This document shows positions 1 through 64,000 of a DNA stretch of 64,000 nt, in pieces. Below the pieces are notes generated by a model. That model did no database searches. It saw nothing but the letters and a program-made list of their open reading frames with translations, and had not been told where the DNA came from. Every line of letters begins with the position of its first letter. Positions within the stretch are counted from its first letter, which is position 1. This DNA comes from Pseudaminobacter soli (ex Zhang et al. 2022) (GTDB lineage Bacteria; Pseudomonadota; Alphaproteobacteria; Rhizobiales; Rhizobiaceae), in NCBI RefSeq assembly GCF_014595955.1, contig NZ_JABVCF010000009.1, positions 186,001 to 250,000 on the forward strand. Direction: 5' to 3'. Made by a program: the position numbers and the translations under genes.

Positions 1-5
1 CGTAT

Positions 6-365
6 TTGCAGCAGAACAGTGTCGCCGGCTCAGACTTGCCGAAGCTGGTGGAGCTTGTAGGCAAGGCAATTCTCGAGGCACACGCCAAGGAGCAAATGCC
101 GAGACCGCTGAGTTCTGACCGCGTTGCTCAGATCGCCAGAAACCCCGTCGTCGGCTTGAAGAGCCGTCCGCAGTCGAAGCCTGTGGGATGGGTAGTCCTC
201 TCGCCCAATGAATACCGTGACAAGCGAGCCCCACGTGCTGGGTACAGAACCGTATCGCCGGCTGATGCCGCGATGCGATTGACAATGGAACAGCATATCG
301 GGCTGGTGAAAAGAATGCTGTCAGACCGCGAGCGGTTCGATTTCTCTCAAAGCGGTTCTCTCTGA
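6..365 (+). CDS. Hypothetical protein, possibly 5'-truncated by the window edge
   Basis: A 119-residue open frame that I do not recognise. The first usable start is TTG at 6, but the frame stays open to the left edge, so the gene may begin outside the window. The protein is mixed and charged, with no signal peptide or membrane segment. Residues 60-90 are rich in Lys, Arg and Pro, and no motif is evident. It lies alone, with about 470 bases to the next gene, and the surrounding DNA looks less GC-rich than the rest of the window. It could be a real small gene or a remnant of an accessory segment. Confidence 0.4.
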   Translation: MQQNSVAGSDLPKLVELVGKAILEAHAKEQMPRPLSSDRVAQIARNPVVGLKSRPQSKPVGWVVLSPNEYRDKRAPRAGYRTVSPADAAMRLTMEQHIGLVKRMLSDRERFDFSQSGSL

Positions 366-832
366 CGGCGAGAGGGGACTGGTCAATTCCACTTCGCTTC
401 CGCGTGAACACTTAACCGGTCCAAGGGGCACGCCTGACGCCAGGAAGGCTGGTTCGATCCTGTGATGGGCAGTCCCATCTGCGGTGGCGAAGCGTTCGGC
501 ACGCAGCGAAGGCGCAATTGACTTTGCAAAGGGCAATTTCGAAGCGAGCCGGAAGCTGAAACTCCACCGCTAGTCGTATAAGAATAAGACGGCCCTCAAA
601 GCGCCCGCCTCACCTCCAGGGCTTGTTTCGACCACCGGGAATCTTCGCTGTTTGCTGGAACAGACATGCCGCGTTGGTGTTTGGCACCACGATCGACGGC
701 GTAGAGTCGCCACGTGCGGCGATTACCGCAGCATTAAAACAGCCGCGATCTGTCTCGGGCGGAACCCGCTGTGGGTTCGCTCACCCAATGAATGATCGAG
801 CGCTAGGATGACAACAAGCGTGGAGAGCGGCC
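366..832. other. Gene-free stretch upstream of the alcohol dehydrogenase
   Basis: About 470 bases with no convincing gene. The short ORFs on both strands have no recognisable product and no good ribosome binding site. The segment must hold the promoter of the downstream dehydrogenase gene, whose ATG at 833 is preceded by GGAGAG. I could not pick a convincing -35/-10 pair. Confidence 0.5.
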
Positions 833-2029
833 ATGAGAGCACTGGTTTGGCACGGTAAGGAGGACATCCGCTGCGACCAGGTTACAGATCCCGGCATCGA
901 GGAGCCTCGAGACGCCATAGTCAAGGTAACGGCCTGCGCGATCTGCGGCTCTGACCTCCACCTCTTTCACAACCTGATCCCGGCGATGCTGCCTGGCGAC
1001 GTGATCGGACACGAGTTCATGGGAGAGGTCGTCGAGGTCGGCCCGGGAGTGAACGGAAAGCTCAGGAAGGGCGAGCGGATCGTCGTGCCCTTCACCATCT
1101 TCTGCGGCGAATGCGAGCAGTGCAGGCGCAAGAATTTCTCGTGTTGCGAGAGGACGAACAGGAATCGGAAGTTGGCCGAGGCCACATTCGGCCATCCCAT
1201 CGCCGGGCTATTCGGCTACACGCACCTCACCGGCGGCTATCCCGGTGGTCAGGCGGAATATGTTCGCGTCCCCTACGCCGACACGACCCACATCAAGGTA
1301 CCGGACAGCTTGACCGACGAGCAGGCGCTGTTCCTGGGCGACATCTTCCCGACCGGCTGGCAGGCTGCCGTCCAGTGCGACATCGAGCCCACCGACACGG
1401 TCGCCATCTGGGGGTGCGGCCCCGTCGGACAGATGGCGATCCGCAGCGCGATCCTCCTCGGCGCCAGGCAGGTGATCGCCATCGATTGCATCCCCGAGCG
1501 CCTCTCGATGGCGGAGGCGGGCGGTGCGATCCCCATCAACTTCGAGGAGGAGAGCGTCATCGAGCGCCTGAACGAACTCACCGACAACAAGGGGCCGGAG
1601 AAATGTATCGACTGCGTCGGCATGGAGAGCCACGTCTCGATGTCGCAGCCCGACACCATCTATGACCGGGCAAAGCAGATGCTGATGATGGAGAACGATC
1701 GGCCGCACGTGCTGCGGGAGATGATCTATGTGATCCGGCCAGCCGGCACGATCTCGATCCCGGGCGTCTATAGCGGCTTCTCCGACAAGATCCCCCTGGG
1801 ACAGGCCATGAACAAGGGCCTCACCTGGCGGATGGGCCAGACGCACGTGAACCGCTGGACCGATGATCTCACCCGGCGCATCGAAGAAGGCGAGATCGAT
1901 CCCTCCTTCGTGATCACGCACACTGTCGGCCTCGAAGAAGGCCCGGAGATGTACAAGATTTTCCGCGACAAGCAGGACAGTTGCATCAAGGTCGTGCTCA
2001 AGCCCGGGCAGGAGGTGACCATACAATGA
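833..2029 (+). CDS. Zinc-dependent alcohol dehydrogenase, formaldehyde-dehydrogenase-like
   Basis: A 398-residue medium-chain dehydrogenase/reductase. The catalytic zinc site is visible as Cys38 (CGSD) with His60-Glu61 (GHE). The structural zinc loop is Cys91, Cys94, Cys97 and Cys105. The Rossmann motif GCGPVG lies at 194-199. Length and the long insertion between the zinc lobe and the Rossmann fold match the glutathione-independent formaldehyde dehydrogenase-like branch common in rhizobia. It should oxidise an alcohol or aldehyde with NAD in the cytosol; the substrate cannot be read from sequence. The ATG at 833 has GGAGAG upstream. The stop overlaps the next start in an ATGA, so the two genes are translationally coupled. 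Confidence 0.88.
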   Translation: MRALVWHGKEDIRCDQVTDPGIEEPRDAIVKVTACAICGSDLHLFHNLIPAMLPGDVIGHEFMGEVVEVGPGVNGKLRKGERIVVPFTIFCGECEQCRRKNFSCCERTNRNRKLAEATFGHPIAGLFGYTHLTGGYPGGQAEYVRVPYADTTHIKVPDSLTDEQALFLGDIFPTGWQAAVQCDIEPTDTVAIWGCGPVGQMAIRSAILLGARQVIAIDCIPERLSMAEAGGAIPINFEEESVIERLNELTDNKGPEKCIDCVGMESHVSMSQPDTIYDRAKQMLMMENDRPHVLREMIYVIRPAGTISIPGVYSGFSDKIPLGQAMNKGLTWRMGQTHVNRWTDDLTRRIEEGEIDPSFVITHTVGLEEGPEMYKIFRDKQDSCIKVVLKPGQEVTIQ

Positions 2030-2583
2030 CTTACCTGTCGAACATCGTGCGCTCACCGGGAGATCCGAAGATCATCCGTTCCGGCCCCAGTTCCCTGGGG
2101 ACCGCGGATCGTCTAGCCCGCGCATTGGGCTGGTTCAGCATCGGCCTGGGCCTTATGGAGTTGATTGCGCCGCACCGGATCACCCGGACCCTAGGCATGG
2201 AAGGCCAGGAATCGCTTATTCGCGCCTATGGCGCGCGCGAGATCGGAAGCGGGATACTGTCCTTGTCCATCGACAAGCAGGTCGGCTTGTGGAGTCGTGT
2301 CGCGGGCGACGGGCTCGATGTGGCGACGGTGATGCCCGCAATGCGCGACGACAATCCGAAGCGCGACAATGTCGGCCTGGCGCTGGCGATGCTTCTTGGT
2401 GTCATGGCGCTCGATGTAATCGCTGCTCAGTCCGTGACATCGCGGCATAGCCGCGGCAGCAGACAATGGCGCGACTACAGCGACCGCAGCGGCTTCCCGC
2501 GAGGCATAGAATCTGCCCGTTCGCAGGCTCATCGGCGACCGGGATCGCGACATGAAGGACCAGGAATTGCTGCTGTTCATTAG
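2026..2583 (+). CDS. Small membrane protein coupled to the alcohol dehydrogenase
   Basis: A 185-residue protein starting at the ATG that overlaps the dehydrogenase stop (ATGA). An in-frame ATG further upstream at 1981 lies inside the dehydrogenase gene and is not needed. Hydrophobic stretches around residues 35-50 and 110-130 (ALAMLLGVMALDVIAA) suggest membrane association. The core (LGWFSIGLGLMELIAP, YGAREIGSG, SRVAGDG, DNPKRDNVGLA) recalls the family annotated as cyclase/dehydrase that often sits beside this dehydrogenase in Rhizobiales. Its function is unknown. The last 25 residues look unlike the rest and could reflect a frameshift: the +1 frame stays open from about 2522 to about 2635. 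Confidence 0.7.
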   Translation: MTYLSNIVRSPGDPKIIRSGPSSLGTADRLARALGWFSIGLGLMELIAPHRITRTLGMEGQESLIRAYGAREIGSGILSLSIDKQVGLWSRVAGDGLDVATVMPAMRDDNPKRDNVGLALAMLLGVMALDVIAAQSVTSRHSRGSRQWRDYSDRSGFPRGIESARSQAHRRPGSRHEGPGIAAVH

Positions 2584-2665
2584 CGAGCAAGACTGGCCAC
2601 GGCTGAAGCCGAAGCCGAGCCGGCACTCGGTCTAATCTCGCTGCTATGGAATGGAGCGTGGACCG

Positions 2666-3412
2666 TCAATAAGTCGCGCGCCCGCCCGAAAGATCGAACA
2701 CCGATCCGGTGGTAAAGCTGTTTTCCTTCGAGACCAGCCAGGCCACCATGCTGGCGGCCTCTTCCACTTCCAGGAAGCGCCCCCGCGGGATCTTCGAGAG
2801 CATGTAGTCGATGTGCTCCTGCTTCATCTGGTCGAAGATGCGGGTGCGGGCCGCCGCTGGCGTGATGCAATTAACGGCGATGTCGAGTCCGGCAAGCTCC
2901 TTGCCGAGCGATTTGGTCAGCGCGATCACGCCGGCCTTTGACGCCGAATAGGCCGAAGCGTTCGGGTTGCCTTCCTTGCCGGCGATCGAGGCGATGTTGA
3001 CGATCCGGCCATAGCCGCGCTGCCTCATTCCCGGCACCACGGCACGGTTCACGTGGAAGGTGCCGTTGAGGTTGATCTCGATTACCCGCCGCCAATCCTC
3101 GAGCGGGTAGGTCTCCAGCGTATGGTTCGGGCCTGCTATGCCGGCGGAGTTGACCAGGATCGAGACCGGACCGGACTCCTGCTCGCTGCGGGCATGCGCG
3201 GAGACCGCTGCATCGGCGTCGGTGATGTCGACCACGACACTGCGTGCCGCCTCGCCGAGTTCCGCGACGGCTGCCTGCAGCCGCTCGGCGTCCATGTCCC
3301 ACAGGCTGACCTTTGCGCCCGACTGCACGAGTCTCTGAGCTACGGCAAAGCCGATCCCCTGCGCGCCGCCAGTGACGACCGCCGTCTGGTCCGTAAGATC
3401 GATCCTGTTCAT
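2666..3412 (-). CDS. SDR-family NAD(P)-dependent oxidoreductase
   Basis: A 248-residue classical short-chain dehydrogenase. The cofactor motif TGGAQGIG lies at 14-21, NSAG at 89-91, and the catalytic Ser142, Tyr155 and Lys159 (YSASK) are present. The acidic residue after the second beta strand (WDMD) favours NAD over NADP. The ATG at 3412 has a strong GGGGAGG upstream, so the longer upstream frame is rejected. It probably oxidises a hydroxy intermediate of the neighbouring N-carbamoyl/hydantoin block. It is the last gene of the leftward CobW-hydrolase-SDR unit, 89 bases after the cysteine hydrolase. The substrate is unknown. Confidence 0.85.
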   Translation of the reverse strand: MNRIDLTDQTAVVTGGAQGIGFAVAQRLVQSGAKVSLWDMDAERLQAAVAELGEAARSVVVDITDADAAVSAHARSEQESGPVSILVNSAGIAGPNHTLETYPLEDWRRVIEINLNGTFHVNRAVVPGMRQRGYGRIVNIASIAGKEGNPNASAYSASKAGVIALTKSLGKELAGLDIAVNCITPAAARTRIFDQMKQEHIDYMLSKIPRGRFLEVEEAASMVAWLVSKENSFTTGSVFDLSGGRATY

Positions 3413-3501
3413 ATAGCCTCCCCATTCTTCCAAGCAGCGCCCCCGGCAAAACTCTCTGGCCGGCAGGCCAGCATGGGGTCGCCGGTGATTCTTAGCCAGA
3501 T

Positions 3502-4137
3502 TCACATTGCCGGGAAATGGTGAGGCGCCAATGCCGACATGATCTCGGCAACTGTCATAAGATCGGAATACTTCTGGCCCATGTCGAACAGATTGGCCTC
3601 GTGCGGCCCCAGCGCGCGGTCGCCCACGCAGTCGGTGGCGACCATCGTCCGGTAATTGAGGCTCATGGCATCGATGACGCTCGCGCGTACGCAGCCGCTG
3701 GTCGTGCACCCCGTGACCACCAAGGTGTCGATACCCTTGGCGATCAGGTTCGCAGCAAGCGGAGTCGCGAAGAATGCGGAGGCCTGCGTCTTGCGGATCA
3801 CGAGTTCGCCGGGCCGCGGCTCGAGAGCCGGCACCACCTGGCTCGCCGCGGCGGCCTCCGTGAGGTCGCGCAGGCGCGGCACCTTCTCGCACCAGAGGCT
3901 CGCATCCGAACCGTCCGCGGCATAGACGATGCGCGTGAAGATTACCGGCAGGTGGTTTTCCCTGAAGAAGGCGAGCAGCGGCACGGTCGCCTTGACCGCC
4001 TCGGCGATGTTGCCGCCGCCGAGGATCTCGGGATCGTGGAAGCCGTTGACGAAGTCGATGACGAGCAGCGCCGGGCGCGCGCCGAAGCCGGTCTTCTGGC
4101 CGAACTGCTGCTTCTGGTAGACGTCGTTGCCGCTCAC
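3502..4137 (-). CDS. Isochorismatase-fold cysteine hydrolase, N-carbamoylsarcosine amidase-like
   Basis: A 211-residue hydrolase of the isochorismatase/nicotinamidase superfamily. The catalytic triad is visible: Asp28 (VIDF), Lys116 (RKTQASAFF) and Cys149 in TSGCVRA. The TSGCVRA form with the KTQASAFF loop is typical of N-carbamoylsarcosine amidases and maleamate-type amidohydrolases rather than true isochorismatases. It should hydrolyse a C-N bond in the cytosol and release ammonia. The start overlaps the end of the CobW gene by 4 bases (ATGA). With a hydantoinase and carbamoylase nearby, an N-carbamoyl substrate is an attractive inference, but maleamate or a related amide is equally possible. 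Confidence 0.82.
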   Translation of the reverse strand: MSGNDVYQKQQFGQKTGFGARPALLVIDFVNGFHDPEILGGGNIAEAVKATVPLLAFFRENHLPVIFTRIVYAADGSDASLWCEKVPRLRDLTEAAAASQVVPALEPRPGELVIRKTQASAFFATPLAANLIAKGIDTLVVTGCTTSGCVRASVIDAMSLNYRTMVATDCVGDRALGPHEANLFDMGQKYSDLMTVAEIMSALAPHHFPAM

Positions 4138-5114
4138 GAGGCCCTCCTCAGGATCGAGAGATCCCCCTGTTCTTTGACGCCGGCGAAGCGCTCCAGCGAT
4201 TTCAGCAGGTCCTCGCCGCGATAGCCGCGCCCGATCACAACGATGGTGTCGTCCTCGCGCCCCTCCTGCGCCGGCAGCATCTCCGGCGACTGGACGACCT
4301 TCCGCACGCTCTGCAGCAGCAGGCGTCCGGCAGGCGTTCGCACGACGCCTTTCACCCGCATCACGTCGTCGCCGCGCGCATGGAGCAGCGCCGAAAGCCA
4401 GACCCCGAACGCGGTCCAGTCGATCCGATCGTCCAGTTGGAGCCGCGTCGGGAAGATCGCCGATGCCTCGCCCTGCAGTTCCGGAAGCGGTTCGGGAATT
4501 TCGCCCTCTCCGGAGGGCGGCGGCACCGGCGAGCCCTTGATCGCGCCTTCGATCATGGCAGCCGGGCTGAGCGTCTGGAGCGTCGCTACCAGCCGCCCGA
4601 GCGAGGCCATGTCGGCCTCGTCGAGCTTGGTCACGACCAGCCGGTCGGCCGCCTCGACCTGGCGCCGACTGAGCGGCTCGCCGACGAGTTGCGCCAAGCC
4701 ATGCAGGCCGTCCACGCAGACGATAGTCTCGCTGACCAGGATGTGATGAACCAGCATCGGATCCGTCCGGATCGCCTCGAGAATGGCGCCAGGGTCGGCA
4801 AGGCCGCTGGTCTCGAGTACGATGTGCTTGAGCCGCGCCTCGCCGGAGGCCGTGCGGCTCCGAATATCACAGAGGCGCCGCAGCCGTTCGACGAGTTCCG
4901 TCCTGGCCTCGCAGCAGGCGCAGCCGCCGGCCAGCACCTCGATCGCCGAGGCGCGCGCGAGCAGCGCATCATCGATTGGCGTTTCGGCCGCTTCGTTGAC
5001 GATGACGTGGGCACCGGTGAAGGCGTCGGCGTGAAGCTGGTGGCGCAGCCAGGTGGTCTTGCCGGAGCCGAGAAACCCGCCGAGCAGGGTCAGGCGCATG
5101 CGGCCGTCAGTCAT
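4134..5114 (-). CDS. CobW/G3E-family GTPase, probable metallochaperone
   Basis: A 326-residue G3E GTPase. The Walker A motif GFLGSGKTT is at 13-21, the metal-binding CxCC motif (Cys65, Cys67, Cys68) follows, and a guanine-recognition TKLD motif is visible. A CobW C-terminal domain occupies roughly 215-310. Family members deliver zinc or other metals to client enzymes; the CxCC motif marks the zinc-handling branch. It is translationally coupled to the downstream cysteine hydrolase and lies near a binuclear-metal hydantoinase, so a dedicated metal-delivery role is plausible inference. The segment between domains (about 195-212, rich in Pro and Glu) is a flexible linker. Confidence 0.85.
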   Translation of the reverse strand: MTDGRMRLTLLGGFLGSGKTTWLRHQLHADAFTGAHVIVNEAAETPIDDALLARASAIEVLAGGCACCEARTELVERLRRLCDIRSRTASGEARLKHIVLETSGLADPGAILEAIRTDPMLVHHILVSETIVCVDGLHGLAQLVGEPLSRRQVEAADRLVVTKLDEADMASLGRLVATLQTLSPAAMIEGAIKGSPVPPPSGEGEIPEPLPELQGEASAIFPTRLQLDDRIDWTAFGVWLSALLHARGDDVMRVKGVVRTPAGRLLLQSVRKVVQSPEMLPAQEGREDDTIVVIGRGYRGEDLLKSLERFAGVKEQGDLSILRRAS

Positions 5115-5164
5115 GGGCGGGAACGAGGCTCCAAGTCGAACGGAATGAAGCCCCCTCCCGGCTC

Positions 5165-5275
5165 GCTATGCTCGCCACCCTCTCCCCGCTGGGGAGAGGT
5201 GGCCGCCGGCATCGCCGCCGCGCTCTTCTCCCCACCGGGGAGAAGGTGGCCGCGAAGCGGCCGGATGAGGGGGAC
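5165..5275. repeat. Palindromic intergenic repeat (CTCTCCCC type)
   Basis: Two adjacent hairpins are visible: CCTCTCCCC/GGGGAGAGG at 5179-5199 with a 3-base loop, and CTTCTCCCC/GGGGAGAAG at 5225-5245. A GGCCGC-GAA-GCGGCC stem follows at about 5248-5262. The same arm sequences recur at about 27.0, 33.4, 50.3 and 57.1 kb. It lies between two leftward genes and is likely a rhizobial RIME-like repeat. Confidence 0.8.
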
Positions 5276-5312
5276 GAACTAGGATCGAACGCCATGATCG
5301 CCCAGTTGCCCC

Positions 5313-5603
5313 CTACTCGCCCAGAAACCGCGGATCGAGCGGATCGATCGGCCGCCCGAGCATCCGCTCCGCCTCGCACCAGACCTCGTCGAGATCGCGT
5401 ACGATGGTCTGGCTGCCGAAGTGATTGCCAATCTGGATGCCGGGCATTTGCCCGTCATCATGGGCGGTGAGGCCGTAGGCCGGCAGCACGGAACGCAGCA
5501 CCTGCGCCCGCCGGTAGCGGGCGCGCAGCCGGTCGCCCGGCGAGGCGGCGCCCGTCTCGGTCCAGTGGCCGGGTGCGGCCGGATATCCGCAATTCGCGCA
5601 CAT
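5313..5603 (-). CDS. Conserved small protein of unknown function with an N-terminal Cys pair
   Basis: A 96-residue protein that begins MCANCG, giving a CxxC pair at residues 2 and 5 that could bind a metal. The ATG at 5603 has GGCGGAG upstream, so I prefer it to the upstream ATG at 5648. The rest is soluble, with an LRARYRRAQVL helix and a closing RPIDPLDPR segment. I recall similar short proteins beside amidohydrolase genes in Rhizobiales, but I cannot name a function. It lies just downstream of the PuuE-like deacetylase on the same strand and is probably cotranscribed with it. Confidence 0.6.
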   Translation of the reverse strand: MCANCGYPAAPGHWTETGAASPGDRLRARYRRAQVLRSVLPAYGLTAHDDGQMPGIQIGNHFGSQTIVRDLDEVWCEAERMLGRPIDPLDPRFLGE

Positions 5604-5700
5604 GGAGTTCTCCGCCGACGATGGAGCAACCACCCTAGAGCGGTTCACGGCAAGATGGAAACCGCTCCGGTGCTGCTCCTAACCCGGTCGGGATGGCGGC

Positions 5701-6606
5701 TCAGATGACTTCCGGCCGCTTCCCGCCCGCGAATGGATAGCGCTTGCGGAAATCGTCGGCGATCTCCTCGAAGGTCATCCACTTGACGCCGGAATGGCCG
5801 TTGATGTGCTCGATCAGCCGCTCCAGCATGAGCAGGACCTGCGGACGGCCGCTGACGTCGGGATGGATGGTGAAGGCAAAGACCGCGTAATCCATCTCGC
5901 GATAGACCCAGTCGAACTGGTCGCGCCACATCTCCTCGATGTCGCGCGGATTGACGAAGCCGTGGCTGTTGGGCGCCTTCTTCATGAACATCATCGGCGG
6001 CAGGTCGTCGACATACCAGTTGGCGCCGATCTCGACGAGGTCGATCTCCTTGCCGTGCTTGAGCGGATGCATCCACTCCTCGGCCTTCTTGGAATAATCG
6101 ATGACGTTCCAGGAATCGCCGACGCGCGCATAGAAGGGCTGGAAGTCGCGATAGCCCTGGCTGTGGTCGTAGGTGAAACCGTACTTCTGCAGCAGCGCGG
6201 CGGTCGATTGCGACATCTCCCACCACGGCGCCACATAGCCGCGCGGCTTCTGGCCGGAATGCTTCTCGATCAGTTCGATGCTCTTGACCAGGACCGCCTC
6301 TTCCTGGGTCGGCGTCATCGCGATCGGGTTCTCGTGCAGATAGCCATGCGCGCCGAGTTCGTGGCCGTCCTTCACGATCATCTCGATCTCCTTCGGGAAG
6401 GTCTCGATCGAGTGGCCAGGGGCGAAGAAGCTGGTCTTCAGGTCGTATTTCTTGAACAGCCGCAGCAGGCGCGGCACGCCGACCTCGGTCGCGAAGATGC
6501 CTCGCTGGATGTCGGATGGCGAGTCACCGCCGCCATAGGAGCCGATCCAGCCTGCAACCGAGTCGATGTCGGTGCCGAACGCGCAGATGATTTCCTTCTT
6601 TGCCAT
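5701..6606 (-). CDS. Polysaccharide-deacetylase-fold amidohydrolase, PuuE allantoinase-like
   Basis: A 301-residue NodB-fold hydrolase. The metal-binding pattern is visible as Asp13/Asp15 (GTDID) and His87-x3-His91 (HGYLH) following HELGA. There is no signal peptide, so it acts in the cytosol, unlike true cell-wall deacetylases. Length and cytosolic location match the PuuE-type allantoinase and imidase-like branch that opens cyclic ureides. With a hydantoinase and a carbamoylase nearby, a cyclic amide or ureide is the likely substrate. The ATG at 6606 is preceded by GGGAG. It is divergent from the DUF3830 gene across a 212-base regulatory region. Confidence 0.8.
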
Positions 6607-6818
6607 TTACATGCTCCCATTCTGGCCGTCGTCGCGGCATGTTGGATTGGTCCAATCGAATTGATAGGAACATGGACGCATTGAAAAATCCAGAATTTTC
6701 TTTATCGTGAAGAACAACTTAAGCTATTGTCGTTCCACATTAATTTGTATTGCGCATCAATCGATGAGTAATTCTGGATTGCTGAAGCGGAAAGAAAAAT
6801 GAGCTGGGGAGAGTTGTA
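6607..6818. promoter_or_regulatory. Divergent promoter region with operator-like inverted repeats
   Basis: A 212-base AT-rich region between the PuuE-like gene and the DUF3830 gene. Two symmetric signals stand out. An exact 11-base inverted repeat pairs AATCCAGAATT (6687-6697) with AATTCTGGATT (6770-6780). A compact palindrome ATTGG-T-CCAAT lies at 6646-6656, about 40 bases upstream of the PuuE-like start. The repeats flank the zone where both promoters must lie, as expected for a looping or cooperative regulator. No regulator gene is adjacent; the nearest is the LysR gene at 18.3 kb. Confidence 0.6.
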
Positions 6819-7232
6819 GTGGCGAGTTTGAAGATTACGATCGCGGACATGGTTTTCACCGCGCGCCTGGAGACGGACAAGGCGCCGCATACATGCGCGG
6901 CCTTCGCCGCCCGCCTGCCCTTCGCAAGCAAGGTCGTGCATGTGCGCTGGAGCGGCGAAGGCGTATGGATCCCGCTCGGCGACCTCGACTTCGGCGTCGG
7001 CTACGAGAACCACACAAGCTATCCTGCGCCGGGGCAGATCCTGCTTTATCCCGGCGGCATATCGGAGACCGAGATCCTGCTCGCCTATGGCGGCGTGCAT
7101 TTTGCCAGCAAGATGGGCCAGCTTGCCGGCAATCATTTCATCACGTTGACCTCCGGCCTCGACCTACTACCGGAGATTGGTCGGCGCGCGCTCTGGCAGG
7201 GCGCGCAGGACATCAAGTTCGAGGCGGCATGA
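6819..7232 (+). CDS. DUF3830 cyclophilin-fold protein
   Basis: A 137-residue protein that looks like the DUF3830 family, a small cyclophilin-like fold found beside hydantoinase and amidohydrolase genes. Features that suggest this are the opening beta strands, KAPHTCAAFAARLPF and the PGQILLYPGG turn. The GTG at 6819 has GGGGAGAG six bases upstream, which decides the start. The biochemical role is unknown; a ligand-binding or accessory role in the neighbouring ureide pathway is inference. It is the first gene of a two-gene rightward unit, 7 bases before the MaoC-like gene. Confidence 0.7.
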   Translation: MASLKITIADMVFTARLETDKAPHTCAAFAARLPFASKVVHVRWSGEGVWIPLGDLDFGVGYENHTSYPAPGQILLYPGGISETEILLAYGGVHFASKMGQLAGNHFITLTSGLDLLPEIGRRALWQGAQDIKFEAA

Positions 7233-7239
7233 CGCGACC

Positions 7240-8091
7240 ATGGGCGGCGCGCTCAACGACTATTCCGCCTGGGTGGGCCGCTCCGAGGAGAGCCGCGACA
7301 GGCTGACTGCCGGCCCGCTCGACCGGCTTGCAGCGACGCTGGACCGCGACGATCCGCGCGCAAGGGACGGCGACGTGGTGCCGCCGCTCGCCCACTGGCT
7401 GTTCTTCCTGCCCGATGCCCGCCAATCCGAGATCGGACCGGACGGTCATCAGAAGCGCGGCGGCTTCCTTCCGCCGGTGCACGAACTGCCGCGCCGCATG
7501 TGGGCCGGCAGCCGCATCGCCTTCCCGGGAGACATCCGCGTCGGCGACTTGGTCACCCGCCGCTCGACCATCAAGTCGGTGACTACCAAGGAAGGCTCCA
7601 GCGGCCCGCTCGTCTTCGTCACCGTCCGCCACGAGATCGGCAGGGAGGGCGAGCCGGTCGCGATCGTCGACGAGCATGACATCGTCTATCGCGGGCTGGA
7701 GGCGCCGGCTGCAAAACCCGCCCCCGCAGCACCAGCCGGTGCCTGGCATCGACAGTTTGTGCCCGACGCGGTGATGCTGTTCCGCTATTCCGCGCTGACC
7801 TTCAACGGCCACCGCATCCATTACGACCGCGACTATGTCACGCGCGAGGAAGGGTATCCTGGTCTCGTCGTCCATGGCCCATTGACGGCGACCCTGCTGC
7901 TAGACTTGATCCGCCGCAATGCCCAGCGATCGCGTATCGCGCGCTTCTCCTTCCGTGCCGTGTCGCCGCTGTTCGACGGCAACGAAATGAGCCTGGACGC
8001 CGATCCCCCGAACCCGGGCGGCATCGTGAAGGCCTGGGCGCGGAACCACGAGGGCCGCCTGGCCATGACAGCCGAGGCAGTGCTCGAATGA
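7240..8091 (+). CDS. MaoC/FAS1-like dehydratase, mesaconyl-CoA hydratase-like
   Basis: A 283-residue double hot-dog protein. The N-terminal half resembles the FAS1-like dehydratase domain (PPLAHWLFFLP, MWAGSRIAF). The C-terminal half carries the MaoC-like block FNGHRIHYDRDYV with catalytic His/Asp and the VVHGPL motif. Proteins of this length and order are annotated as mesaconyl-C4-CoA hydratase or HTD2-like enzymes, which add or remove water on acyl-CoA substrates. I chose the ATG at 7240, seven bases after the DUF3830 stop, rather than the in-frame start inside that gene. An acyl-CoA step near hydantoin-type genes is unexpected. Confidence 0.75.
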   Translation: MGGALNDYSAWVGRSEESRDRLTAGPLDRLAATLDRDDPRARDGDVVPPLAHWLFFLPDARQSEIGPDGHQKRGGFLPPVHELPRRMWAGSRIAFPGDIRVGDLVTRRSTIKSVTTKEGSSGPLVFVTVRHEIGREGEPVAIVDEHDIVYRGLEAPAAKPAPAAPAGAWHRQFVPDAVMLFRYSALTFNGHRIHYDRDYVTREEGYPGLVVHGPLTATLLLDLIRRNAQRSRIARFSFRAVSPLFDGNEMSLDADPPNPGGIVKAWARNHEGRLAMTAEAVLE

Positions 8092-8165
8092 GCGGCAAGC
8101 TGCGACCTATCGATCGTCGTCCGCCTGCCAACGCCTTCAAGGGCGATGCTACAACGTAGGCGCCT

Positions 8166-8194
8166 CCCTCTCCTCGTACATCACGGGGAGAGGG
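8166..8194. terminator. Bidirectional terminator-like hairpin between convergent genes
   Basis: CCCTCTCC (8166-8173) pairs exactly with GGAGAGGG (8187-8194) across a 13-base loop, midway between the convergent MaoC-like and hydantoinase genes. There is no U-run, so it may be a repeat fragment serving as a terminator. Confidence 0.45.
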
Positions 8195-8215
8195 TAAGCA
8201 TCTCCGGTCAACGTA

Positions 8216-9673
8216 TTACACGCCGATCGGCATATGCTCGGCCGAGCGGGTGACGGCGCGCGGAGCGGTCAGTTCCTTCCACACTGACAGCGCCTTCGCG
8301 ACCGCCGGGAACGGCTTGCGGTGCAGGAGCTTGCCGCGGCCGGGCTGCGGCTGCGAGTTCTGGCCGTAGGACCACACGACGTCGCCGCGCGAGATCGTGT
8401 AGCGGGCTTGGCCGTTCACATGGAAGCCTTCGAAAACGTTGTAGTCGATGATCGACTTCTGGTTGGCGGCCGAGATCGTCTTCGAAATCTTGGGATCCCA
8501 GACGACGAGGTCGGCATCCGAGCCCGGGAGGATCGCGCCCTTCTGCGGATAGATGTTGAGGATCTGCGCGATGTTGGTCGAAGTCACCGCGACGAACTCG
8601 TTGGGCGTGATGCGGCCGGTCTCGACACCCTTGGTCCAGAGCACAGAAAGCCGGTCCTCAAGGCCGCCGGTGCCGTTCGGGATCTTGGTGAAGTTGCCGA
8701 TGCCCGTGCGCTTCTGCTCGGTGGTGAAGGCGCAGTGGTCGGTCGCCACTACCTGCAGCGAACCAGCGGCCAGGCCGGCCCAGAGCGAAGCCTGATGGCT
8801 CTTGTCGCGGAAGGGCGGGCTCATCACGCGGCGCGCGGCATAATCCCAATCCCTGTTGAAGTACTCGGTCTCGTCGAGCGTAAGGTGCTGGATCAGCGGC
8901 TCGCCAAATACACGCATTCCCTTCTGCCGTGCCCGACGGATCGCCTCATGCGCCTGCTCGGACGAGGTATGGACGATGTAGACCGGCACCCCGGCCGCAT
9001 CCGCGATCATGATGGCGCGGTTGGTCGCCTCGCCTTCCACCTCGGGCGGGCGCGAGTAGGCATGCGCCTCAGGGCCGTTATTGCCTTCGGCCATGTACTT
9101 CTGCTGCAATGCGGCGACGATGTCGCCGTTCTCGGCATGGACGAGCGGCAGCGCGCCAAGCGCCGCGCAGCGCTGGAACGACGCGAACATCTCGTCGTCG
9201 TTCACCATCAGCGCGCCCTTATAGGCCATGAAGTGCTTGAAGGTGTTGACGCCGCGCGCGACGACCTTCTCCATCTCCTCGAAATGCTTCTGCGACCAGC
9301 CGTTGACGCACATGTGCAGCGAGTAGTCGGACGAGGCCTGCCGCCGCGCCTTCGCCTCCCAATCGTCCAGTGCGGCGAGCATGCCCGCCTCGCCGGGAAT
9401 GACGAAGTCGACGACCAGCGTGGTGCCGCCCGAAAGCGCCGCGAAGGTCCCGCTCTCCCAGGTCTCGGCAGCCGTCGTTCCCATAAACGGCATTTCGAGA
9501 TGCGTATGCGGATCGATGCCGCCCGGCATGACATAGGCGCCTTCGGCGTCGACCGTCTTGTCGCCCTTCAGGTTCGGCCCGATCGCTGCGATCTTCTCGC
9601 CCTCGATCAGGATATCCGCCTCGTAGGTCCGGTCCGCGGCGACGATTGTGCCGCCCTTGATCACTGTCGACAT
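8216..9673 (-). CDS. D-hydantoinase / dihydropyrimidinase
   Basis: A 485-residue cyclic amidohydrolase. All metal ligands are visible: His56-x-His58 (DPHTH), the carbamylated Lys152 in FMAYKG, His179 (VHAENGD), His235 (VHTSS) and Asp312 (ATDHCAF). The length matches dihydropyrimidinases (about 460-490). It opens a 5- or 6-membered cyclic diamide to an N-carbamoyl amino acid. The gene for the next enzyme, N-carbamoyl-D-amino acid hydrolase, lies 63 bases upstream on the same strand, so the two form a classical hydantoin-utilisation pair. No dihydropyrimidine dehydrogenase is in the window, so the natural substrate need not be a pyrimidine. Confidence 0.93.
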   Translation of the reverse strand: MSTVIKGGTIVAADRTYEADILIEGEKIAAIGPNLKGDKTVDAEGAYVMPGGIDPHTHLEMPFMGTTAAETWESGTFAALSGGTTLVVDFVIPGEAGMLAALDDWEAKARRQASSDYSLHMCVNGWSQKHFEEMEKVVARGVNTFKHFMAYKGALMVNDDEMFASFQRCAALGALPLVHAENGDIVAALQQKYMAEGNNGPEAHAYSRPPEVEGEATNRAIMIADAAGVPVYIVHTSSEQAHEAIRRARQKGMRVFGEPLIQHLTLDETEYFNRDWDYAARRVMSPPFRDKSHQASLWAGLAAGSLQVVATDHCAFTTEQKRTGIGNFTKIPNGTGGLEDRLSVLWTKGVETGRITPNEFVAVTSTNIAQILNIYPQKGAILPGSDADLVVWDPKISKTISAANQKSIIDYNVFEGFHVNGQARYTISRGDVVWSYGQNSQPQPGRGKLLHRKPFPAVAKALSVWKELTAPRAVTRSAEHMPIGV

Positions 9674-9736
9674 GCTCTTCTCCCTTTATTCACGCTTCCC
9701 CTCGCGACCACTGCTCTTGCTGCGGCCACGATTTGA

Positions 9737-10678
9737 TCACACTTCCGGCGGCGGGACCGCTCCCTTGCGCTCGACGATAAGCCTATACGTTTCCGGCTCG
9801 CGATGCTTGGCGAAATTGAAGATGGTCTCGCGGTAGCGCTTGCCGAGGTCGAGGTCGCAGCGCGCGGTGATGATCTCGTCATCCAGCGACACCGCCTGGG
9901 CGACGATCTCGCCGGACGGCGCGATGATGGCGCTCTGCCCGACCATGTTCGAGCCTTCCTCGACGCCGCACTTCGCCGTGCCGATCACCCAGGTCGAGTT
10001 CTGGTAGGCGCCGGCCTGCATCGAGAGATGGTTGTGAAACTGCGTCAGGCTGTCGATGTCCTTATGGCCGGTGTGGTCGTAAGGGGTGTTGTATCCAAGC
10101 ATGACCATCTCGACGCCTTGAAGGCCCATGACGCGGTAGGTCTCGGGCCAGCGGCGGTCGTTGCAGATGCACATGCCCATCACCCCGCCGAAGCCGCGGA
10201 ACACTGGAAAACCTAGATCCCCCGGCTCGAAATAGCGCTTTTCCAGATGCTGGTGCGTACGGCCAGGCTGCGGCTCGACATGGCCGGGCAGATGCACCTT
10301 GCGGTATTTGCCGATGATGTTGCCGGACCGATCCACCAGGATGGAGGTGTTGAAGCGCCGCTTGCGGCCGCCCTCCTGCACCAGTTCGGCGTAGCTGACA
10401 TAGAATCCGACGCCGAGCTTCTTCGCTTCATCGAACAGCGGCTGGGTCTCCGGCCCGGGCATCTCCTTCTCGTAGTAGCTGTCGAGTTCGGCCTCGTCCT
10501 CGATCAGCCAGCGCGGGAAGAAGGTCGTCAGCGCAAGTTCGGTAAAGACCACCAGTTCCGCGCCCCTCCCCTTCGCCTCCCGCATCATCGCGATGAGACG
10601 CCTCACCGTATCCTTGCGCGTCTCCGATTTCGCGATCGGCCCCATCTGGGCCGCTGCCGCGTGGATGATCCTTGCCAT
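9737..10678 (-). CDS. N-carbamoyl-D-amino acid hydrolase, nitrilase superfamily
   Basis: A 313-residue nitrilase-fold enzyme. The catalytic triad falls at Glu47 (FTELAL), Lys127 (KYRKVHLPGH) and Cys172 (ICNDRRWPE), the same numbering as the well-studied Agrobacterium N-carbamoylase as I recall it. The blocks LTTFFPRW, YAELV, RRFNTSILVD and EKRYFEPGDLGFPV are also shared. It removes the carbamoyl group of N-carbamoyl amino acids, releasing CO2 and ammonia. The ATG at 10678 lies 2 bases after the upstream dehydrogenase stop, so the genes are cotranscribed. Side-chain preference cannot be read from sequence. Confidence 0.93.
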   Translation of the reverse strand: MARIIHAAAAQMGPIAKSETRKDTVRRLIAMMREAKGRGAELVVFTELALTTFFPRWLIEDEAELDSYYEKEMPGPETQPLFDEAKKLGVGFYVSYAELVQEGGRKRRFNTSILVDRSGNIIGKYRKVHLPGHVEPQPGRTHQHLEKRYFEPGDLGFPVFRGFGGVMGMCICNDRRWPETYRVMGLQGVEMVMLGYNTPYDHTGHKDIDSLTQFHNHLSMQAGAYQNSTWVIGTAKCGVEEGSNMVGQSAIIAPSGEIVAQAVSLDDEIITARCDLDLGKRYRETIFNFAKHREPETYRLIVERKGAVPPPEV

Positions 10679-10680
10679 AT

Positions 10681-11592
10681 CTAGCCTCCCTTCTCCGCCT
10701 TGCTTCGTTCCAGAACGAAGCGGTGAATCTCCATGTGATCCGCCTTCTGGCCCAGCTCTGCCGAGGCCGCAGTCCAGAGTCCGGCGGCGGCGCGCAGCCC
10801 ATCGAGATCGAGGCCGAGTTCGTGCGACAGGTCCGCGGCCGTCCGCAGATCCTTGGCCATCAGCGCCATTGCGAATCCCGACGCGAAGCTGCCGGAAAGC
10901 ACGAAGGGCTTCATCTTCACTTCGGTCGAGTTGTTGCGTCCTGTCGAGACGTTGAGCACGTCGATGAGGACGTCCGGATCGACCCCAAATCTTTCCGCGA
11001 CGACCACCGCCTCGCAAGCGGCGACCAGCCCGGCCGCGGAGACGTAGTTGTTGAGCGCCTTCACCGCGTGGCCCGATCCGACCGGCCCTGTCGCGACGAT
11101 CGAACTGCCCATCGCCTCCAGCACCGGCCGCGCCCGCTCGATCTCACCATGATCGCCGCCGGCCATGATCGCCAAAGTGCCCGCCTCAGCGCGCTTCACC
11201 CCGCCTGAGACGGGAGCGTCGACGAACTGCAGGCCCTTTGCCGTCAGTTCCTCGGCCAGCCGCCGGGTCTCCAGAGGCGCAGAAGAACTCATGTCGATGA
11301 CGAGCGCGCCCGGCGCCAGCGCATCCGCAGCCCTTCCCGATCCCATGAGCACGTCGCGCACGACGGGGCCGTTCGGCAGCATCGTTATCAGGACAGACGA
11401 GTCCTTCGCCGCCTCCGCAGGCGTGGCGCAGGCGATCCCGCCCGATGCGGAGAACGTCGCGAGCGCCGCTTGCGAAACATCGCTGCCGCGCACGCCGAAT
11501 CCCGCCGCCACCAGCCGCGAGGCCATGGGCATACCCATCATGCCCAGGCCGACAAATGCCATCGGCCCGGGCGGCAGGATCGGCTCAGTCAA
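10681..11592 (-). CDS. 3-hydroxyisobutyrate dehydrogenase-family oxidoreductase
   Basis: A 303-residue beta-hydroxyacid dehydrogenase. The Rossmann motif GLGMMGMPMA is near residue 15, the substrate-binding block DAPVSGGVKRAEAGTL is present, and the catalytic-lysine block (GHAVKALNNYVSA) is intact. Family members oxidise 3-hydroxyisobutyrate or reduce tartronate semialdehyde. The likely start is a TTG at 11592, overlapping the end of the upstream gene by 8 bases; the next ATG would clip the first beta strand. It sits between a carboxymuconolactone-decarboxylase-like gene and the carbamoylase, so it probably acts on a pathway intermediate. Confidence 0.85.
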   Translation of the reverse strand: MTEPILPPGPMAFVGLGMMGMPMASRLVAAGFGVRGSDVSQAALATFSASGGIACATPAEAAKDSSVLITMLPNGPVVRDVLMGSGRAADALAPGALVIDMSSSAPLETRRLAEELTAKGLQFVDAPVSGGVKRAEAGTLAIMAGGDHGEIERARPVLEAMGSSIVATGPVGSGHAVKALNNYVSAAGLVAACEAVVVAERFGVDPDVLIDVLNVSTGRNNSTEVKMKPFVLSGSFASGFAMALMAKDLRTAADLSHELGLDLDGLRAAAGLWTAASAELGQKADHMEIHRFVLERSKAEKGG

Positions 11593-11980
11593 TCCCCATC
11601 TCCTTGAACACCTCCTTGGCGATGCGGAAACTGTCCATGGCAGCCGGCACGCCGCAATAGGTACCGATCTGCAGAAAAATCTCCTTCAGCTCCTCCTTGG
11701 TGAGGCCGTTGTTGATCGCGCCGCGGATATGCAGCTTGAGTTCGTGCGGGCGGTTCAACGCGGCGATCATGCCGAGATTGAGGATGGACCGCGAGCGCCG
11801 ATCGAGGCCCGGTCTGTTCCAGGTGCCGCCCCAGCACCATTCGGTCGTGAGTTGCTGCATCGCCCAGTTGAACTCGTCGGCCTGCTCCAGCGAGCGGTCG
11901 ACATAGTCGGCGCCGAGCACCTCTCGACGCGTCTTCAGCCCGCGCTCGAAGCGTTCGGATCGTGGCTTGTTGGCTGTCAT
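11585..11980 (-). CDS. Carboxymuconolactone decarboxylase-family protein
   Basis: A 131-residue single-domain protein of the CMD/AhpD fold, similar in length to PcaC. Visible blocks are RGLKTRREVLGADYVDRS, FNWAMQQLTTEWCWG, RSILNLGMIAALNR and the signature ELKLHIRGAINNGLTKEEL. It lacks the CxxC of AhpD-type peroxidases, so a decarboxylase or related role is more likely than redox. Relatives often appear in amidase/HIBADH-like clusters with no proven substrate. It lies 9 bases after the amidase stop and overlaps the next gene, so it belongs to the same operon. Confidence 0.85.
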   Translation of the reverse strand: MTANKPRSERFERGLKTRREVLGADYVDRSLEQADEFNWAMQQLTTEWCWGGTWNRPGLDRRSRSILNLGMIAALNRPHELKLHIRGAINNGLTKEELKEIFLQIGTYCGVPAAMDSFRIAKEVFKEMGID

Positions 11981-11989
11981 CGGTCCTCC

Positions 11990-13366
11990 TCAGGCCTGCG
12001 CCTCTCGCAGCTCTCGCTCGATCGCAATTGCATGGCCGAGCAGGCGAGTGTCCTCGTCATGCGCCGCCGACATCAGGATGCTCGTCGGCAGGCCTTTCTC
12101 GTCACGGCCGCTGGGAAGCGCCACCGCGCAGAGGTCGAGCACGTTGCCGAGTGCAGTGTTGCGCAAGGTCTTAAGATTGACGGCATGGAACAGTTCGTCG
12201 TCCGCCTCCAGCGGTGCCACTTCGGGCGCGGTGTGCAGCGTTGTCGGCATTGCAAGCAGCGCGCCGGAGAGCCGCGCAGTGATCCGGGGTATCAGTTGCT
12301 CCCGCGCCTGCTGGATGGAGAGCAGGTCGGCCGCAGACATGCGCTTGCCGCCCATCATGCGGAAGATCACGCGGCGATCCACCTGCTCCGCCTGTTCGCT
12401 GTCGGCCATTTCGCGATATTGGGTATAAGCCTCTGCGGCGATCAGCGTCCCATAGCGCGCAGTGATCTCGAGAACTTGGTCGAGTCCGTCGACGTGCTCC
12501 CGCCTGATCGTTGCGCCGGCCTTACCGAGAGAATCGAGTGCCCGCTCGTAGTTTTCCAGCACCGCCGGTTCGGCGCCATCCGTCACCACATTCGTCGGGA
12601 CGACCACCGTCAGCGACCTGATGTCCGCCCGGCGCACGGGAGATGCAACCTCACCCCGCAACAGCATATCGGCGACGATGCAGTCCTCCACGGTGCGCGC
12701 GAGCGGACCAATCGTGTCGTAGCTGCGGGCGAGCGGGATCAGGTCGTGCTTGGCAATGCGGCCGGTGCTGGTCTTGTAGCCGACAATGCCGTTGAAGGCC
12801 GCGGGGATGCGCACCGATCCGCCTGTATCTGTGCCGATCGCGATTGGGACCAGCCCGGCTGCCACCGCCGTCCCCGATCCGGACGAGGAGCCGCCGGGAG
12901 CGCGGTGCGTGGTCCGGTCGTTCGGATTGACCGGCGTACCAAAATGTGGATTGAGGCCGAGCCCCGAATAGGCGAACTCCGTCAGGTTGAGCTTGCCCAT
13001 GGTGACCATCCCGGCCGCAGCAGCATTTGCAACGCAGGGCATGTCCCGGTCCCGGACCGGACTGTCGGCCAGCAGCGCGGAGCCCGCCGTGGTGCGGGTG
13101 CCCGCCACGTGGAAGAGGTCCTTCCAGGCGAGCGGCACGCCGTCCAGCGCGGAGAGCGGGTTGCCTTCGCGATAGCGCCTGGCGGAGGCTTCCACCTCGC
13201 GGCGCGCCCGTTCGGGCGTGACCGTGATGAAGATGTTGGCGGCCGTGGACTTGTCGATGCGCTCCAGCAGGCACTCGATCACCTCGACCGGACTCGCTTC
13301 GCCGCTGCGATAGGCGAGCGCGATGCCTGCGGCCGAACGGCTGGCGATTGTCTCGATATCGGTCAC
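11990..13366 (-). CDS. Amidase, amidase-signature family (GatA/AtzE-like)
   Basis: A 458-residue amidase-signature enzyme. The Ser-cisSer-Lys triad is visible: Lys82 (AWKDLF), Ser160 in the GGSSSGSG loop and nucleophile Ser184 in GTDTGGSVRIP. The length fits stand-alone amidases. No GatB or GatC gene is nearby, so this is not the tRNA amidotransferase subunit. It hydrolyses an amide and releases ammonia. It begins the enzymatic half of the operon that runs through the CMD-like, HIBADH-like, carbamoylase and hydantoinase genes, about 290 bases downstream of the importer ATPase. Confidence 0.88.
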   Translation of the reverse strand: MTDIETIASRSAAGIALAYRSGEASPVEVIECLLERIDKSTAANIFITVTPERARREVEASARRYREGNPLSALDGVPLAWKDLFHVAGTRTTAGSALLADSPVRDRDMPCVANAAAAGMVTMGKLNLTEFAYSGLGLNPHFGTPVNPNDRTTHRAPGGSSSGSGTAVAAGLVPIAIGTDTGGSVRIPAAFNGIVGYKTSTGRIAKHDLIPLARSYDTIGPLARTVEDCIVADMLLRGEVASPVRRADIRSLTVVVPTNVVTDGAEPAVLENYERALDSLGKAGATIRREHVDGLDQVLEITARYGTLIAAEAYTQYREMADSEQAEQVDRRVIFRMMGGKRMSAADLLSIQQAREQLIPRITARLSGALLAMPTTLHTAPEVAPLEADDELFHAVNLKTLRNTALGNVLDLCAVALPSGRDEKGLPTSILMSAAHDEDTRLLGHAIAIERELREAQA

Positions 13367-13616
13367 TTCCCATCTCCCGTTCCTTCGCCAGACGATTGCT
13401 CGCCAGGCAAAACATCACCGTCGCTTCGCGCATGCGCGAAACGCTTCGTCCGTTGCTTCCGCAGCGGACTGGGGTTACCTCTCGCTTGCGGCGCGACTGG
13501 CCTCGAACGCCGAAGCCGAACCAGGCGCGCAAATAATTTCGGCCAGGCACGGCAAACCGCACCTAGCGCCTACCCCAGAAGGGCAGGCCCACTTCAGTTT
13601 CATTCGCTCCTCGGAT

Positions 13617-13640
13617 CGCGCGGCCTCCCTCGGCCGCGCG
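13617..13640. terminator. GC-rich hairpin after the importer ATPase gene
   Basis: CGCGCGGCC (13617-13625) pairs exactly with GGCCGCGCG (13632-13640) over a 6-base loop, 20 bases past the importer ATPase stop. No U-run follows on the minus strand. It may terminate, attenuate or protect the transporter message from the amidase part. The remaining 250 bases up to the amidase start hold no gene. Confidence 0.45.
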
Positions 13641-13659
13641 CCGCATCCTCCAGGTTTCC

Positions 13660-14835
13660 CTAGTGTCCGTGGTCTGCGGCCACGCCGGAATCGACCTTGC
13701 TCAGCACATGGACATCCTCGGCCTTCCAGTTCGCCACGACCGGATCGCCGGTATCGACCGGCTCAGCGAAATAGGCCGAGTCCGAAACGTTGGCGACGAA
13801 CACGTCGCTGGCGACGTTGATGGTCACCTTGACGTAGCTGCCCTGATACTCCGTGGCGTCTACGATGCCTGCTATCGAGTTCACCGCATTGACGCCGTTG
13901 CCGCGTCCTTTCTTCAGCGAGACGCGGTCGCGACGGACCGCGACCGACAAGGGCGAGCCCGCGGCAGCCGATGACGCGGCGTGCGCGGTCTCATAGATCG
14001 AGCCGTCGGCGGCCTTCAGCTTGAGCACGCCATTGCCGCTCTTCTCGACCGTGCCGGTGAGCACGTTCTGGCCGCCCATAAAGCGGGCGACGTAGGGGGT
14101 CTTCGGCTTGTCGAAGATGATGTTGGCGGTATCGGCCTGGTCGATGCGGCCGGTGTCCATCACGACCACCATGTCGGCCAGCGCGATCGCCTCAGGCTGG
14201 GTATGGGTGACGTGCACGAAGGTGATGCCGAGTTCGTTCTGCAGGCTCTTCAGTTCGCCGCGCATTTTGAGCCGCAGGAACTCGTCGAGCGCCGAGAGCG
14301 GTTCGTCGAGCAGCAGCACCTTCGGATTGGTGATGAGCGAGCGGGCGAGCGCCACGCGCTGCTGCTGGCCGCCCGAGAGTTGAGCCGGCATGCGGTCCTT
14401 CAGATGATCGAGTTGGACACGCTGCAGCATCTCGAGCGCGCGCTGACGACGCTCCTCTTTCCCGACGCCCCGCATCTTCAGGTAGAAGGCGACGTTGTCC
14501 TGGATCGTGAGGTGCGGGAACAGAGCGTAGCTCTGGAACATCATCGCTGTACCGCGTTCCACCGGCGGCTTGCCCACGACCATCTGGTCGCCGATGTAGA
14601 TTTCTCCGGAGGTCGGCGTTTCGTGACCCGCGATCATGCGCAGGATCGTGGTTTTGCCGCAGCCGGACGGGCCGAGCAGGCAGCAATAGGAGCCGTGCGG
14701 AATGGTCAGGTTGATGTCCTTGACCGCATAGGAATTGCCGAACTGCTTGGTGACGTTGACCAGCCGGATTTCGCCCGATCCGGGCTGGGCGGCGACGCTC
14801 GTGCCCTGGAGATTTGGGTTGGCCATCATGTTCAT
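13660..14835 (-). CDS. ABC importer ATP-binding protein, PotA/PotG-like
   Basis: A 391-residue ABC ATPase. The Walker A GPSGCGKTT is near residue 55, the signature motif LSGGQQQRVALARS near 155, and Walker B LLLDEPLSALD follows. A C-terminal TOBE-type domain (about 280-385) is typical of the polyamine/iron/sulfate group. It powers uptake through the two permeases encoded just upstream, and the start overlaps the second permease stop by 4 bases (ATGA). The solute is unknown; polyamine-type importers are often annotated this way, while the adjacent operon suggests a cyclic ureide or N-carbamoyl compound. Confidence 0.92.
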   Translation of the reverse strand: MNMMANPNLQGTSVAAQPGSGEIRLVNVTKQFGNSYAVKDINLTIPHGSYCCLLGPSGCGKTTILRMIAGHETPTSGEIYIGDQMVVGKPPVERGTAMMFQSYALFPHLTIQDNVAFYLKMRGVGKEERRQRALEMLQRVQLDHLKDRMPAQLSGGQQQRVALARSLITNPKVLLLDEPLSALDEFLRLKMRGELKSLQNELGITFVHVTHTQPEAIALADMVVVMDTGRIDQADTANIIFDKPKTPYVARFMGGQNVLTGTVEKSGNGVLKLKAADGSIYETAHAASSAAAGSPLSVAVRRDRVSLKKGRGNGVNAVNSIAGIVDATEYQGSYVKVTINVASDVFVANVSDSAYFAEPVDTGDPVVANWKAEDVHVLSKVDSGVAADHGH

Positions 14836-15665
14836 TTTCCGCGGGACCGTTTGCGTTGGATGATGAGGATCGACGAAAGCGCGAGCGCAATCACGGCGAA
14901 GGAGACGATGGTGGTCACCGTGCCCAGCGCATAGAGCGCTGGCGAGGTGACGTTGGTGGTCATCGTCCAGATCTCGAGCGGCAGCGTGTTCTTCGTGCCG
15001 ACGGTCAGCCAACTCCTGGGGAACTCGTCATAGGAGAGCGTGAAGCCGAATAGCGCCACCGCGATCATGCCGGGAAAGACGATCGGCACGACCACGTCCT
15101 TGACCGTCTGCCAGCGCGACGCGCCGAGATCGTGGGCCGCCTCTTCGTAGGACGGATTGAGCCGCCCCAGCACCGCGAACATGATGAGCAGCCCGAACGG
15201 CAACGCCCACGAGAGATGCGCGCCGAGAGCCGAACCCCACCAGCTCGCCGTCAGGCCGAGGTATCGGAAGGTCACCAGTATGCCGATCGACAGTACCAGG
15301 CCCGGTACGATGAGGCTGGCAATGGCCATGTAGAAGATCGCCGTCGAACCGCGGAAGCGGCGGCGGAAGGCAAAACCCGCGGTAACCGAGATCAGCACCG
15401 TCAGGAACATCACGATGAGCGCAAGCGGCAGAGACCGGTTGAACGCGCCGGCCACGTCGCCGGTGCGCCGCGGGCTGAACAGTTCGTGGAACCACATGAG
15501 GGACGGATCGCGCAGCGGGAAGACGAGCGAAGCCGACGGCCCCTGGAAGGACAGGATCAGCACCGCGATCATCGGCCCATAGAGGAAGATGACGAAGAGC
15601 GTGAACAGCGCTGCGAGGACGTAGAAGGTCCAGGGACGCGAGCCGTAGGAGGGGGACGCGGACAT
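14832..15665 (-). CDS. ABC importer permease, PotC/PotI-like
   Basis: A 277-residue inner-membrane permease with about six predicted helices. The first is at about 12-35 (FYVLAALFTLFVIFLYGPMI). The cytoplasmic EAA loop is present as EEAAHDLGASRWQTVKDVVVPIVFPG near residues 175-205. It pairs with the adjacent PotB-like permease. The ATG at 15665 lies 6 bases after that gene's stop, and its own stop overlaps the ATPase start. Confidence 0.9.
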   Translation of the reverse strand: MSASPSYGSRPWTFYVLAALFTLFVIFLYGPMIAVLILSFQGPSASLVFPLRDPSLMWFHELFSPRRTGDVAGAFNRSLPLALIVMFLTVLISVTAGFAFRRRFRGSTAIFYMAIASLIVPGLVLSIGILVTFRYLGLTASWWGSALGAHLSWALPFGLLIMFAVLGRLNPSYEEAAHDLGASRWQTVKDVVVPIVFPGMIAVALFGFTLSYDEFPRSWLTVGTKNTLPLEIWTMTTNVTSPALYALGTVTTIVSFAVIALALSSILIIQRKRSRGK

Positions 15666-15671
15666 CGGCCT

Positions 15672-16550
15672 TTACCTCACGAGTTCCTTGCGCACGTCGA
15701 CGAGCCGGAAGATGGCGGCTGCGATCAGAAGCACGACGATGAGAAGGATCACGGCGTTGGCTGCCGCGCGCGGATAGTTCAGGAACTGCAGGTCGTTGAA
15801 GATGCCGGAGGTGGCCGAGCCCGACAGGCCGCCGCTCATCACGGTCACGACGAAGAAGTCGCCCATCACCAGTGTCACGACGAACAGTGCGCCGAGCGCG
15901 ATGCCGGTCTTGCAGAGCGGCAGCACCACATTCCACACTACGCCCCAGCGGGTCGCGCCGGCGTCGACGGCCGCTTCGAGCAGAGACTTGTCGATGCGCG
16001 CCATGGAATTGAAGATCGGTACGATCATGAACAGGGTGAACAGGTGGACATAGGCCACCACGACCGAGAAATCCGAGTAGAGCAGCCATTGCAGCGGCTG
16101 GTCGATGACGCCCGCCTTGATCAGCGCGCTGTTGATCAGTCCCTCGGTGCCCAGCACCGGGCGCCACGAGATCATGCGGATGATGTTCGACGTCCAGAAG
16201 GGAACGGTGCAGACGAGGAAGAGCCCGATTGCAATCAGCAAGCTGCGGACGTGGAAGACGAGGAAGTAGGCGATCCAGAAGCCCAGCACAAAGGTGATCG
16301 CCAGCGTGATCAGCGTGAACTTGACCGTGGACAGATAGAGCGTCCAGGTCGTCGGATTGGAGAACAGGTCGATATAATTGCGGAAGGTGAAGTCCGGCAC
16401 GATGCCGACCAGCATCTGGTATCGGAAGAAGCTGACCACGACCACAAGCGCGACCGGGACGGCGAAGAATAAGAGCAGGACCAGCATCAGCGGCGCGACC
16501 TGAAGGTAGGTGGTCAGCGGCGATTTGCTGGCGGCATTACTGGGCGACAT
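15672..16550 (-). CDS. ABC importer permease, PotB/PotH-like
   Basis: A 292-residue permease with about six transmembrane segments, the first at about 15-38 (APLMLVLLLFFAVPVALVVVV). The EAA loop LLEAAVDAGATRWGVVWNVVLPLCKTG is clear. It is the first permease after the solute-binding protein gene, separated by 77 bases that contain a strong hairpin, the usual layout for making more binding protein than permease. Confidence 0.9.
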   Translation of the reverse strand: MSPSNAASKSPLTTYLQVAPLMLVLLLFFAVPVALVVVVSFFRYQMLVGIVPDFTFRNYIDLFSNPTTWTLYLSTVKFTLITLAITFVLGFWIAYFLVFHVRSLLIAIGLFLVCTVPFWTSNIIRMISWRPVLGTEGLINSALIKAGVIDQPLQWLLYSDFSVVVAYVHLFTLFMIVPIFNSMARIDKSLLEAAVDAGATRWGVVWNVVLPLCKTGIALGALFVVTLVMGDFFVVTVMSGGLSGSATSGIFNDLQFLNYPRAAANAVILLIVVLLIAAAIFRLVDVRKELVR

Positions 16551-16587
16551 CGGGGCATTCCAAGGCGTTGCTCAAGCGGGTGATGGC

Positions 16588-16612
16588 GAGGGCGGCGACA
16601 AGGGCCGCCCTC
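16588..16612 (-). promoter_or_regulatory. Intercistronic hairpin between binding-protein and permease genes
   Basis: GAGGGCGGC (16588-16596) pairs exactly with GCCGCCCTC (16604-16612) over a 7-base loop, 16 bases beyond the binding-protein stop. Such structures stabilise the upstream binding-protein message or partly terminate transcription before the permeases. No U-run is present. Confidence 0.55.
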
Positions 16613-16627
16613 CCCGGAATTCGAGGC

Positions 16628-17914
16628 TTACGCCGCGTTGAACTCGTTCCACTTGGCGTACAGGAACTCGGCCTCGTCCATGAGGTTGTTCCAGACCGCC
16701 ACCTTCGAGAAGCGCTCCTCGTAGGAGCCCCCGTCGCGCACCTCGCCGGCCGAGTTGGTCTTCTCGCCGGTCGGGCTGGTGATGTCGGCGGTCGCGGCCT
16801 TGCCCTCGTAGAAGAAGCCGCGCTCGTTCTCGGTCAGAGCCGCCTTGGCGGTCTCCGGATTGGAGCTGTAGTAGCCCTGCTTGGCGATGAAGCCGCCGAC
16901 CCAGCCGGAATTGTACCAGTTGAGGTACTCGTAGGCAGCGTCGCGCTTCAGGCCGTCGAGATGCGCCATCAGACCGAGGCCGTTGCCCCATCCGCGATAG
17001 CCTTCCTTGAGCGGCTGGTAGACGCAGTTGATGCCCTGCGTGCGCACGGCCGTCACGGCAGGCGACCACATCGACTGGATAACCACCTCGCCCGCCGCCA
17101 TCAGGTTGACGCTTTCGTCGAAGGTGTTCCAGAGCGCGCGGAAATGCTTGGCCTTCTTCAGTTCGATCAGGCGGGCGATCGTCTTCGTGAGCTCTTCCTG
17201 GGTCGGGTTGCCCTTGTCGCCAAATTTCAGCTCGCCAGCCGCCTCCATCGCCATCATAGCGTCCATGATGCCGTTGGTCGGGATGTTCTGGATAGCTGCC
17301 TTGCCCTTGAAGTCGGGGGAGAACAGATCGGCCCAGCTCGTGATTTCGCGTCCGGTGAGATCGGGACGGATGCCGAGCGTGTCAGCATTGTAGACGCCGG
17401 GGCAGAAGTTCGCCCACTCGGTCTTGCCGGTGGCGAAGGCGTTGCTGTCCTGGTTTTCGCGGTAGATGAACTCGAAGGGCGAGTCGCCCTCGCGGGAGGC
17501 TTCCTTGCCGGCGAATGTTCCCTCGGTATAGAGGGGTGTCAGTTGGCCCCAGTTCTTGATCTTGGCGATCTCGACGCCCTGGAGGACGCCCTGCGGCACG
17601 GCGACCTTCGACTGCCAGATCTCCATGTCGGCGATGTCGATCGACTTCGGATCGTTGACCATGCGGTTGATCAGGCCGGGGTGGTCGACCACGGACATCT
17701 CGACCTTGAAGCCGAGGTCCTGGCTCGCCTGACGCGCGATGTCGACGATCGTTGAATAGGACATGCCGGTATGCACCAGCGTCACGTCCTTGAGGTTTTG
17801 CGCCCACACGGTGGGAAAGCCGGTAATAGCGGTTGCGCCCGCGATCGCCGCACCGCCCTTGAGCACGCCGCGTCTTGTCACCTTCTTGGCGGAAAGTCCG
17901 TCTGTCTTCTTCAT
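16628..17914 (-). CDS. Extracellular solute-binding protein, PotD/PotF-like
   Basis: A 428-residue periplasmic binding protein. The N-terminus has a Tat-like twin-arginine region (VTRRGVLKGGAAIAG) with an AQ cleavage zone near residue 39, so it is exported folded. The mature domain has the type-2 periplasmic-binding fold: DVTLVHTG, MSVVDHPG and a closing AWNEFN-type helix. It captures the solute for the downstream PotBC/PotA-type importer. A LysR gene lies divergently upstream across about 400 bases, so ligand-dependent control of the operon is likely. The ligand is not evident. Confidence 0.88.
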   Translation of the reverse strand: MKKTDGLSAKKVTRRGVLKGGAAIAGATAITGFPTVWAQNLKDVTLVHTGMSYSTIVDIARQASQDLGFKVEMSVVDHPGLINRMVNDPKSIDIADMEIWQSKVAVPQGVLQGVEIAKIKNWGQLTPLYTEGTFAGKEASREGDSPFEFIYRENQDSNAFATGKTEWANFCPGVYNADTLGIRPDLTGREITSWADLFSPDFKGKAAIQNIPTNGIMDAMMAMEAAGELKFGDKGNPTQEELTKTIARLIELKKAKHFRALWNTFDESVNLMAAGEVVIQSMWSPAVTAVRTQGINCVYQPLKEGYRGWGNGLGLMAHLDGLKRDAAYEYLNWYNSGWVGGFIAKQGYYSSNPETAKAALTENERGFFYEGKAATADITSPTGEKTNSAGEVRDGGSYEERFSKVAVWNNLMDEAEFLYAKWNEFNAA

Positions 17915-18319
17915 GCTATTCTCCCATTGTTGTCAGCATTCACTGCCGTCCGGATTGCCGCCTCACCGGTTCCCCCGATGTTTTTCTAGCTTTCTTGCGA
18001 AGCCGATGAGCCAGCAGGTCTAGTTAATCCAATTCAGCCCTTCTCTTCTCGTCCGTTCCCTCACTATCATCCTCGTTTCTTCGCCCGGCAATCCCGGCGC
18101 GAGCCAAACACACCGATGCGCAAAAGGCAGGCAAGGCTTCGCTCAAATAAGCGCATGGCGCTGCAACGCCTGCAAGCGGTGGCCGCAGGTAGATCCATTA
18201 ATCTGTTCACCCTCGCGCCACTTACGGGCGCTTTTTTCAATTGATAGAAAGACTAGACAGCAGAGTTTTGATTGTGAAATAATTATTTCTGAAATCATTG
18301 ATCCAAAAATGTTATCAAT
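17915..18319. promoter_or_regulatory. Divergent importer/LysR intergenic region with a 14-base perfect palindrome
   Basis: About 405 bases with no gene. GAAATAATTATTTC at 18276-18289 is a perfect 14-base palindrome ending 30 bases before the LysR GTG, in an AT-rich segment unlike the rest. Its position suits an autoregulatory LysR site that could also control the divergent importer operon. The half nearer the importer holds no clear signal beyond the binding-protein ribosome site. Confidence 0.55.
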
Positions 18320-19222
18320 GTGCGCTATGATCTGAAGCACCTTGCGACCTTCGTGGCAGTGGCCGAGGAGCTCAACTTCCATCGCGCCGCCGACCGTCTG
18401 ACCATGGCGCAGCCCGCCGTGAGCAGGGTCGTTCTGGAACTCGAGGAAAGACTGGGCGTAAAGCTTCTGGAGCGCACCACTCGTAAGGTAAGACTTACGG
18501 AATCGGGGCGCTATCTGCTCGAAGAGGCCCAGGACATCCTGGGGCGCATCGACGTGGCCGAGAACACCGTCCGGCTTCTCGCCTCCGGCACCAAGGCGAT
18601 CCTCAGGATCGGCTACACGACGATCACCGGTCATTCGCTTTTGCCAGACATCACCCGGGAGTTCCGGCGGGCCAATCCGGACGTGCGGCTGGAACTGACC
18701 TATCTCCATGCCCCCGCGCAGCGCGACAAGATCCTCCAAGACGAGATCGACCTCGGCTTCATCGAGGGCTCGTTCCAGAGCTCCGAGATCGAGTCACGGC
18801 CTCTCGCCCAGCATAGGCTGATGGCGCTGCTGCCGCCGAACCATCCGCTCTCGACACGGCAGTCCCTTACCATTGACGATCTCGCACGGGAGGAGTTGGT
18901 CATGGGCACCAACGCCGAGTGGCCGACGCTGCGCCGCATCGTCGTCGACGCCTTCCAGAAGGCCGGCCAGGTCCTGACCGTGGCACAGGAGGCGTCGAGC
19001 CTCACCGGCATCCTCGGCCTTGTCACCGCAGGCGTCGGCATCACCATCTTCACCGGCATGCCACGCTTCTGCGGCGAGCATGCGATCGTGCCGAAGCCGA
19101 TCGTCACCGATCCGCCGGTGATCGTCGAGACGCATCTTGCCTGGCGCCGCGCCAGTCTGAGCGGCGCAATGCGCCGCTTCATCGAGACCAGCGAGCACGT
19201 CGGCAGGAGCTACATGCTTTGA
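18320..19222 (+). CDS. LysR-family transcriptional regulator
   Basis: A 300-residue LysR-type regulator. The winged helix-turn-helix spans about 4-62 (LATFVAVAEELNFHRAADRLTMAQPAVSRVV). The effector domain has the two-lobed fold (LRIGYTT, LPDITREFRRANPDV, ELTYLH). The GTG at 18320 gives the canonical RYDLKHLATF start; an out-of-frame ATG two bases earlier is not used. It is divergent from the importer operon and 52 bases before the ornithine-cyclodeaminase-like gene, so it probably controls one or both in response to a pathway compound. Confidence 0.9.
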   Translation: MRYDLKHLATFVAVAEELNFHRAADRLTMAQPAVSRVVLELEERLGVKLLERTTRKVRLTESGRYLLEEAQDILGRIDVAENTVRLLASGTKAILRIGYTTITGHSLLPDITREFRRANPDVRLELTYLHAPAQRDKILQDEIDLGFIEGSFQSSEIESRPLAQHRLMALLPPNHPLSTRQSLTIDDLAREELVMGTNAEWPTLRRIVVDAFQKAGQVLTVAQEASSLTGILGLVTAGVGITIFTGMPRFCGEHAIVPKPIVTDPPVIVETHLAWRRASLSGAMRRFIETSEHVGRSYML

Positions 19223-19274
19223 CCGGCTGACCAATGCTGCCGGTCCAATCCATCCAGAAAAGGGGAACATCGAG

Positions 19275-20288
19275 ATGGAAAACTGGGCGAACCGCAAGAC
19301 GCTGATACTGGGCCGCAGCGAAATGATCGGCCTGCTAAAACCGGGCGAGTACAACGACTGTGTCGAGCAGGCCTACCGCATGCATGGCGAGGGCCGCTTC
19401 TACATGGATCCGAAGGGCCACATCGTGCTCGACCGCTTTCCGGGCGAGTGGGAGGCGATGCCTTCCTACATCGAGGAGCCGCATGCGGCCGCCTGCAAAT
19501 GGGTCTCGATCCGCGAGTGGAACCGCGAGCGGTTCAACCTGCCGACGGTGTTCTCGATCCTCATCTACACCCATCCGGAGACCGGGTTTCCACTCGCCAT
19601 CGTCGACGGCAGCTATCACACGGTGATGCGCACCGGCTCGGCCGCCGCCGTCTCGGCCAAGTGGCTGGCGCGCAAGGATTCCCGCAAGCTGGCGATCGTC
19701 GGAGCCGGGCACATGGCTGAGGGCGCGCTCGCGACCTGCAACGAGGTATTCCCCTGGTCCGAGGTGCGGCTCTGGAGCCGCAGCCAGGAGACGCTCGACC
19801 ATTTCGTCAAGGAGCAGCAGCCGAAATACGGCAGCTTCGAGATCAAGCCGTCGACCAACATCGAACAGGTGGTGCGCGGGGCCGACGTGGTCGTCACCAT
19901 CACGCCGGCGCGCGGGCCGATCGTCATGGACGAATGGATCTCGCCGGGCACGCACATCGCAGCGGTCGGCGCCGACAAGAAGGGCGATCAGGAGCTTGAG
20001 GGCAAGATCCTGCAGCGCGCCCGCATCTTCGTCGACGACATCCGCCAGTGCCGCACCGATGGCGAGATCAACGTGCCTCTCTCCGAAGGCCTGATCACAG
20101 AGGCCGACATCGCCGGCGAGATCGGCGAGGTGATCACCGGCAGGAAGCAGGGCCGCACCTCGGACGATGAGATCACGCTGTTCGACTCGACCGGCATCGC
20201 GCTGCAGGATTCGGCGACCGTGCCGCTGGAATACGAGCGCGCGCTGGCGGCTGGAGTGGGCATCGAGAAGAAGATGATTTCGACCTGA
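19275..20288 (+). CDS. Ornithine cyclodeaminase / mu-crystallin-family protein
   Basis: A 337-residue member of the ornithine cyclodeaminase/mu-crystallin family. The block DGSYHTVMRTGSAAAVSAKWLAR is followed by the NAD(P)-binding motif VGAGHMAEGA and the HIAAVGADKKGDQEL segment. The family includes ornithine cyclodeaminase, alanine and ketimine dehydrogenases, so it probably acts on an imine or amino acid with a nicotinamide cofactor. GGGGAAC lies upstream of the ATG at 19275. It follows the LysR gene on the same strand and is convergent with a class V aminotransferase. I cannot choose among the activities from sequence. Confidence 0.85.
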   Translation: MENWANRKTLILGRSEMIGLLKPGEYNDCVEQAYRMHGEGRFYMDPKGHIVLDRFPGEWEAMPSYIEEPHAAACKWVSIREWNRERFNLPTVFSILIYTHPETGFPLAIVDGSYHTVMRTGSAAAVSAKWLARKDSRKLAIVGAGHMAEGALATCNEVFPWSEVRLWSRSQETLDHFVKEQQPKYGSFEIKPSTNIEQVVRGADVVVTITPARGPIVMDEWISPGTHIAAVGADKKGDQELEGKILQRARIFVDDIRQCRTDGEINVPLSEGLITEADIAGEIGEVITGRKQGRTSDDEITLFDSTGIALQDSATVPLEYERALAAGVGIEKKMIST

Positions 20289-20657
20289 GGAAGCTGCCGG
20301 GAGAGATTGAGAAGGGCCCCTGCTTCTTCGTCATCCTAAGGCGGAGCAACCGCGGAGCGGTGTCGCGAAGACCCTAGGATCCATGCCGGAGCAATGCGGC
20401 CGTATCCGGCAAAGCAGATTAACACTGGGATGCGAGCGGGCTCGGCACCGGCTGTGTTCGTCCGGACTGGTCCGGCATGGATCCTCGGGTCAAGCCCGAG
20501 GATGACAAACGCAGAGATGAAATCGGCCAATCGTCGCACGCGTCAATCAACCCCGCGAAAAACTTCGAGTCTCAGCCCGAACCAGCTAGACCCTCGAACC
20601 ATTCGGGATTGGCCTCCTCGGGCGGAGGCCTGTCGGTTGTCCCCTCATCCGCCTCTC
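20289..20657. repeat. Convergent intergenic region with a long palindromic repeat
   Basis: About 370 bases between convergent genes with no coding gene. A 15-base exact inverted repeat pairs AGGATCCATGCCGGA (20376-20390) with TCCGGCATGGATCCT (20471-20485). An outer pair GTCATCCT (20330-20337) and AGGATGAC (20499-20506) extends it to a 177-base element. It resembles rhizobial RPE-like repeats and may also terminate both transcripts. Confidence 0.7.
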
Positions 20658-21908
20658 TCACGTCCTCCGCGAAATCTCCCGCAGCGCCTCCTCGAACCGG
20701 CCGATCTCCTCGACCGTGTTGTAGTGGACGAGCGAGACGCGGATGGCGCCGCTGTCCATGCTGAGCCCCAGCCGGTTCATCAGCCGCGGCGCGTACATGT
20801 GGCCGTCGCGGATTCCGATCTCGCGGCTCGCCATCTCCTCCACGATCATCTGCGGCGACAGCGTGCCGATGTTGAACATGAAGGTCGGCACCCGCTCCTG
20901 GATGCGGCTCTCGTCCGCAATGCCATAGACTGTCGCGCCGCAGCCCTTCAGCACGCGCAGCATCTCGCGGGCGAGCAAGATCTCGTAGTCGCGGATCGCA
21001 CCCATGCCGGCGACGATGTTGTCCCGGCGCGTGCGGTTGTTCGACGGCGCAAAGCCGCGCCCGACCGACTCGAGATACCTGACCGCGGCATCCATGCCCG
21101 ACACGTTCTCGTAGATGAAGGTGCCTGCCTCGACCTTGTAGGGAGGCTCGTCGGGGATGAAATCCTCGCGGAAGGTGGGCAGCCGCTTGAGCGCATCATA
21201 CCGCCCCCAAAGAAAACCCATGTGCGGCGAGAAATTCTTGTAGCCGGAGCAGACGAGATAGTCGCAGCCCCACGCCTGCACGTCGATGAGCGCATGCGGG
21301 CCGTAATGGACGCAGTCGAGGAAGAGCTCCGCGCCAGCCGCATGGGCGATCTCAGCAACGGAAGCGACGTCGACGATCGAGCCAATGGCGTGCGCGGCCA
21401 CCGCGCAGGCGACGAGCCGGGTGCGGTCGGAGACGAGCGGGCGCAGGTCATCAACGTGGAGATTGCCGTCCTCTCGCATGCGCCACCACTTGATCTTCAC
21501 GCCTGAGGGCGCGAGCGCCAGCCAGGTGGCGATGTTGGCGTCATGGTCCATGTCGGTGACGACGATCTCGTCACGATCCGACAGCATCTGGCCGATGCCG
21601 AGGCTGACCAGCCGGATGAACGAGGTGGCGTTCATCCCGAAGCAGATCTCCTCCGGGCGGTAGGCGTTGATCAGGATCGCCACGCTCTCGCGCGCAGTCG
21701 CCACGGATTGATCCACCCGGACGCTGCGGCCATAGCGCCCGCCGCGCTGCACGTTGAAGTCGGTGAGGTGGGTGGTCACCGCATCGAGCACGCTCTGCGG
21801 GATTTGCGCGCCGGCCGCATTGTCCATGAAGATGAAGGAGCCCGCCTTCTGCAATGCCGGGAACTGGGCGCGCACCGCCTCGATTCGGAAAGTATTCTGC
21901 TGATGCAC
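20658..21908 (-). CDS. Class V aminotransferase-family PLP enzyme, cysteine-desulfurase-like
   Basis: A 416-residue PLP enzyme of the class V fold. The Schiff-base lysine is Lys224 in SGYKNFSPH, preceded by the cofactor-binding Asp198 and His201 (LDCVHYGPH). The early [14 protein letters not shown] block is typical of the cysteine-desulfurase/isopenicillin-epimerase-like group. Substrate and reaction type (desulfuration, transamination, elimination) are open. It follows the amino acid importer permease by 52 bases on the same strand and may act on the imported compound. Confidence 0.8.
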
Positions 21909-21960
21909 GGCTATCTCCTCCAGTCCGTGATGAGTTGTTCTGGTTCGAGGCGGCGAGCCC

Positions 21961-22632
21961 TTACCGCTCCGCCGCCTTCGCGCGCTTCTCCACCCATCCG
22001 ACCAGCCGAACCATGGGCCAGAGGAAGGCGAGATAGACGACCGCCGCGGCGATCAGCGGAGACGGATTGGCGTAGAAGGCCTGCGCGTCGTTGGCTTCCT
22101 TGAGCAGTTCCGGTAGCGCCACGGCCGACGCCAGCGAGGTGTCCTTGAACATCGACACGCAGTTGCTGGTGGTCGGCGGGATGACCAGCCGCACAGCCTG
22201 CGGCAGAATCACCTTGCGCAGCGTGAGGATGAAAGGAAGTCCGAGCGCGTGCGCGGCCTCGAACTGGCCCTTCGGGATGCTCTCGATGCCCGAGCGGAAG
22301 ACCTCGGCCGAATATGCCGACATGACGAAGGAGAACGCCAAGGTCGCCGACGCCCAGGACGACAGCCGGATGCCGACGAAAGGCAGCGCGTAGTAGATCA
22401 GGATCAGCACCACCAGCACCGGCATTGCGCGAAAAATGTCGATGTAGCCGATGGTGAGCCAGCGGAACGGCTTTGGCGCGTAGAGGCGTACGAGGCTGAT
22501 CACCAGCCCGAGCGGAATGCCGATGCCGATCGCGCAGAGGCCGAGCAGCAGTGTGTTGACCAGGCCTCGCATCAGCGCCGGCAAAGCCGACGCCATGACC
22601 TGCGCGTTGAAAAAAGTCTCGAGCAAAGTCAT
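21961..22632 (-). CDS. Polar amino acid ABC importer permease, HisM/GlnP-like
   Basis: A 223-residue HAAT-family permease with about five helices. The signature block [40 protein letters not shown] is clear, as are GLVNTLLLG and [12 protein letters not shown]. The ATG at 22632 follows GGGAG; an in-frame upstream start would precede it without a site. It follows the matching binding protein and a terminator-like hairpin. No second permease and no ATPase gene lies nearby, so the importer either uses a homodimer with a distant ATPase or is incomplete here. Confidence 0.88.
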
Positions 22633-22652
22633 TACGAACTCCCGCCAAAACA

Positions 22653-22679
22653 ATCGTGCCGGCATTCAGCCGGCACGAT
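22653..22679 (-). terminator. Hairpin with U-run between binding-protein and permease genes
   Basis: ATCGTGCCGGC and GCCGGCACGAT form an exact 11-base-pair stem with a 5-base loop. On the minus strand it is followed by TTGTTTT, so it is a good intrinsic attenuator that would give more binding protein than permease. Confidence 0.75.
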
Positions 22680-22701
22680 CAACACAGAGATGCTGGTGCG
22701 A

Positions 22702-23493
22702 TTACGCTTTCGGCAGCGGCGCCTCGACGACCGTGGAGGAATCCGCCGGCGGCTCGGTGCCGAACCACTTCTTATGGATGGCGGCCAGCGTCCCGTCCTT
22801 CTTCATCTCGGTGAGCGCGTCGTTGATCTTGCCGAGCAGCGGATGGTTCTTGGTCATCATCAGCCCGTACTGCTCGCCGGTCTTGATGCGGTCGACGACC
22901 GCCAGACCCTGCATCTTGGTGAACGCGTATCCCATGCCGGGTACGTCGCTGACCACGCCGTCGATGCGGCCGGCGGAGAGATCGAGCAGGACCTCCTGCT
23001 GGGTGTTGTAGCCCTTGATCTCGGCAAAGCCCTGTTCGGACTGGTGCTCCTTCGACCACTTGTCGCCGGTCGAGCCCGACAGCACGCCGACGATCTTGCC
23101 CTTGAGATCGGCAAGCGACTTAACCTCGCCGTCCTTCTTGGCGGCGATGCCCATGTCGGAATCGTAGTAGGGCTGCGTGAAGGACTGCGAGCCGAGCCGC
23201 TCCTGGGTGATGGTGATCGAGGAGATCGCCACATCGATGCGCCCCGAACTGGTCGCGGCGAAGAGCGGCTGGAAGTCGAGGCCCTGGATGTCGACGTTCA
23301 TGCCGAGCCGCTTGGCTGCCTCGGTGACGATGTCGACCTCGAAGCCCTCGAAGTTTCCGCTCTCGCCCTTGAACTCGAAGGGCGGGTTGTTCGGGTAGGA
23401 CCCGACATTGAGCGTCTCCTGGGCGACGGCCGGCCCGGCCGAGATGCCGAGCGCGGCGGCCAGAATGAGCAGATTTCGGCGGCTAAGTATCAT
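22702..23493 (-). CDS. Polar amino acid ABC importer substrate-binding protein
   Basis: A 263-residue periplasmic binding protein. A Sec signal (SRRNLLILAAALGISAGPAVAQ) ends near residue 25. The mature protein starts ETLNVGSYPNNPPFEFKGE and has the GFEVDIVTEAAKRLG and QPLFAATSSGRIDVAISSITIT blocks of polar amino acid binders. Substrate contacts (SGRIDV, TQPYY) fit an alpha-amino acid. The gene precedes a permease across a hairpin. The specific amino acid cannot be told. Confidence 0.88.
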   Translation of the reverse strand: MILSRRNLLILAAALGISAGPAVAQETLNVGSYPNNPPFEFKGESGNFEGFEVDIVTEAAKRLGMNVDIQGLDFQPLFAATSSGRIDVAISSITITQERLGSQSFTQPYYDSDMGIAAKKDGEVKSLADLKGKIVGVLSGSTGDKWSKEHQSEQGFAEIKGYNTQQEVLLDLSAGRIDGVVSDVPGMGYAFTKMQGLAVVDRIKTGEQYGLMMTKNHPLLGKINDALTEMKKDGTLAAIHKKWFGTEPPADSSTVVEAPLPKA

Positions 23494-23563
23494 TATGTTC
23501 CCCTTCTTTGTTGTGAGGGCTCCCCGCCCTCTGGTTGTTTGCCGTTCCGCCTTCCGCGGCTCG

Positions 23564-24757
23564 TCAATTCAAGGCTTCGACCATCCGGTCGAGCGCAGTC
23601 TCGATCTGCTCGGCGCTGCGGAAGACGCACATGCGCAGAAACCGGTCGGCAGGGCTGCCGAACAGGTAACCCGGCGCCAGTCCGACGCGGGCCTTCTCCA
23701 GAATGTCGGTGCAGGCGCGGCGCGAGTCGCTCTCTCCTTCCAGTGCGAAGAACGCGTACATGCCGCCGCGCGGCTTGGCCGGGAGTACGACCCGGTTGAT
23801 CCGGCCCAGCCTGTCATAGGCAAGGTCGAGCCCCGTCTTGACCCTTTCCTTGATCTCCTGGACCAGCGACTCCCCTTGCCGTATCGCGGCAGCCGCGCCG
23901 GCCTGGATCGGTCCGGCGGTTCCGCTGTTGATGTACTGCGTCATCGCGGCGAGTTGGTCGGCAACGCCGGACGGATGCGTCAGCCAGCCGACGCGCCAGC
24001 CGGTCATCGCCCAGGCCTTCGAGAAAGTATTGACGGACATCACCCGGTCGCCGTCTTCGGCGATCTGCAGGATGGAGGGCGCGACATCTCCATCGAAGTA
24101 GAGCCGGCCATAGACCTCGTCGGAGATGATCCAGATACCGGTGCGGCGGCTGAATTCGAGCAGCGCCTCCATCTCGGCCTTCGTGGCTGTCCATCCGGTG
24201 GGGTTGGACGGGGTCGACAGGAAGATCGCGCGGGTCCGGGCGTTGCAACTGGCGAACAGTTTGTCGAGATCGAGCCGCCAGTCGCCATCCCTGAACTCGA
24301 GCGGGAACGGCCGCGGCTCGCCGCCGATCAGGTGAATGGCGTTGTGGATGTTCGGCCACTGTGGCGCGACATAGATGACGTTCGTGCCGACGTCGACGAT
24401 CAGTTCCAGCGCCATGTAGAGCGCCTGCATGCCGCTGGGCGTGACGGTCGTGCGCTCGATGGGGATCGGCCGGCCGTGCAGCCGCGTTTGATAATCGGCC
24501 AGCGCCTCGATCAGCGGCCCGTACCCGCGCATGTTGGGAATGTAGAAGGTGAGCCCGTCGTCGAAGGCGGCCTTGGCCGCCTCGCGGATGAAGGCCGGCG
24601 TGACCATGTCGCCTTCCCCGTACCAAAGCGCGATCACGTCGCCCAGTTCGCGGGCGCGTATTGCCAGGTGGGAGATGTTCTCGGTTTGGAGGTCGCGAAT
24701 TTGCGCGCGGATGCCTTCGAAGGCGTAGCGCGCCCTGCCCGCGGCTTCAGGTGGCAT
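23564..24757 (-). CDS. Class I aminotransferase, aspartate/aromatic-type
   Basis: A 397-residue PLP aminotransferase (400 with the TTG at 24766). In the 400-residue numbering the Schiff-base lysine is Lys250 in NTFSKAWAMTGWR, preceded by SNPTG at 187-191 and ISDEVYG. It transfers an amino group between an amino acid and a 2-oxo acid in the cytosol. The TTG has GGGGG close upstream, while the ATG at 24757 is the more usual start; the difference is three residues. It sits between an HpcH-type aldolase and an amino acid importer. With IorAB and a YUCCA-like enzyme elsewhere, an aromatic substrate is attractive but unproven. Confidence 0.87.
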   Translation of the reverse strand: MPPEAAGRARYAFEGIRAQIRDLQTENISHLAIRARELGDVIALWYGEGDMVTPAFIREAAKAAFDDGLTFYIPNMRGYGPLIEALADYQTRLHGRPIPIERTTVTPSGMQALYMALELIVDVGTNVIYVAPQWPNIHNAIHLIGGEPRPFPLEFRDGDWRLDLDKLFASCNARTRAIFLSTPSNPTGWTATKAEMEALLEFSRRTGIWIISDEVYGRLYFDGDVAPSILQIAEDGDRVMSVNTFSKAWAMTGWRVGWLTHPSGVADQLAAMTQYINSGTAGPIQAGAAAAIRQGESLVQEIKERVKTGLDLAYDRLGRINRVVLPAKPRGGMYAFFALEGESDSRRACTDILEKARVGLAPGYLFGSPADRFLRMCVFRSAEQIETALDRMVEALN

Positions 24758-24846
24758 GAAAGACAATAAGGACCCCCACAGGACTTTTGCGCATGTTCGC
24801 CGGCGCCTGCTAGTATGAGATCATTCTATTGTCGGCCCGACAAGCA

Positions 24847-24895
24847 ATGCTATCCGAAGCCGTGTGCATTTCAAGGCGCAAGTTTTAAGCTTAAA
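24847..24895 (-). promoter_or_regulatory. Predicted aminotransferase promoter with AAGCTT palindrome
   Basis: On the minus strand a TTGAAA -35 (24869-24874) and TAGCAT -10 (24847-24852) are spaced by 16 bases. Ten bases upstream of the -35 lies the perfect 12-base palindrome TTTAAGCTTAAA (24884-24895), which overlaps the aldolase stop. The palindrome matches three others in the window at 25.8, 39.3 and 47.0 kb. Confidence 0.5.
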
Positions 24896-25712
24896 CAAAT
24901 TCGCCCCCTGCTTGCTTACCTTGATCGCCATCGGCAGATTCGGTTTTCGCCCTCCTGAGTCTTTCCGCCACGGCCTCCCCGAGAAACATCGTGTCGCTTG
25001 CCAGAATAAAGAAGCTGGCACCCTTCACGGACCATTTGGCGACGTCTTCCGGCCTTGCGCAGAAAATGCCAGCCGCCTTGCCCTTGGCCAGCGCCGCTGC
25101 AATGATGCTTTCGATCGCACTGGCAAGGCGCACGGCATGTTCGGGCCCAATCGCACCAAGCGAGACCGACAGGTCGCCGGGACCGACGAATACCACATCC
25201 ACGCCCTCGGTCGCAGCGATCGCATCCGCATTCGCGAGCCCTTCGGCGGTCTCGACCTGGACCGCGACCAGCACCCCTGAATTTGCCGCGGCCAGATACT
25301 CGAAGATGCGATAACCGTAACCGGCGGCGCGCCCCGGCCCGACGCCGCGCTCACCTTCCGGCGGGAAACGCGCTGCCTTGACCGCCGCCCTCGCCTGCTC
25401 GGCGCTGGAAACGCGCGGCACAAGCACGCCGCGGGCGCCGCTGTCGAGAGCGGCCGCAATCGCCTCCGGTCCGTGGCCCGGGACCCGGACCAGTGCCGGG
25501 ACGCCATGCACGTCGGCAGCCCGAACCAGGTTCTCGATGCCGTCGCGGGCGATCTGCGCATGTTCCCAATCCATGCACAGGAAGTCCGGACCCGAGTGCG
25601 CGACCACCTCTACGGCGACAGGGTGCGGGATCGCTGCAAACGTGCCGACGAGCTTCGCCCTTTCGAGACATCTATCGCGGAAGCCGGTCATTTGGCGTCC
25701 GTTTGTATCCAT
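24891..25712 (-). CDS. HpcH/HpaI-family aldolase
   Basis: A 273-residue class II-type pyruvate aldolase of the HpaI family. The catalytic Arg (LVRVPGHG), the metal-binding Glu (VQVETAEGL) and Asp (GPGDLS) blocks are present. It cleaves or forms a bond next to pyruvate in 4-hydroxy-2-oxo acids, as in the homoprotocatechuate pathway. The ATG at 25712 follows GGAAGGGGG. It is divergent from the RutA-like monooxygenase across a region holding an AAGCTT-type palindrome, and precedes the aminotransferase. The real substrate is unknown. Confidence 0.87.
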   Translation of the reverse strand: MDTNGRQMTGFRDRCLERAKLVGTFAAIPHPVAVEVVAHSGPDFLCMDWEHAQIARDGIENLVRAADVHGVPALVRVPGHGPEAIAAALDSGARGVLVPRVSSAEQARAAVKAARFPPEGERGVGPGRAAGYGYRIFEYLAAANSGVLVAVQVETAEGLANADAIAATEGVDVVFVGPGDLSVSLGAIGPEHAVRLASAIESIIAAALAKGKAAGIFCARPEDVAKWSVKGASFFILASDTMFLGEAVAERLRRAKTESADGDQGKQAGGEFV

Positions 25713-25782
25713 GCTGCCGCCCCCCTTCCGGATGTTCTTCCTTGTAACTAGGAGGAGAAGGCAGTCACCCGCAATACTCGCT

Positions 25783-25798
25783 ATTTCATGCTTGAACT
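25783..25798. promoter_or_regulatory. Operator-like palindrome in the aldolase/monooxygenase divergent promoter
   Basis: ATTTCATGCTTGAACT differs at two of 16 positions from the perfect palindrome upstream of abmA (39307-39322). The right half contains TTGAAC, a good plus-strand -35, with a weak TAGCGT 16 bases on, so a bound protein would cover the promoter of the RutA-like gene. It lies 45 bases from the monooxygenase start. Confidence 0.5.
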
Positions 25799-25843
25799 TT
25801 TCTCAGGCGCTCGTAGCGTGGCGTCCGGCGAGGAAACCCCAAC

Positions 25844-26935
25844 ATGATCAAACCGCATCCCCTGAGGGGGCCGAACCGGCTGAAGCTCGGCATCTTTTCC
25901 ACCAATGCCGACGGCGGGCTGGCGATCACCGACGTGCCCGAGCGCTGGCTAGCAAGCTGGAACGACAACCTCACCGCCGCCCAGATCGCCGACCGCGCCG
26001 GTCTGGAATTCGTGCTTCCCATCGCCCGCTGGCGCGGTTTCGGTGGCCGCAACAAGGTGCGCGAATGGTCGTTCGAAACCTTCACCTGGGCGGCCGGTCT
26101 GGCGGCGGCCACCGAGCAGATCGGCTTGTTCATGACCGTACACGTGCCGCTGGTGCATCCGCTCTATGCAGCCAAGGCGCTCGCCACCGTCGACCACATC
26201 AGCCAAGGGCGTGCCGGCCTCAACATCGTCTGCGGCTGGAATCCGAAAGAGTTCGGCATGTTCGGCGTGCCGCTGGTCGAAAAGGGTTATGACCAGGCGG
26301 CCGAGTGGATCGACATCGTCGAGCGGCTTTACACGTCCCACGAGCCCTTCGACTTCGACGGTAGCTATTATCAGCTGAAGCAGGCGGTAAGCCGCCCGTC
26401 GAGCCTGCAAAAGCCGCGGCCGGTGACGATGAACGCTGCCTTCGGCGGACCGGGCCGCGATTTCGCATCGGCCAAATGCGATTATCTCTTCACCACCTTC
26501 TCCGAAATCGCCGAGGCCGGCAGGCATGTCGCCGACATCCGCGAGCGCGCCGACAGGAAGGGTCGCAGCGTCGGCTGTTACACGGTCGCCCATGTGGTGT
26601 GCCGCGAAACTGTCGAGGAGGCCGAAGCCTATTACGAGCGCTATGGGGTGACCATGGCCGACCATGCGGCGGTCGACGCGCATATGGCCGGCAAGAATGA
26701 ATTCTCGCAATCGCATGACCGCAATGCCTACGATCTCTACCGCCAGCGTTTTGCTGGGGGCGCCGGCAGCTATCCGCTGGTCGGCTCGCCGGAGAAGATC
26801 GCTGAAGACATGATCCACATCGCCGTACAGGGCTATGAGGGCATCGCGCTCTCCTTCGTGAACTACACGCAGGAGTTGCCCTTCTTCTGCGACCGCGTGC
26901 TACCGCTGCTGGAGAGGGCGGGGTATCGGGTGTGA
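25844..26935 (+). CDS. LLM-class flavin-dependent monooxygenase, RutA-like
   Basis: A 363-residue bacterial luciferase-like flavin monooxygenase. The spaced pattern RWRGFGG, ESFT-type SFETFTWAAGLAAAT, HPLYAAKALATVDHISQGRAGLNIVCGW resembles the uracil monooxygenase RutA, which opens a pyrimidine ring, and also alkanesulfonate and dibenzothiophene-sulfone enzymes. It should use FMNH2 and oxygen. No flavin reductase gene is adjacent, so it must borrow one. The ATG at 25844 has GAGGAAA upstream. Its promoter shares an operator-like palindrome with the aldolase and the anthranilate operon. The substrate is unproven. Confidence 0.85.
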   Translation: MIKPHPLRGPNRLKLGIFSTNADGGLAITDVPERWLASWNDNLTAAQIADRAGLEFVLPIARWRGFGGRNKVREWSFETFTWAAGLAAATEQIGLFMTVHVPLVHPLYAAKALATVDHISQGRAGLNIVCGWNPKEFGMFGVPLVEKGYDQAAEWIDIVERLYTSHEPFDFDGSYYQLKQAVSRPSSLQKPRPVTMNAAFGGPGRDFASAKCDYLFTTFSEIAEAGRHVADIRERADRKGRSVGCYTVAHVVCRETVEEAEAYYERYGVTMADHAAVDAHMAGKNEFSQSHDRNAYDLYRQRFAGGAGSYPLVGSPEKIAEDMIHIAVQGYEGIALSFVNYTQELPFFCDRVLPLLERAGYRV

Positions 26936-26991
26936 GGCGCGTGGCTGCGCTTGGAAGTCGCTGATCTTCTTGCCGATCAGCTGGCCAAAGA

Positions 26992-27120
26992 GCCCCTCTC
27001 CGTCTCGCCGTGCGGGCTCGCCACCTCTCCCCAGAGGGGCGAGGAAAGGCGCCAGACCGTGCGGCCGTCGCTCCTCTCCCCGCTGGGGAGAGGTGCCGAG
27101 CGAAGCGAGGCGGTGAGGGG
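26992..27120. repeat. Palindromic intergenic repeat between convergent genes
   Basis: Arms of the CTCTCCCC/GGGGAGAG type border an element containing CCTCTCCCC-GCT-GGGGAGAGG. It lies between the RutA-like gene and the convergent FadB-like gene. A small GCTGATC/GATCAGC hairpin at 26960-26981 precedes it and may end the monooxygenase transcript. Confidence 0.7.
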
Positions 27121-27123
27121 CCG

Positions 27124-29100
27124 TCAGCCCCCGCTTACCCCCGCCTGATACATCGGCCCGCCCTTATGTGCCGGAAAACCGTAGCCGTTGATCATCACAA
27201 GATCGATGTCGCTCGCCCGCTCGGCGATGCCCTCGGTCAGCAACGCCCGGCCCTCCTCGGCCATGGTGGACAGCAGTCGTGATACGATCTCTGCGTTCGG
27301 AATCGGCCTCGCGAGAATGCCTTTCGCGGCGCGTGCGGCTTCGATCATGGCGGTGACGTCCGGATCGACCTGGCGCTTGCCGTCGACATAAACGTACCAA
27401 CCGCGCCCCGTCTTCTGGCCGAAGCGCCCGGCCTCGCAGAGCCGGTCGGCGATGTCGACATAGCGGACGGAGAGATCGCGCGTGGCTGCCTGCCGTTTGC
27501 GCCGGGCCCAGGCGATCTCCAACCCGGCCAGATCGAAGACGGCAAACGGCCCCATCGCGAAACCATAGCCTTCCATCGCGGCATCGATCTCATGCGGCAG
27601 AGCGCCCTCTTCGAGCAAGTACTCCGCCTCGCGCCGGTAAGCGGAAAAGATGCGGTTGCCGACAAAGCCCTCGCAAACGCCGCAAACGATCGGCAGCTTG
27701 CCGAGCCTCTTCGCCACTGCCAAACCTGTCGCCAGCACATCCGGCGCGGTTTTTGCCCCGCGCACGACCTCGACCAGGCGCATGATATTGGCCGGCGAGA
27801 AGAAGTGCATCCCGAGCACGCGCTCAGGCCGGGAAGTTGCGGCGGCGAGCGCATCCGGGTCGAGATAGCTGGTGTTTGTGGCCAGCACCGCATCCGGGCG
27901 CACAATGCCATCGAGCTCGCGAAACAGCTTCGTCTTCACCTCGATATCGTCGAACACCGCTTCGATCACCAGATCGGCTGCGGCAAGAGCGTCCAGCCCG
28001 TCGGCGATCGTCAGCCGGCCGAGCCGCTCCGAGCGTCCGGCATCGTCGAGGCGGCCCGATTTGACGGCTCGCTCGAGCAGCCCTTCGATCCGCACCCTAC
28101 CCTTCTGCGCTGCATCGGCTGACTGCTCCACGGCGACAACCCTGTAGCCTGCATCCAGCGCCGCCAGGGCAATGCCCGAGCCCATCAGTCCGAGCCCCGC
28201 CACGCCGATGGTTGACACCGGCCGGGGCTCGACGCCCTCCAGTCCGGCAACCTTGGCCGCCGCTCGCTCGGCAAAGAAGACGTGCCGCAATGCCTTCGCC
28301 TGGTCGGAATCGCGCAGACGCAAGAAGGTGGCACGCTCTTCGGCGAGCCCCTCGTCCAAGCCGACTTCTCCGGCAAGCCGGACAAGCCGGATCGCCTCCG
28401 CGGGCGCGGCCTGGCCGCGGGCCTTGGCGAGAACCTTTGCCGCTGCGGCCTCGGCAGCCTGATCGTCCGCATGCGGGACCTGCAACTGCCCGGTCCGCCG
28501 AAGGCTGGAGCCGACCAAAGCGCGGGCCGCACTCGCCGCCGCCTCGATGACATCGGCTTCGGCCAGCCGGTCCACCATGCCCAGCCGCATGGCCTCCTCG
28601 GCTCCAGCCATCCGTCCAGTGCCGATCAGCTCGATTGCAGCAGGGATCCCGGTCAGCCGCGGCAGGCGCTGGGTCCCGCCCGCGCCAGGCACGATGCCGA
28701 GCTTCACCTCCGGCAGCCCGAGCTTCGCCCCCTTCGCCGCGACCCGAGAATGGCAGGCCAGCGCGAGCTCCAGCCCGCCGCCGAACGCCGCCCCATTGAT
28801 CGCCGCCACCACGGGTTTCTCGCTCGCCTCGATGGCAGCGACCACCTGCGGCAGGATCGGCTCAGCCATGGGCTTGCCGAACTCGCGAATGTCAGCCCCG
28901 CCGACGAAGTTTTTGCCGGCGCCGGTGACCACGACGGCCGTGATCTCCCTGCTCGTGTGCGCATGTTCGACCGCCGCCGCCAGCCCCGCCCGCATCTCGG
29001 CGGATGCCGCGTTCACCGGTGGGTTGTCGATCGTGATGACGAGGACGCCATCGGCAATGTGGCCGGTCACGGTTTCGGAAAAGCTGATGGTCATTCCCAT
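27124..29100 (-). CDS. Enoyl-CoA hydratase / 3-hydroxyacyl-CoA dehydrogenase fusion (FadB/FadJ-like)
   Basis: A 658-residue fusion. The N-terminal crotonase part has both catalytic glutamates, Glu111 (GGGLELAL) and Glu131 (LPEVKLG). The C-terminal dehydrogenase has the NAD motif GLGLMGSG at 302-309 and the catalytic His432/Glu444 pair (HFFSPANIMRLVE). It hydrates an enoyl-CoA and oxidises the product to a 3-ketoacyl-CoA. No thiolase gene is adjacent. It lies 1 base after the RidA-like gene and ends the leftward anthranilate operon, so it probably handles the opened ring as a CoA ester. Confidence 0.9.
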   Translation of the reverse strand: MGMTISFSETVTGHIADGVLVITIDNPPVNAASAEMRAGLAAAVEHAHTSREITAVVVTGAGKNFVGGADIREFGKPMAEPILPQVVAAIEASEKPVVAAINGAAFGGGLELALACHSRVAAKGAKLGLPEVKLGIVPGAGGTQRLPRLTGIPAAIELIGTGRMAGAEEAMRLGMVDRLAEADVIEAAASAARALVGSSLRRTGQLQVPHADDQAAEAAAAKVLAKARGQAAPAEAIRLVRLAGEVGLDEGLAEERATFLRLRDSDQAKALRHVFFAERAAAKVAGLEGVEPRPVSTIGVAGLGLMGSGIALAALDAGYRVVAVEQSADAAQKGRVRIEGLLERAVKSGRLDDAGRSERLGRLTIADGLDALAAADLVIEAVFDDIEVKTKLFRELDGIVRPDAVLATNTSYLDPDALAAATSRPERVLGMHFFSPANIMRLVEVVRGAKTAPDVLATGLAVAKRLGKLPIVCGVCEGFVGNRIFSAYRREAEYLLEEGALPHEIDAAMEGYGFAMGPFAVFDLAGLEIAWARRKRQAATRDLSVRYVDIADRLCEAGRFGQKTGRGWYVYVDGKRQVDPDVTAMIEAARAAKGILARPIPNAEIVSRLLSTMAEEGRALLTEGIAERASDIDLVMINGYGFPAHKGGPMYQAGVSGG

Positions 29101-29101
29101 C

Positions 29102-29500
29102 TCAATCCGGCAGCACCGCGATGGCCTGGATCTCGACCTTGGCGCGCTCCTCGACCAGTGCGACGACCTGCATGGCCGCCATGGCCGGGAAGTGCCGGCC
29201 GATCACCTCGCGATAGGCCTGCCCGATACCCTTGAGGCTGGCGAGGTACTCCGCGCGGTCGGTGAAGTACCAGGTCATCGAGGTGATATGCTGCGGCTCG
29301 GCGCCTGCCGACTTCAGCACGTCAACGACATTCTGCAGGGTCTGGCGGACCTGCCCGACCAGATCGTCGGTTTCGAACTGGCACTGCGGATTCCAGCCGA
29401 CTTGGCCCGCGACATAGATCTGGCGGCCCCTGGCCATCACCCCGTTCGCGTAACCCGCCGGCTTTGCCCAGCCCTCCGGCTGCAGGATCTCATGCATCAT
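29102..29500 (-). CDS. RidA/YjgF-family protein lacking the canonical arginine
   Basis: A 132-residue RidA-fold protein: beta strands around QIYVAGQVGWNP, QTLQNVVDVLKSAGAE and a closing KVEIQAIAVLPD. RidA-type enamine/imine deaminases use an Arg in a PARS-like turn. Here the equivalent turn is FPAMAAMQV, with Met107 at that position, so it is not a canonical RidA. Related proteins include 2-aminomuconate deaminases. It sits between tryptophan dioxygenase and a FadB-like gene in a pathway whose product, 2-amino-5-oxocyclohex-1-enecarbonyl-CoA, is an enamine, so a deaminase or sensing role is worth testing. Confidence 0.8.
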   Translation of the reverse strand: MMHEILQPEGWAKPAGYANGVMARGRQIYVAGQVGWNPQCQFETDDLVGQVRQTLQNVVDVLKSAGAEPQHITSMTWYFTDRAEYLASLKGIGQAYREVIGRHFPAMAAMQVVALVEERAKVEIQAIAVLPD

Positions 29501-29569
29501 ATATCCCCAGATTGCCCTTATCGCTTAGACCGAAATGACTTCTCTTCGAGTCGTCATTCGATCTAGGCT

Positions 29570-29645
29570 CTTGTTTCTGCCGCATGATCTTCTCCGAAAA
29601 GTCTGCAACTTTTTGCTGCGCTGACCTTCGGTTCGGGATCATGCT
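29570..29645. repeat. Short palindromic element between kynA and the RidA-like gene
   Basis: GCATGATC (29582-29589) and GATCATGC (29637-29644) bracket a segment with CTCCGAAAA and GGTTCGGG, a layout common in rhizobial intergenic repeats. It sits inside the operon and may act as an mRNA-stability or attenuation element. Confidence 0.55.
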
Positions 29646-30485
29646 CTAAAGCTCGGTCCGCACTTTCCAGAGTTCCGGAAAGAGCTGCACCTCGAGCATC
29701 CGGCGCAGATAGGACACGCCGGCCGTCCCGCCGGTGCCGCGCTTCAGGCCGATGATCCGCTCGACTGTGGTGACGTGATTGAAGCGCCAGCGGCGGAAAT
29801 AGTCCTCGAAGTCGACCAGCTTCTCGGCCAGTTCATAGAGCGCCCAGTGCTCGCCGGGCGCGGCATAGATTATCTTCCACGCCGCACGCACCGCATCGCT
29901 TTCGGCGCGCGTTTCGCGCCAGTCGGTCCGCCGCGCCTCGTCGCCGATGTCGAACCCTTTGCGGGCGAGCAGGAGCAGCGCCTCGTCATAAAGGCTGGGC
30001 TGCGAGAGGATCGCCTCCAGTTCGGCCATCACCTCCGCGCGGTGCTGATGCGGCCCCAGCATTGCGAGGTTGCGGTTACCGGCGAGGAACTCGATCGCGC
30101 GGTACTGCCAGGACTGGAACCCCGACGACTGGCCGAGCGAGCCGCGGAACTCGGTATATTCGCTGGGCGTCATCGTCCGCAGCACGTCCCAGGCATTGTT
30201 CAGCTGCTCGAAGATGCGCGCCACGCGGGTCAGCATCTTGAAGGCGGGCTGCAGATCGTCGCTCCGGATCGCCCGCATCGCCGAGCGGATCTCGTGGATG
30301 GCAAGCTTCATCCAAAGCTCGGAGGTCTGGTGCTGGATGATGAACAGGAGTTCGTCATGGGCGGTGGACAGCGGCTGCTGCGCTCCGAGCACCCGGTCGA
30401 GCATCAGATAGTCGCTATAGGACATACGTTCCTGGAACGACATTTCCGCCCCTTCCTGGACGGGATCGTAGGGCTTGGCGCTCAT
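29646..30485 (-). CDS. kynA: Tryptophan 2,3-dioxygenase
   Basis: A 279-residue haem dioxygenase that opens the indole ring of L-tryptophan to N-formylkynurenine. Visible residues are the distal His52 ([12 protein letters not shown]), substrate-binding Arg114 ([15 protein letters not shown]) and the haem-ligand His237 ([10 protein letters not shown]). Length fits bacterial TDOs. The start overlaps the kynureninase stop by 4 bases (ATGA), so the two are coupled. Formamidase, the intervening step, is not in this operon; the cyclase-family gene at 47.1 kb is the candidate. Confidence 0.95.
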
Positions 30486-31675
30486 GTCACCGCCGCCTTT
30501 CGCATGTATTCCGGGCGGTCCCAGAGCCGGTCCGCCATGATGCCGGCGAGGATGTCGACCGCCTTCAGCACGTCGTCACGGCCGAGATAGAGCGGCGTCA
30601 GGCCGAAGCGGACGATATCGGGCGCCCGGAAGTCGCCGATGACGCCGCGCGCGATCAGCGCCTGCATGATTGCATAGCCCTGCTCGTGACGGAACGAGAC
30701 CTGGCTGCCGCGCCGAGAGCCGTCCCGGGGGGAGGCCAGCGTGAGTTCGGGACAGCGCGCCTCCACCTCGCGGATGAACAGGTCGCCGAGATCGACGGAG
30801 GCCTTGCGCACGTCTTCGATGGACACGCCGTCCCAGACGTCCAGCGCCGCCTCCAGCGCGGTCAGCGCGATCACCGGCGGCGTGCCGCAGCGCATGCGTT
30901 CGATGCCGCGGCCCGGGCGGTAATCGAGATCGAAGGCGAACGGCGCCTCGTGGCCCATCCAGCCGGAAAGCGCCGGACGTGCGATTTCCGTATGCTGCGG
31001 CGCTACGTAGATGAAGGCAGGTGCCCCCGGGCCGCCGTTGAGATATTTGTAGGTGCAGCCGATAGCGAAGTCCGCTCCCACGGCCGTAAGGTCGACCGGC
31101 AGCGCGCCGGCCGAATGCGCGAGGTCCCAGATCATTAGGGCGCCAACCTCGCGTGCCTTTTTGGTGAGCCGCCCCATGTCGTGCAGACGCCCGGAGCGAT
31201 AATCGACCTCGGTGAGCATAACGGCGGCGACGGTCTCGTCGATCGCGTCTTCCACCTCCTCCGGCTCGACCACTTTCAGGACGTGTCCTTGCGCCAGCGA
31301 ACCGAGCAGCCCCTGCGCCATGTAGAGGTCGGAGGGGAAATTGCCGCTGTCGGACAGCACGACCTTACGGTCCGGCCTGAGTTCCAGCGCCGAGGCGAGC
31401 GCCTGGTAGACCTTTATCGACAGCGTATCGCCCATCACGACGGTGCCCTCGGGCGCGCCGATCAGCCGGCCGATACGGTCCCCCACCCTGCGCGGCTGCA
31501 CGTACCAGCCCGCGCTATTCCAGCCACGGATCAGCTGCTCGCCCCATTCCGCGCTCAGCATTTTTGCCACCCGCTCACCGGCCGCAATCGGCAGCGGCCC
31601 GAGCGAATTGCCGTCCATGTAGACGACGCCTTCGGGGATATGGAATTGGGCGCGGGTTTTGGTGAAGTCGGTCAT
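30482..31675 (-). CDS. kynU: Kynureninase
   Basis: A 397-residue PLP enzyme of the kynureninase family. The Schiff-base lysine is Lys210 in [12 protein letters not shown], preceded by [13 protein letters not shown] with Asp184. The N-terminal [13 protein letters not shown] block is diagnostic. It cleaves kynurenine to anthranilate and alanine. It is coupled to kynA by a 4-base overlap and lies 55 bases downstream of the aryl-CoA ligase, so anthranilate is handed straight to CoA activation. Confidence 0.95.
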
Positions 31676-31730
31676 GCGGGGACATTCTCCTGACGGGCAA
31701 TTTGCGCCTTATGACGAGGATGATCGCCCA

Positions 31731-33353
31731 TCATCCCTCCTCCCTCAGCCTGAAGCGCTGGATCTTGCCGGTCTGCGTCTTGGGCAAGGACTCCCTGAAC
31801 TTGATCGAGCGCGGGTATTTGTAGGGCGCGATCGTCGCCTTCACGTGGTCCTGCAGGAGCTTGCGCGTCAGGTCGTCGGCCCCCACGCCGTCGGCCAGGA
31901 CTACATGCGCCTCGACGATCTGGCCGCGTGCCTCGTCGGCAACGCCGATCACCGCGCATTCCGTGACATGAATATGGGCAAGGAGCGCTGCTTCGACCTC
32001 GGGGCCGGCGATATTGTAGCCGGACGAGATGATCATGTCGTCCGAACGCGCAGCGAAGCGGAAGAAACCTTCCTCGTCCTGGATGAAGGAGTCGCCGGTG
32101 AGATTCCAGCTATTGCGCACATAGTTGCGCTGGCGCTCGTCGGCCAGATAGCGGCAGCCGGTCGGGCCGCGCACCGCGAGCCGGCCGATCGTGCCGCGCG
32201 GCACTTCCCTCATCTCTTCATCGACGATCCGCGCCTCATAGCCGGTGACCGGGCGGCCGGTACGGCCCGGAGCCATGTCGGAGAGGCGGTTTGAGATGAA
32301 GATATGCAGCATCTCCGTGGATCCGATCCCGTCCAGGATCGCCTTGCCGGTCTTTTTCGTCCAGGCCTCGAACACGGGGGCCGGAAGCGTCTCCCCCGCC
32401 GAGACCGCGATCCTCAGCGACGACAGGTCGGCGCCCTCCTCCATCGCCTGCAGCATGGCGCGGTAGGCGGTCGGCGCGGTAAAACTGATCGTCGCGCGGT
32501 ATTTCTCGATGATCTCGACCATGTTCGGCGGCGTGGCGTTTTCGAGCAGCGTCGCCGCGGCGCCGAAGCGCAACGGGAAGATCGCCAGGCCGCCGAGGCC
32601 GAAGGTGAAGGCGAGCGGCGGCGAGCCGACGAAGACGTCGTCCGGCGTGACGCCGAGCACCTCCTTCGCATAGCCGTCGGCGATGATCAGAAGGTCGCGG
32701 TGGAAATGCATCGTCGCCTTCGGCACGCCGGTCGTGCCGGAGGTGAAGGCGAGCAGCGCGACATCGTCGCGCCCGGTCCGCACAGCCTCGAAGCGCACGG
32801 ATTTGTCGAGCGCGGCTCGGTCCAGCTCCGCGTCGTGGTTGGCGGTGCCGTCGAAGCCGACCACCTGTTTCAGGAACCGACTGTCCTTGGCGCAGGCGAC
32901 CATCTCGTCCATCAGGCGCGTATCGCAGAGCGCGAGCGAGATTTCGGCCTTGTCGACGATCTTGGCGAGTTCGCCGGCCCTCAGCATCGGCATTGTGTTG
33001 ACCACCACCGCGCCGGCCTTGGTCGCAGCCAGCCAGCAGGCGACCATCGCCGGATTGTTGGCCGAGCGTATCAGCACGCGGTTGCCCGGCTTGACGCCAT
33101 AGTTTTCGACCAGCGCATGCGCGAGCCGGTTGGTCCAGTCCGACAGTTCCTTATAGGTGCGCCGCCGGCCGTTGCCGATCAGCGCGGTGCGGTCACCGAA
33201 CCCTTTTTCGACCAGCCGATCAGTAAGCTCGGCGCCGGCATTGAGGTATTCCGGATAGTCAAAGCCCTGCATGAGCAAGTCTGGCCATTGGTCGGCCGGC
33301 GGAAGGTTGTCGCGCGTGAACGTGTCGAGATGGGCGGAGGGGCCGAGGGTCAT
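31731..33353 (-). CDS. Aryl-CoA ligase, 2-aminobenzoate-CoA ligase-like
   Basis: A 540-residue AMP-forming CoA ligase of the benzoate-CoA ligase group. The ATP motif TSGTTGVPK is at 204-212, and the C-terminal catalytic lysine sits in LPKTQTGKIQRF. The N-terminal sequence and the neighbours suggest 2-aminobenzoate (anthranilate) as substrate, as for abmG of Azoarcus. It converts the kynureninase product into 2-aminobenzoyl-CoA, the substrate of the AbmA-like flavoprotein. A benzoate or salicylate activity cannot be excluded by sequence. Confidence 0.87.
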   Translation of the reverse strand: MTLGPSAHLDTFTRDNLPPADQWPDLLMQGFDYPEYLNAGAELTDRLVEKGFGDRTALIGNGRRRTYKELSDWTNRLAHALVENYGVKPGNRVLIRSANNPAMVACWLAATKAGAVVVNTMPMLRAGELAKIVDKAEISLALCDTRLMDEMVACAKDSRFLKQVVGFDGTANHDAELDRAALDKSVRFEAVRTGRDDVALLAFTSGTTGVPKATMHFHRDLLIIADGYAKEVLGVTPDDVFVGSPPLAFTFGLGGLAIFPLRFGAAATLLENATPPNMVEIIEKYRATISFTAPTAYRAMLQAMEEGADLSSLRIAVSAGETLPAPVFEAWTKKTGKAILDGIGSTEMLHIFISNRLSDMAPGRTGRPVTGYEARIVDEEMREVPRGTIGRLAVRGPTGCRYLADERQRNYVRNSWNLTGDSFIQDEEGFFRFAARSDDMIISSGYNIAGPEVEAALLAHIHVTECAVIGVADEARGQIVEAHVVLADGVGADDLTRKLLQDHVKATIAPYKYPRSIKFRESLPKTQTGKIQRFRLREEG

Positions 33354-33363
33354 GGCGCGACTG

Positions 33364-33510
33364 CCCTCTCCCCCCTCGAGGGGGAGATGGCCGCGAAGCG
33401 GCCAGAGGGGGTTGCCTCAGGAGGAGACGCCAATGGAACGCCGGCGCACGGCATGGACCTACCCCTCCCGCCTCGCTCCGCTCGGCACCCTCCCCTCAAG
33501 GAGGAGGGAA
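33364..33510. repeat. Palindromic repeat between ligase and acyl-CoA dehydrogenase genes
   Basis: Contains CTCTCCCCCCTCGAGGGGGAGA, a GGCCGC/GCGGCC stem and CCCTCC/GGAGGG arms. It is another member of the CTCTCCCC repeat family, placed inside the operon 13 bases from the dehydrogenase stop. Confidence 0.65.
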
Positions 33511-33522
33511 ACGCCTGCACCA

Positions 33523-34674
33523 TCATCTCTCTCCTCCCATGACCTGCCTGGCGATCACCACCTTCTGCACGTCCGACGCACCCTCGTAGATGCGCAAGGC
33601 CCGGATCTCCCGGTAGAGGCTCTCCACGATGTGGCCCTTGCGCACGCCGTCGCCGCCATGCAGTTGCACGGCTTTGTCGATCACCTCCTGCGCCTTGTCC
33701 GTGGCGAAGAGTTTCGCCATGGCGGCCTCGCGCGTCACCCGCGCCGCGCCCATGTCCTTGGTCCACGCGGCGCGGTAGACGAGCAGCGCGGCCGCATCGA
33801 CGTCGAGCGCCATGTCGGCGATGTGACCCTGCACCATCTGCAATTCGGCCATGGGTGCGCCGAACAGCTGCCGGGCGGCGGCGCGCTTCACGCTCTCGTC
33901 CAGCGCGCGGCGCGCAAAGCCCAGTGCCGCCGCGCCGACGGTCGAGCGGAACACGTCGAGCACGGACATGGCGATCTTGAACCCCTCGCCGGGCTTGCCG
34001 ATCATCGCAGCAGCGGGGACGCGCACCTCGTCGAAACGCAGGCGCGCAAGCGGATGCGGCGCGATGACCTCCAGGCGCTCGGCGATCGCCAAGCCGGCTG
34101 CGTCGCCCGGCACCAGAAAGGCGGAAATGCCCCTAGCCCCCGGCGCCTCGCCGGTGCGGGCAAAGACGACGTAGATATCGGCAATGCCGCCATTGGAAAT
34201 CCACGTCTTCTCGCCTGAGAGGACATACGAGTCGCCGTCGCGCCGTGCCGCCATGTCCATGCTGGCGACGTCGGAACCCGAGCGCGGCTCGGAAAGCGCG
34301 AAGGCTGAGATAGCCTTTCCGGCCCGTGTCTTTTCCAGCCATGCCCGCTGCTCGGGCGTGCCGAACAGGCTGATCGCGCCGGTGCCCAGCCCCTGCATGG
34401 CGAAGGCGAAGTCCGCCAACCCGTCATGGCGCGCCAGCGTCTCGCGCGTGATGCAGAGCGTACGCACGTCGAGCGGCGCGGAATCAGCAGGATCGACCGC
34501 CGTCGGCTTCAGCCAGCCGTCCGCACCCAGCTTCGCAACCAACTCGCGGCAGGCGGCGTCGACGTCATGATGGTCGACCGGGAGGTTCTTTTCGCACCAC
34601 GCCTCCAGCCGCTCGGCATGTTCGCGATGGCGGTCCTCGAAGAAGGGCCAGGAGAGGAAGGAGCGGTCAGGCAT
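33523..34674 (-). CDS. Acyl-CoA dehydrogenase
   Basis: A 383-residue flavoprotein of the acyl-CoA dehydrogenase family. Landmarks are [11 protein letters not shown], the [10 protein letters not shown] block and the catalytic Glu in [10 protein letters not shown] near the end. It forms an alpha,beta double bond in an acyl-CoA and passes electrons to ETF. The ATG at 34674 has GGAGG upstream; the longer frame runs into the repeat at 34.7 kb and is rejected. In this operon it probably oxidises a reduced or opened ring CoA ester. Confidence 0.9.
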
Positions 34675-34711
34675 CTTGTCCAAGCCTCCACTTGACAGTT
34701 TGCGCCCCTTC

Positions 34712-34871
34712 GCGCCCCCCTCTGTCCTGCCGGACATCTCCCCCACGAGGGGGGAGATTTGCCGGCCGCATCGATTCCGCTATTCGCCAACGTTGAAGGT
34801 TGGCGAAATCATTGACGACAGCCGATCTCCCCCCTTGTGGGGGAGATGTCCGGCAGGACAGAGGGGGGCGC
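34712..34871. repeat. Large inverted-repeat element with near-perfect 47-base arms
   Basis: Arms at 34712-34758 and 34825-34871 are inverted copies of 47 bases with one mismatch. Inside, TTCGCCAAC and GTTGGCGAA form a 9-base inner stem. The arms match those of the 47974-48134 element, so this is one dispersed repeat family (GCCCCCCTCTGTCC type). It lies in the operon between the hydratase stop and the dehydrogenase start. Confidence 0.85.
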
Positions 34872-34911
34872 TGTCCCGCCAACCTGCCAACGTCCAGAAG
34901 GGGCGTCATCC

Positions 34912-35730
34912 TCAATCCCCTTCAAACACGGGCTTTTCCTTGGCCACGAACGCCCGGTAGGCGCGCTCGAAGTCGCGGGTCTGCATGCAGATCGCCTGAG
35001 CCTGCGCCTCCGCCTCGATCGCCTGGTCGAGGCCCATCGACCATTCCTGGTTGAGCTGGGTCTTGGTGATGCCGTGCGCGAAGGTCGGTCCGGCGACGAT
35101 GCGCCTTGCAAGCTCCAGGGCCTCCGCCTCCAGGGAATCGGCATCGATCAACCGGTTGTAAAACCCCCAGCGATCGCCCTCCTCAGCCGACATGGTGCGG
35201 CCGGTGTAGAGAAGCTCCGCCGCCCTGCCCTGCCCGATGATGCGCGGAAGCATCGCGCAGGCGCCCATGTCGCAGCCGGCGAGGCCGACGCGGGTGAACA
35301 GAAATCCGGTCTTCGCCTCGGGCGTTGCGAGGCGGATGTCGGAGGCCATTGCGATGATCGCGCCGGCGCCGACCGCGACCCCGTCGACCGCCGTGATGAT
35401 CGGCTTGCCGCAATTGAGCATCGCCTTGACCAGGTCGCCGGTCATACGGGTGAAGGCCAGCAACTGCTTCATGTCCATGTCGACCAGCGGCCCGATGATC
35501 TCGTGGACATCGCCGCCCGAGCAGAAGTTTCCGCCATTGGGCAGGAAAACCACGGCGTCGACATCATCCGCATAGACGAGGTCGCGAAAAGTGTCGCGCA
35601 GTTCGGCATAGGATTCGAAGGTCAGCGGATTCTTGCGCTCGGGACGGTTTAGGCGCACCTGCGCCACCCGGTCCTCGACGGTCCAGAGGAAATGCTTCGG
35701 GCTGAGCCCCGCCAGTTGCTTGGCCATCAT
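34912..35730 (-). CDS. Enoyl-CoA hydratase/isomerase-family protein
   Basis: A 272-residue crotonase-fold enzyme. The oxyanion loop [11 protein letters not shown] and the [26 protein letters not shown] block are present, as is [10 protein letters not shown]. Crotonase members hydrate, isomerise or hydrolyse CoA esters; a ring-opening hydrolase role would fit the pathway after AbmA. The ATG at 35730 overlaps the MarR stop by 4 bases (ATGA) and has GGAGGG upstream. Confidence 0.88.
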
Positions 35731-36203
35731 TCCTTGCCCTCCCAATTGCTGCGGAAGGATTTGAGCATGTTCGCCAGGCGCCGCGTCTCTTCCTCGCTGA
35801 CGCCGCCCAGTAGTTCGCCAATCCAGGCCTCGTGCGCAGCCGCCATCCTGCGGAACAGCGCGATGCCCTCCTCGGTGAGCCGCACCATGGACGTTCGACG
35901 GTCGCCGTTGCGCCGCGAGCGCGTGACCAGCCCGTCGGAAACCAGCCGGTCGACGATGCCGGTGATGTTGCCGTTCGAGACGAGAAGGAAGCGCGACAGA
36001 TCGCTCATCAGCATGCCTTCGGGCGCCCGGTAGAGTGCCGCCATCACGTCGAAGCGCGGCAGCGTGGTGTCGAAGTCGCGCTTCAGCCTTTCGCGCAGTT
36101 CCGCCTCGATGGTGCGCGAGGCGCGCAGCAGCCGGATCCAAAGGCGCAGGCGCTCCTTGCCGTCCTTCGAGATCTCGGGCGCGGAAAGCGGCGCGCTCAC
36201 CAT
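35727..36203 (-). CDS. MarR-family transcriptional regulator of the anthranilate operon
   Basis: A 158-residue MarR regulator. The winged helix region reads [48 protein letters not shown], with the [17 protein letters not shown] wing. MarR proteins in CoA-dependent aromatic pathways often repress until the aryl-CoA binds. It is coupled to both neighbours (overlaps of 7 and 4 bases), so it is made with the enzymes it may control. The 16-base palindrome upstream of abmA is a candidate binding site. Confidence 0.9.
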
Positions 36204-36970
36204 GTCTCGCCTCCTGAAACTGAAATCGCCTGGCCTGTGACCGAGCGCGCCTGCTCGCCGCAGAGCCACAGCACGGTGGCTGCCACCTCGTCGGGCTGGA
36301 TGAACCGGCCTTGCGGATTGACGGCGGCAAGGTTTTCGCGCGCCGCTTCGGCGCTGCGCCCGGTCTTTTCGACGATGCGCGCGACCGACTCGTCGAGCAT
36401 GTCGGTCTCGACGAAGCCGGGGCAGACGGCGTTCACAGTCACGCCGCTCTTCGCCGTCTCGGCAGCGAGCGCTCGCATCAGGCCCACCACGCCGTGCTTG
36501 GCCGCCACATAGGCGGACACGTAGGGATAGCCTTTCAGCCCTGCCGTGGAGGCAATGAAGACGATGCGGCCCTTTTTCCGCGCCGTCATGCCGGAGAGCG
36601 CCGGCTTTACCGTCAGGAAAGCCCCGGTGAGATTGACGTCGAGCATCCGCCGCCATTCCGAGAGCGGCGTGCGATGGGCCGGTGCGCTGATGGCAGAGCC
36701 GGCATTGGCCACGACGATGTCGAACGGCCCGCGCTCGGCCTCCGCCTTCTCGTAGAGGCCTGACACTTGGTCCTCGTCGGTCACGTCCGCGGCGAGCGCG
36801 AAGATGCGGTCGGACTGCTCCGCCACTTCGGCAAGCTGCGCCTCGCGTCGCCCGCAGATGGTGACGTCCACGCCGGCGCCCGCGAGCGCCAGCGCGACAG
36901 CCTTGCCGACACCCGACCCGCCGCCGGTGACAAGCGCGTGGCGGAAGGGGATCATGGGAGCACCACTCAT
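36197..36970 (-). CDS. SDR-family oxidoreductase in the anthranilate operon
   Basis: A 257-residue classical SDR. The TGGGSGVG cofactor motif is near residue 15, NAGS is present, and the catalytic Tyr/Lys of YVAAKH follow. VTICGRR after the second strand (Arg) suggests NADP. The ATG at 36970 overlaps the AbmA stop by 4 bases. It probably reduces or oxidises a hydroxy CoA-ester intermediate; the exact step is unknown. Confidence 0.87.
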
Positions 36971-39258
36971 ACCTTCAGCCCCATGGTCGCGTTGCGCTCG
37001 GCGAGCCGGTACATCTGGTCGCGGCCGCGCAGATAGGGATCGGGCCACTTCACCTCGCGGTCGTTGAGCGTGACCGCCGCGTGCAGCATCCAGTAGGGAT
37101 CGGAGAGGTGCGGGCGGGCTAGGCAGACGAGGTCGGCACGGCCCGCCATGAGGATGGAATTGACATGGTCCGGCTCATAGATGTTGCCCACTGCCATCGT
37201 CGCCATCCCGGTCTCGTTGCGGATGCGGTCGGAAAACGGCGTCTGGAACATGCGGCCATAGACGGGCCTTGCCTCGATCGTGGTCTGGCCCGCCGAGACG
37301 TCGCAGATGTCGACGCCGGCCGCCTGCAGCATGCGCGCGATCTCGACCGCATCGGCCGGCGTCACGCCTTCATCACCGACCCAGTCGTTGGCGGAGATGC
37401 GCACGGAGATCGGCTTCTCCACCGGCCAGACGGCGCGGATCGCGTGGAAGATCTCGAGGGGATAGCGGATCCGGTTCTCGAGCGACCCGCCATATTCGTC
37501 GGTGCGCCGATTGGTCAGCGGCGTGATGAAGGAGGAGAGCAGGTAGCCGTGCGCGGCATGGATCTCCAGCATGTCGAAGCCTGAGCGCTCCGCCATCTCG
37601 GCCGAGGCGACGAATTGCTCGCGCACCATGTCCATGTCGGCGCGTGTCATCGCGCGGGGCACTTGGTTGCGCGGCGACCAAGGTACGTCGGACACCGACA
37701 TGACCGGCCAGTTGCCCTCGGCAAGCGGCGCGTCGCCTTCCTCCCAGCCAAGTTGCGTTGAGCCCTTCGGGCCGGAGTGGCCGACCTGGGCGCAGATCTT
37801 CGCCTCGGTCTCGCGGTGCACGAAATCCACCAGCCGCTTCCAGGCCACCTCATGCTCGGGGGCATAGAAACCTGGGCAGCCCGGCGTAATGCGGCCTTCC
37901 GGGCTGACGCAGGTCATCTCGATGTAGACGAGCCCTGCACCGCCCTTGGCGCGTTCCGCGTAGTGGGAAAAGTGCCAGTCGGTCGGACAGCCGTCGATGG
38001 CCTTATACTGCGCCATCGGCGAGACCACGACGCGGTTCTTGAGCTTGAGCTCGCGCAATTGAAACGGCGCGAACATCGGCGCTCGCCTCACATTGCCGGC
38101 GCTGCCGGAGCGGCGGTGGAACCAGGCTTCGGCATCGCCCAGCCATTCGGGATCGCGCAACCTCAGGTTCTCGTGGCTGATGCGCTGCGAGCGGGTCAGC
38201 AGCGAATAATTGAACTGCACGGGATCGAGATGGAGATAGCGCTCGACCTCCTCGAACCATTCGAGCGAATTGCGCGCGGCCGACTGCAGCTTCAAGACCT
38301 CGGTGCGGCGCGCGCTCTCGTATTTGTCGAACGCAGCGGCCAGCGTCGGCTCGGAGTGCACGTAGTCAGCCAGCGCCACGGCGCTTTCCAGCGCGAGCTT
38401 GGTGCCCGAGCCGATCGAGAAATGCGCACTCGCCGCTGCATCGCCCATCAGCGCCAAATTCTTGTGCGACCAGCGTTCGCAAAGCACGCGCGGAAAGTTT
38501 AACCAGGCCGAACCGCGGAGGTGGTTCGCGTTCGACACCAAGGGATGGCCGCCGAGATGCTTGGCGAAGATCTTTTCGCAGGCGGCGATCGACTCTTCCT
38601 TGGTCATGTCGCCGAAGCCGAACTTGTCCCAGGTCTCCTGGCTGCATTCGACGATGAAGGTCGCAGTGTCGGGATCGAACTGGTAGGCGTGCGCCCACAC
38701 CCAGCCGTGCTCGGTCTCCTCGAAGATGAAGGTGAAGGCGTCGTCGAACTTCTGGTGCGTTCCTAGCCAGACGAACTTGCACTTGCGTACGTCAATGTCG
38801 GGCTTGAAGACCTCGGCAAAGGCGGCGCGCGAGCGCGAGTTCAACCCATCCGCCGCCACCACGAGGTCGTGGGTCTCCATGTACGGCCCGGGGTCCGGCG
38901 CCTCGGTCTCGAAGACGAGATTTATGCCGAGTTCGCGGGCGCGCCTCTGGAGGAGCAGCAGCAGCCGCTTGCGGCCGATGCCGCAGAAACCGTGGCCCGT
39001 TGAGACGGTGCGCACCCCCTTGTGGATGACGGCGATGTCGTCCCAATATGCGAAATAGCGCCGGATCCAGACCGCGCTGACGGGATCGTTCTTATGAAGG
39101 TTGTCGAGCGTCTCGGCCGACAGCACGACGCCCCAGCCGAAGGTATCGTCGGGCCGGTTGCGCTCGACCACGGTGATGTCGTGGGCGGAGTCGCGAAGCT
39201 TCATCGATATGGCGAAGTAGAGGCCGGCCGGGCCACCGCCGAGAACCGCTACCTTCAT
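36967..39258 (-). CDS. abmA: 2-aminobenzoyl-CoA monooxygenase/reductase-like bifunctional flavoprotein
   Basis: A 763-residue fusion. Residues 1-385 are a FAD monooxygenase: GGGPAG at 7-12, ADGLNSR at 136-142 and the [11 protein letters not shown] flavin block near 270-280. Residues 393-763 are an old-yellow-enzyme reductase: EIHAAHGYL at 565-573 and [12 protein letters not shown]. This order is that of 2-aminobenzoyl-CoA monooxygenase/reductase, which hydroxylates and then reduces the ring with oxygen and NAD(P)H. Salicylyl-CoA 5-hydroxylase is the alternative annotation; the nearby kynureninase and ligase favour the amino substrate. The start follows GAGGAGGAG and leads the operon. Confidence 0.9.
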
Positions 39259-39306
39259 CGCGATCTCCTCCTCGCGTTCGATCCACTATCGCGCCGGACG
39301 ATGATT

Positions 39307-39322
39307 ATTTCAAGCTTGAAAT
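39307..39322. promoter_or_regulatory. 16-base perfect palindrome upstream of abmA, candidate MarR operator
   Basis: ATTTCAAGCTTGAAAT is a perfect palindrome 49 bases upstream of the abmA start. On the minus strand its right half supplies TTGAAA as a -35, with a possible GATAGT -10 17-18 bases on. A repressor here would block the promoter. The MarR gene in the operon is the obvious candidate. Confidence 0.6.
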
Positions 39323-39355
39323 TTCAGGATTGAAGCGTTTTGTCTCACATGCTCC

Positions 39356-39482
39356 GAGGTGCGTCCTTCGAGGCTCGGCCCGCCGAGTCACAGATTTACC
39401 GTATCGAAGCAGTGCGGGCCCGCATCGCGGCGAAAAAAATCGGGAAAAAGCATAGCGGGGCGAGCCTCGAAGGACGCACCTC
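39356..39482. repeat. Inverted repeat with exact 22-base arms between abmA and the importer
   Basis: Arms at 39356-39377 and 39461-39482 are exact inverted copies of 22 bases, built around GTGCGTCCTTCGAGGCTCG. Similar arms occur at 43.5-43.7 kb, so it is a second dispersed repeat family. The 39483-39496 gap to the importer ATPase stop holds nothing else. Confidence 0.8.
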
Positions 39483-39496
39483 GCTCCTGCAGCACC

Positions 39497-40330
39497 TTAC
39501 CCCCTTCTCCCGACAGACACTGCCCCAAGCCACTCCGGATCGACCTCCGGCAGCGGGATCGCCGCGATCAGTTCCCGCGTATAGGCATGGGCCGGACCAT
39601 CGAAGATCGCCTCGGTCGGTCCGGCCTCGACGATCTCTCCCTGCCGCATCACGATGACCTGCCGGCATAGCCTCCGGATCACCGAGAGGTCATGGCTGAT
39701 GAAGGCGACGGTCAGGCCCATCTCGTCCGCCAGTCTTTCCAACAGCGTGAGGATCTGCGCCTGGGTGGAGACGTCGAGGCCCGAGACGATCTCGTCGGCC
39801 AGCACGAATTTCGGCTCGAGCGCCAGTGCTCGCGCTATGCCGACGCGCTGGCGCTGGCCTCCCGACAGTTCGTGGCGATAACGGCTCGCAAAACTCGCCG
39901 GCAGGCCGACCCGCTTCAGCGCCTCGGCGACCCTGTCACGAAGATTGTCGCCCATCCCGTTCTGCTTCAGCGGCGCGGCGATGATCGCACCGATGGTGCG
40001 GCGCGGATTGAGCGACGACATCGGGTCCTGAAAGATCATCTGCAGGTCGCGCCGCAGCGGCCTCAGTTCCGCCTCGGCAAGATGCGTGATGTCGCGGTCC
40101 TCGAAGACGACGCTTCCGCCGGTGGGTTCGATCAGACGCACCAGCGCGCGCCCGAGCGTCGACTTCCCGGAGCCGGACTCGCCGACGATACCGGTGACGG
40201 AGCGCGCCGGCAGGTCGAAATCAAAACCCTTCAGGATCTCGGCCAGGGGCGCGCGGCCGAACAACGGCTTGCGCGTCATGTCCGGCAGCGCGACCTTCAG
40301 CCCGCGCACGCGGAAGAGGGCGTCAGCCAT
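39497..40330 (-). CDS. Dipeptide/oligopeptide ABC importer ATP-binding protein, DppF-like
   Basis: A 277-residue ABC ATPase of the Dpp/Opp F group. Walker A GESGSGKST, signature LSGGQRQRVGIARAL and Walker B FVLADEIVSGLDVS are visible. The Walker B Asp-Glu pair here is ADE. The ATG at 40330 overlaps the DppD stop by 8 bases. It drives uptake through the DppB/DppC permeases; with the anthranilate operon downstream, an aromatic peptide or amine is a possible ligand. Confidence 0.9.
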   Translation of the reverse strand: MADALFRVRGLKVALPDMTRKPLFGRAPLAEILKGFDFDLPARSVTGIVGESGSGKSTLGRALVRLIEPTGGSVVFEDRDITHLAEAELRPLRRDLQMIFQDPMSSLNPRRTIGAIIAAPLKQNGMGDNLRDRVAEALKRVGLPASFASRYRHELSGGQRQRVGIARALALEPKFVLADEIVSGLDVSTQAQILTLLERLADEMGLTVAFISHDLSVIRRLCRQVIVMRQGEIVEAGPTEAIFDGPAHAYTRELIAAIPLPEVDPEWLGAVSVGRRG

Positions 40331-41201
40331 GCGGCGCTCTCCAGTCCCGGTCGGCGGCCGCGATCTCCTCGGCAAGCCCGGCCAGGACGGCATCATCGAC
40401 AGGCTTCAGGGATGCGAGCGGATCGGTGTAGCGCGGCGTCGCGGCCATCAGAGCGCGTGTGTACGGGTGACGCGGCGCGGCGAACAGCGCGGCCGTGTCC
40501 GCCTCCTCCGCGACCTTGCCAGCATAGAGCACCGTCACCTTCTGGCTGATCTTGGCGACCACGCCGAGATCATGCGTGACGAACAGGATCGCCGTGCCAT
40601 GCTCCCGCTGCAAGGCGGCGATCAGCCTGAGGATCTGCTTCTGGACCGTGACGTCGAGCGCCGTGGTCGGCTCGTCGGCGACGATCAGCCGGGGCTCGGC
40701 GGCGAAGGCAGCGGCGATCAGCACGCGCTGCCGCATGCCGCCCGAAAGCTCATGCGGATAGGCGCGCAGGACCCGCTCCGCATCGCGGATCTGCACCTCG
40801 TCCAGCAGCTGGCGCACGCGCGCGTCCGCCTTGGCTGCGTCCCAGCCGAGAATCTTCGTCAGCCGGTCGGTCATCTGCGGCCCGATCCGGCGCGATGGGT
40901 TGAGCGCCGTCAGCGGGTCCTGGGGGATCAGCGCGGTGCGGGCTCCGATGAGGGTGCGGCGCTGTTTGGGAGACAAACCACCAAGCTCGGTGCCCTCGAT
41001 GGCGATCCGGCCCTCGGCTACCCGCACGCTCGGCGGCAGCACGCCAAGCACCGCCTTGCCGATCATGCTCTTGCCTGCGCCGCTCTCGCCGACCAGCGCC
41101 CGCACCTCGCCGGGATGAACGGCGAGTGAGACCGAACGCAGGACGCGCAGGCCGTTCGGCAGGGTGGCGCTGAGGTTGGAAATTTCGAGGGCGGGAGTCA
41201 T
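40323..41201 (-). CDS. Dipeptide/oligopeptide ABC importer ATP-binding protein, DppD-like
   Basis: A 292-residue ABC ATPase of the DppD group. Walker A GESGAGKS, signature LSGGMRQRVLIAAAF and Walker B IVADEPTTALD are present. The C-terminal RHPYTRAL region is typical of the family. The ATG at 41201 is the first sensible start; the longer frame extends into the repeat region upstream. It pairs with DppF. Confidence 0.9.
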   Translation of the reverse strand: MTPALEISNLSATLPNGLRVLRSVSLAVHPGEVRALVGESGAGKSMIGKAVLGVLPPSVRVAEGRIAIEGTELGGLSPKQRRTLIGARTALIPQDPLTALNPSRRIGPQMTDRLTKILGWDAAKADARVRQLLDEVQIRDAERVLRAYPHELSGGMRQRVLIAAAFAAEPRLIVADEPTTALDVTVQKQILRLIAALQREHGTAILFVTHDLGVVAKISQKVTVLYAGKVAEEADTAALFAAPRHPYTRALMAATPRYTDPLASLKPVDDAVLAGLAEEIAAADRDWRAPHG

Positions 41202-41324
41202 GGAACCTGCCAGCCCTTTCCGTCGCCATAGGCGGTCGTCAATTGTGCCTGTAGGCGAGGAATATCCATTCCGATAAGTGGCTGCTTTGCCGGTCTGAGT
41301 TCTGCCTCTGCTTTGTTTCCTCGA

Positions 41325-41517
41325 CTCCGAGGCATGGATTCCCGACACTCTCCGCTTCGCTTCGCTCGCTCACGAAGTCGGGAATGACGATTCCCATGTT
41401 CCGCTTCAGCTAGTCGCCGAGGTTGGTGATTAGCTGTGAGGCCGGTGAGGGTCGTCATTCCCGACCTCGTGAGCGAGCGAAGCGAAGCGGGAAGTGTCGG
41501 GAATCCATGCCTCGGAG
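41325..41517. repeat. Large inverted repeat with 64-base arms between dppC and dppD
   Basis: Arms at 41325-41388 and 41454-41517 are inverted copies of 64 bases with about three mismatches, built around GAGGCATGGATTCCCGACA and CTTCGCTTCGCTCGCTCACGA. It fills most of the 409-base gap between dppC and dppD. The rest of that gap (41202-41324 and 41518-41610) holds no gene. The element could fold into a strong hairpin in the operon message. Confidence 0.85.
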
Positions 41518-41610
41518 GTGACGACACCAGAGCCGGTGTAGAACTTGGCAGTTTGCGGGGGCTCCAACGGAAGACCGCCGCAGGCTGCGGAAGGGGCGCA
41601 ACGCAACCAC

Positions 41611-42459
41611 TCATCTCAGCACCGGATCGAAACGCGCCTTCAGCCCCTCGCCGAACTGGCTGAAGGAAAGCACGGTGAGGAACAGCGTGACCAGCGGAAA
41701 GACCAGCACCCACCATGCCTGGTGGATCGAGAGCCGGCCCTCGGCGATGATGCCGCCCCAGGTAGGGTCGTCGGTCGAGATCGACAGGTTCACGAAGGAC
41801 AGAATCGCCTCGACGATGACGGCGATGCCCATCTCCAGTGAAAGCAGCGCCACGATCGAGGGAAGCACATTGGGCAGCACTTCGCGCAGCATGATGTCGA
41901 AGCGGCCGAAGCCGGCGATACGGGCGTTCTCGACATAATCCATGCGCGACTGCGACATGGCCTCGGCGCGCACGACACGGCAGAAGCGCGTCCAGTCGAT
42001 TACCGCTATCGCAACGATCACCGAGGTCAATCCGGTGCCGAGCACCGCTACGAGCAGGATGGCGAACAGCACCGGCGGAAACGCCATCCAGATGTCGACG
42101 ATGCGCGAGACGATGCGGTCGGCCCAGCCGCGATAGTAGCCGGCGATCAGGCCAAGCGCCGAGCCAACCAGGCAGGCCGCAGTGGCTGCAGCAAAGGCTA
42201 CGGAGAAAGCGATGCGTCCTCCGTAGATGATGCGCGAAAAGAGGTCGCGGCCAAGACTGTCGGTTCCGAGCCAGAAACCCGGCTCCGCCCCCTGCATCCA
42301 GAAGGGCGGGAGACGCTCGTAGAGAAGGTCCTGGGCCAGCGGGTCCTGCGGCGACACCAGCGGGGCGAACACCGCCGCGAGCAGGATAAGCAGCAGCCAT
42401 CCTCCCGAGAGCCAGAGCCGCGCATTCCATGCACGCGGCAGCGCGCGCGTCTCAGCCAT
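41611..42459 (-). CDS. Dipeptide/oligopeptide ABC importer permease, DppC-like
   Basis: A 282-residue permease with about six helices, the first near 13-32 (LWLSGGWLLLILLAAVFAPL). GTDSLGRDLFSRIIYGGRIAFSV and the EAA-like block YVENARIAGFGRFDIMLREVLPN are typical of DppC. It overlaps the DppB stop by 8 bases. It forms the channel with DppB. Confidence 0.9.
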   Translation of the reverse strand: MAETRALPRAWNARLWLSGGWLLLILLAAVFAPLVSPQDPLAQDLLYERLPPFWMQGAEPGFWLGTDSLGRDLFSRIIYGGRIAFSVAFAAATAACLVGSALGLIAGYYRGWADRIVSRIVDIWMAFPPVLFAILLVAVLGTGLTSVIVAIAVIDWTRFCRVVRAEAMSQSRMDYVENARIAGFGRFDIMLREVLPNVLPSIVALLSLEMGIAVIVEAILSFVNLSISTDDPTWGGIIAEGRLSIHQAWWVLVFPLVTLFLTVLSFSQFGEGLKARFDPVLR

Positions 42460-43459
42460 GACGGAGTCGCGGGTTGAGCAGCGCGTAGGTCATGTCGACC
42501 GCCAGGTTGATGAGCACGAAGATGAGCGCAAAGACCAGCACGATGCCCTGGATCAGCGGCAGATCACGATTGATCACCGCGTCAATCGCCATGTTGCCGA
42601 GCCCTTCGTAAGAGAACAGTCGCTCTACGATGACGGTGCCGCCGATGAGGAAGGTGAACTGCACGCCGACCAGCGTCAGCGTCGGCAGCGCGGCGTTCTT
42701 CAGCGCCTCGCGCAGGATCACCTGCGTCTCGGAAAACCCCTTCACCCGCGCCAGGACGACATAGTCGAGAGACAACAGTTCCTTCAGCGACTGCTTGAGC
42801 AGTTGCGCGATGATGGCTGCCAGCGGCAGGGCAAGCGCCAGCGCCGGCATGAACATGTGGCCGATCAGGTCTTTGGTGAGGTCGAAGCGCAGCCTGAGGA
42901 TGCTCTCGATAAGGTAGAATTGCGTGACGAAGGGCAGTTCGAGCTGGGGCGAGACCCGGCCGGAAATTTCGAAAACCGGCATCAGCACGCCGAAAATCAG
43001 GATGAGCACCAGCCCCCAGAGGAAGTCGGGAATGGACAGCGCCGCGCCGTTGGCTACGTCGATGCCGGCCTCCACCGCGGTGCCCCTCTCCCGGGCGCCG
43101 ATGATCGCCAGCGGCAGGCCGATCGCAAGCGCCAGAAGCAGCGCCATGATTGACAGTTCGAGCGTTGCCGGAAGCCGGTTCATGACCAGTCCGAGCACGT
43201 CCTGCCTGAGCGAAATCGACATGCCGAAGTCGCCCCGCAGAACACCGGCGAGCCAGATGAAGAACTGCTCGATGAGCGACTTGTCCAGCCCGTAGAGCGC
43301 CCTCAATCGAGCGATATCTGCATCGCTCGCGCCCGGCGGCAGCATCATGGCGATCGGATCGCCCGGCGCGATGCGGATGACCACGAACACCACCACCGCC
43401 ACGCCGAACAGCGTGACGGCCATGGTGAACAGGCGGATGAGCAGGCACTGGAGGATCAT
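42452..43459 (-). CDS. Dipeptide/oligopeptide ABC importer permease, DppB-like
   Basis: A 335-residue permease. The N-terminal helix (LFTMAVTLFGVAVVVFVVIRIAPGDP) and the EAA block KGFSETQVILREALKNAALPT are present. The ATG at 43459 is preferred; a TTG at 43483 lies in the repeat arm and would add eight residues. The weak ribosome site at the ATG leaves this open. It precedes DppC. Confidence 0.88.
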   Translation of the reverse strand: MILQCLLIRLFTMAVTLFGVAVVVFVVIRIAPGDPIAMMLPPGASDADIARLRALYGLDKSLIEQFFIWLAGVLRGDFGMSISLRQDVLGLVMNRLPATLELSIMALLLALAIGLPLAIIGARERGTAVEAGIDVANGAALSIPDFLWGLVLILIFGVLMPVFEISGRVSPQLELPFVTQFYLIESILRLRFDLTKDLIGHMFMPALALALPLAAIIAQLLKQSLKELLSLDYVVLARVKGFSETQVILREALKNAALPTLTLVGVQFTFLIGGTVIVERLFSYEGLGNMAIDAVINRDLPLIQGIVLVFALIFVLINLAVDMTYALLNPRLRHG

Positions 43460-43484
43460 TTTGTTCGGGCCAAGTTGCGGCAAG

Positions 43485-43740
43485 GTGCATCCTTCGAGGC
43501 TCGCCCATCAAGGCAGGCGACCTCTCATTCAAGGTTGTGCGGGCTCGCACCTCAGGATGAGGACCGGCGCGCCTGCAAGGCTAACCGGCGACGCTGAACC
43601 CGAGATGCCGAACCTCCGGGACTAGATGCAGGGCCTCAAAGATGAAGGCATTTGGCACAAACGTTCCTCATCCTGAGGTGCGACCCTGAGCGCGAGCGAC
43701 CAAGTCGCGAGCAGTCGAAGGCGAGCCTCGAAGGACGCAC
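43485..43740. repeat. Nested inverted repeats between dppA and dppB
   Basis: Outer arms 43485-43505 and 43720-43740 (21 bases, one mismatch) belong to the CCTTCGAGGCTCGCC family. Inner arms 43546-43563 and 43665-43682 are exact 18-base inverted copies around CACCTCAGGATGAGGA. The element fills the dppA-dppB gap, where binding-protein and permease messages usually diverge in level. Confidence 0.8.
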
Positions 43741-43786
43741 GCCAATGCCGCGCGCCCTTACAGAACGCGCAGCATCGGCGATTTCC

Positions 43787-45316
43787 TCACGCCGGCGTCA
43801 TCAGCGCGGGCAGCAGCGCGCCGGAGACATGCGGCACCACCTTCACGCTCTTTGAATGCACGATCGGCTGCGCATACTGGATGAGCGGGATGACATAGGC
43901 GTTGTCGGCGATCAGCTTGGACACCGCCTTCCAGCCGGCGATGCGCTTGGCCTCGTCGGGTTCGCCCCACAGCGGATTGATCGCGTCGATGACGTCCTGA
44001 CCGTCCCAGACCGAGTGCGGGCTCGGCCCATACATGGCGAAGCCGGTCGAGGTGGTCGGATCGCCGATCGCGTTGCCCCAGTTGTAGAAGGCGGCGGGCG
44101 CGAGCTTGTCGGCGGCCCGCAGTTCGTAGTGCTTGGCGATCTCGTAGACCTCGATGTTGGCCTCGATGCCGACTTTGCGCCACATGCCGACGATCGCCTG
44201 GATCATCTCGTAGTCCTTGGGCTTGAAGCCCTTGGTGGTCTGGATCGTGAACTTGACCGGATTGTCGGTCGAGTAGCCGGACGCCGCGAGCAGCTCCTTG
44301 GCCTTTTCCGGATTGTATTCGACCTTGATCGACGGATCGAATGCCGCGTATTCGGGAGTCTCAAGCGTATTGAGCGGCAGGCCGTAGCCGCGCAGCAGCC
44401 GGTCGACGAGGAGCTTCTTGTCGATGGAGATCGCCGCCGCCATGCGCACGTTGTTGTCGAGCATCACGTCGATGTCGTTCAGGAAGATCATGCCGATATC
44501 GGAGATGTTCGTCACCGAACCGGTCAGTCCGTCCTTGGCGATCAGGCGGTCGTATTCCTCGTAGGGCACTTCGAGCGTCACCTGCGAGGAGCCGGACTCG
44601 ATCTCCGCGACACGGCTCGCCGCATCGGGCACGAACTTGATCGTGACGTTCTCGAAAGCCGGCTTGCCGCCCCAGTAGTTCGGGTTGGCCTTCAACCGCA
44701 GGAAGGCGTTGCGCTCGAACTTCTCGACCATGTACGGGCCCGTGCCGATCGGCTTGGCCTCGAAACCCTCCGCCCCGACCTTCTCGAAATAGGCCTTCGG
44801 CATCACGTAGCCGGTGAGGAACGACATCCATTTGAAATAGACCGGATCGAACTGGACGACGTCGCCGGTGATCTTGTTGCCGTCGATCTTGAAGTTGTTG
44901 ACGTTCTTCCAGACGAACTGGATCGGGTTGCCGGTTTCCTCCTTGCCGGCCCGCTCCAGCGACCAGACGATGTCCTCGGGCGTGAACGGCGAGCCGTCGT
45001 GCCAGGTGACGCCTTCGCGCACCACCATCATCACCTTGGTGCGGTCCTCGTTCCACCCCCACTGGGTCAGCAGGCCGGGACCGAAGGAAAGATCCGGCGC
45101 CTGCGGGATGAACTGGTCGAACACCGACTGGTAGATGCCCTGGATGGTCGGGTTCACCGCCGACGGACCGGTCGTGGGATCCCACGATGGCAGATTGACG
45201 TTGTAGGCGATGGTGAGTTCGTTCGCCTGGGCTCTCGCCAGGCTTGGCATGCCGATGGCCGCCACGCCGAGCGCGGATGCGCCGTAGCCCATGAGTTGAC
45301 GTCTGTTGATCGTCAT
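43787..45316 (-). CDS. Dipeptide/oligopeptide ABC importer substrate-binding protein, DppA-like
   Basis: A 509-residue periplasmic binding protein of the SBP_bac_5 family. A twin-arginine-like signal (NRRQLMGYGASALG) with cleavage after ARAQ near residue 30 is visible. The family blocks VREGVTWHDGSPFTPEDIVWSL and GTGPYMVEKFERN follow. It captures a peptide-like solute for the DppBCDF set downstream. Its gene lies 85 bases after the phytoene-desaturase-like flavoprotein gene, so both may share a promoter at 47.0 kb. Confidence 0.9.
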   Translation of the reverse strand: MTINRRQLMGYGASALGVAAIGMPSLARAQANELTIAYNVNLPSWDPTTGPSAVNPTIQGIYQSVFDQFIPQAPDLSFGPGLLTQWGWNEDRTKVMMVVREGVTWHDGSPFTPEDIVWSLERAGKEETGNPIQFVWKNVNNFKIDGNKITGDVVQFDPVYFKWMSFLTGYVMPKAYFEKVGAEGFEAKPIGTGPYMVEKFERNAFLRLKANPNYWGGKPAFENVTIKFVPDAASRVAEIESGSSQVTLEVPYEEYDRLIAKDGLTGSVTNISDIGMIFLNDIDVMLDNNVRMAAAISIDKKLLVDRLLRGYGLPLNTLETPEYAAFDPSIKVEYNPEKAKELLAASGYSTDNPVKFTIQTTKGFKPKDYEMIQAIVGMWRKVGIEANIEVYEIAKHYELRAADKLAPAAFYNWGNAIGDPTTSTGFAMYGPSPHSVWDGQDVIDAINPLWGEPDEAKRIAGWKAVSKLIADNAYVIPLIQYAQPIVHSKSVKVVPHVSGALLPALMTPA

Positions 45317-45401
45317 TGTCGTTCCCCTTCTGGTTGTCCCGACCCCGGTTGTTCCGGGTGTATTTGCTTGGTCGCAGCCCTCCAGCTACGAGAATAGATT
45401 G

Positions 45402-46973
45402 TTACTTCCCGGCGAGTTGCTGCGCCAGCATGAAACCCGAGCCGGCCCCCACGCCGCAGCCCGGCCATGTAGCGGCGCCGATCAGGTGCAACCGTTCGAC
45501 CGGCGTGTTCCACTTCGCGAAGCCGCGCACCGGCCTGAACAAAAAATTCTGCGAGAGGTGATGGCTACCGCAGATCTGGTCGCCGCCGACGAGGTTCGGG
45601 TTTTCACGCTCGAGATCGAGCGGAGAGAAGATCGCCCGGCCGAGGATTTTTCCGCGCAAGCCCGGAGCATGGCGCTCCAGAATGTCGAGGGCGCGTTCGG
45701 CGTAGCGCTCCTTCACATCGTCCCAGTGCGCCGGCTCGATCTGCCCGGCCGCATCGCCCCGGATCTCCGCCGGCAGCGCCCGCACCTGCAGCCACAGCAC
45801 GTGCTTGCCTTCCGGCGCGCGCGATGGGTCGATCGCTGTAGGCTGCCCCACCACCAGCACCGGCTCGTCGGGCAGCATCCCGCTCATCGCCTGCTGATAG
45901 GTTCGCGCCATGGCATCGAGCGACGGCGCGAGATGGACATAGGCGAAGCGGCGCAGCTCGGCTCCGGCGCGCCAGTCTGGAAGATCTTCCATCGCGAGAT
46001 GGATCATCATCGTCCCCGGCGCATGCCGGAACGCCTTGGCCGAACGATCGAAGCTGGCATCGCCGGAGCCCTCGGGCAGCAGTTTTCCGGGAAGCGCTCC
46101 GGGCGCGACACCCGCCACGACCGCCTTGCGCGCCCTGTGCATCTCGCCGGAAGCGAGCCGCACGCCGGTGGCGCGGCCGCCTTCCGTGACGATCTCCTTT
46201 ACCTCGGCCGAGGTGAGGACCTTGCCTCCAGCAGCAGTCACCATTGTTTCGAGTGCCCCGATCATAGTGTCGGCCCCGCCCTTGCCTAGCACCATGCCGA
46301 AACTCTGGTTCGCCATGGATTCCAGGTATGGGAACACGGCTCCACCGGCGATGTCGGGCGCGAAGTCGAGATGCATGCCCCACGCGGCGAGAGTCGCCCG
46401 CACATGCTCCGACTCGAACGTCTCGGTAAGCCAGGCGCGGGGCGACATGAGAAGCAGACGGACGGTGTCGAGCGCGCCCATCTTCTTCTTGCGCCATGCG
46501 TTCCATGCCGTGCCGGCCAGCGCGCGTAACGACATCGGCGAGCCGAGCACTCGAAACAGATGCTCCGCCTCACCCGGGAACTCCGCGACAAGCCGGCGCC
46601 ACATATCGGCATCAGCCTCGGAGAATTCCGAAATCCGCGAGACCGTCGTATTCAGGTCCGTGCTCACGCCGAACCAGCGCCCGTCCGGGAACACGCTGGC
46701 GAAGCAGTCGCTTGCCGGGACGAACTCCAGTCCGGCTAAGATCAATTCATTTGCATATTTCTTGTGGAAGGCAGAGCCCGCGAACAGGCTGAGGTTCATG
46801 GCCCCGAAGTCGTGACGGAAGCCCGGCAGAGTGCATTCTCTTGTTTGAACTGCGCCGCCGATGCAGTCGTTGCGTTCGAAAAGCGCGACCTTCCAGCCTT
46901 TCAAGGCCAGATGAGCGGCACAGGCGAGGCTGTTGTGGCCCGCCCCGATGAATATCGCGTCGAACTCGCTCAC
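45402..46973 (-). CDS. Phytoene-desaturase-like FAD-dependent oxidoreductase
   Basis: A 523-residue flavoprotein of the phytoene-desaturase/amine-oxidase fold. The ADP-binding motif is GAGHNSLACAAHLALKGWKVALFER, and the closing glycine-rich block GAATWPGCGVGAGSGFML binds FAD. There is no carotenoid gene nearby, so desaturation of phytoene is unlikely. It has a paralogue at 48.2 kb. It shares a promoter region with the divergent cyclase. The GTG at 46973 has GAGGGGGG upstream. The substrate is unknown; an aromatic or amine compound is suggested by its neighbours. Confidence 0.78.
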   Translation of the reverse strand: MSEFDAIFIGAGHNSLACAAHLALKGWKVALFERNDCIGGAVQTRECTLPGFRHDFGAMNLSLFAGSAFHKKYANELILAGLEFVPASDCFASVFPDGRWFGVSTDLNTTVSRISEFSEADADMWRRLVAEFPGEAEHLFRVLGSPMSLRALAGTAWNAWRKKKMGALDTVRLLLMSPRAWLTETFESEHVRATLAAWGMHLDFAPDIAGGAVFPYLESMANQSFGMVLGKGGADTMIGALETMVTAAGGKVLTSAEVKEIVTEGGRATGVRLASGEMHRARKAVVAGVAPGALPGKLLPEGSGDASFDRSAKAFRHAPGTMMIHLAMEDLPDWRAGAELRRFAYVHLAPSLDAMARTYQQAMSGMLPDEPVLVVGQPTAIDPSRAPEGKHVLWLQVRALPAEIRGDAAGQIEPAHWDDVKERYAERALDILERHAPGLRGKILGRAIFSPLDLERENPNLVGGDQICGSHHLSQNFLFRPVRGFAKWNTPVERLHLIGAATWPGCGVGAGSGFMLAQQLAGK

Positions 46974-46989
46974 TCCCCCCTCGCCTTTT

Positions 46990-47003
46990 CTTTAGGCTTA
47001 AAG
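46990..47003. promoter_or_regulatory. Operator-like palindrome in the flavoprotein/cyclase divergent promoter
   Basis: CTTTAGGCTTAAAG has CTTTA/TAAAG arms and matches TTTAAGCTTAAA (24.88 kb) at 11 of 12 core positions. It sits 17 bases from the flavoprotein start in the 115-base divergent region. The MarR gene at 49.8 kb or the one at 35.7 kb could use it. Confidence 0.45.
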
Positions 47004-47088
47004 ATAATTGCAGATGCATATGTTTTCGTCTAGTGGATATTGGGGGAGCTTGAGGACTGCTCAAGAAAAACGTTTGGAGGGGACATTC

Positions 47089-47880
47089 ATGAACACGCAG
47101 CAACTTCTTGGCGAGCTTGCCGGACAGCTTCTGTCGGGCGGGATCGAAGTGGTCGACTTGACCGCCGTGCTCGGCCCCGAGACGCCACTGATCAAGCTGC
47201 CGCCGGAGATTGCCGTCGACACGCCGAAGGTCGAGATCCACACCATCTCGAACTACGACAAGAACGGCCCCTTCTGGGCCTGGAACTGGCTGAAGCTCGG
47301 CGAGCATTCCGGCACGCATTTCGACGCGCCGATCCACTGGATTACCGGCAAGGACTATCCGGACGGTGCCACCGACACGCTGCCCGTCGGCAAGCTGGTC
47401 GCGCCGGTCAATGTCATCGACTGCTCCAGGGAATCGGACGAGAACCACGATTTCCTTTTGACGGTCGACCACATCAAGGCTTGGGAAGACAAACACGGCG
47501 CGATCAAGGCCGGCGAATGGGTTGTGATGCGCACCGACTGGTACAAGCGCAACCACTCGGAGGCCGAATTCCTGAACGCCAACGAAACCGGCCCGCACAC
47601 GCCCGGTCCGACCGCCGAAGCGATCCAATACCTGATCGGCAAGGACATCGTCGGCTGGGGCAGCGAGACGATCGGCACCGACGCCGGCCTCGCAGGCGGC
47701 ATGAACCCGCCCTTCCCCGCGCACAACCTGATGCACAAGGCCAACAAGTACGGCCTCGCCAGCCTGTGCAACCTGGACAAGCTGCCGCCGAAGGGCGCCA
47801 TCCTGATCGCCGCGCCGCTGAAGATCGAGCACGGCACCGGCAGCCCGATCCGCGCGCTGGCGCTGGTAGCTAGGGGGTGA
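47089..47880 (+). CDS. Cyclase-family metal-dependent hydrolase, kynurenine-formamidase-like
   Basis: A 263-residue protein of the KynB-type cyclase family. The metal motif HxGTHxDxPxH is exact: His73, His77, Asp79 and His83 (HSGTHFDAPIH). It opens with VVDLTAVLGPETPLI, typical of the fold. Bacterial kynurenine formamidases belong here, so it is the best candidate for the missing step between kynA and kynU in the 30 kb operon, although it is 15 kb away. Other cyclase-family members act on isatin or similar amides. The ATG at 47089 has GGAGGGG upstream. Confidence 0.82.
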   Translation: MNTQQLLGELAGQLLSGGIEVVDLTAVLGPETPLIKLPPEIAVDTPKVEIHTISNYDKNGPFWAWNWLKLGEHSGTHFDAPIHWITGKDYPDGATDTLPVGKLVAPVNVIDCSRESDENHDFLLTVDHIKAWEDKHGAIKAGEWVVMRTDWYKRNHSEAEFLNANETGPHTPGPTAEAIQYLIGKDIVGWGSETIGTDAGLAGGMNPPFPAHNLMHKANKYGLASLCNLDKLPPKGAILIAAPLKIEHGTGSPIRALALVARG

Positions 47881-47973
47881 GCTAGGCCGACTTCGGAATA
47901 GGATCCGGCTGGCCATGAACGGCAGGTGGAAGTTGGCGGAAATGGGTAGGTTGGGCAAGGCAGGTGCCCCTGC

Positions 47974-48134
47974 GCACCCCCCTCTGTCCTGCCGGACATC
48001 TCCCCCTCAAGGGGGGAGATTGGCAGCGTTGATCGTGCCGCCATTTCTGCAACGCTGGCGATTGGCGAAACCGACGCGGCCGGCTCAATCTCCCCCCTTG
48101 AGGGGGAGATGTCCGGCAGGACAGAGGGGGGTGC
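47974..48134. repeat. Inverted-repeat element with exact 49-base arms
   Basis: Arms at 47974-48022 and 48086-48134 are exact inverted copies of 49 bases, with a 63-base spacer holding a GCAGCGTT/AACGCTG-type inner stem. The arms match the 34712-34871 element. It lies between the cyclase and flavoprotein genes. The perfect arms suggest a recent or maintained copy. Confidence 0.9.
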
Positions 48135-48192
48135 GAACGGGCACTCGCCAACCCCTTAGGGCAAACGTTATCCCGCCTGCGAGCCGCCGCCC

Positions 48193-49761
48193 ATGATCCC
48201 CGACCACATCATCGTCGGCAGCGGCATCAATGCGCTCGTCTGCGCGGCGATCCTTGCCGGGAAGGGCCGCAAGGTGCTGGTGCTCGAGCGCAACGACCGC
48301 ATCGGCGGCTGCATCCGCACCGACGAGATCACCGCGCCCGGTTTTGTCCATGACGTGATGGCGACGACCTGGGTGCTGTTCACGACCGGGCCGGCATTCG
48401 CCACCCTTGGCAAGGACCTCGCCCGCCACGGCCTCGAATTCTGCAACAGCGGCACACCGACCGGCGTGCTCATGCCGGACGGCCGTCACGTCGTGCAGCG
48501 GAGGAACCGCGCGGCGAACGTCTCCGCGTTGAACGCGCTGGCTGAAGGCGACGGCGACCAGTATGCTCGGGATGTCGACGACATCGGGCGCAATGCCGGG
48601 CTGCTCTTTGGCCTGCTCGGCGGCCGCCTGTGGTCGACGCAGATCCTGAAGCTCCTGTCCGCCGAGGCATGGCGGCGCGGACCGCGAAATCTCGCCGCGT
48701 TCCTGGGCGAGGCGTTGGTTCCGGCGCGCGGCTGGCTGGAGACGTCATATGCGTCCGAGACATCGCGGGCGTTGTGGGCTCCGTGGGTGCTGCATGCCGG
48801 CCTCGGGCCCGAGGACGCCTTTTCCGGCCAGATCGCCAAGGTGATCACCTTTGCGCTGGAAGCGGCCGGCGCGCCGATCGTCAAGGGCGGCGCACGGAAC
48901 ATGCTTTCCGCCTTCGAGGCTCTGATCAAGGAGCGCGGCGGCACGATCCGCACTGGCGCCGACGTCGCCTCCATCATTCGCTCCACCGGCCGCGCGGTCG
49001 GCGTGCGCCTCGCCTCCGGCGAGGAGATCCGGGCGCAAAAGGCCGTCATCTGCTCGGTGACGCCGACGCAGTTCTACGGCCGGCTGCTCGATGGCGGGGC
49101 CGGCGAAGGCGAAGGCCAGGCGGTTCGTTCGTACCGATACGGCAAAGGCAACTTCCAGATCCACTACGCGCTCGATCGTCCGACGGCCTGGAGGGGCGAA
49201 GGGCTGGGCGAAGTCGCGCTGCTGCACCTCACGCCCGGGCTCGACGGCGTGTCGAAGGCCTGCAACGAGGCGATCCGCGGGCTGCTTCCGGAAACCCCGA
49301 CCATCTGCGTCGGCCAGCCGCATGTGCTCGACGCCTCGCGCTGCCCGCCGGGCAAGGCAATCCTCTGGCTGCAGTTGCCGGAAGCGCCTCGTTTCGTGAA
49401 GGGCGACGCCGCCGGGGAACTCTCCATCCCTTCCGATGGGTCCTGGACGGAATCGCTGCGCGAGGCCTATGCGGATCGCGTCGAGCAGATCCTTTCCAAT
49501 CACATTGACGGTTTTCGCGAAAGCGTGATCGCGCGCCGCGCCTATTCGCCGGCCGACCTCGAGTCGATGAACATCAATCTCGTCGGCGGCGATCCCTATG
49601 GCGGCTCGTCGACGATAGACCAGTCCTTCCTGTGGCGGCCGTTCAAGACGAGCCGCAATCACGAGACGCCGGTCGAGGACCTCTATCACATCGGCGCGTC
49701 GACGCATCCGGGCGCGGGGCTCGGCGGCGGCTCGGGCTTTCTCCTGGCGCAAAGGCTCTAG
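48193..49761 (+). CDS. Second phytoene-desaturase-like FAD-dependent oxidoreductase
   Basis: A 522-residue flavoprotein paralogous to the 45.4 kb protein. The ADP-binding start is IIVGSGINALVCAAILAGKGRKVLVLERN, and the closing block HIGASTHPGAGLGGGSGFLL binds FAD. The second glycine of the motif is Ser-containing (GSGINAL). Both paralogues share NLVGGD and the following serine-rich segment. It is in the plus-strand unit with the cyclase, MarR and IorAB. The reaction is not known. Confidence 0.78.
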   Translation: MIPDHIIVGSGINALVCAAILAGKGRKVLVLERNDRIGGCIRTDEITAPGFVHDVMATTWVLFTTGPAFATLGKDLARHGLEFCNSGTPTGVLMPDGRHVVQRRNRAANVSALNALAEGDGDQYARDVDDIGRNAGLLFGLLGGRLWSTQILKLLSAEAWRRGPRNLAAFLGEALVPARGWLETSYASETSRALWAPWVLHAGLGPEDAFSGQIAKVITFALEAAGAPIVKGGARNMLSAFEALIKERGGTIRTGADVASIIRSTGRAVGVRLASGEEIRAQKAVICSVTPTQFYGRLLDGGAGEGEGQAVRSYRYGKGNFQIHYALDRPTAWRGEGLGEVALLHLTPGLDGVSKACNEAIRGLLPETPTICVGQPHVLDASRCPPGKAILWLQLPEAPRFVKGDAAGELSIPSDGSWTESLREAYADRVEQILSNHIDGFRESVIARRAYSPADLESMNINLVGGDPYGGSSTIDQSFLWRPFKTSRNHETPVEDLYHIGASTHPGAGLGGGSGFLLAQRL

Positions 49762-50244
49762 ATGGACCAGAGCGTGCAGCCACGGCGCCAGCGCACCGCC
49801 ACCCTTGGACAGATCGGGCTGCAGCAGTTCGCGCCCTATCTGATGAACCGCATCATGGGCCGCTACAATGCGACCCTGCGCGACGAATTCCGCACGCGCG
49901 GCCTCACCATTGTCCAGGTTCGTACGATGGCGGTATTGTCGGTGATCGAGGGAGTCACCGTGAACGACCTCTCCGTCTATACCGTCATCGAGCAGTCGAC
50001 GCTTTCGCGCACCCTCGACACATTGGAGGCGCAGGGGTTTGTACGCCGCGAGCAAGGCGAGACCGACAGCCGGGTGCGCAAGCTCTACCTCACCGATGAC
50101 GGCCGCGCCGAATTTGGCCGAGCCTGGCCGGCCATGCACGATGCGTTCGAGGCGATGTTCGACGACATCGACGACGCCGAATACGCCGGATTCATTGCGA
50201 CGCTACAGAAGATGCTGAAGAATATTCGCAAGCACGAGATTTGA
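49762..50244 (+). CDS. MarR-family transcriptional regulator
   Basis: A 160-residue MarR regulator. The winged helix region is LTIVQVRTMAVLSVIEGVTVNDLSVYTVIEQSTLSRTLDTLEAQGFVRR, with a DSRVRKLYLTDDG wing. The ATG immediately follows the flavoprotein stop, so translation is coupled. It probably controls the flavoprotein/cyclase/IorAB unit, possibly through the palindrome at 46990-47003. Confidence 0.88.
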   Translation: MDQSVQPRRQRTATLGQIGLQQFAPYLMNRIMGRYNATLRDEFRTRGLTIVQVRTMAVLSVIEGVTVNDLSVYTVIEQSTLSRTLDTLEAQGFVRREQGETDSRVRKLYLTDDGRAEFGRAWPAMHDAFEAMFDDIDDAEYAGFIATLQKMLKNIRKHEI

Positions 50245-50257
50245 GCGATGCTGGATA

Positions 50258-50396
50258 GCCCCCTCTCCGCCTCGCGGAGCCTGTCCTCGGGCCGGCCAAT
50301 GGCCGGACCCGGGGGAGCGGACGGGAGCCAAGCTGGACGCCCATCCTCGCCCCCTTTAGGGGGAGAGGTGGCCGCGAAGCGGCCGGAGAGCGGGTG
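50258..50396. repeat. Palindromic intergenic repeat upstream of iorA
   Basis: Contains CCCCCTCTCCGCCTCG, a GGCCGGCC-AAT-GGCCGG stem, and GGGGGAGAGG with a GGCCGC/GCGGCC stem. It is another member of the CTCTCCCC family, between the MarR and iorA genes. Confidence 0.7.
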
Positions 50397-50413
50397 CTTT
50401 TCAGCTTCTGGAG

Positions 50414-52573
50414 ATGGCCATGGCTGAGCGCTCCTTCGTCAAGGAAGTCGAAAAACTTCGCCTCGGCGAGGGCCAGGAATTTGCCGGCGAAGGCATCCTC
50501 GCCATCACCAAGGCGCTGCTGCAGTGCGGCGTCGGCTATGTCGGCGGCTACCAGGGCGCGCCGATCAGCCATCTCATGGACGTTCTCGCCGACGCGCAGG
50601 ACATTCTTGGGGAACTCGGCGTGCATTTCGAGGCGAGCGCCTCCGAGGCGACCGCCACGGCCATGCTGGCTGCCTCCGTGCACTATCCGATCCGTGGTGC
50701 TGCGACCTTCAAGTCCACGGTTGGCACAAACGTCGCCTCCGACGCGCTGGCGAACCTCGCCTCGGGGGGCGTCACCGGCGGTGCGCTGATCATCGTCGGC
50801 GAGGACTATGGCGAAGGCTCCTCCATCATGCAGGAGCGCAGCCACGCCTTTGCCATGAAAAGCCAGGTCTGGCTGCTCGACCCGCGCCCGAACCTGCCGT
50901 CGATCGTCAAGGCGGTGGAGGACGGTTTTGAGCTTTCGGAGGCCTCCAATACGCCGGTCATGCTGCTGGTGCGCATCCGCTGCTGCCACGTCCACGGCCG
51001 CTTCGTGGCCAAGGACAATAAGCGCCCGACCATGACTGTCGCCGAGGCGCTGTCGGCGCCGCGCCGCGACACCGGCCGCATCGTGCTGCCCCCCGCCTCC
51101 TTCCTGCACGAGAAGGAGAAGGTGGAGAAGCGCTGGCCGGCGGCGGTTGATTTCATCCGCTCGCGCAAGATCAACGAGTTCTTCGGCCCAGCCGACGGCA
51201 AGGTCGGCATCGTCTGCCAAGGCGGCATGTACAACGCCGTCATCCGCGCCCTGCAACGGCTGGGCCTCGCCGACACCTATGGCGACACCGAGGTGCCGCT
51301 CTATGTGCTCAACGCCGCCTATCCGCTGGTCGACGACGAGTTCCTGACTTTCTGCGAAGGCAAGGACGCAGTGCTGGTCGTCGAGGAAGGCCAACCCAAC
51401 TATATTGAGCAGTCCTTCGCCGCGATGCTGCACAAGGCCGGGCGCGACACGAAGGTTGTCGGCAAGGAGTTTTTGCCGATGGCCGGCGAATATACCGGCC
51501 AGGTGATGCTCGACGGCATCGGCGGCTTCCTGCGCACCCATGCGGCCCATCTGTTGCCGGCCGCGGTGCGCGCGCCCAACACGGCGGGCAACGGCCACGA
51601 CATTCCCGACCTCACCCGCGTCGTGCCCGGCCGACCGCCGGGCTTCTGTACCGGCTGTCCGGAGCGGCCGATCTTCGCGGCGACGAAGCTGGTCGAGCAA
51701 GAGCTCGGCAAGCACCACATCGCCTCCGACATCGGCTGCCATCTCTTCTCGATCATGCCGCCATTCGAGCTCGGCGCCACGACGATGGGCTACGGCCTCG
51801 GCCCTGCCTCGGCGTCCGCCTTCAATTCGCCCGAAGCGAAGAAGCGCTCGATCTCCTTCGTCGGCGACGGCGGCTTCTGGCACAACGGCCTGACCTCCTC
51901 GATCGGCAACGCCGTGTTCAACAAGAACGACGGCGTGATCGTCATCGTCGACAACTATTATTCTGCGGCGACCGGCGGACAGGACATCCTGTCGTCGCGG
52001 GCGGACAACCGCACGAAGGCGACGAAGCACCCGATCACCGAGGCGGTGAAGGGCATGGGCGTCAAATGGGTGCGCCAGATCGACCGCACCTATGACGTGC
52101 CGAAGATGCGGGCGACTCTCAAGGAGGCGCTGACTACCGGGGAGACCGGACCGAAGGTCATCGTCGCTTCCTCGGAGTGCATGCTCAACCGTCAGCGGCG
52201 CGAGCGGCCGCTGGTCGACAAGGCGATCAAGGGCGGCGAGCGTGTGGTCAAGCCGCGCTTCGGCGTCGACGAGGACATCTGCACGGGCGATCACGCCTGC
52301 ATGCGCCTCTCCGGCTGCCCGTCGCTCTCGGTGAAGACGCTCGACGATCCGCTGCGCGACGACCCGGTCGCGCATATCGATCAGTCCTGCGTCGGCTGCG
52401 GCAATTGCGGCGAGGTGGCCGACGCGGCGGTGCTCTGCCCCTCCTTCTACCGTGCCGACACGGTGCACAATCCCGGCGGCTGGGACCGTTTTGCGGACGC
52501 GATGCGGCGGAAGGCGATCGGAATGCTGCAACGCCTGCGCGAGCGCCGGAGGCTGACCTTCGCCGATGCTTGA
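50414..52573 (+). CDS. iorA: Indolepyruvate ferredoxin oxidoreductase, alpha subunit (IorA)
   Basis: A 719-residue thiamine-diphosphate enzyme subunit. The TPP block GDGGFWHNG is at 484-492 and NYYSAATGGQ at 514-523; a CTGCPER motif lies at 412-418. The C-terminal ferredoxin part has Cys623, Cys629, Cys635, then Cys659, Cys662, Cys665 and Cys675. The first cluster reads CTGDHAC, with Asp626 where a Cys is usual. It decarboxylates an aryl-2-oxo acid to the aryl-CoA with ferredoxin. The start could be the ATG at 50414 or 50420. Confidence 0.9.
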   Translation: MAMAERSFVKEVEKLRLGEGQEFAGEGILAITKALLQCGVGYVGGYQGAPISHLMDVLADAQDILGELGVHFEASASEATATAMLAASVHYPIRGAATFKSTVGTNVASDALANLASGGVTGGALIIVGEDYGEGSSIMQERSHAFAMKSQVWLLDPRPNLPSIVKAVEDGFELSEASNTPVMLLVRIRCCHVHGRFVAKDNKRPTMTVAEALSAPRRDTGRIVLPPASFLHEKEKVEKRWPAAVDFIRSRKINEFFGPADGKVGIVCQGGMYNAVIRALQRLGLADTYGDTEVPLYVLNAAYPLVDDEFLTFCEGKDAVLVVEEGQPNYIEQSFAAMLHKAGRDTKVVGKEFLPMAGEYTGQVMLDGIGGFLRTHAAHLLPAAVRAPNTAGNGHDIPDLTRVVPGRPPGFCTGCPERPIFAATKLVEQELGKHHIASDIGCHLFSIMPPFELGATTMGYGLGPASASAFNSPEAKKRSISFVGDGGFWHNGLTSSIGNAVFNKNDGVIVIVDNYYSAATGGQDILSSRADNRTKATKHPITEAVKGMGVKWVRQIDRTYDVPKMRATLKEALTTGETGPKVIVASSECMLNRQRRERPLVDKAIKGGERVVKPRFGVDEDICTGDHACMRLSGCPSLSVKTLDDPLRDDPVAHIDQSCVGCGNCGEVADAAVLCPSFYRADTVHNPGGWDRFADAMRRKAIGMLQRLRERRRLTFADA

Positions 52574-54203
52574 CCGCCCGCGAACGCCGGCGCCGGCAGG
52601 CGCCTCAGAGGTCATCAAGCTCGCCATCCTCGCGGTCGGCGGACAGGGCGGGGGCGTGCTCGCCGACTGGATCATCGACGTTGCCGAGCGCAGCGACTAT
52701 CTCGCCCAATCAACCTCCGTGGCCGGCGTGGCGCAGCGCACCGGCGCGACCATCTACTACATCGAGATGGCGCCCGACCGCGGCCGGCTTCCGGTCTTCG
52801 CGCTTTCACCGGCGCAGGGCGACGTCGACATCCTCATTGCCGCCGAGCTGATGGAGGCGGGCCGCGCCATCATGCGCGGCTTCGTGACGCCCGACCGCAC
52901 CACGCTCATCGCTTCCTCCCACCGCATCGCGGCGGTCTCGGAGAAGATCCTGCCCGGCGACGGCCGCGCTGACTCCGCCAAGGTCCGCGAGGCCGCGCTT
53001 GCCGCCTCGAAGCGCTTCATCGCCTTTGACATGGAGCAGATCGCAGTATCGGCGGGCTCGGTGATCTCGGCCAGCCTGCTGGGCGCGCTGGCGGGCTCGG
53101 GCGCCCTGCCCTTTTCGCGCGAGACCTACGAGCAGGCGATCCTCGCCGGGGAGCGCGGCGTCAAGGCGAGCCTGGCAGCCTTCGCTGCAGCGTATGACAG
53201 GGCAGCAGACGTTAGCTCCTCAAAACCCGACGAGCGTGCAAGGTCTGTGATTTCACCCCCACCCCTCACCCCTCCTCACAAGGATGAAGGGTTGGAGGTG
53301 GGGGCGTCTGATGGCGGAAGCGGCAGCCAGGTGAGGGGCGGCACAGCGGTCTCAAAACAAGGCGTAAGCGGTCCCGCTTCGCAGGTGGCCGGCTGGTACG
53401 CCCAGCTCGCCCGAGTCAGCCGTCTCCCCGAGCCCGTCCGCGAGATGGCAATCCGTGGCCTGAAGAAGGTCGTCGACTACCAGGATCTCGCCTACGGGGC
53501 GGACTATCTGGACCAGTTGGACCGGGCGATCGCGTTCGACGACGCCGGACACGGCTTCGCCCTTTCGATTGCCGCAGCAAAGCACCTCGCCAACGCCATG
53601 TGCTACGATGACATGATCCGCGTGGCCGACCTCAAGACGCGCTCCAGCCGCGTGGCGCGGGTCAGGCGCGAGGTTGGCGTGCGCGGCGATGCGGTGCTGC
53701 GGGTGACCGAATATTTCCATCCGCGCATCGAGGAATTCTGCGGCACCATGCCGGTCCGCCTCGGCCGCTTCATCGAAGACCGCCCTGGCCTCGCCGCTTT
53801 CCTCGACCGGCGGATCAACCGTGGCCGCCGTGTGCGCACCGACGGCATGATCGGCTTCGCCACCCTGTGGCTGATCGGCGGCCTGCGTCGCTGGCGCCGG
53901 AAACTGCTGCGCCACGCTGTCGAGGTCGAGCACCTCGATCGCTGGTACGCGTTGGCGCTCAGCCACGTTCCGGCCAACTACGCGCTGGCGGTGGAGGTCT
54001 TGGAATGCCGCCGCCTGATCAAGGGCTACAGCGACACCCACGCCCGCGCGCATTCAAAGTTCGACCGCGTGCTCTCCGGCCTGGAACTGGTGAAGGGCCG
54101 GGCCGACGCCGCCGACTGGATCAGACGCCTGCGCGAGGCCGCGCTGAAGGACGAGAAGGGCGAAATGCTCGACGGCGCCCTGAAGACAGTCGCCTCGCTC
54201 TGA
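52566..54203 (+). CDS. iorB: Indolepyruvate oxidoreductase beta subunit (IorB) with a repeat-encoded insert
   Basis: A 545-residue subunit. Residues 17-205 are the gamma/beta-type domain (ILAVGGQGGGVLADWI). Residues 275-545 are a helical extension of the DUF6537 type found in long bacterial IorB. Between them, residues 231-259 (PPPLTPPHKDEGLEVGASDG and on) are Pro/Gly-rich and coded by a palindromic repeat. It overlaps iorA by 8 bases. It completes the oxidoreductase that uses 2-oxo acids from aromatic amino acids. Confidence 0.88.
   Translation: MLDRPRTPAPAGASEVIKLAILAVGGQGGGVLADWIIDVAERSDYLAQSTSVAGVAQRTGATIYYIEMAPDRGRLPVFALSPAQGDVDILIAAELMEAGRAIMRGFVTPDRTTLIASSHRIAAVSEKILPGDGRADSAKVREAALAASKRFIAFDMEQIAVSAGSVISASLLGALAGSGALPFSRETYEQAILAGERGVKASLAAFAAAYDRAADVSSSKPDERARSVISPPPLTPPHKDEGLEVGASDGGSGSQVRGGTAVSKQGVSGPASQVAGWYAQLARVSRLPEPVREMAIRGLKKVVDYQDLAYGADYLDQLDRAIAFDDAGHGFALSIAAAKHLANAMCYDDMIRVADLKTRSSRVARVRREVGVRGDAVLRVTEYFHPRIEEFCGTMPVRLGRFIEDRPGLAAFLDRRINRGRRVRTDGMIGFATLWLIGGLRRWRRKLLRHAVEVEHLDRWYALALSHVPANYALAVEVLECRRLIKGYSDTHARAHSKFDRVLSGLELVKGRADAADWIRRLREAALKDEKGEMLDGALKTVASL
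53254..53340. repeat. Palindromic repeat inside iorB
   Basis: Nested inverted repeats inside a coding sequence: CCCCTCACC (53262-53270) with GGTGAGGGG (53330-53338), and CCCCCACC (53256-53263) with GGTGGGGG (53297-53304). The frame is kept, encoding a Pro/Gly-rich linker at residues 231-259. It resembles the repeats between genes in this window. Confidence 0.7.
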
Positions 54204-54220
54204 TCAATGCCCCGCCCCCA

Positions 54221-55798
54221 TCAATCGCCCCGCCTGCCGTACCTCCAGAACGGCTTGGTCTCCTCCAGCCGCTCCCAGGCGGCTCTCGTTTCCGCCCAGC
54301 CGATTTCGGCCCGCGCATGGGTCACGCCGAGCATCCAGCCGATGCCGCGCTGGAGGGTAACGTCGTCTGCCGGTGGGGACGCAGCGCCCGACAAGGACCG
54401 TCTTACAATCTCGGCGTCGTTGAGGTGGCCGAACATGTCCTGCAGCACCTTGAGTCGCCTCAGGAATGGCTGGACCCGCTTGGGCCTGTAGAGTGCGGCG
54501 AAGAACTCGACCGCATAGCGTAGCCGCTTCAGAGCCTTGCGCAGGTCGTGGCGCTGTTCGGTGGTAAGATCCTCGACGCCGCCGGCGCGCTTCCTGACGC
54601 GTTTCCATGACTTCTCAAGAGCGTCTGCGGCGACCTCGCTGACCGGCCGATCAAGGTTGCCGCTGCCCGAGTCCTCCGCCTGCGCCCGCCAACCGTTGGT
54701 CTCGATATAACAGGCAAGATCGAGCAGGAATTCCTGCGTTCGCTGCCCCCGAAGCACTGTTCGGAGAGCCTCGCGACGCTCTGACGCGATCGACGCAAGC
54801 TCCCCAGCAAGCAGCAGGAGTCCGGGCTCGTCTTGGTGCGCGTCGGCTTCCCGCCTCACGACATCGTCGGCGACCACATCAAGATCACGCAGCCCGCCGA
54901 CGTCATGACCTAGCCAGCGCGCCTCGTCACCAAGGCGTGAAAGCACAGGGCTTTCCACCACCGAAGCGAATACCGCGAATGCAGTCCGCAGTCGGCGCAG
55001 GCCCACACGCAGTTGATGCGGCCCTTCAGAATCGTCCAGTTCCAGCACCGCCTGCACATTCTCGGCGATCTGGTCGAAACATTCGCGCAGGATGGCGCGG
55101 AACGCCTGCTCCGTGGTCTCTTCCCCGTTCAGTTTGATCGGCTTGGCGTTGCGGGCCGCGAGCGGCGGCTCGATCCGACCCTCCTCCGCGAGCATGTAGC
55201 CGCGGGCCGCCTTGGAGAAGCGTGAGAAGCGCACGCCGACTTCGGGCATCAGCTTGCGGGCCAGCGCAAAGAGCCCGGCCGGACGGCCCTCCAGGAGCTC
55301 GAATTCCGCTTCCCGCCACGCGTCGGCACGGCCGCTGGCGCGGATCTCTCCAACGTCGACGGCCAGTTCGGCGCAGGTGCCATCCGTTAGGCGTACCTTC
55401 CCGGCTGTCCGCCTTATCCTGGTTTCGCAGATCGGCTGAAGCGGATCGTCCTTCACCCAGCCGCGCACCTGCTCGCGAACCGCCTCGTCGGCGATCGCCT
55501 CCAGGTCCACATGATCGTCCGGTACGACGGCCTCGATCTCGCGGGCCTCCGAGAGCCCGCCATACATCTCGGCACGCGTCTTGACGGTCTGCACCCACCG
55601 CCTCCCGTCGCGCCGCACGCGCAGCGACGTTCCGGCCCTGCCAAGGGCATGGTCCGGCGTGTCGAAATAGATGCTGTAGAGATCCTTCGGCCTCGGCACG
55701 GCGTTTGCCAGGCCCTGATCCACCGCACGCTGCCACAGCGAATGCGACGACGCTTCGTCTAGCACGAACTTCAGTTCGGTCTCGGTCATGCGGCGCAT
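54221..55798 (-). CDS. CYTH-CHAD domain protein, inorganic triphosphatase-like
   Basis: A 525-residue protein with an N-terminal CYTH domain (residues 4-205) starting with the ExExK motif (Glu6, Glu8, Lys10), followed by a CHAD domain (about 230-510) with conserved histidines and basic helices (QLRVGLRRLRTAF, DLRKALKRLRYAVEFF). The CYTH part binds or cleaves triphosphates; CHAD binds polyphosphate. It is convergent with iorB, 17 bases apart. It has no obvious link to the catabolic genes and looks like a housekeeping neighbour. Confidence 0.87.
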   Translation of the reverse strand: MRRMTETELKFVLDEASSHSLWQRAVDQGLANAVPRPKDLYSIYFDTPDHALGRAGTSLRVRRDGRRWVQTVKTRAEMYGGLSEAREIEAVVPDDHVDLEAIADEAVREQVRGWVKDDPLQPICETRIRRTAGKVRLTDGTCAELAVDVGEIRASGRADAWREAEFELLEGRPAGLFALARKLMPEVGVRFSRFSKAARGYMLAEEGRIEPPLAARNAKPIKLNGEETTEQAFRAILRECFDQIAENVQAVLELDDSEGPHQLRVGLRRLRTAFAVFASVVESPVLSRLGDEARWLGHDVGGLRDLDVVADDVVRREADAHQDEPGLLLLAGELASIASERREALRTVLRGQRTQEFLLDLACYIETNGWRAQAEDSGSGNLDRPVSEVAADALEKSWKRVRKRAGGVEDLTTEQRHDLRKALKRLRYAVEFFAALYRPKRVQPFLRRLKVLQDMFGHLNDAEIVRRSLSGAASPPADDVTLQRGIGWMLGVTHARAEIGWAETRAAWERLEETKPFWRYGRRGD

Positions 55799-55932
55799 TT
55801 TCAGTTCGCCGAAGACTTACCTCATGAGCCGCCAGAGCAACAAGAACCATGAATGGCAGCGGCCCCGACCTCGGCCGGAGCCGCCGCTACGGTCTCACAG
55901 GGAAATGACGAGCCCTTCGAGGCCGGCTGGGT

Positions 55933-57018
55933 TTAGGTAAGGTCGATCGCCCGCTCTTCCTTGATGCTCTGCTCGGCGGCGAGCACGATCCGCAGACTGT
56001 TGACGGCAGCGTCCATAGATTCCGACAGGTCGAGATTCTCCTGAATCGCCTTCAGGAAGAAGGCCTGCTCGCGGTCGCAGAGGTCCTGATGGCCGGGCTC
56101 GTCGGACATCGAGAACACCTCGTCAGGCTTCGTCCAGTTCTTGTTCTCGTCGACCGCCGCGTAGTGGATCTTGATGGCGTCGGTCTTGGTGTGCTTGTCG
56201 ATGTCGGCGGAGTCGGAGAGCTTCTCCGTCTCGCTGACGCTGCCGCCCTGGTTGGCGACGATGGACACGGCGCCCTTCGGACCGATCACGTCCTTCACGA
56301 AATAGGCGATCTCGCTCATCATCGGGCCCCAGCCGGCCTCGTACCAGCCGACCGAACCGTCGTCGAAGGTGACGTGCAGGTGGCCGTAGTTCTGCTGCGC
56401 GGCCTCGGCCCAGAGCTTTGCGCCGATGCCGTGGACGCGCACCGGCTTTGCCCCGGTCATCTGGCACATCACGTCGACATAGTGCACGCCGCAGTCGACG
56501 ATCGGGATCAGCGAGTCGATCAGGTTCTTGTGCCAGTGCCAAGCCGGGCCGCTCGACTGCTGATTGAGGTTGAGGCGCATGACCAGCGGCTTGCCGAGCG
56601 TCTTGCCCATCTCGATGAATTTGATCCAGGAGGGATGCACGCGAAGGATATAGCCCAGCACCAGCTTGCGGTTTTTTGCGCGCGCCGCGGCCACGACCTT
56701 CTCAGCGTCCTCGATGTTGGTGGCGATCGGCTTTTCCATGAAGACGTGGCAGCCCGCCTCGATCGCCTTCAGCGCGTATTCGGCGTGCGTGTTGGGGTAG
56801 CTGTTGATGGAGACGGCGTCGGGCTTAGCCTCCCGCAGCGCCTGCTCGTAATCTTCGTAGAGCGGATAGCCCTTGAACTCGTCGGGGATCTTCTTCGACT
56901 TGATCGAGCGGCTCATCAGGCCGACGATCTCGAAGCCCGGATTGCGATGATAGGCGCTGGCGTGCGAGGCCCCCATATTGCCGAGGCCGACGACGAGGAT
57001 TTTCACTTTGTCCGGCAT
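55933..57018 (-). CDS. Gfo/Idh/MocA-family oxidoreductase
   Basis: A 361-residue NAD(P) oxidoreductase. The Rossmann motif GLGNMGASH is near residue 12, and the EKP motif (FMEKPIATN) is at about 93-100. The DCGVHYVDVM block marks the substrate domain. It oxidises a sugar, inositol or similar hydroxy compound. The ATG at 57018 follows GGAGGG. It lies downstream of an NMT1-type importer on the same strand and could act on the imported solute. Confidence 0.87.
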   Translation of the reverse strand: MPDKVKILVVGLGNMGASHASAYHRNPGFEIVGLMSRSIKSKKIPDEFKGYPLYEDYEQALREAKPDAVSINSYPNTHAEYALKAIEAGCHVFMEKPIATNIEDAEKVVAAARAKNRKLVLGYILRVHPSWIKFIEMGKTLGKPLVMRLNLNQQSSGPAWHWHKNLIDSLIPIVDCGVHYVDVMCQMTGAKPVRVHGIGAKLWAEAAQQNYGHLHVTFDDGSVGWYEAGWGPMMSEIAYFVKDVIGPKGAVSIVANQGGSVSETEKLSDSADIDKHTKTDAIKIHYAAVDENKNWTKPDEVFSMSDEPGHQDLCDREQAFFLKAIQENLDLSESMDAAVNSLRIVLAAEQSIKEERAIDLT

Positions 57019-57050
57019 GGGACCCTCCCTGAGAATCTTCAACGAAATCT

Positions 57051-57182
57051 ACCCCTCTCCGCCTCGCTACGCTCGGCACCTCTCCCCCGTTCCGGGGGAG
57101 CGGACGGAGCCATGCTGAACGCCCGTCCTCTCCCCTCACGAAGTGGGGGAGAGGTGTCGCGCGAAGCGCGACGGAGAGTGGG
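57051..57182. repeat. Palindromic repeat between the importer and MocA genes
   Basis: Contains CTCCCCCG-TT-CCGGGGGAG and a GGGGAGAGG/CCTCTCCCC pairing, with GTCGCGCGAAGCGCGAC. It is a further member of the CTCTCCCC family in an operon gap. Confidence 0.7.
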
Positions 57183-57201
57183 CAACTATTTCGGCGGTGA
57201 C

Positions 57202-58353
57202 TTACACCGCGTCGTCGAACATATGTGCGCGTACGTTCTCCATATCGATCTTGGCGAACTCGTCCGACAGTTTGTAGTCGTCGGCATCGGCCTTGACCTT
57301 GGCGTGGTCGAAGTCGTTGGCACCCTTGATCAGTTCGTTGCTGCAGACGTCCTCCGCCTTCACTGGATTGGTGATCTGGCCGATCTTGTGGATCTCGTCG
57401 AAGAAGGCCTGCCAGCTTGCCATGTCGTGCCAGCCCCAGCCCTCGCGCTTGTCCATGTCGCCGCGGAAGACATTGTCCTGCTGCAGTAGCGAGGTGGTGC
57501 CGAGTTCCGGTCCGGTGTTCTTGGCGAAGGCCGGGAACTGCTCGAACACCGCCTCGACCGCCGCGCGCGGGTTCTGGTGGCCGAATTCGAGGCCCATCGC
57601 CCAGCCGCGCAGATACTGCTCCAGGAAGGCCTTCTTGTCGGGGTCTTCGAGGTCGGCGGCGCGCACCACGAAGGTGTTGGCCGGCAGCTTGGAATTCTGC
57701 ACGCCCAGCCAGTAGTCGAACTTCAGGCCGGTCGCGATCCACTCGGCGCGCAGGCCTTCCCAGGAGAGCGCCGCGTCGCCCTGGCCGCCGGCAAGTGCGG
57801 TGCCCCAGGTCGGCCAGCCAGCCTCGACATACTTCACCTTCTTGATGTCGACGCCCTGGGCGGCCAGCATCGGGTCGACGATCGCCTGCCAGGCGGCGGA
57901 GCCGAGCAGCACGGTCTTGCCCTCCAGGCCCTTCAGGTCCTTCATGCCCTCGCCCTTGCGGAAGGCGATCGAGAAGGTGTCGCGCGCGCCCATGTGGAAC
58001 ACGGACTTGAGCTTCATGCCGTTCTGGATGGCGAAGGAGAACACGCCCGGCGACGGGAAGCCCATGTCGGCCTGGCCGACGTCGACGAACTTCACGGTCG
58101 CCGTGCCGTCCGATGGGCCGGGCTCCATGGCGGTGTTGAGGTCGCCGAAGTAGCCCATCTTTTTCGCCGCCCAGTACGGATAGTCGTCGAGCACCTCGAG
58201 CGTGCCGCGCGGCGAAATCCAGGTGAACTTGTCGTAGCCGGCAGCACTCGCCCGAAATGCCGATGCGCCGAGCGCGGTGGCGGTGACGACGCCTGCGCCC
58301 GTCACCTGCAGGAAATAGCGGCGGCTCATGCCGCCATTGATCAGATTGGTCAT
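57202..58353 (-). CDS. NMT1/TauA-type ABC importer substrate-binding protein
   Basis: A 383-residue periplasmic protein. The N-terminal Tat-like motif SRRYFLQVTGAGVV with an AAG cleavage zone indicates export. The mature region has DYPYWAAKKMGYFGDL and a VGQADMGFPSP turn typical of nitrate/taurine/HMP-type binders. The ATG at 58353 follows GGGAGAG; the longer frame is unlikely. It feeds the permease and ATPase encoded upstream. Confidence 0.86.
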   Translation of the reverse strand: MTNLINGGMSRRYFLQVTGAGVVTATALGASAFRASAAGYDKFTWISPRGTLEVLDDYPYWAAKKMGYFGDLNTAMEPGPSDGTATVKFVDVGQADMGFPSPGVFSFAIQNGMKLKSVFHMGARDTFSIAFRKGEGMKDLKGLEGKTVLLGSAAWQAIVDPMLAAQGVDIKKVKYVEAGWPTWGTALAGGQGDAALSWEGLRAEWIATGLKFDYWLGVQNSKLPANTFVVRAADLEDPDKKAFLEQYLRGWAMGLEFGHQNPRAAVEAVFEQFPAFAKNTGPELGTTSLLQQDNVFRGDMDKREGWGWHDMASWQAFFDEIHKIGQITNPVKAEDVCSNELIKGANDFDHAKVKADADDYKLSDEFAKIDMENVRAHMFDDAV

Positions 58354-58420
58354 GTCCACTCTCCCATTTGACAAGATCGGTGACGCCTTCCCCAAGGCGT
58401 GTCCGTTTAGATTTGCTGCC

Positions 58421-59269
58421 TCAGGCCTCCCAACTCGCCCATTTCTTCCCGATGAGGAAGAACAGCACGTAGATGAGGATGCCGAGGATAGACAGAAGCA
58501 AAACTACGGCGAAGAACTGCGGCATCTGGATCATCGAGGAATAGCTGGTCAGCCGGTTGCCGAGGCCGAAGCCGCCTCCCACCATCTCCGCCCCGACCGC
58601 CGTGAGCAGACCGAAGATCGCGCCGATCATCAGGCCGACCAGGATCATCGGCAGCGCCATCGGCGCCCTGATCTTCCAGAATATCTGCAGCGTGCTCGCG
58701 CCATAGGAGCGGGCGAGCGCGATCTTGGCGCTGTCGACCCGCCGGAAGCCGGTCGCCGCGTTGATCATCACCATCGGCCCAGCCGCAAGCGCCACCGCGA
58801 TGATTCGCGGCGTATAACCAAAGCCGAAGCGCAGGATGAGAAGCGGCACCAGCGCCAGCATCGGCGTCGTCACCAAAAGCAGGATGTATGGCGCGACGAT
58901 CTTTTCCGCGAACGGGAACTGGGTGATCACCGCGGCCAGTATGAGCCCGACGATCGAGCCGATCGCGAAGCCGGAAAGCAGTTCGATCAGCGTATAGCCG
59001 AGATGCGGCGCAATCAGCGGAAACTCATCGATGAGCGCCCACGCGATCTGGCTCGGCGGCGGCATGATGTAGGCCGGCACCTCGAAGAGGCGCAGGGCGA
59101 GTTCCGCACCGCCGATGATCGCCACCGCGACCAGTATGATGGCGACGATCTCGGCCGCGGACTTGATGCCCATGCCGCCCGAGAAGGCGGACAGATTGGT
59201 AAGGCTGACCTCGCCGCCTTCGCCGGCCTTGGGCTTGCTGAACTCGGGGATGGCGTCGCTCTGGCTCAT
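58421..59269 (-). CDS. NMT1/TauC-type ABC importer permease
   Basis: A 282-residue permease with about six helices (AAEIVAIILVAVAIIGGAELAL first). The EAA-like region RRVDSAKIALARSYGASTLQIFWKIRAPMALP is clear. The ATG at 59269 follows GAGG at a good distance; a GTG at 59275 would add two residues. It pairs with the ATPase upstream and the binding protein downstream. Confidence 0.87.
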   Translation of the reverse strand: MSQSDAIPEFSKPKAGEGGEVSLTNLSAFSGGMGIKSAAEIVAIILVAVAIIGGAELALRLFEVPAYIMPPPSQIAWALIDEFPLIAPHLGYTLIELLSGFAIGSIVGLILAAVITQFPFAEKIVAPYILLLVTTPMLALVPLLILRFGFGYTPRIIAVALAAGPMVMINAATGFRRVDSAKIALARSYGASTLQIFWKIRAPMALPMILVGLMIGAIFGLLTAVGAEMVGGGFGLGNRLTSYSSMIQMPQFFAVVLLLSILGILIYVLFFLIGKKWASWEA

Positions 59270-59279
59270 CGGCACATCC

Positions 59280-60089
59280 TCAATGCACGGGCTCGGTGAC
59301 GGGGCGCGATCGTGCGACCCTTCCGCCGACTATGTCCAGCTTGATCGCATTGGTGAGGTCGAAGACCTCCTTTGTTGCCATGATCTCGAAGGAGCGCGGC
59401 CGCGCGAACGGCACGACATATTCCTTGGCGACGCGCCCCGGTCGCGGCGACAGGACGATCACGCGGTCGGAGAGGAAGATCGCCTCTTCGATAGAGTGGG
59501 TGATGAAGACGATGGTCGTCGGCGCGTCGAGCCAGATCTCCTCGACCAGCCGGTTCATCTCGTCACGCGTAAAACTGTCGAGCGCGCCGAACGGTTCGTC
59601 CATCAGGAGGACAGACGGTTTCAGCGACAGTGCTCGCACGATCGCCGCGCGCTGCTGCATGCCGCCGGACAGCTCGCGCGGGAATTTCCCGCCGAAGCCA
59701 TCAAGACCGACGCGATGAAGGAGGTGATTGATCCAGGCGCGGTCCGGCGTCGTGCCCTTGATCTCGAAGGGAAAGTTGATGTTGGCATCCAGATTGCGCC
59801 AGGGCAGCAGGTTGGCTTCCTGGAAGACGATGCCGATATCGGGATGCGGGCCGGTGATGCGCTGGCCATCAAGCAGGATCTCGCCGCGCGTCAGCCCATG
59901 AAGGCCGGACATCGACCACAACAGCGTGGTCTTGCCGCAGCCGGATGGGCCGACAATCGACACGACTTCATTGGCGCGGACATCGAGGCTGCACCCGTCC
60001 AGAGCCAGAAGGCCGCCGGACGCGGTCTGATAGACCTTGGTCGCGTCGCGCACGCTGAGTTTGGCGGTTCTTGGGTCGCCAGCTGACAT
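59280..60089 (-). CDS. NMT1/TauB-type ABC importer ATP-binding protein
   Basis: A 269-residue ABC ATPase. Walker A GPSGCGKTT, signature LSGGMQQRAAIVRAL and Walker B VLLMDEPFGALD are visible. It belongs to the nitrate/sulfonate/taurine group. Its start is the first in the leftward importer operon, divergent from the RpiR regulator across about 290 bases. Confidence 0.9.
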   Translation of the reverse strand: MSAGDPRTAKLSVRDATKVYQTASGGLLALDGCSLDVRANEVVSIVGPSGCGKTTLLWSMSGLHGLTRGEILLDGQRITGPHPDIGIVFQEANLLPWRNLDANINFPFEIKGTTPDRAWINHLLHRVGLDGFGGKFPRELSGGMQQRAAIVRALSLKPSVLLMDEPFGALDSFTRDEMNRLVEEIWLDAPTTIVFITHSIEEAIFLSDRVIVLSPRPGRVAKEYVVPFARPRSFEIMATKEVFDLTNAIKLDIVGGRVARSRPVTEPVH

Positions 60090-60382
60090 TTGCCCCTCAG
60101 GAAGTAGCGGACGATTTCATTGACCATCCGTCTGATCAAATCAGTGTGTAACTTCCCTACTTCACTGTCAAGCGTCGGACAGAGAGACGAACGTTTTGCG
60201 ACATTCACCCTTTATATAACAGGCTGATCTTCCTCGATTTTTATCTTCTTGAAAGCCATGTTGCTTTCCTACATACTCCCGCGGACGATCCTGCTCCGAG
60301 TAGCGGCTCCGGCCCCTCGGCAAGCTTCGGGCGACTTCATGGCCACCTTGCGGTCGATTGCGGAAGGAAAGACATCCCATCG
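60090..60382. promoter_or_regulatory. Divergent importer/RpiR intergenic region with palindromes
   Basis: About 290 bases between divergent genes. CTGAT-CAA-ATCAG (60132-60144) is an interrupted perfect palindrome, and GAAGTAG (60102-60108) pairs with CTACTTC (60157-60163) around it. The nested symmetry near the importer start suggests an operator for the RpiR protein. No convincing promoter pair was chosen. Confidence 0.5.
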
Positions 60383-61327
60383 ATGACTGACGCCGACGCA
60401 CAGGGTCGGGAAAGGCCTGATCAGCCTGCCATAGCGAGCGAACAGGCTGCGCGCATTCCCGACATCATATCTCTGGTGAAGGACTCCTATCCCGACCTTC
60501 GGCCAGCCGAACGCCGGGTTGCCGACGTCGTGCTGGACGACGTGCAATTCGCGGTGGACGCTTCGAATGCCGCCCTGGCGCAGCGCGCCCAGGTGAGCGA
60601 GCCGACCGTGACCCGCTTCTGCCGGGCGATCGGCTGCGAAGGCGTACGCGATTTCAAGCTCAAGCTGGCACAGAGCCTGGTCGTCGGGGCGCTCTATCTG
60701 AGCAAGCCGCAGACCGCCAATGCCGAAAGCGGCCTGCCCTTCTGGAGCGCCGTGTTCGAAGAGGCGCACCGCGCCCTGCAGGAAGTGGAGCGGCAGATCG
60801 ATCCCGCACAGCTCCAGAGAGCGGCCGAACTGATCGCCAAGGCGCGGCAGGTGACGGTGTTCGGCCTGGGCGGCAGTTCCTCGGCATTGGCGATGGAGAC
60901 GCAGAATCGCCTGTTCCGTTATGGCATTACCGTCTCGGCGCATTCCGACCCCTATCTCATGCGCATGACCGCTTCCACGCTGAAGCCGGGTGATGTCGTC
61001 CTCGCCATCTCGGCTACCGGACGCACGCGCGAAGTCATCGAGGCGGTGGAGCTTGCGCGGCATTATCGTGCCTCCGCGATCTGCGTCACGGCACCGGACA
61101 CCGAACTGGCGCGCGCATGCGACGTCAGCCTGACGGTCGCGATCCCCGAATATCCCGACACGCTGAAGCCGACCGCTTCCCGCTATGCCTTCCTCGCCAT
61201 CGTCGACCTGCTGGCAGCCGCATCCGGCTACCGCCTGGACGGGTCGGCGCGCGAGACGCTGCGCCGTATCAAGTACAACATCCAGCTCCACCGCGCCGGC
61301 AAGGAGATGGAGCCGCTGGGCGATTGA
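60383..61327 (+). CDS. MurR/RpiR-family transcriptional regulator
   Basis: A 314-residue regulator. An N-terminal helix-turn-helix (ERRVADVVLDDVQFAVDASNAALAQRAQVSEPTVTRFCRAIG) is followed by a SIS sugar-phosphate domain (VFGLGGSSSALAMETQNRL, ISATGRTREVIEAVE). Family members sense phosphosugars. It is divergent from the NMT1-type importer and upstream of the YUCCA-like gene, so it may control either. Confidence 0.9.
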   Translation: MTDADAQGRERPDQPAIASEQAARIPDIISLVKDSYPDLRPAERRVADVVLDDVQFAVDASNAALAQRAQVSEPTVTRFCRAIGCEGVRDFKLKLAQSLVVGALYLSKPQTANAESGLPFWSAVFEEAHRALQEVERQIDPAQLQRAAELIAKARQVTVFGLGGSSSALAMETQNRLFRYGITVSAHSDPYLMRMTASTLKPGDVVLAISATGRTREVIEAVELARHYRASAICVTAPDTELARACDVSLTVAIPEYPDTLKPTASRYAFLAIVDLLAAASGYRLDGSARETLRRIKYNIQLHRAGKEMEPLGD

Positions 61328-61434
61328 GGTTGAATGGGAGTTTGAACCGGCCGCAGCGCTAGCTGGGTAGGTCCTCGGGGGCGCGGCACGCCAGTCGCAT
61401 ATCCAATAAAACGAACTTCTACAAAGAGGGGAAA

Positions 61435-63213
61435 ATGAACACCGTCGCTCCAGCAAATGAAGCCGCCGCCTGGGTTTCGTCCTTCAGCCGAGCCCTGCAA
61501 GCGGGCGACATTGACACGGCATGCGCGCACTTCCTCGAAGACGGATACTGGCGCGACCTTCTCGCCTTCACCTGGAACATCAAGACCCTTGAGGGCCGCG
61601 ACGCCATCCGCGCGATGCTGACCTCGAATCTCGGCTCGGCCGCACCGTCCAACTGGCAGCCGAAAGGCGAGGCAGAAGTGAAGGACGGGCTAGTCGAGGC
61701 CTGGTTCACCTTCGAGACCGCCATCGGCCGCGGCGAAGGCATGGTACGGCTCAAGGACGGCCGCGCGCGCACCCTGTTCACTGCCATGATGGATCTGAAG
61801 GGCTTTGAGGAAAAGTCCGGCCCCGCCCGGCCGCTCGGCGTGCGGCACAAGGCCGACCGCAACCGCGAGACCTGGTCCGAGGCCCGCCGACGCGAGGAGC
61901 GTGAACTCGGCGCGGCAGTCCAGCCCTATTGCGTGATCATCGGTGGCGGCCAGGGCGGCATCGCGCTTGGCGCCCGGCTGAAGCAACTCGGCGTGCCTGC
62001 GGTCATCCTGGAAAAGAATGCCCGCGCCGGCGACTCCTGGCGTCGGCGCTACCGTTCGCTCGTGCTGCACGACCCGGTCTGGTACGACCATCTGCCCTAC
62101 ATCCCCTTCCCCGATCACTGGCCGGTCTTCACGCCCAAGGACAAGATGGGCGACTGGCTGGAGATGTACGCCAAGGTGATGGAGCTGAATTATTGGACCG
62201 AAAGCGCCTGCACGTCCGCCTCCTATGACGAGACGGCCAAGCGCTGGACGGTGGAGGTGGACCGCGCCGGCGAGCGCGTGGCGCTTACGCCTTCGCATCT
62301 CGTCTTCGCCACCGGCGCCTACGGCCCGCCGCGCATGGTCGATCTGCGCGGCGCCGCCGACTTCCGCGGCGAGATCCTGCATTCCAGCCAGTATTCCGAT
62401 GCGGCAAGTTTCAAGGGCAGGAAGGTCGCCGTGATCGGATCGGCGAGTTCGGGCCATGACGTAAGCGTCGACCTCTGGGAAGCCGGCGCCGACGTAACCA
62501 TGATCCAGCGCTCGCCCACGACCGTGGTGAAATCCAGCACCCTGATGGAACTGGGCTTCGACACCTATTCGGAAGAAGCGCTGGCGAAGGGCATCACCAC
62601 CGAAATGGCCGACATGATGGCGGCCTCCATGCCGTTCGGACTGCTGCCGGAAGGCCAGAAGAAGCTCTACGCCGAGATCAGGGAGCGCGATGCCGACTTC
62701 TACCGGCAGTTGTCGGCCTCTGGCTTCGCGATCGACTTCGGCGAGGACGAGACCGGCCAGATGATGAAGGCCTATCGCACCGGCTCCGGCTACTACATCG
62801 ACGTCGGCGCCTCCGAGTTGATCATCAATGGCGAGATCAAGGTGAAGAGCGGCGCGTCGATCGAGAGCATGACGCCGACCGGCATCCTGTTCGACGACGG
62901 CAGCGAGATCGAGGCGGACGTGGTGATCGCCTGCACCGGCTACCAGTCGATGCACGAGACGGTCGCTGAACTCGTCTCGCGCGAGGTGGCGGACAAGGTC
63001 GGGCCGTGCTGGGGCCTCGGCTCCGGCGTGCGCGGCGACCCCGGCCCCTGGCAGGGCGAGCCGCGCAACATGTGGAAGCCGACGGCGCAGGAAGCGCTCT
63101 GGTTCCACGGCGGCAACCTGGCGCTCTCGCGGTTCTATTCGAAGTTCCTGGCGCTGCAGCTCAAGGCGCGGATGGAGGGGCTGGAGACGCCAATCTACGG
63201 GGCGCCGGCGTAG
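61435..63213 (+). CDS. YUCCA-like flavin monooxygenase with N-terminal NTF2-like domain
   Basis: A 592-residue protein. Residues 1-130 look like an NTF2/SnoaL-type domain (AWVSSFSRALQAGDIDTACAHFLEDGYW). From about 165 a class B flavin monooxygenase starts: GGGQGG at 170-175, the FATGAYGPP block at 291-299, and the NADPH motif at 333-342 as VIGSASSGHD, with Ser-Ala in place of the usual Gly. The segment PFPDHWPVFTPKDKMGDWLEMYA resembles YUCCA indole-3-pyruvate monooxygenases. GAGGGG precedes the ATG. Substrate unproven; a ketone or indole compound fits. Confidence 0.82.
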   Translation: MNTVAPANEAAAWVSSFSRALQAGDIDTACAHFLEDGYWRDLLAFTWNIKTLEGRDAIRAMLTSNLGSAAPSNWQPKGEAEVKDGLVEAWFTFETAIGRGEGMVRLKDGRARTLFTAMMDLKGFEEKSGPARPLGVRHKADRNRETWSEARRREERELGAAVQPYCVIIGGGQGGIALGARLKQLGVPAVILEKNARAGDSWRRRYRSLVLHDPVWYDHLPYIPFPDHWPVFTPKDKMGDWLEMYAKVMELNYWTESACTSASYDETAKRWTVEVDRAGERVALTPSHLVFATGAYGPPRMVDLRGAADFRGEILHSSQYSDAASFKGRKVAVIGSASSGHDVSVDLWEAGADVTMIQRSPTTVVKSSTLMELGFDTYSEEALAKGITTEMADMMAASMPFGLLPEGQKKLYAEIRERDADFYRQLSASGFAIDFGEDETGQMMKAYRTGSGYYIDVGASELIINGEIKVKSGASIESMTPTGILFDDGSEIEADVVIACTGYQSMHETVAELVSREVADKVGPCWGLGSGVRGDPGPWQGEPRNMWKPTAQEALWFHGGNLALSRFYSKFLALQLKARMEGLETPIYGAPA

Positions 63214-63234
63214 CAGCATAAGCTCATCCCAGAC

Positions 63235-63256
63235 CCAAGGCGCGTACGCGCCTTGG
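63235..63256. terminator. Perfect 22-base palindrome between convergent genes
   Basis: CCAAGGCGCGT and its exact inverted copy form a 22-base palindrome centred on GTAC between the monooxygenase and the convergent SDR gene. It is a good candidate for a bidirectional terminator hairpin. No U-run is seen. Confidence 0.6.
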
Positions 63257-63328
63257 CAACGCCCCCTCACCGTGCTTCGCATGCATTTCGGGAAATCGAT
63301 ACTGGCGCTCTCGAACTGCCGAGGCCGT

Positions 63329-64000
63329 TCAAACCACCGCTGTCATGCCGCCGTCGACGTTGATGAGCTGGCCGTTCACGTAATCGGACGCAAACGAGGC
63401 CAGGAACACCGCCGTGCCAATCAGTTCTTCCGGGCGGCCCCAGCGCCGTGAGGGCGTGCGGGATTCCACCCAGGCGCTGAAGTCCCGGTTCTCGAGCAGC
63501 GCCGTATTCATCTCGGTAATCATGTAACCGGGCGCGATCGCGTTCGCCTGGACGCCGCTTCCCGCCCACTCGGCCGCCATCTCCTGCGTCAGCAGTTTCA
63601 GGCCGCCCTTGCTGACGGCATAAGGCGCGATCGTGGCGCGCGCCAGCGTGCTGGTGGTCGAAGCGATGTTGATGATCTTGCCGCGCCCGCGCGCAACCAT
63701 GCGACGCCCCGCCTCCCGGCCGATGACGAAAGCGGCGGTGAGGTTGACGTCGAGCACCCGCTGCCATTCGGCGGTCGGCAGGTCGAGCATCGGCTTGCGC
63801 CACTGGATGCCGGCATTGTTGACGAGGATGTCGATCTCGGTCGCCTCGTCGTCGAACCTCCTGAAGGCGGCGACGACCGCGGCCTCATCGGTGACGTTGA
63901 AGGCGATGCCCTCGGCCTGAAGCCCACGGTCCCGGAACTCAGCTACGGCCTCTACGACGCGCTCGCCATTGGTACCGTTGAGGACAACCTTCGCGCCTGC
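63329..64000 (-). CDS. SDR-family oxidoreductase, gluconate 5-dehydrogenase-like (5' partial)
   Basis: The C-terminal 223 residues of a short-chain dehydrogenase; the start and the TGxxxGxG motif are beyond the right edge. Visible are AGAKVVLNGTN (a second-strand Asn suggesting NADP), ILVNNAG, the catalytic Ser and Tyr-Lys (YAVSKGG), and PGYMITEMN. It most resembles gluconate 5-dehydrogenase/idnO-type SDRs. The frame runs to base 64000 without a stop; an internal ATG at 63790 is not the true start. Confidence 0.8.
   Translation of the reverse strand, partial: AGAKVVLNGTNGERVVEAVAEFRDRGLQAEGIAFNVTDEAAVVAAFRRFDDEATEIDILVNNAGIQWRKPMLDLPTAEWQRVLDVNLTAAFVIGREAGRRMVARGRGKIINIASTTSTLARATIAPYAVSKGGLKLLTQEMAAEWAGSGVQANAIAPGYMITEMNTALLENRDFSAWVESRTPSRRWGRPEELIGTAVFLASFASDYVNGQLINVDGGMTAVV

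Follow-up and report, generated by a model that had tools for sequence, protein, structure and literature searches.

The DNA analysed here, a 64,000-nt stretch referred to below as the window, carries on its minus strand a run of genes that make up a putative abm operon. Its first gene, abmA (36967..39258), is of the 2-aminobenzoyl-CoA monooxygenase/reductase type and matches NCBIfam NF006101 with 1266.9 bits (cut-off 1078); since this model bears the name salicylyl-CoA 5-hydroxylase/oxidoreductase, the ring acid of AbmA was assigned from the neighbouring genes. Downstream follow genes for a short-chain dehydrogenase (SDR, 36197..36970), the MarR-family protein MarR1 (35727..36203), an enoyl-CoA hydratase family protein (ECH, 34912..35727; here and for SDR a longer ORF was scanned), an acyl-CoA dehydrogenase (ACAD, 33523..34746), a benzoate-CoA ligase family protein taken as 2-aminobenzoate-CoA ligase (ABCL, 31731..33353; 379.9 bits, cut-off 375.25), kynureninase (KynU, 30482..31675; 278.7 bits, cut-off 246.4) and tryptophan 2,3-dioxygenase (TDO, 29646..30485; 420.7 bits, cut-off 390.7).

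The same strand encodes a Rid-type imine deaminase (29102..29500), a FadB/FadJ-like 3-hydroxyacyl-CoA dehydrogenase (27124..29100), an HpaI-type class II pyruvate aldolase (24891..25712), a PLP aminotransferase of the PRK06108 subfamily (23564..24766; 442.8 bits, cut-off 422), an oligopeptide-type ABC transporter (genes at 39497..45316) and a CrtO-like flavoprotein, FAD1 (45402..46973). On the plus strand lie genes for an LLM-class FMN monooxygenase (RutA/SfnG-like, 25844..26935), a second CrtO-like flavoprotein, FAD2 (48193..49761), a second MarR protein, MarR2 (49762..50244; nearest structures 3cjn and 7kym), and the indolepyruvate:ferredoxin oxidoreductase-like IorA and IorB (50414..54203). 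The plus-strand gene at 47089..47880, which the first-pass annotation had called a cyclase, is, judging by its full-length similarity to PDB 4j0n (residues 1-262, E 7.8e-129), an isatin hydrolase B orthologue. With this renaming, an isatin branch and a kynurenine branch would meet at anthranilate.

Four palindromes had been reported in this part of the window, and all four sequences are found exactly where they were placed. Each lies in a promoter region, as had also been claimed. Site 1, TTTAAGCTTAAA (24884..24895, minus strand), is located upstream of the aminotransferase gene and overlaps the stop codon of the aldolase gene; site 2, TTCATGCTTGAA (25785..25796, plus strand), lies between the aldolase and LLM monooxygenase genes; site 3, TTCAAGCTTGAA (39309..39320, minus strand), is upstream of abmA, and site 4, TTTAGGCTTAAA (46991..47002), is in the FAD1/isatin hydrolase divergent region. 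Sites 1 and 3 are tandems, which the first-pass annotation overlooked in both cases: the aminotransferase has its perfect dyad in the distal position, with an imperfect proximal one, TTGCGCCTTGAA (24870..24881, minus strand), 14 bp from it, while at abmA the listed dyad is proximal and a distal one is found 14 bp away (39323..39334, minus strand).

A conserved -35 element is covered by a dyad at three promoters, those of abmA, LLM and aminotransferase genes. The proximal dyad of site 1 overlaps the -35 element TTGAAA (24869-24874; -10 element TAGCAT, 24847-24852), site 2 overlaps TTGAAC (25792-25797; -10 element TAGCGT, 25814-25819), and the proximal dyad of site 3 overlaps TTGAAA (39308-39313; -10 element GATAGT, 39285-39290). 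The proposal that the right half of the palindrome forms a TTGAA[A/C] -35 element at 25.8 and 39.3 kb is thus correct, and the arrangement is conserved in relatives. In front of the LLM gene, TTGAA[AC]-N16-TAGCGT is present in 21 of 22 loci, with TAGCCT in the remaining one; in front of abmA, 36 of the 41 loci with OppF have a TTGAAA-type element followed by N17 and GATA[CGT]T, two have TAAACT at N16 and three have none. The start codon of FAD1 is ca. 17 bp away from site 4, where scanning for consensus elements revealed no σ70-like promoter, and the dyad does not cover a recognisable -35 element of isatin hydrolase.

The four sites are well in excess of chance. The window contains four matches to the pattern TTYANGCTTRAA, and 100 dinucleotide shuffles contain none. 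Across the genome (6.1 Mb) there are six, four of them inside the same 22 kb, and five for the pattern read backwards. When the palindrome TTYAAGCTTRAA is searched with at most one mismatch, 16 places are retrieved from the genome, 12 of them outside the 22-kb stretch, and 8 of these 12 fall inside genes by a rough codon-bias ORF pick. The genome density of such matches predicts 0.044 of them in 22.1 kb, a figure that is only indicative because the pattern was derived from the sites themselves. Since there is no enrichment of TTYAAGCTTRAA at this threshold on the genome scale (16 places versus 24 for the backwards pattern), the signal consists in clustering and conservation.

Conservation was examined in 80 abmA loci of relatives, many of which come from closely related Mesorhizobium and so are not independent. 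A site with at most one mismatch is present upstream of abmA in 72 of the 80, compared to one for the backwards control. In the 260 bp preceding abmA, 47 loci have a perfect best match, 25 one with a single mismatch and 4 one with two, the backwards pattern giving 0, 1 and 1, respectively. A control that keeps the half-sites, TTYAACGTTRAA, matched 14/80 loci at one mismatch and 68/80 at two and is therefore not a clean one. The second dyad is found 14 bp upstream in 58 of the 72 loci (next best offset, 19/72). Sites 1 and 2 recur in all 22 loci that hold the LLM gene, and site 4 in all 40 that hold both of its flanking genes, FAD1 and isatin hydrolase. The motif is present at the corresponding promoters of orthologues, and it is not equally common inside genes: 153 of the 154 strict matches in the 80 loci lie outside named genes. 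Dispersed genes behave as the regulon would predict. All six ABCL genes located outside an abm operon have a strict site upstream, and the three lone LLM orthologues read on Rhizobium plasmids have the site too (one with one mismatch); on a Neorhizobium plasmid, a site lies beside the neighbouring aldolase gene. The site is absent at four of four remote LLM homologues of 55-65% identity (in Novosphingobium, Caballeronia and two further genomes), and four named betaproteobacterial abmA promoters have none even at two mismatches. Conservation at the four promoters gives good support to the claim that these catabolic units belong to a single regulon.

Both MarR genes, at 35.7 and 49.8 kb, had been put forward as candidate binders. 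Co-occurrence with the site favours MarR1, which is the most likely binder of the sites. The ORF containing MarR1 is matched by Pfam MarR and MarR_2 and, using phmmer, by MarR structures. PDB 3boq was considered as the Ruegeria MarR1 itself and rejected, being only a homologue. Of the 80 abmA loci, 75 encode MarR1 inside the abm operon; this is 75 of the 76 testable ones, since four of the five exceptions end at a contig edge less than 0.4 kb from abmA. The fifth, L083, has a MarR1 (49%) ca. 20 kb away on the same contig, and a second strict site lies there, flanked by the aminotransferase gene and by a divergent GntR-LLM-aldolase/isatin hydrolase operon. A phylum survey of 299 genomes retrieved 49 places with MarR1 homologues, of which 40 were examined. 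A site with at most one mismatch is present within 330 bp upstream of abm/kyn genes in 22 of the 40 (backwards pattern, 0/40). The 18 loci without a close site include all eight rows of one tree clade (families f33 and f56, which we take to be betaproteobacteria); a diverged form, TTTAGACATRAA, is found before abmA in two of these loci and in Comamonas. Mapped on the MarR1 tree, presence of the site requires 10 changes versus 18.5 in shuffles, and 0 of 500 shuffles were as low, a clustering that partly reflects ancestry. In one locus whose stretch lacks abmA (L206), the MarR1 homologue adjoins TDO-KynU, with a tandem site (one of its dyads perfect) before it.

We consider it probable that all four palindromes serve as operators of a single regulon repressed by MarR1, with 2-aminobenzoyl-CoA as the most likely inducer. 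A MarR1 dimer would bind each TTYAAGCTTRAA dyad, and the tandems at abmA and the aminotransferase would each accommodate a pair of dimers spaced by 14 bp, one of them over the -35 hexamer. With substrate absent, MarR1 would shut RNA polymerase out of the operon abmA-SDR-marR1-ECH-ACAD-ABCL-kynU-TDO and would also block the aminotransferase/ABC genes, the LLM monooxygenase, the aldolase and FAD1/isatin hydrolase. Tryptophan through kynurenine and isatin through isatinate would both yield anthranilate; 2-aminobenzoyl-CoA, as the predicted ABCL product and AbmA substrate, would then release MarR1. MarR1 could instead act at the sites as an activator or a dual regulator, as MarR activators exist (PMC9613470). 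The distal position of the perfect dyad at the aminotransferase and the placement of the site 4 dyad away from any recognisable isatin hydrolase -35 element would suit such a role; we nevertheless regard it as unlikely, for the dyads over the conserved -35 elements at abmA, LLM and aminotransferase occupy the usual position of a repressor.

Still less likely, a different regulator (LysR, GntR or one encoded elsewhere) acts at the sites. The window does contain a LysR gene (18320-19222), and in L234 a GntR/FCD gene adjoins the site; yet it is MarR1 that recurs together with the site, and no match to the window's LysR at 35% identity or more is among those listed for any of the 80 abmA loci.

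Binding of all four sites by MarR2 appears very improbable. MarR2 is the MarR protein encoded near site 4 and belongs to a conserved module of isatin hydrolase, MarR2, IorAB and, in some cases, FAD2, but the strict site is absent from all eight MarR2/IorAB stretches of relatives. The region of MarR2 itself lacks the motif and a different palindrome, TTGCAGATGCAT (47008..47019, beside site 4), tracks MarR2, which argues against this half of the original proposal and makes the palindrome a candidate MarR2 operator. Its pattern, TGCANNTGCA, is found in 40/40 Mesorhizobium-type loci, within the conserved block at site 4, and before isatin hydrolase in six Rhodobacterales MarR2 modules (four exact, two with one change). 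In five of these six, no TTYAAGCTTRAA is present at that position at one mismatch; both palindromes occur in the sixth, that of Paracoccus SMMA_5_TC. Conversely, motif and MarR1 occur together in many loci where the stretch read showed no MarR2. Four isatin hydrolase loci that lack IorAB do not have the pattern TGCANNTGCA. Nor is this pattern unique: two further matches are present in the window (10162 and 33659), and the 40 Mesorhizobium-type loci hold 33 more, most of them near the ACAD-Rid boundary. A search for a MarR2 site by footprinting upstream of FAD2 revealed no conserved block, and the MarR2-IorA gap is also variable. Finally, that the four sites are chance palindromes, as their use in deriving the pattern and the excess of backwards matches to TTYAAGCTTRAA in the genome might suggest, is already refuted: the sites are conserved at equivalent positions, the controls are almost empty, and sites were predicted and found at two kinds of relocated genes.

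The finding also hints at a route to isatin that might run through an aldolase. Tentatively, the co-regulated aminotransferase, LLM monooxygenase, HpaI aldolase and isatin hydrolase may constitute an unrecognised route from tryptophan to isatin under the control of MarR1 and MarR2. Tryptophan or oxidised tryptophan would be deaminated in its side chain to indolyl (dioxindolyl) pyruvate and the ring oxidised; the aldolase would remove pyruvate, leaving isatin, which isatin hydrolase would open towards anthranilate. Both this pathway and the kynurenine one might then share one MarR1 switch sensing their common product 2-aminobenzoyl-CoA, with the isatin branch gated by MarR2 from an operator of its own at the shared promoter of site 4. 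Ten isatin hydrolase neighbourhoods read on plasmids speak against a general link to the aldolase, as none is annotated with an HpaI aldolase or an LLM gene next to isatin hydrolase. A fusion of aldolase and isatin hydrolase is encoded in one MAG only, and in none of the 13 class genomes (of 385) or 56 plasmid records with a match. In one of the ten plasmid neighbourhoods, that of Sulfitobacter dubius, a gene of the dihydrodipicolinate synthase family, another kind of pyruvate-handling lyase, directly precedes isatin hydrolase.

If the MarR1 regulon is real, it provides an operator and a regulator for 2-aminobenzoyl-CoA catabolism across many alphaproteobacteria, makes breakdown of indole/isatin and of tryptophan in plant-associated bacteria one decision, and supplies a motif by which genes of linked function can be found even when dispersed. 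The same tandem sites are present at the abmA promoters of Ruegeria pomeroyi DSS-3 and Paracoccus denitrificans PD1222, two strains in which the regulon is testable.

The abm genes resemble the 2-aminobenzoyl-CoA pathway with kynurenine genes, an AbmA-type fusion, CoA ligase, TDO and kynureninase being present in one run. The literature searched yielded no report of a regulator or operator of the abm pathway. Likewise, no description of the operator was found there (coverage was partial), and occurrences of the motif letters were taken, by titles, to be oligonucleotides. According to PMC9613470, iad auxin-catabolism loci of Variovorax and Bradyrhizobium have the MarR regulators IadR/IadR2, and MarR_73 represses the iad operon at an operator in front of it; these loci share with the window two MarR genes, IorAB, and isatin and anthranilate as intermediates. 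IorAB adjoins a MarR gene in the window, as in the iad loci, whereas the iadDE Rieske dioxygenase was not found among the window ORFs scanned (16.6-61.3 kb). In a genome of the same order, presumably Bradyrhizobium, IorAB and a Rieske dioxygenase are accompanied by two MarR genes, whose identity is only 38% to MarR1 and 37% to MarR2. Identity of MarR1 with IadR2 (MarR_50-like) is not supported: the comparison was made with the IadR2 candidate in genome G421, to which MarR1 has 38% identity, and G421 also encodes closer MarR1 relatives (48% and 53%). In kind, the system described here appears to be a MarR catabolic regulon.

MarR repressors govern pathways of aromatic acids via CoA, CouR being an example. 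CouR and MarR1 have the MarR fold in common but are distant in sequence (PDB 6c28, E 6.2e-5), and the CouR operator differs from the TTYAAGCTTRAA-type site. By analogy, we propose that MarR1 responds to a CoA-thioester inducer.

Gene identities in the window were assigned by NCBIfam, Pfam and PDB searches. The left part encodes an aminotransferase, an amino-acid-type ABC transporter, an HpaI aldolase and an LLM-class FMN monooxygenase (LLM); the minus strand at 29.6-39.3 kb carries the abm operon, with genes for tryptophan 2,3-dioxygenase, kynureninase, a benzoate-CoA ligase family protein, acyl-CoA dehydrogenase, enoyl-CoA hydratase, MarR1 (35727-36203), a short-chain dehydrogenase and an AbmA-type monooxygenase/reductase; the right part encodes an oligopeptide-type ABC transporter, the flavoprotein FAD1, isatin hydrolase B (26.6 bits against the arylformamidase model, whose cut-off is 223), a second flavoprotein, FAD2, MarR2 (49762-50244) and IorAB. 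With substrates inferred from the enzyme families, both routes, through kynureninase and through isatin hydrolase, can lead to anthranilate and on to 2-aminobenzoyl-CoA.

The first-pass annotation had linked four promoter regions by related palindromes upstream of the aminotransferase (site 1, 24884-24895), aldolase/LLM (site 2, 25785-25796), abmA (site 3, 39309-39320) and FAD1/isatin hydrolase (site 4, 46991-47002) genes, and all four positions proved exact. The pattern TTYANGCTTRAA is found six times in the 6.1 Mb genome, and four of these occurrences fall within a 22 kb stretch of the window; of the other two, one is intergenic and one lies within a predicted gene. Judged by comparative sequence evidence, the four sites mark a real, conserved regulon of the MarR type. 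Adjoining the abmA operator, a 22 bp inverted repeat (GAGGTGCGTCCTTCGAGGCTCG; 39356-39377 and 39461-39482) encloses ca. 80 bp; its arm has 38 genome matches at up to two mismatches, many as facing pairs (none for the reversed pattern), and it resembles the palindromic repeat elements of rhizobia.

The abmA relatives place the source genome near Mesorhizobium (best match 91%). In the best 80 of 586 abmA loci, mainly from Mesorhizobium and relatives, the 260 bp preceding abmA contained a best match to TTYAAGCTTRAA with no mismatch in 47 loci, one in 25 and two in 4, against 0, 1 and 1 loci for the reversed pattern. Across the 1.59 Mb of these loci there were 154 strict (mismatch-free) matches, 153 of them outside named genes, and no reversed ones. 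Site 4 is kept in 40/40 loci with both flanking genes and sites 1 and 2 in 22/22 with the LLM gene, counts that are not independent, since many of the loci are close kin. At conserved promoters, the dyad, -35 and -10 elements are constant and the flanking DNA is variable.

Exactly 14 bp upstream of the abmA dyad, a second one (half-sites mismatched at no more than 2 of 8 positions) is present in 58 of the 72 loci whose site is good; an offset of 13 comes next, in 19. The 14 bp tandem recurs in Ruegeria pomeroyi, Paracoccus denitrificans and, more weakly, Roseivivax, in four further loci (L178, L180, L190 and L206) and at site 1 of the window; the Thalassospira tandem has 15 bp spacing and two mismatches per dyad. 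The proximal dyad covers the -35 element at the aminotransferase promoter and at abmA, where N17 and a GATACT-type element follow in 36/41 loci; at the LLM promoter a single dyad covers the -35 element, with N16 and TAGCGT in 21/22. The simplest reading of the tandem is two dimers side by side, which may bind cooperatively.

Relocated genes provided a test. Searching 10 genomes for the CoA ligase gave nine places in eight genomes, three within the abm operon; at all six others a strict site lies upstream, as predicted, and in four of these tryptophan 2,3-dioxygenase follows. In Mesorhizobium amorphae (L175) the relocated ligase is followed by paralogues of MarR1 and AbmA with their own site. 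This pair (L175:5490-8392; 46% and 54%, respectively) has its operator between the two genes. For LLM, six of 14 plasmid records were read. Three Rhizobium plasmids, from R. jaguaris, R. tropici CIAT 899 and Rhizobium sp. 11515TR, each carry an orthologue (82-83%) whose site begins 94-105 bp upstream, in one case with a single mismatch, and no HpaI, abmA or isatin hydrolase gene occurs in the 19 kb read; on a Neorhizobium SOG26 plasmid the site lies beside the aldolase gene adjacent to the LLM orthologue. Remote LLM homologues in two of the six records had no site.

MarR1, the likely binder, is encoded inside the abm operon in 75/80 loci, and four of the other five stop at a contig edge. In the fifth, an Afifellaceae MAG (L083), the contig with abmA also encodes MarR1 (49%), ca. 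20 kb off, and carries a second strict site that separates the aminotransferase-transporter genes from a divergently transcribed GntR-LLM-(aldolase/isatin hydrolase) operon. A search of 299 genomes from the phylum found MarR1 homologues at 49 places, of which 40 were examined (the window, three others and five genomes of the same family with 82-83% identity were set aside); 22 of the 40 had the site at up to one mismatch upstream of abm/kyn genes (nine perfect; reversed pattern, none). On the MarR1 tree, loci with the site group together (10 changes versus 18.5 in shuffles), in part due to ancestry. The site is in none of the eight rows of one clade (families f33 and f56); TTTAGACATRAA precedes abmA in two of that clade's loci (L196 and L208) and in Comamonas. 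Eight of 91 plasmid records were read, and four betaproteobacterial plasmid loci had no site even at two mismatches. We read these missing or altered sites as operator drift along with the protein.

No strict site was found in the MarR2-IorAB stretches of eight relatives. Site 4 lies within a block of ca. 50 bp that is conserved past the dyad and contains TTGCAGATGCAT. Beyond the site, positions 47003-47045 are strongly conserved and include TGCANNTGCA and TGTTTTCGTCTAGT. Six other loci have TGCANNTGCA upstream of isatin hydrolase: it is exact in Sulfitobacter mediterraneus, Tritonibacter and two Paracoccus, and differs by one base in S. dubius and Alloyangia. Since each of the six also has a MarR gene with 43-57% identity to MarR2, with IorAB downstream, and TGCANNTGCA is absent from four isatin hydrolase neighbourhoods lacking IorAB, we propose it as a candidate MarR2 operator. 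In Paracoccus SMMA_5_TC, as in the window, the two kinds of site occur side by side. Tritonibacter and Sulfitobacter plasmids (L255 and L259) carry an ABC transporter-FAD1-isatin hydrolase-FAD2-MarR2-IorAB module.

In the aldolase, the residues that align with the HpaI family's catalytic His, Arg, Glu and Asp are retained. A single MAG (L234:3130-4698) encodes HpaI and isatin hydrolase domains in one 522-residue frame, a fusion seen in no other genome or plasmid record checked; ten plasmid isatin hydrolase neighbourhoods had no HpaI or LLM gene annotated alongside. Together with the shared operator, the fusion makes retro-aldol release of isatin at most a possibility that merits a test. In S. 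dubius a dihydrodipicolinate synthase family gene directly precedes isatin hydrolase (L261:6809-8738), perhaps another pyruvate lyase replacing the aldolase.

We recognised no paper on this operator in the part of the literature covered, so its novelty is provisional; as far as searched, the regulon is usual in kind and new in content, and the pathway proposal attached to it is a bold hypothesis. The iad loci have two MarRs each, and for the second of these their description reports that neither a ligand nor a DNA site had been identified (PMC9613470). By the Rieske criterion, with no such dioxygenase among the ORFs scanned from 16.6 to 61.3 kb, the window is not an iad locus. A stretch from the same order (L219:1230-10386) combines Rieske dioxygenase subunits, a CoA ligase, two MarR genes and IorAB, and is probably the iad locus of that genome.
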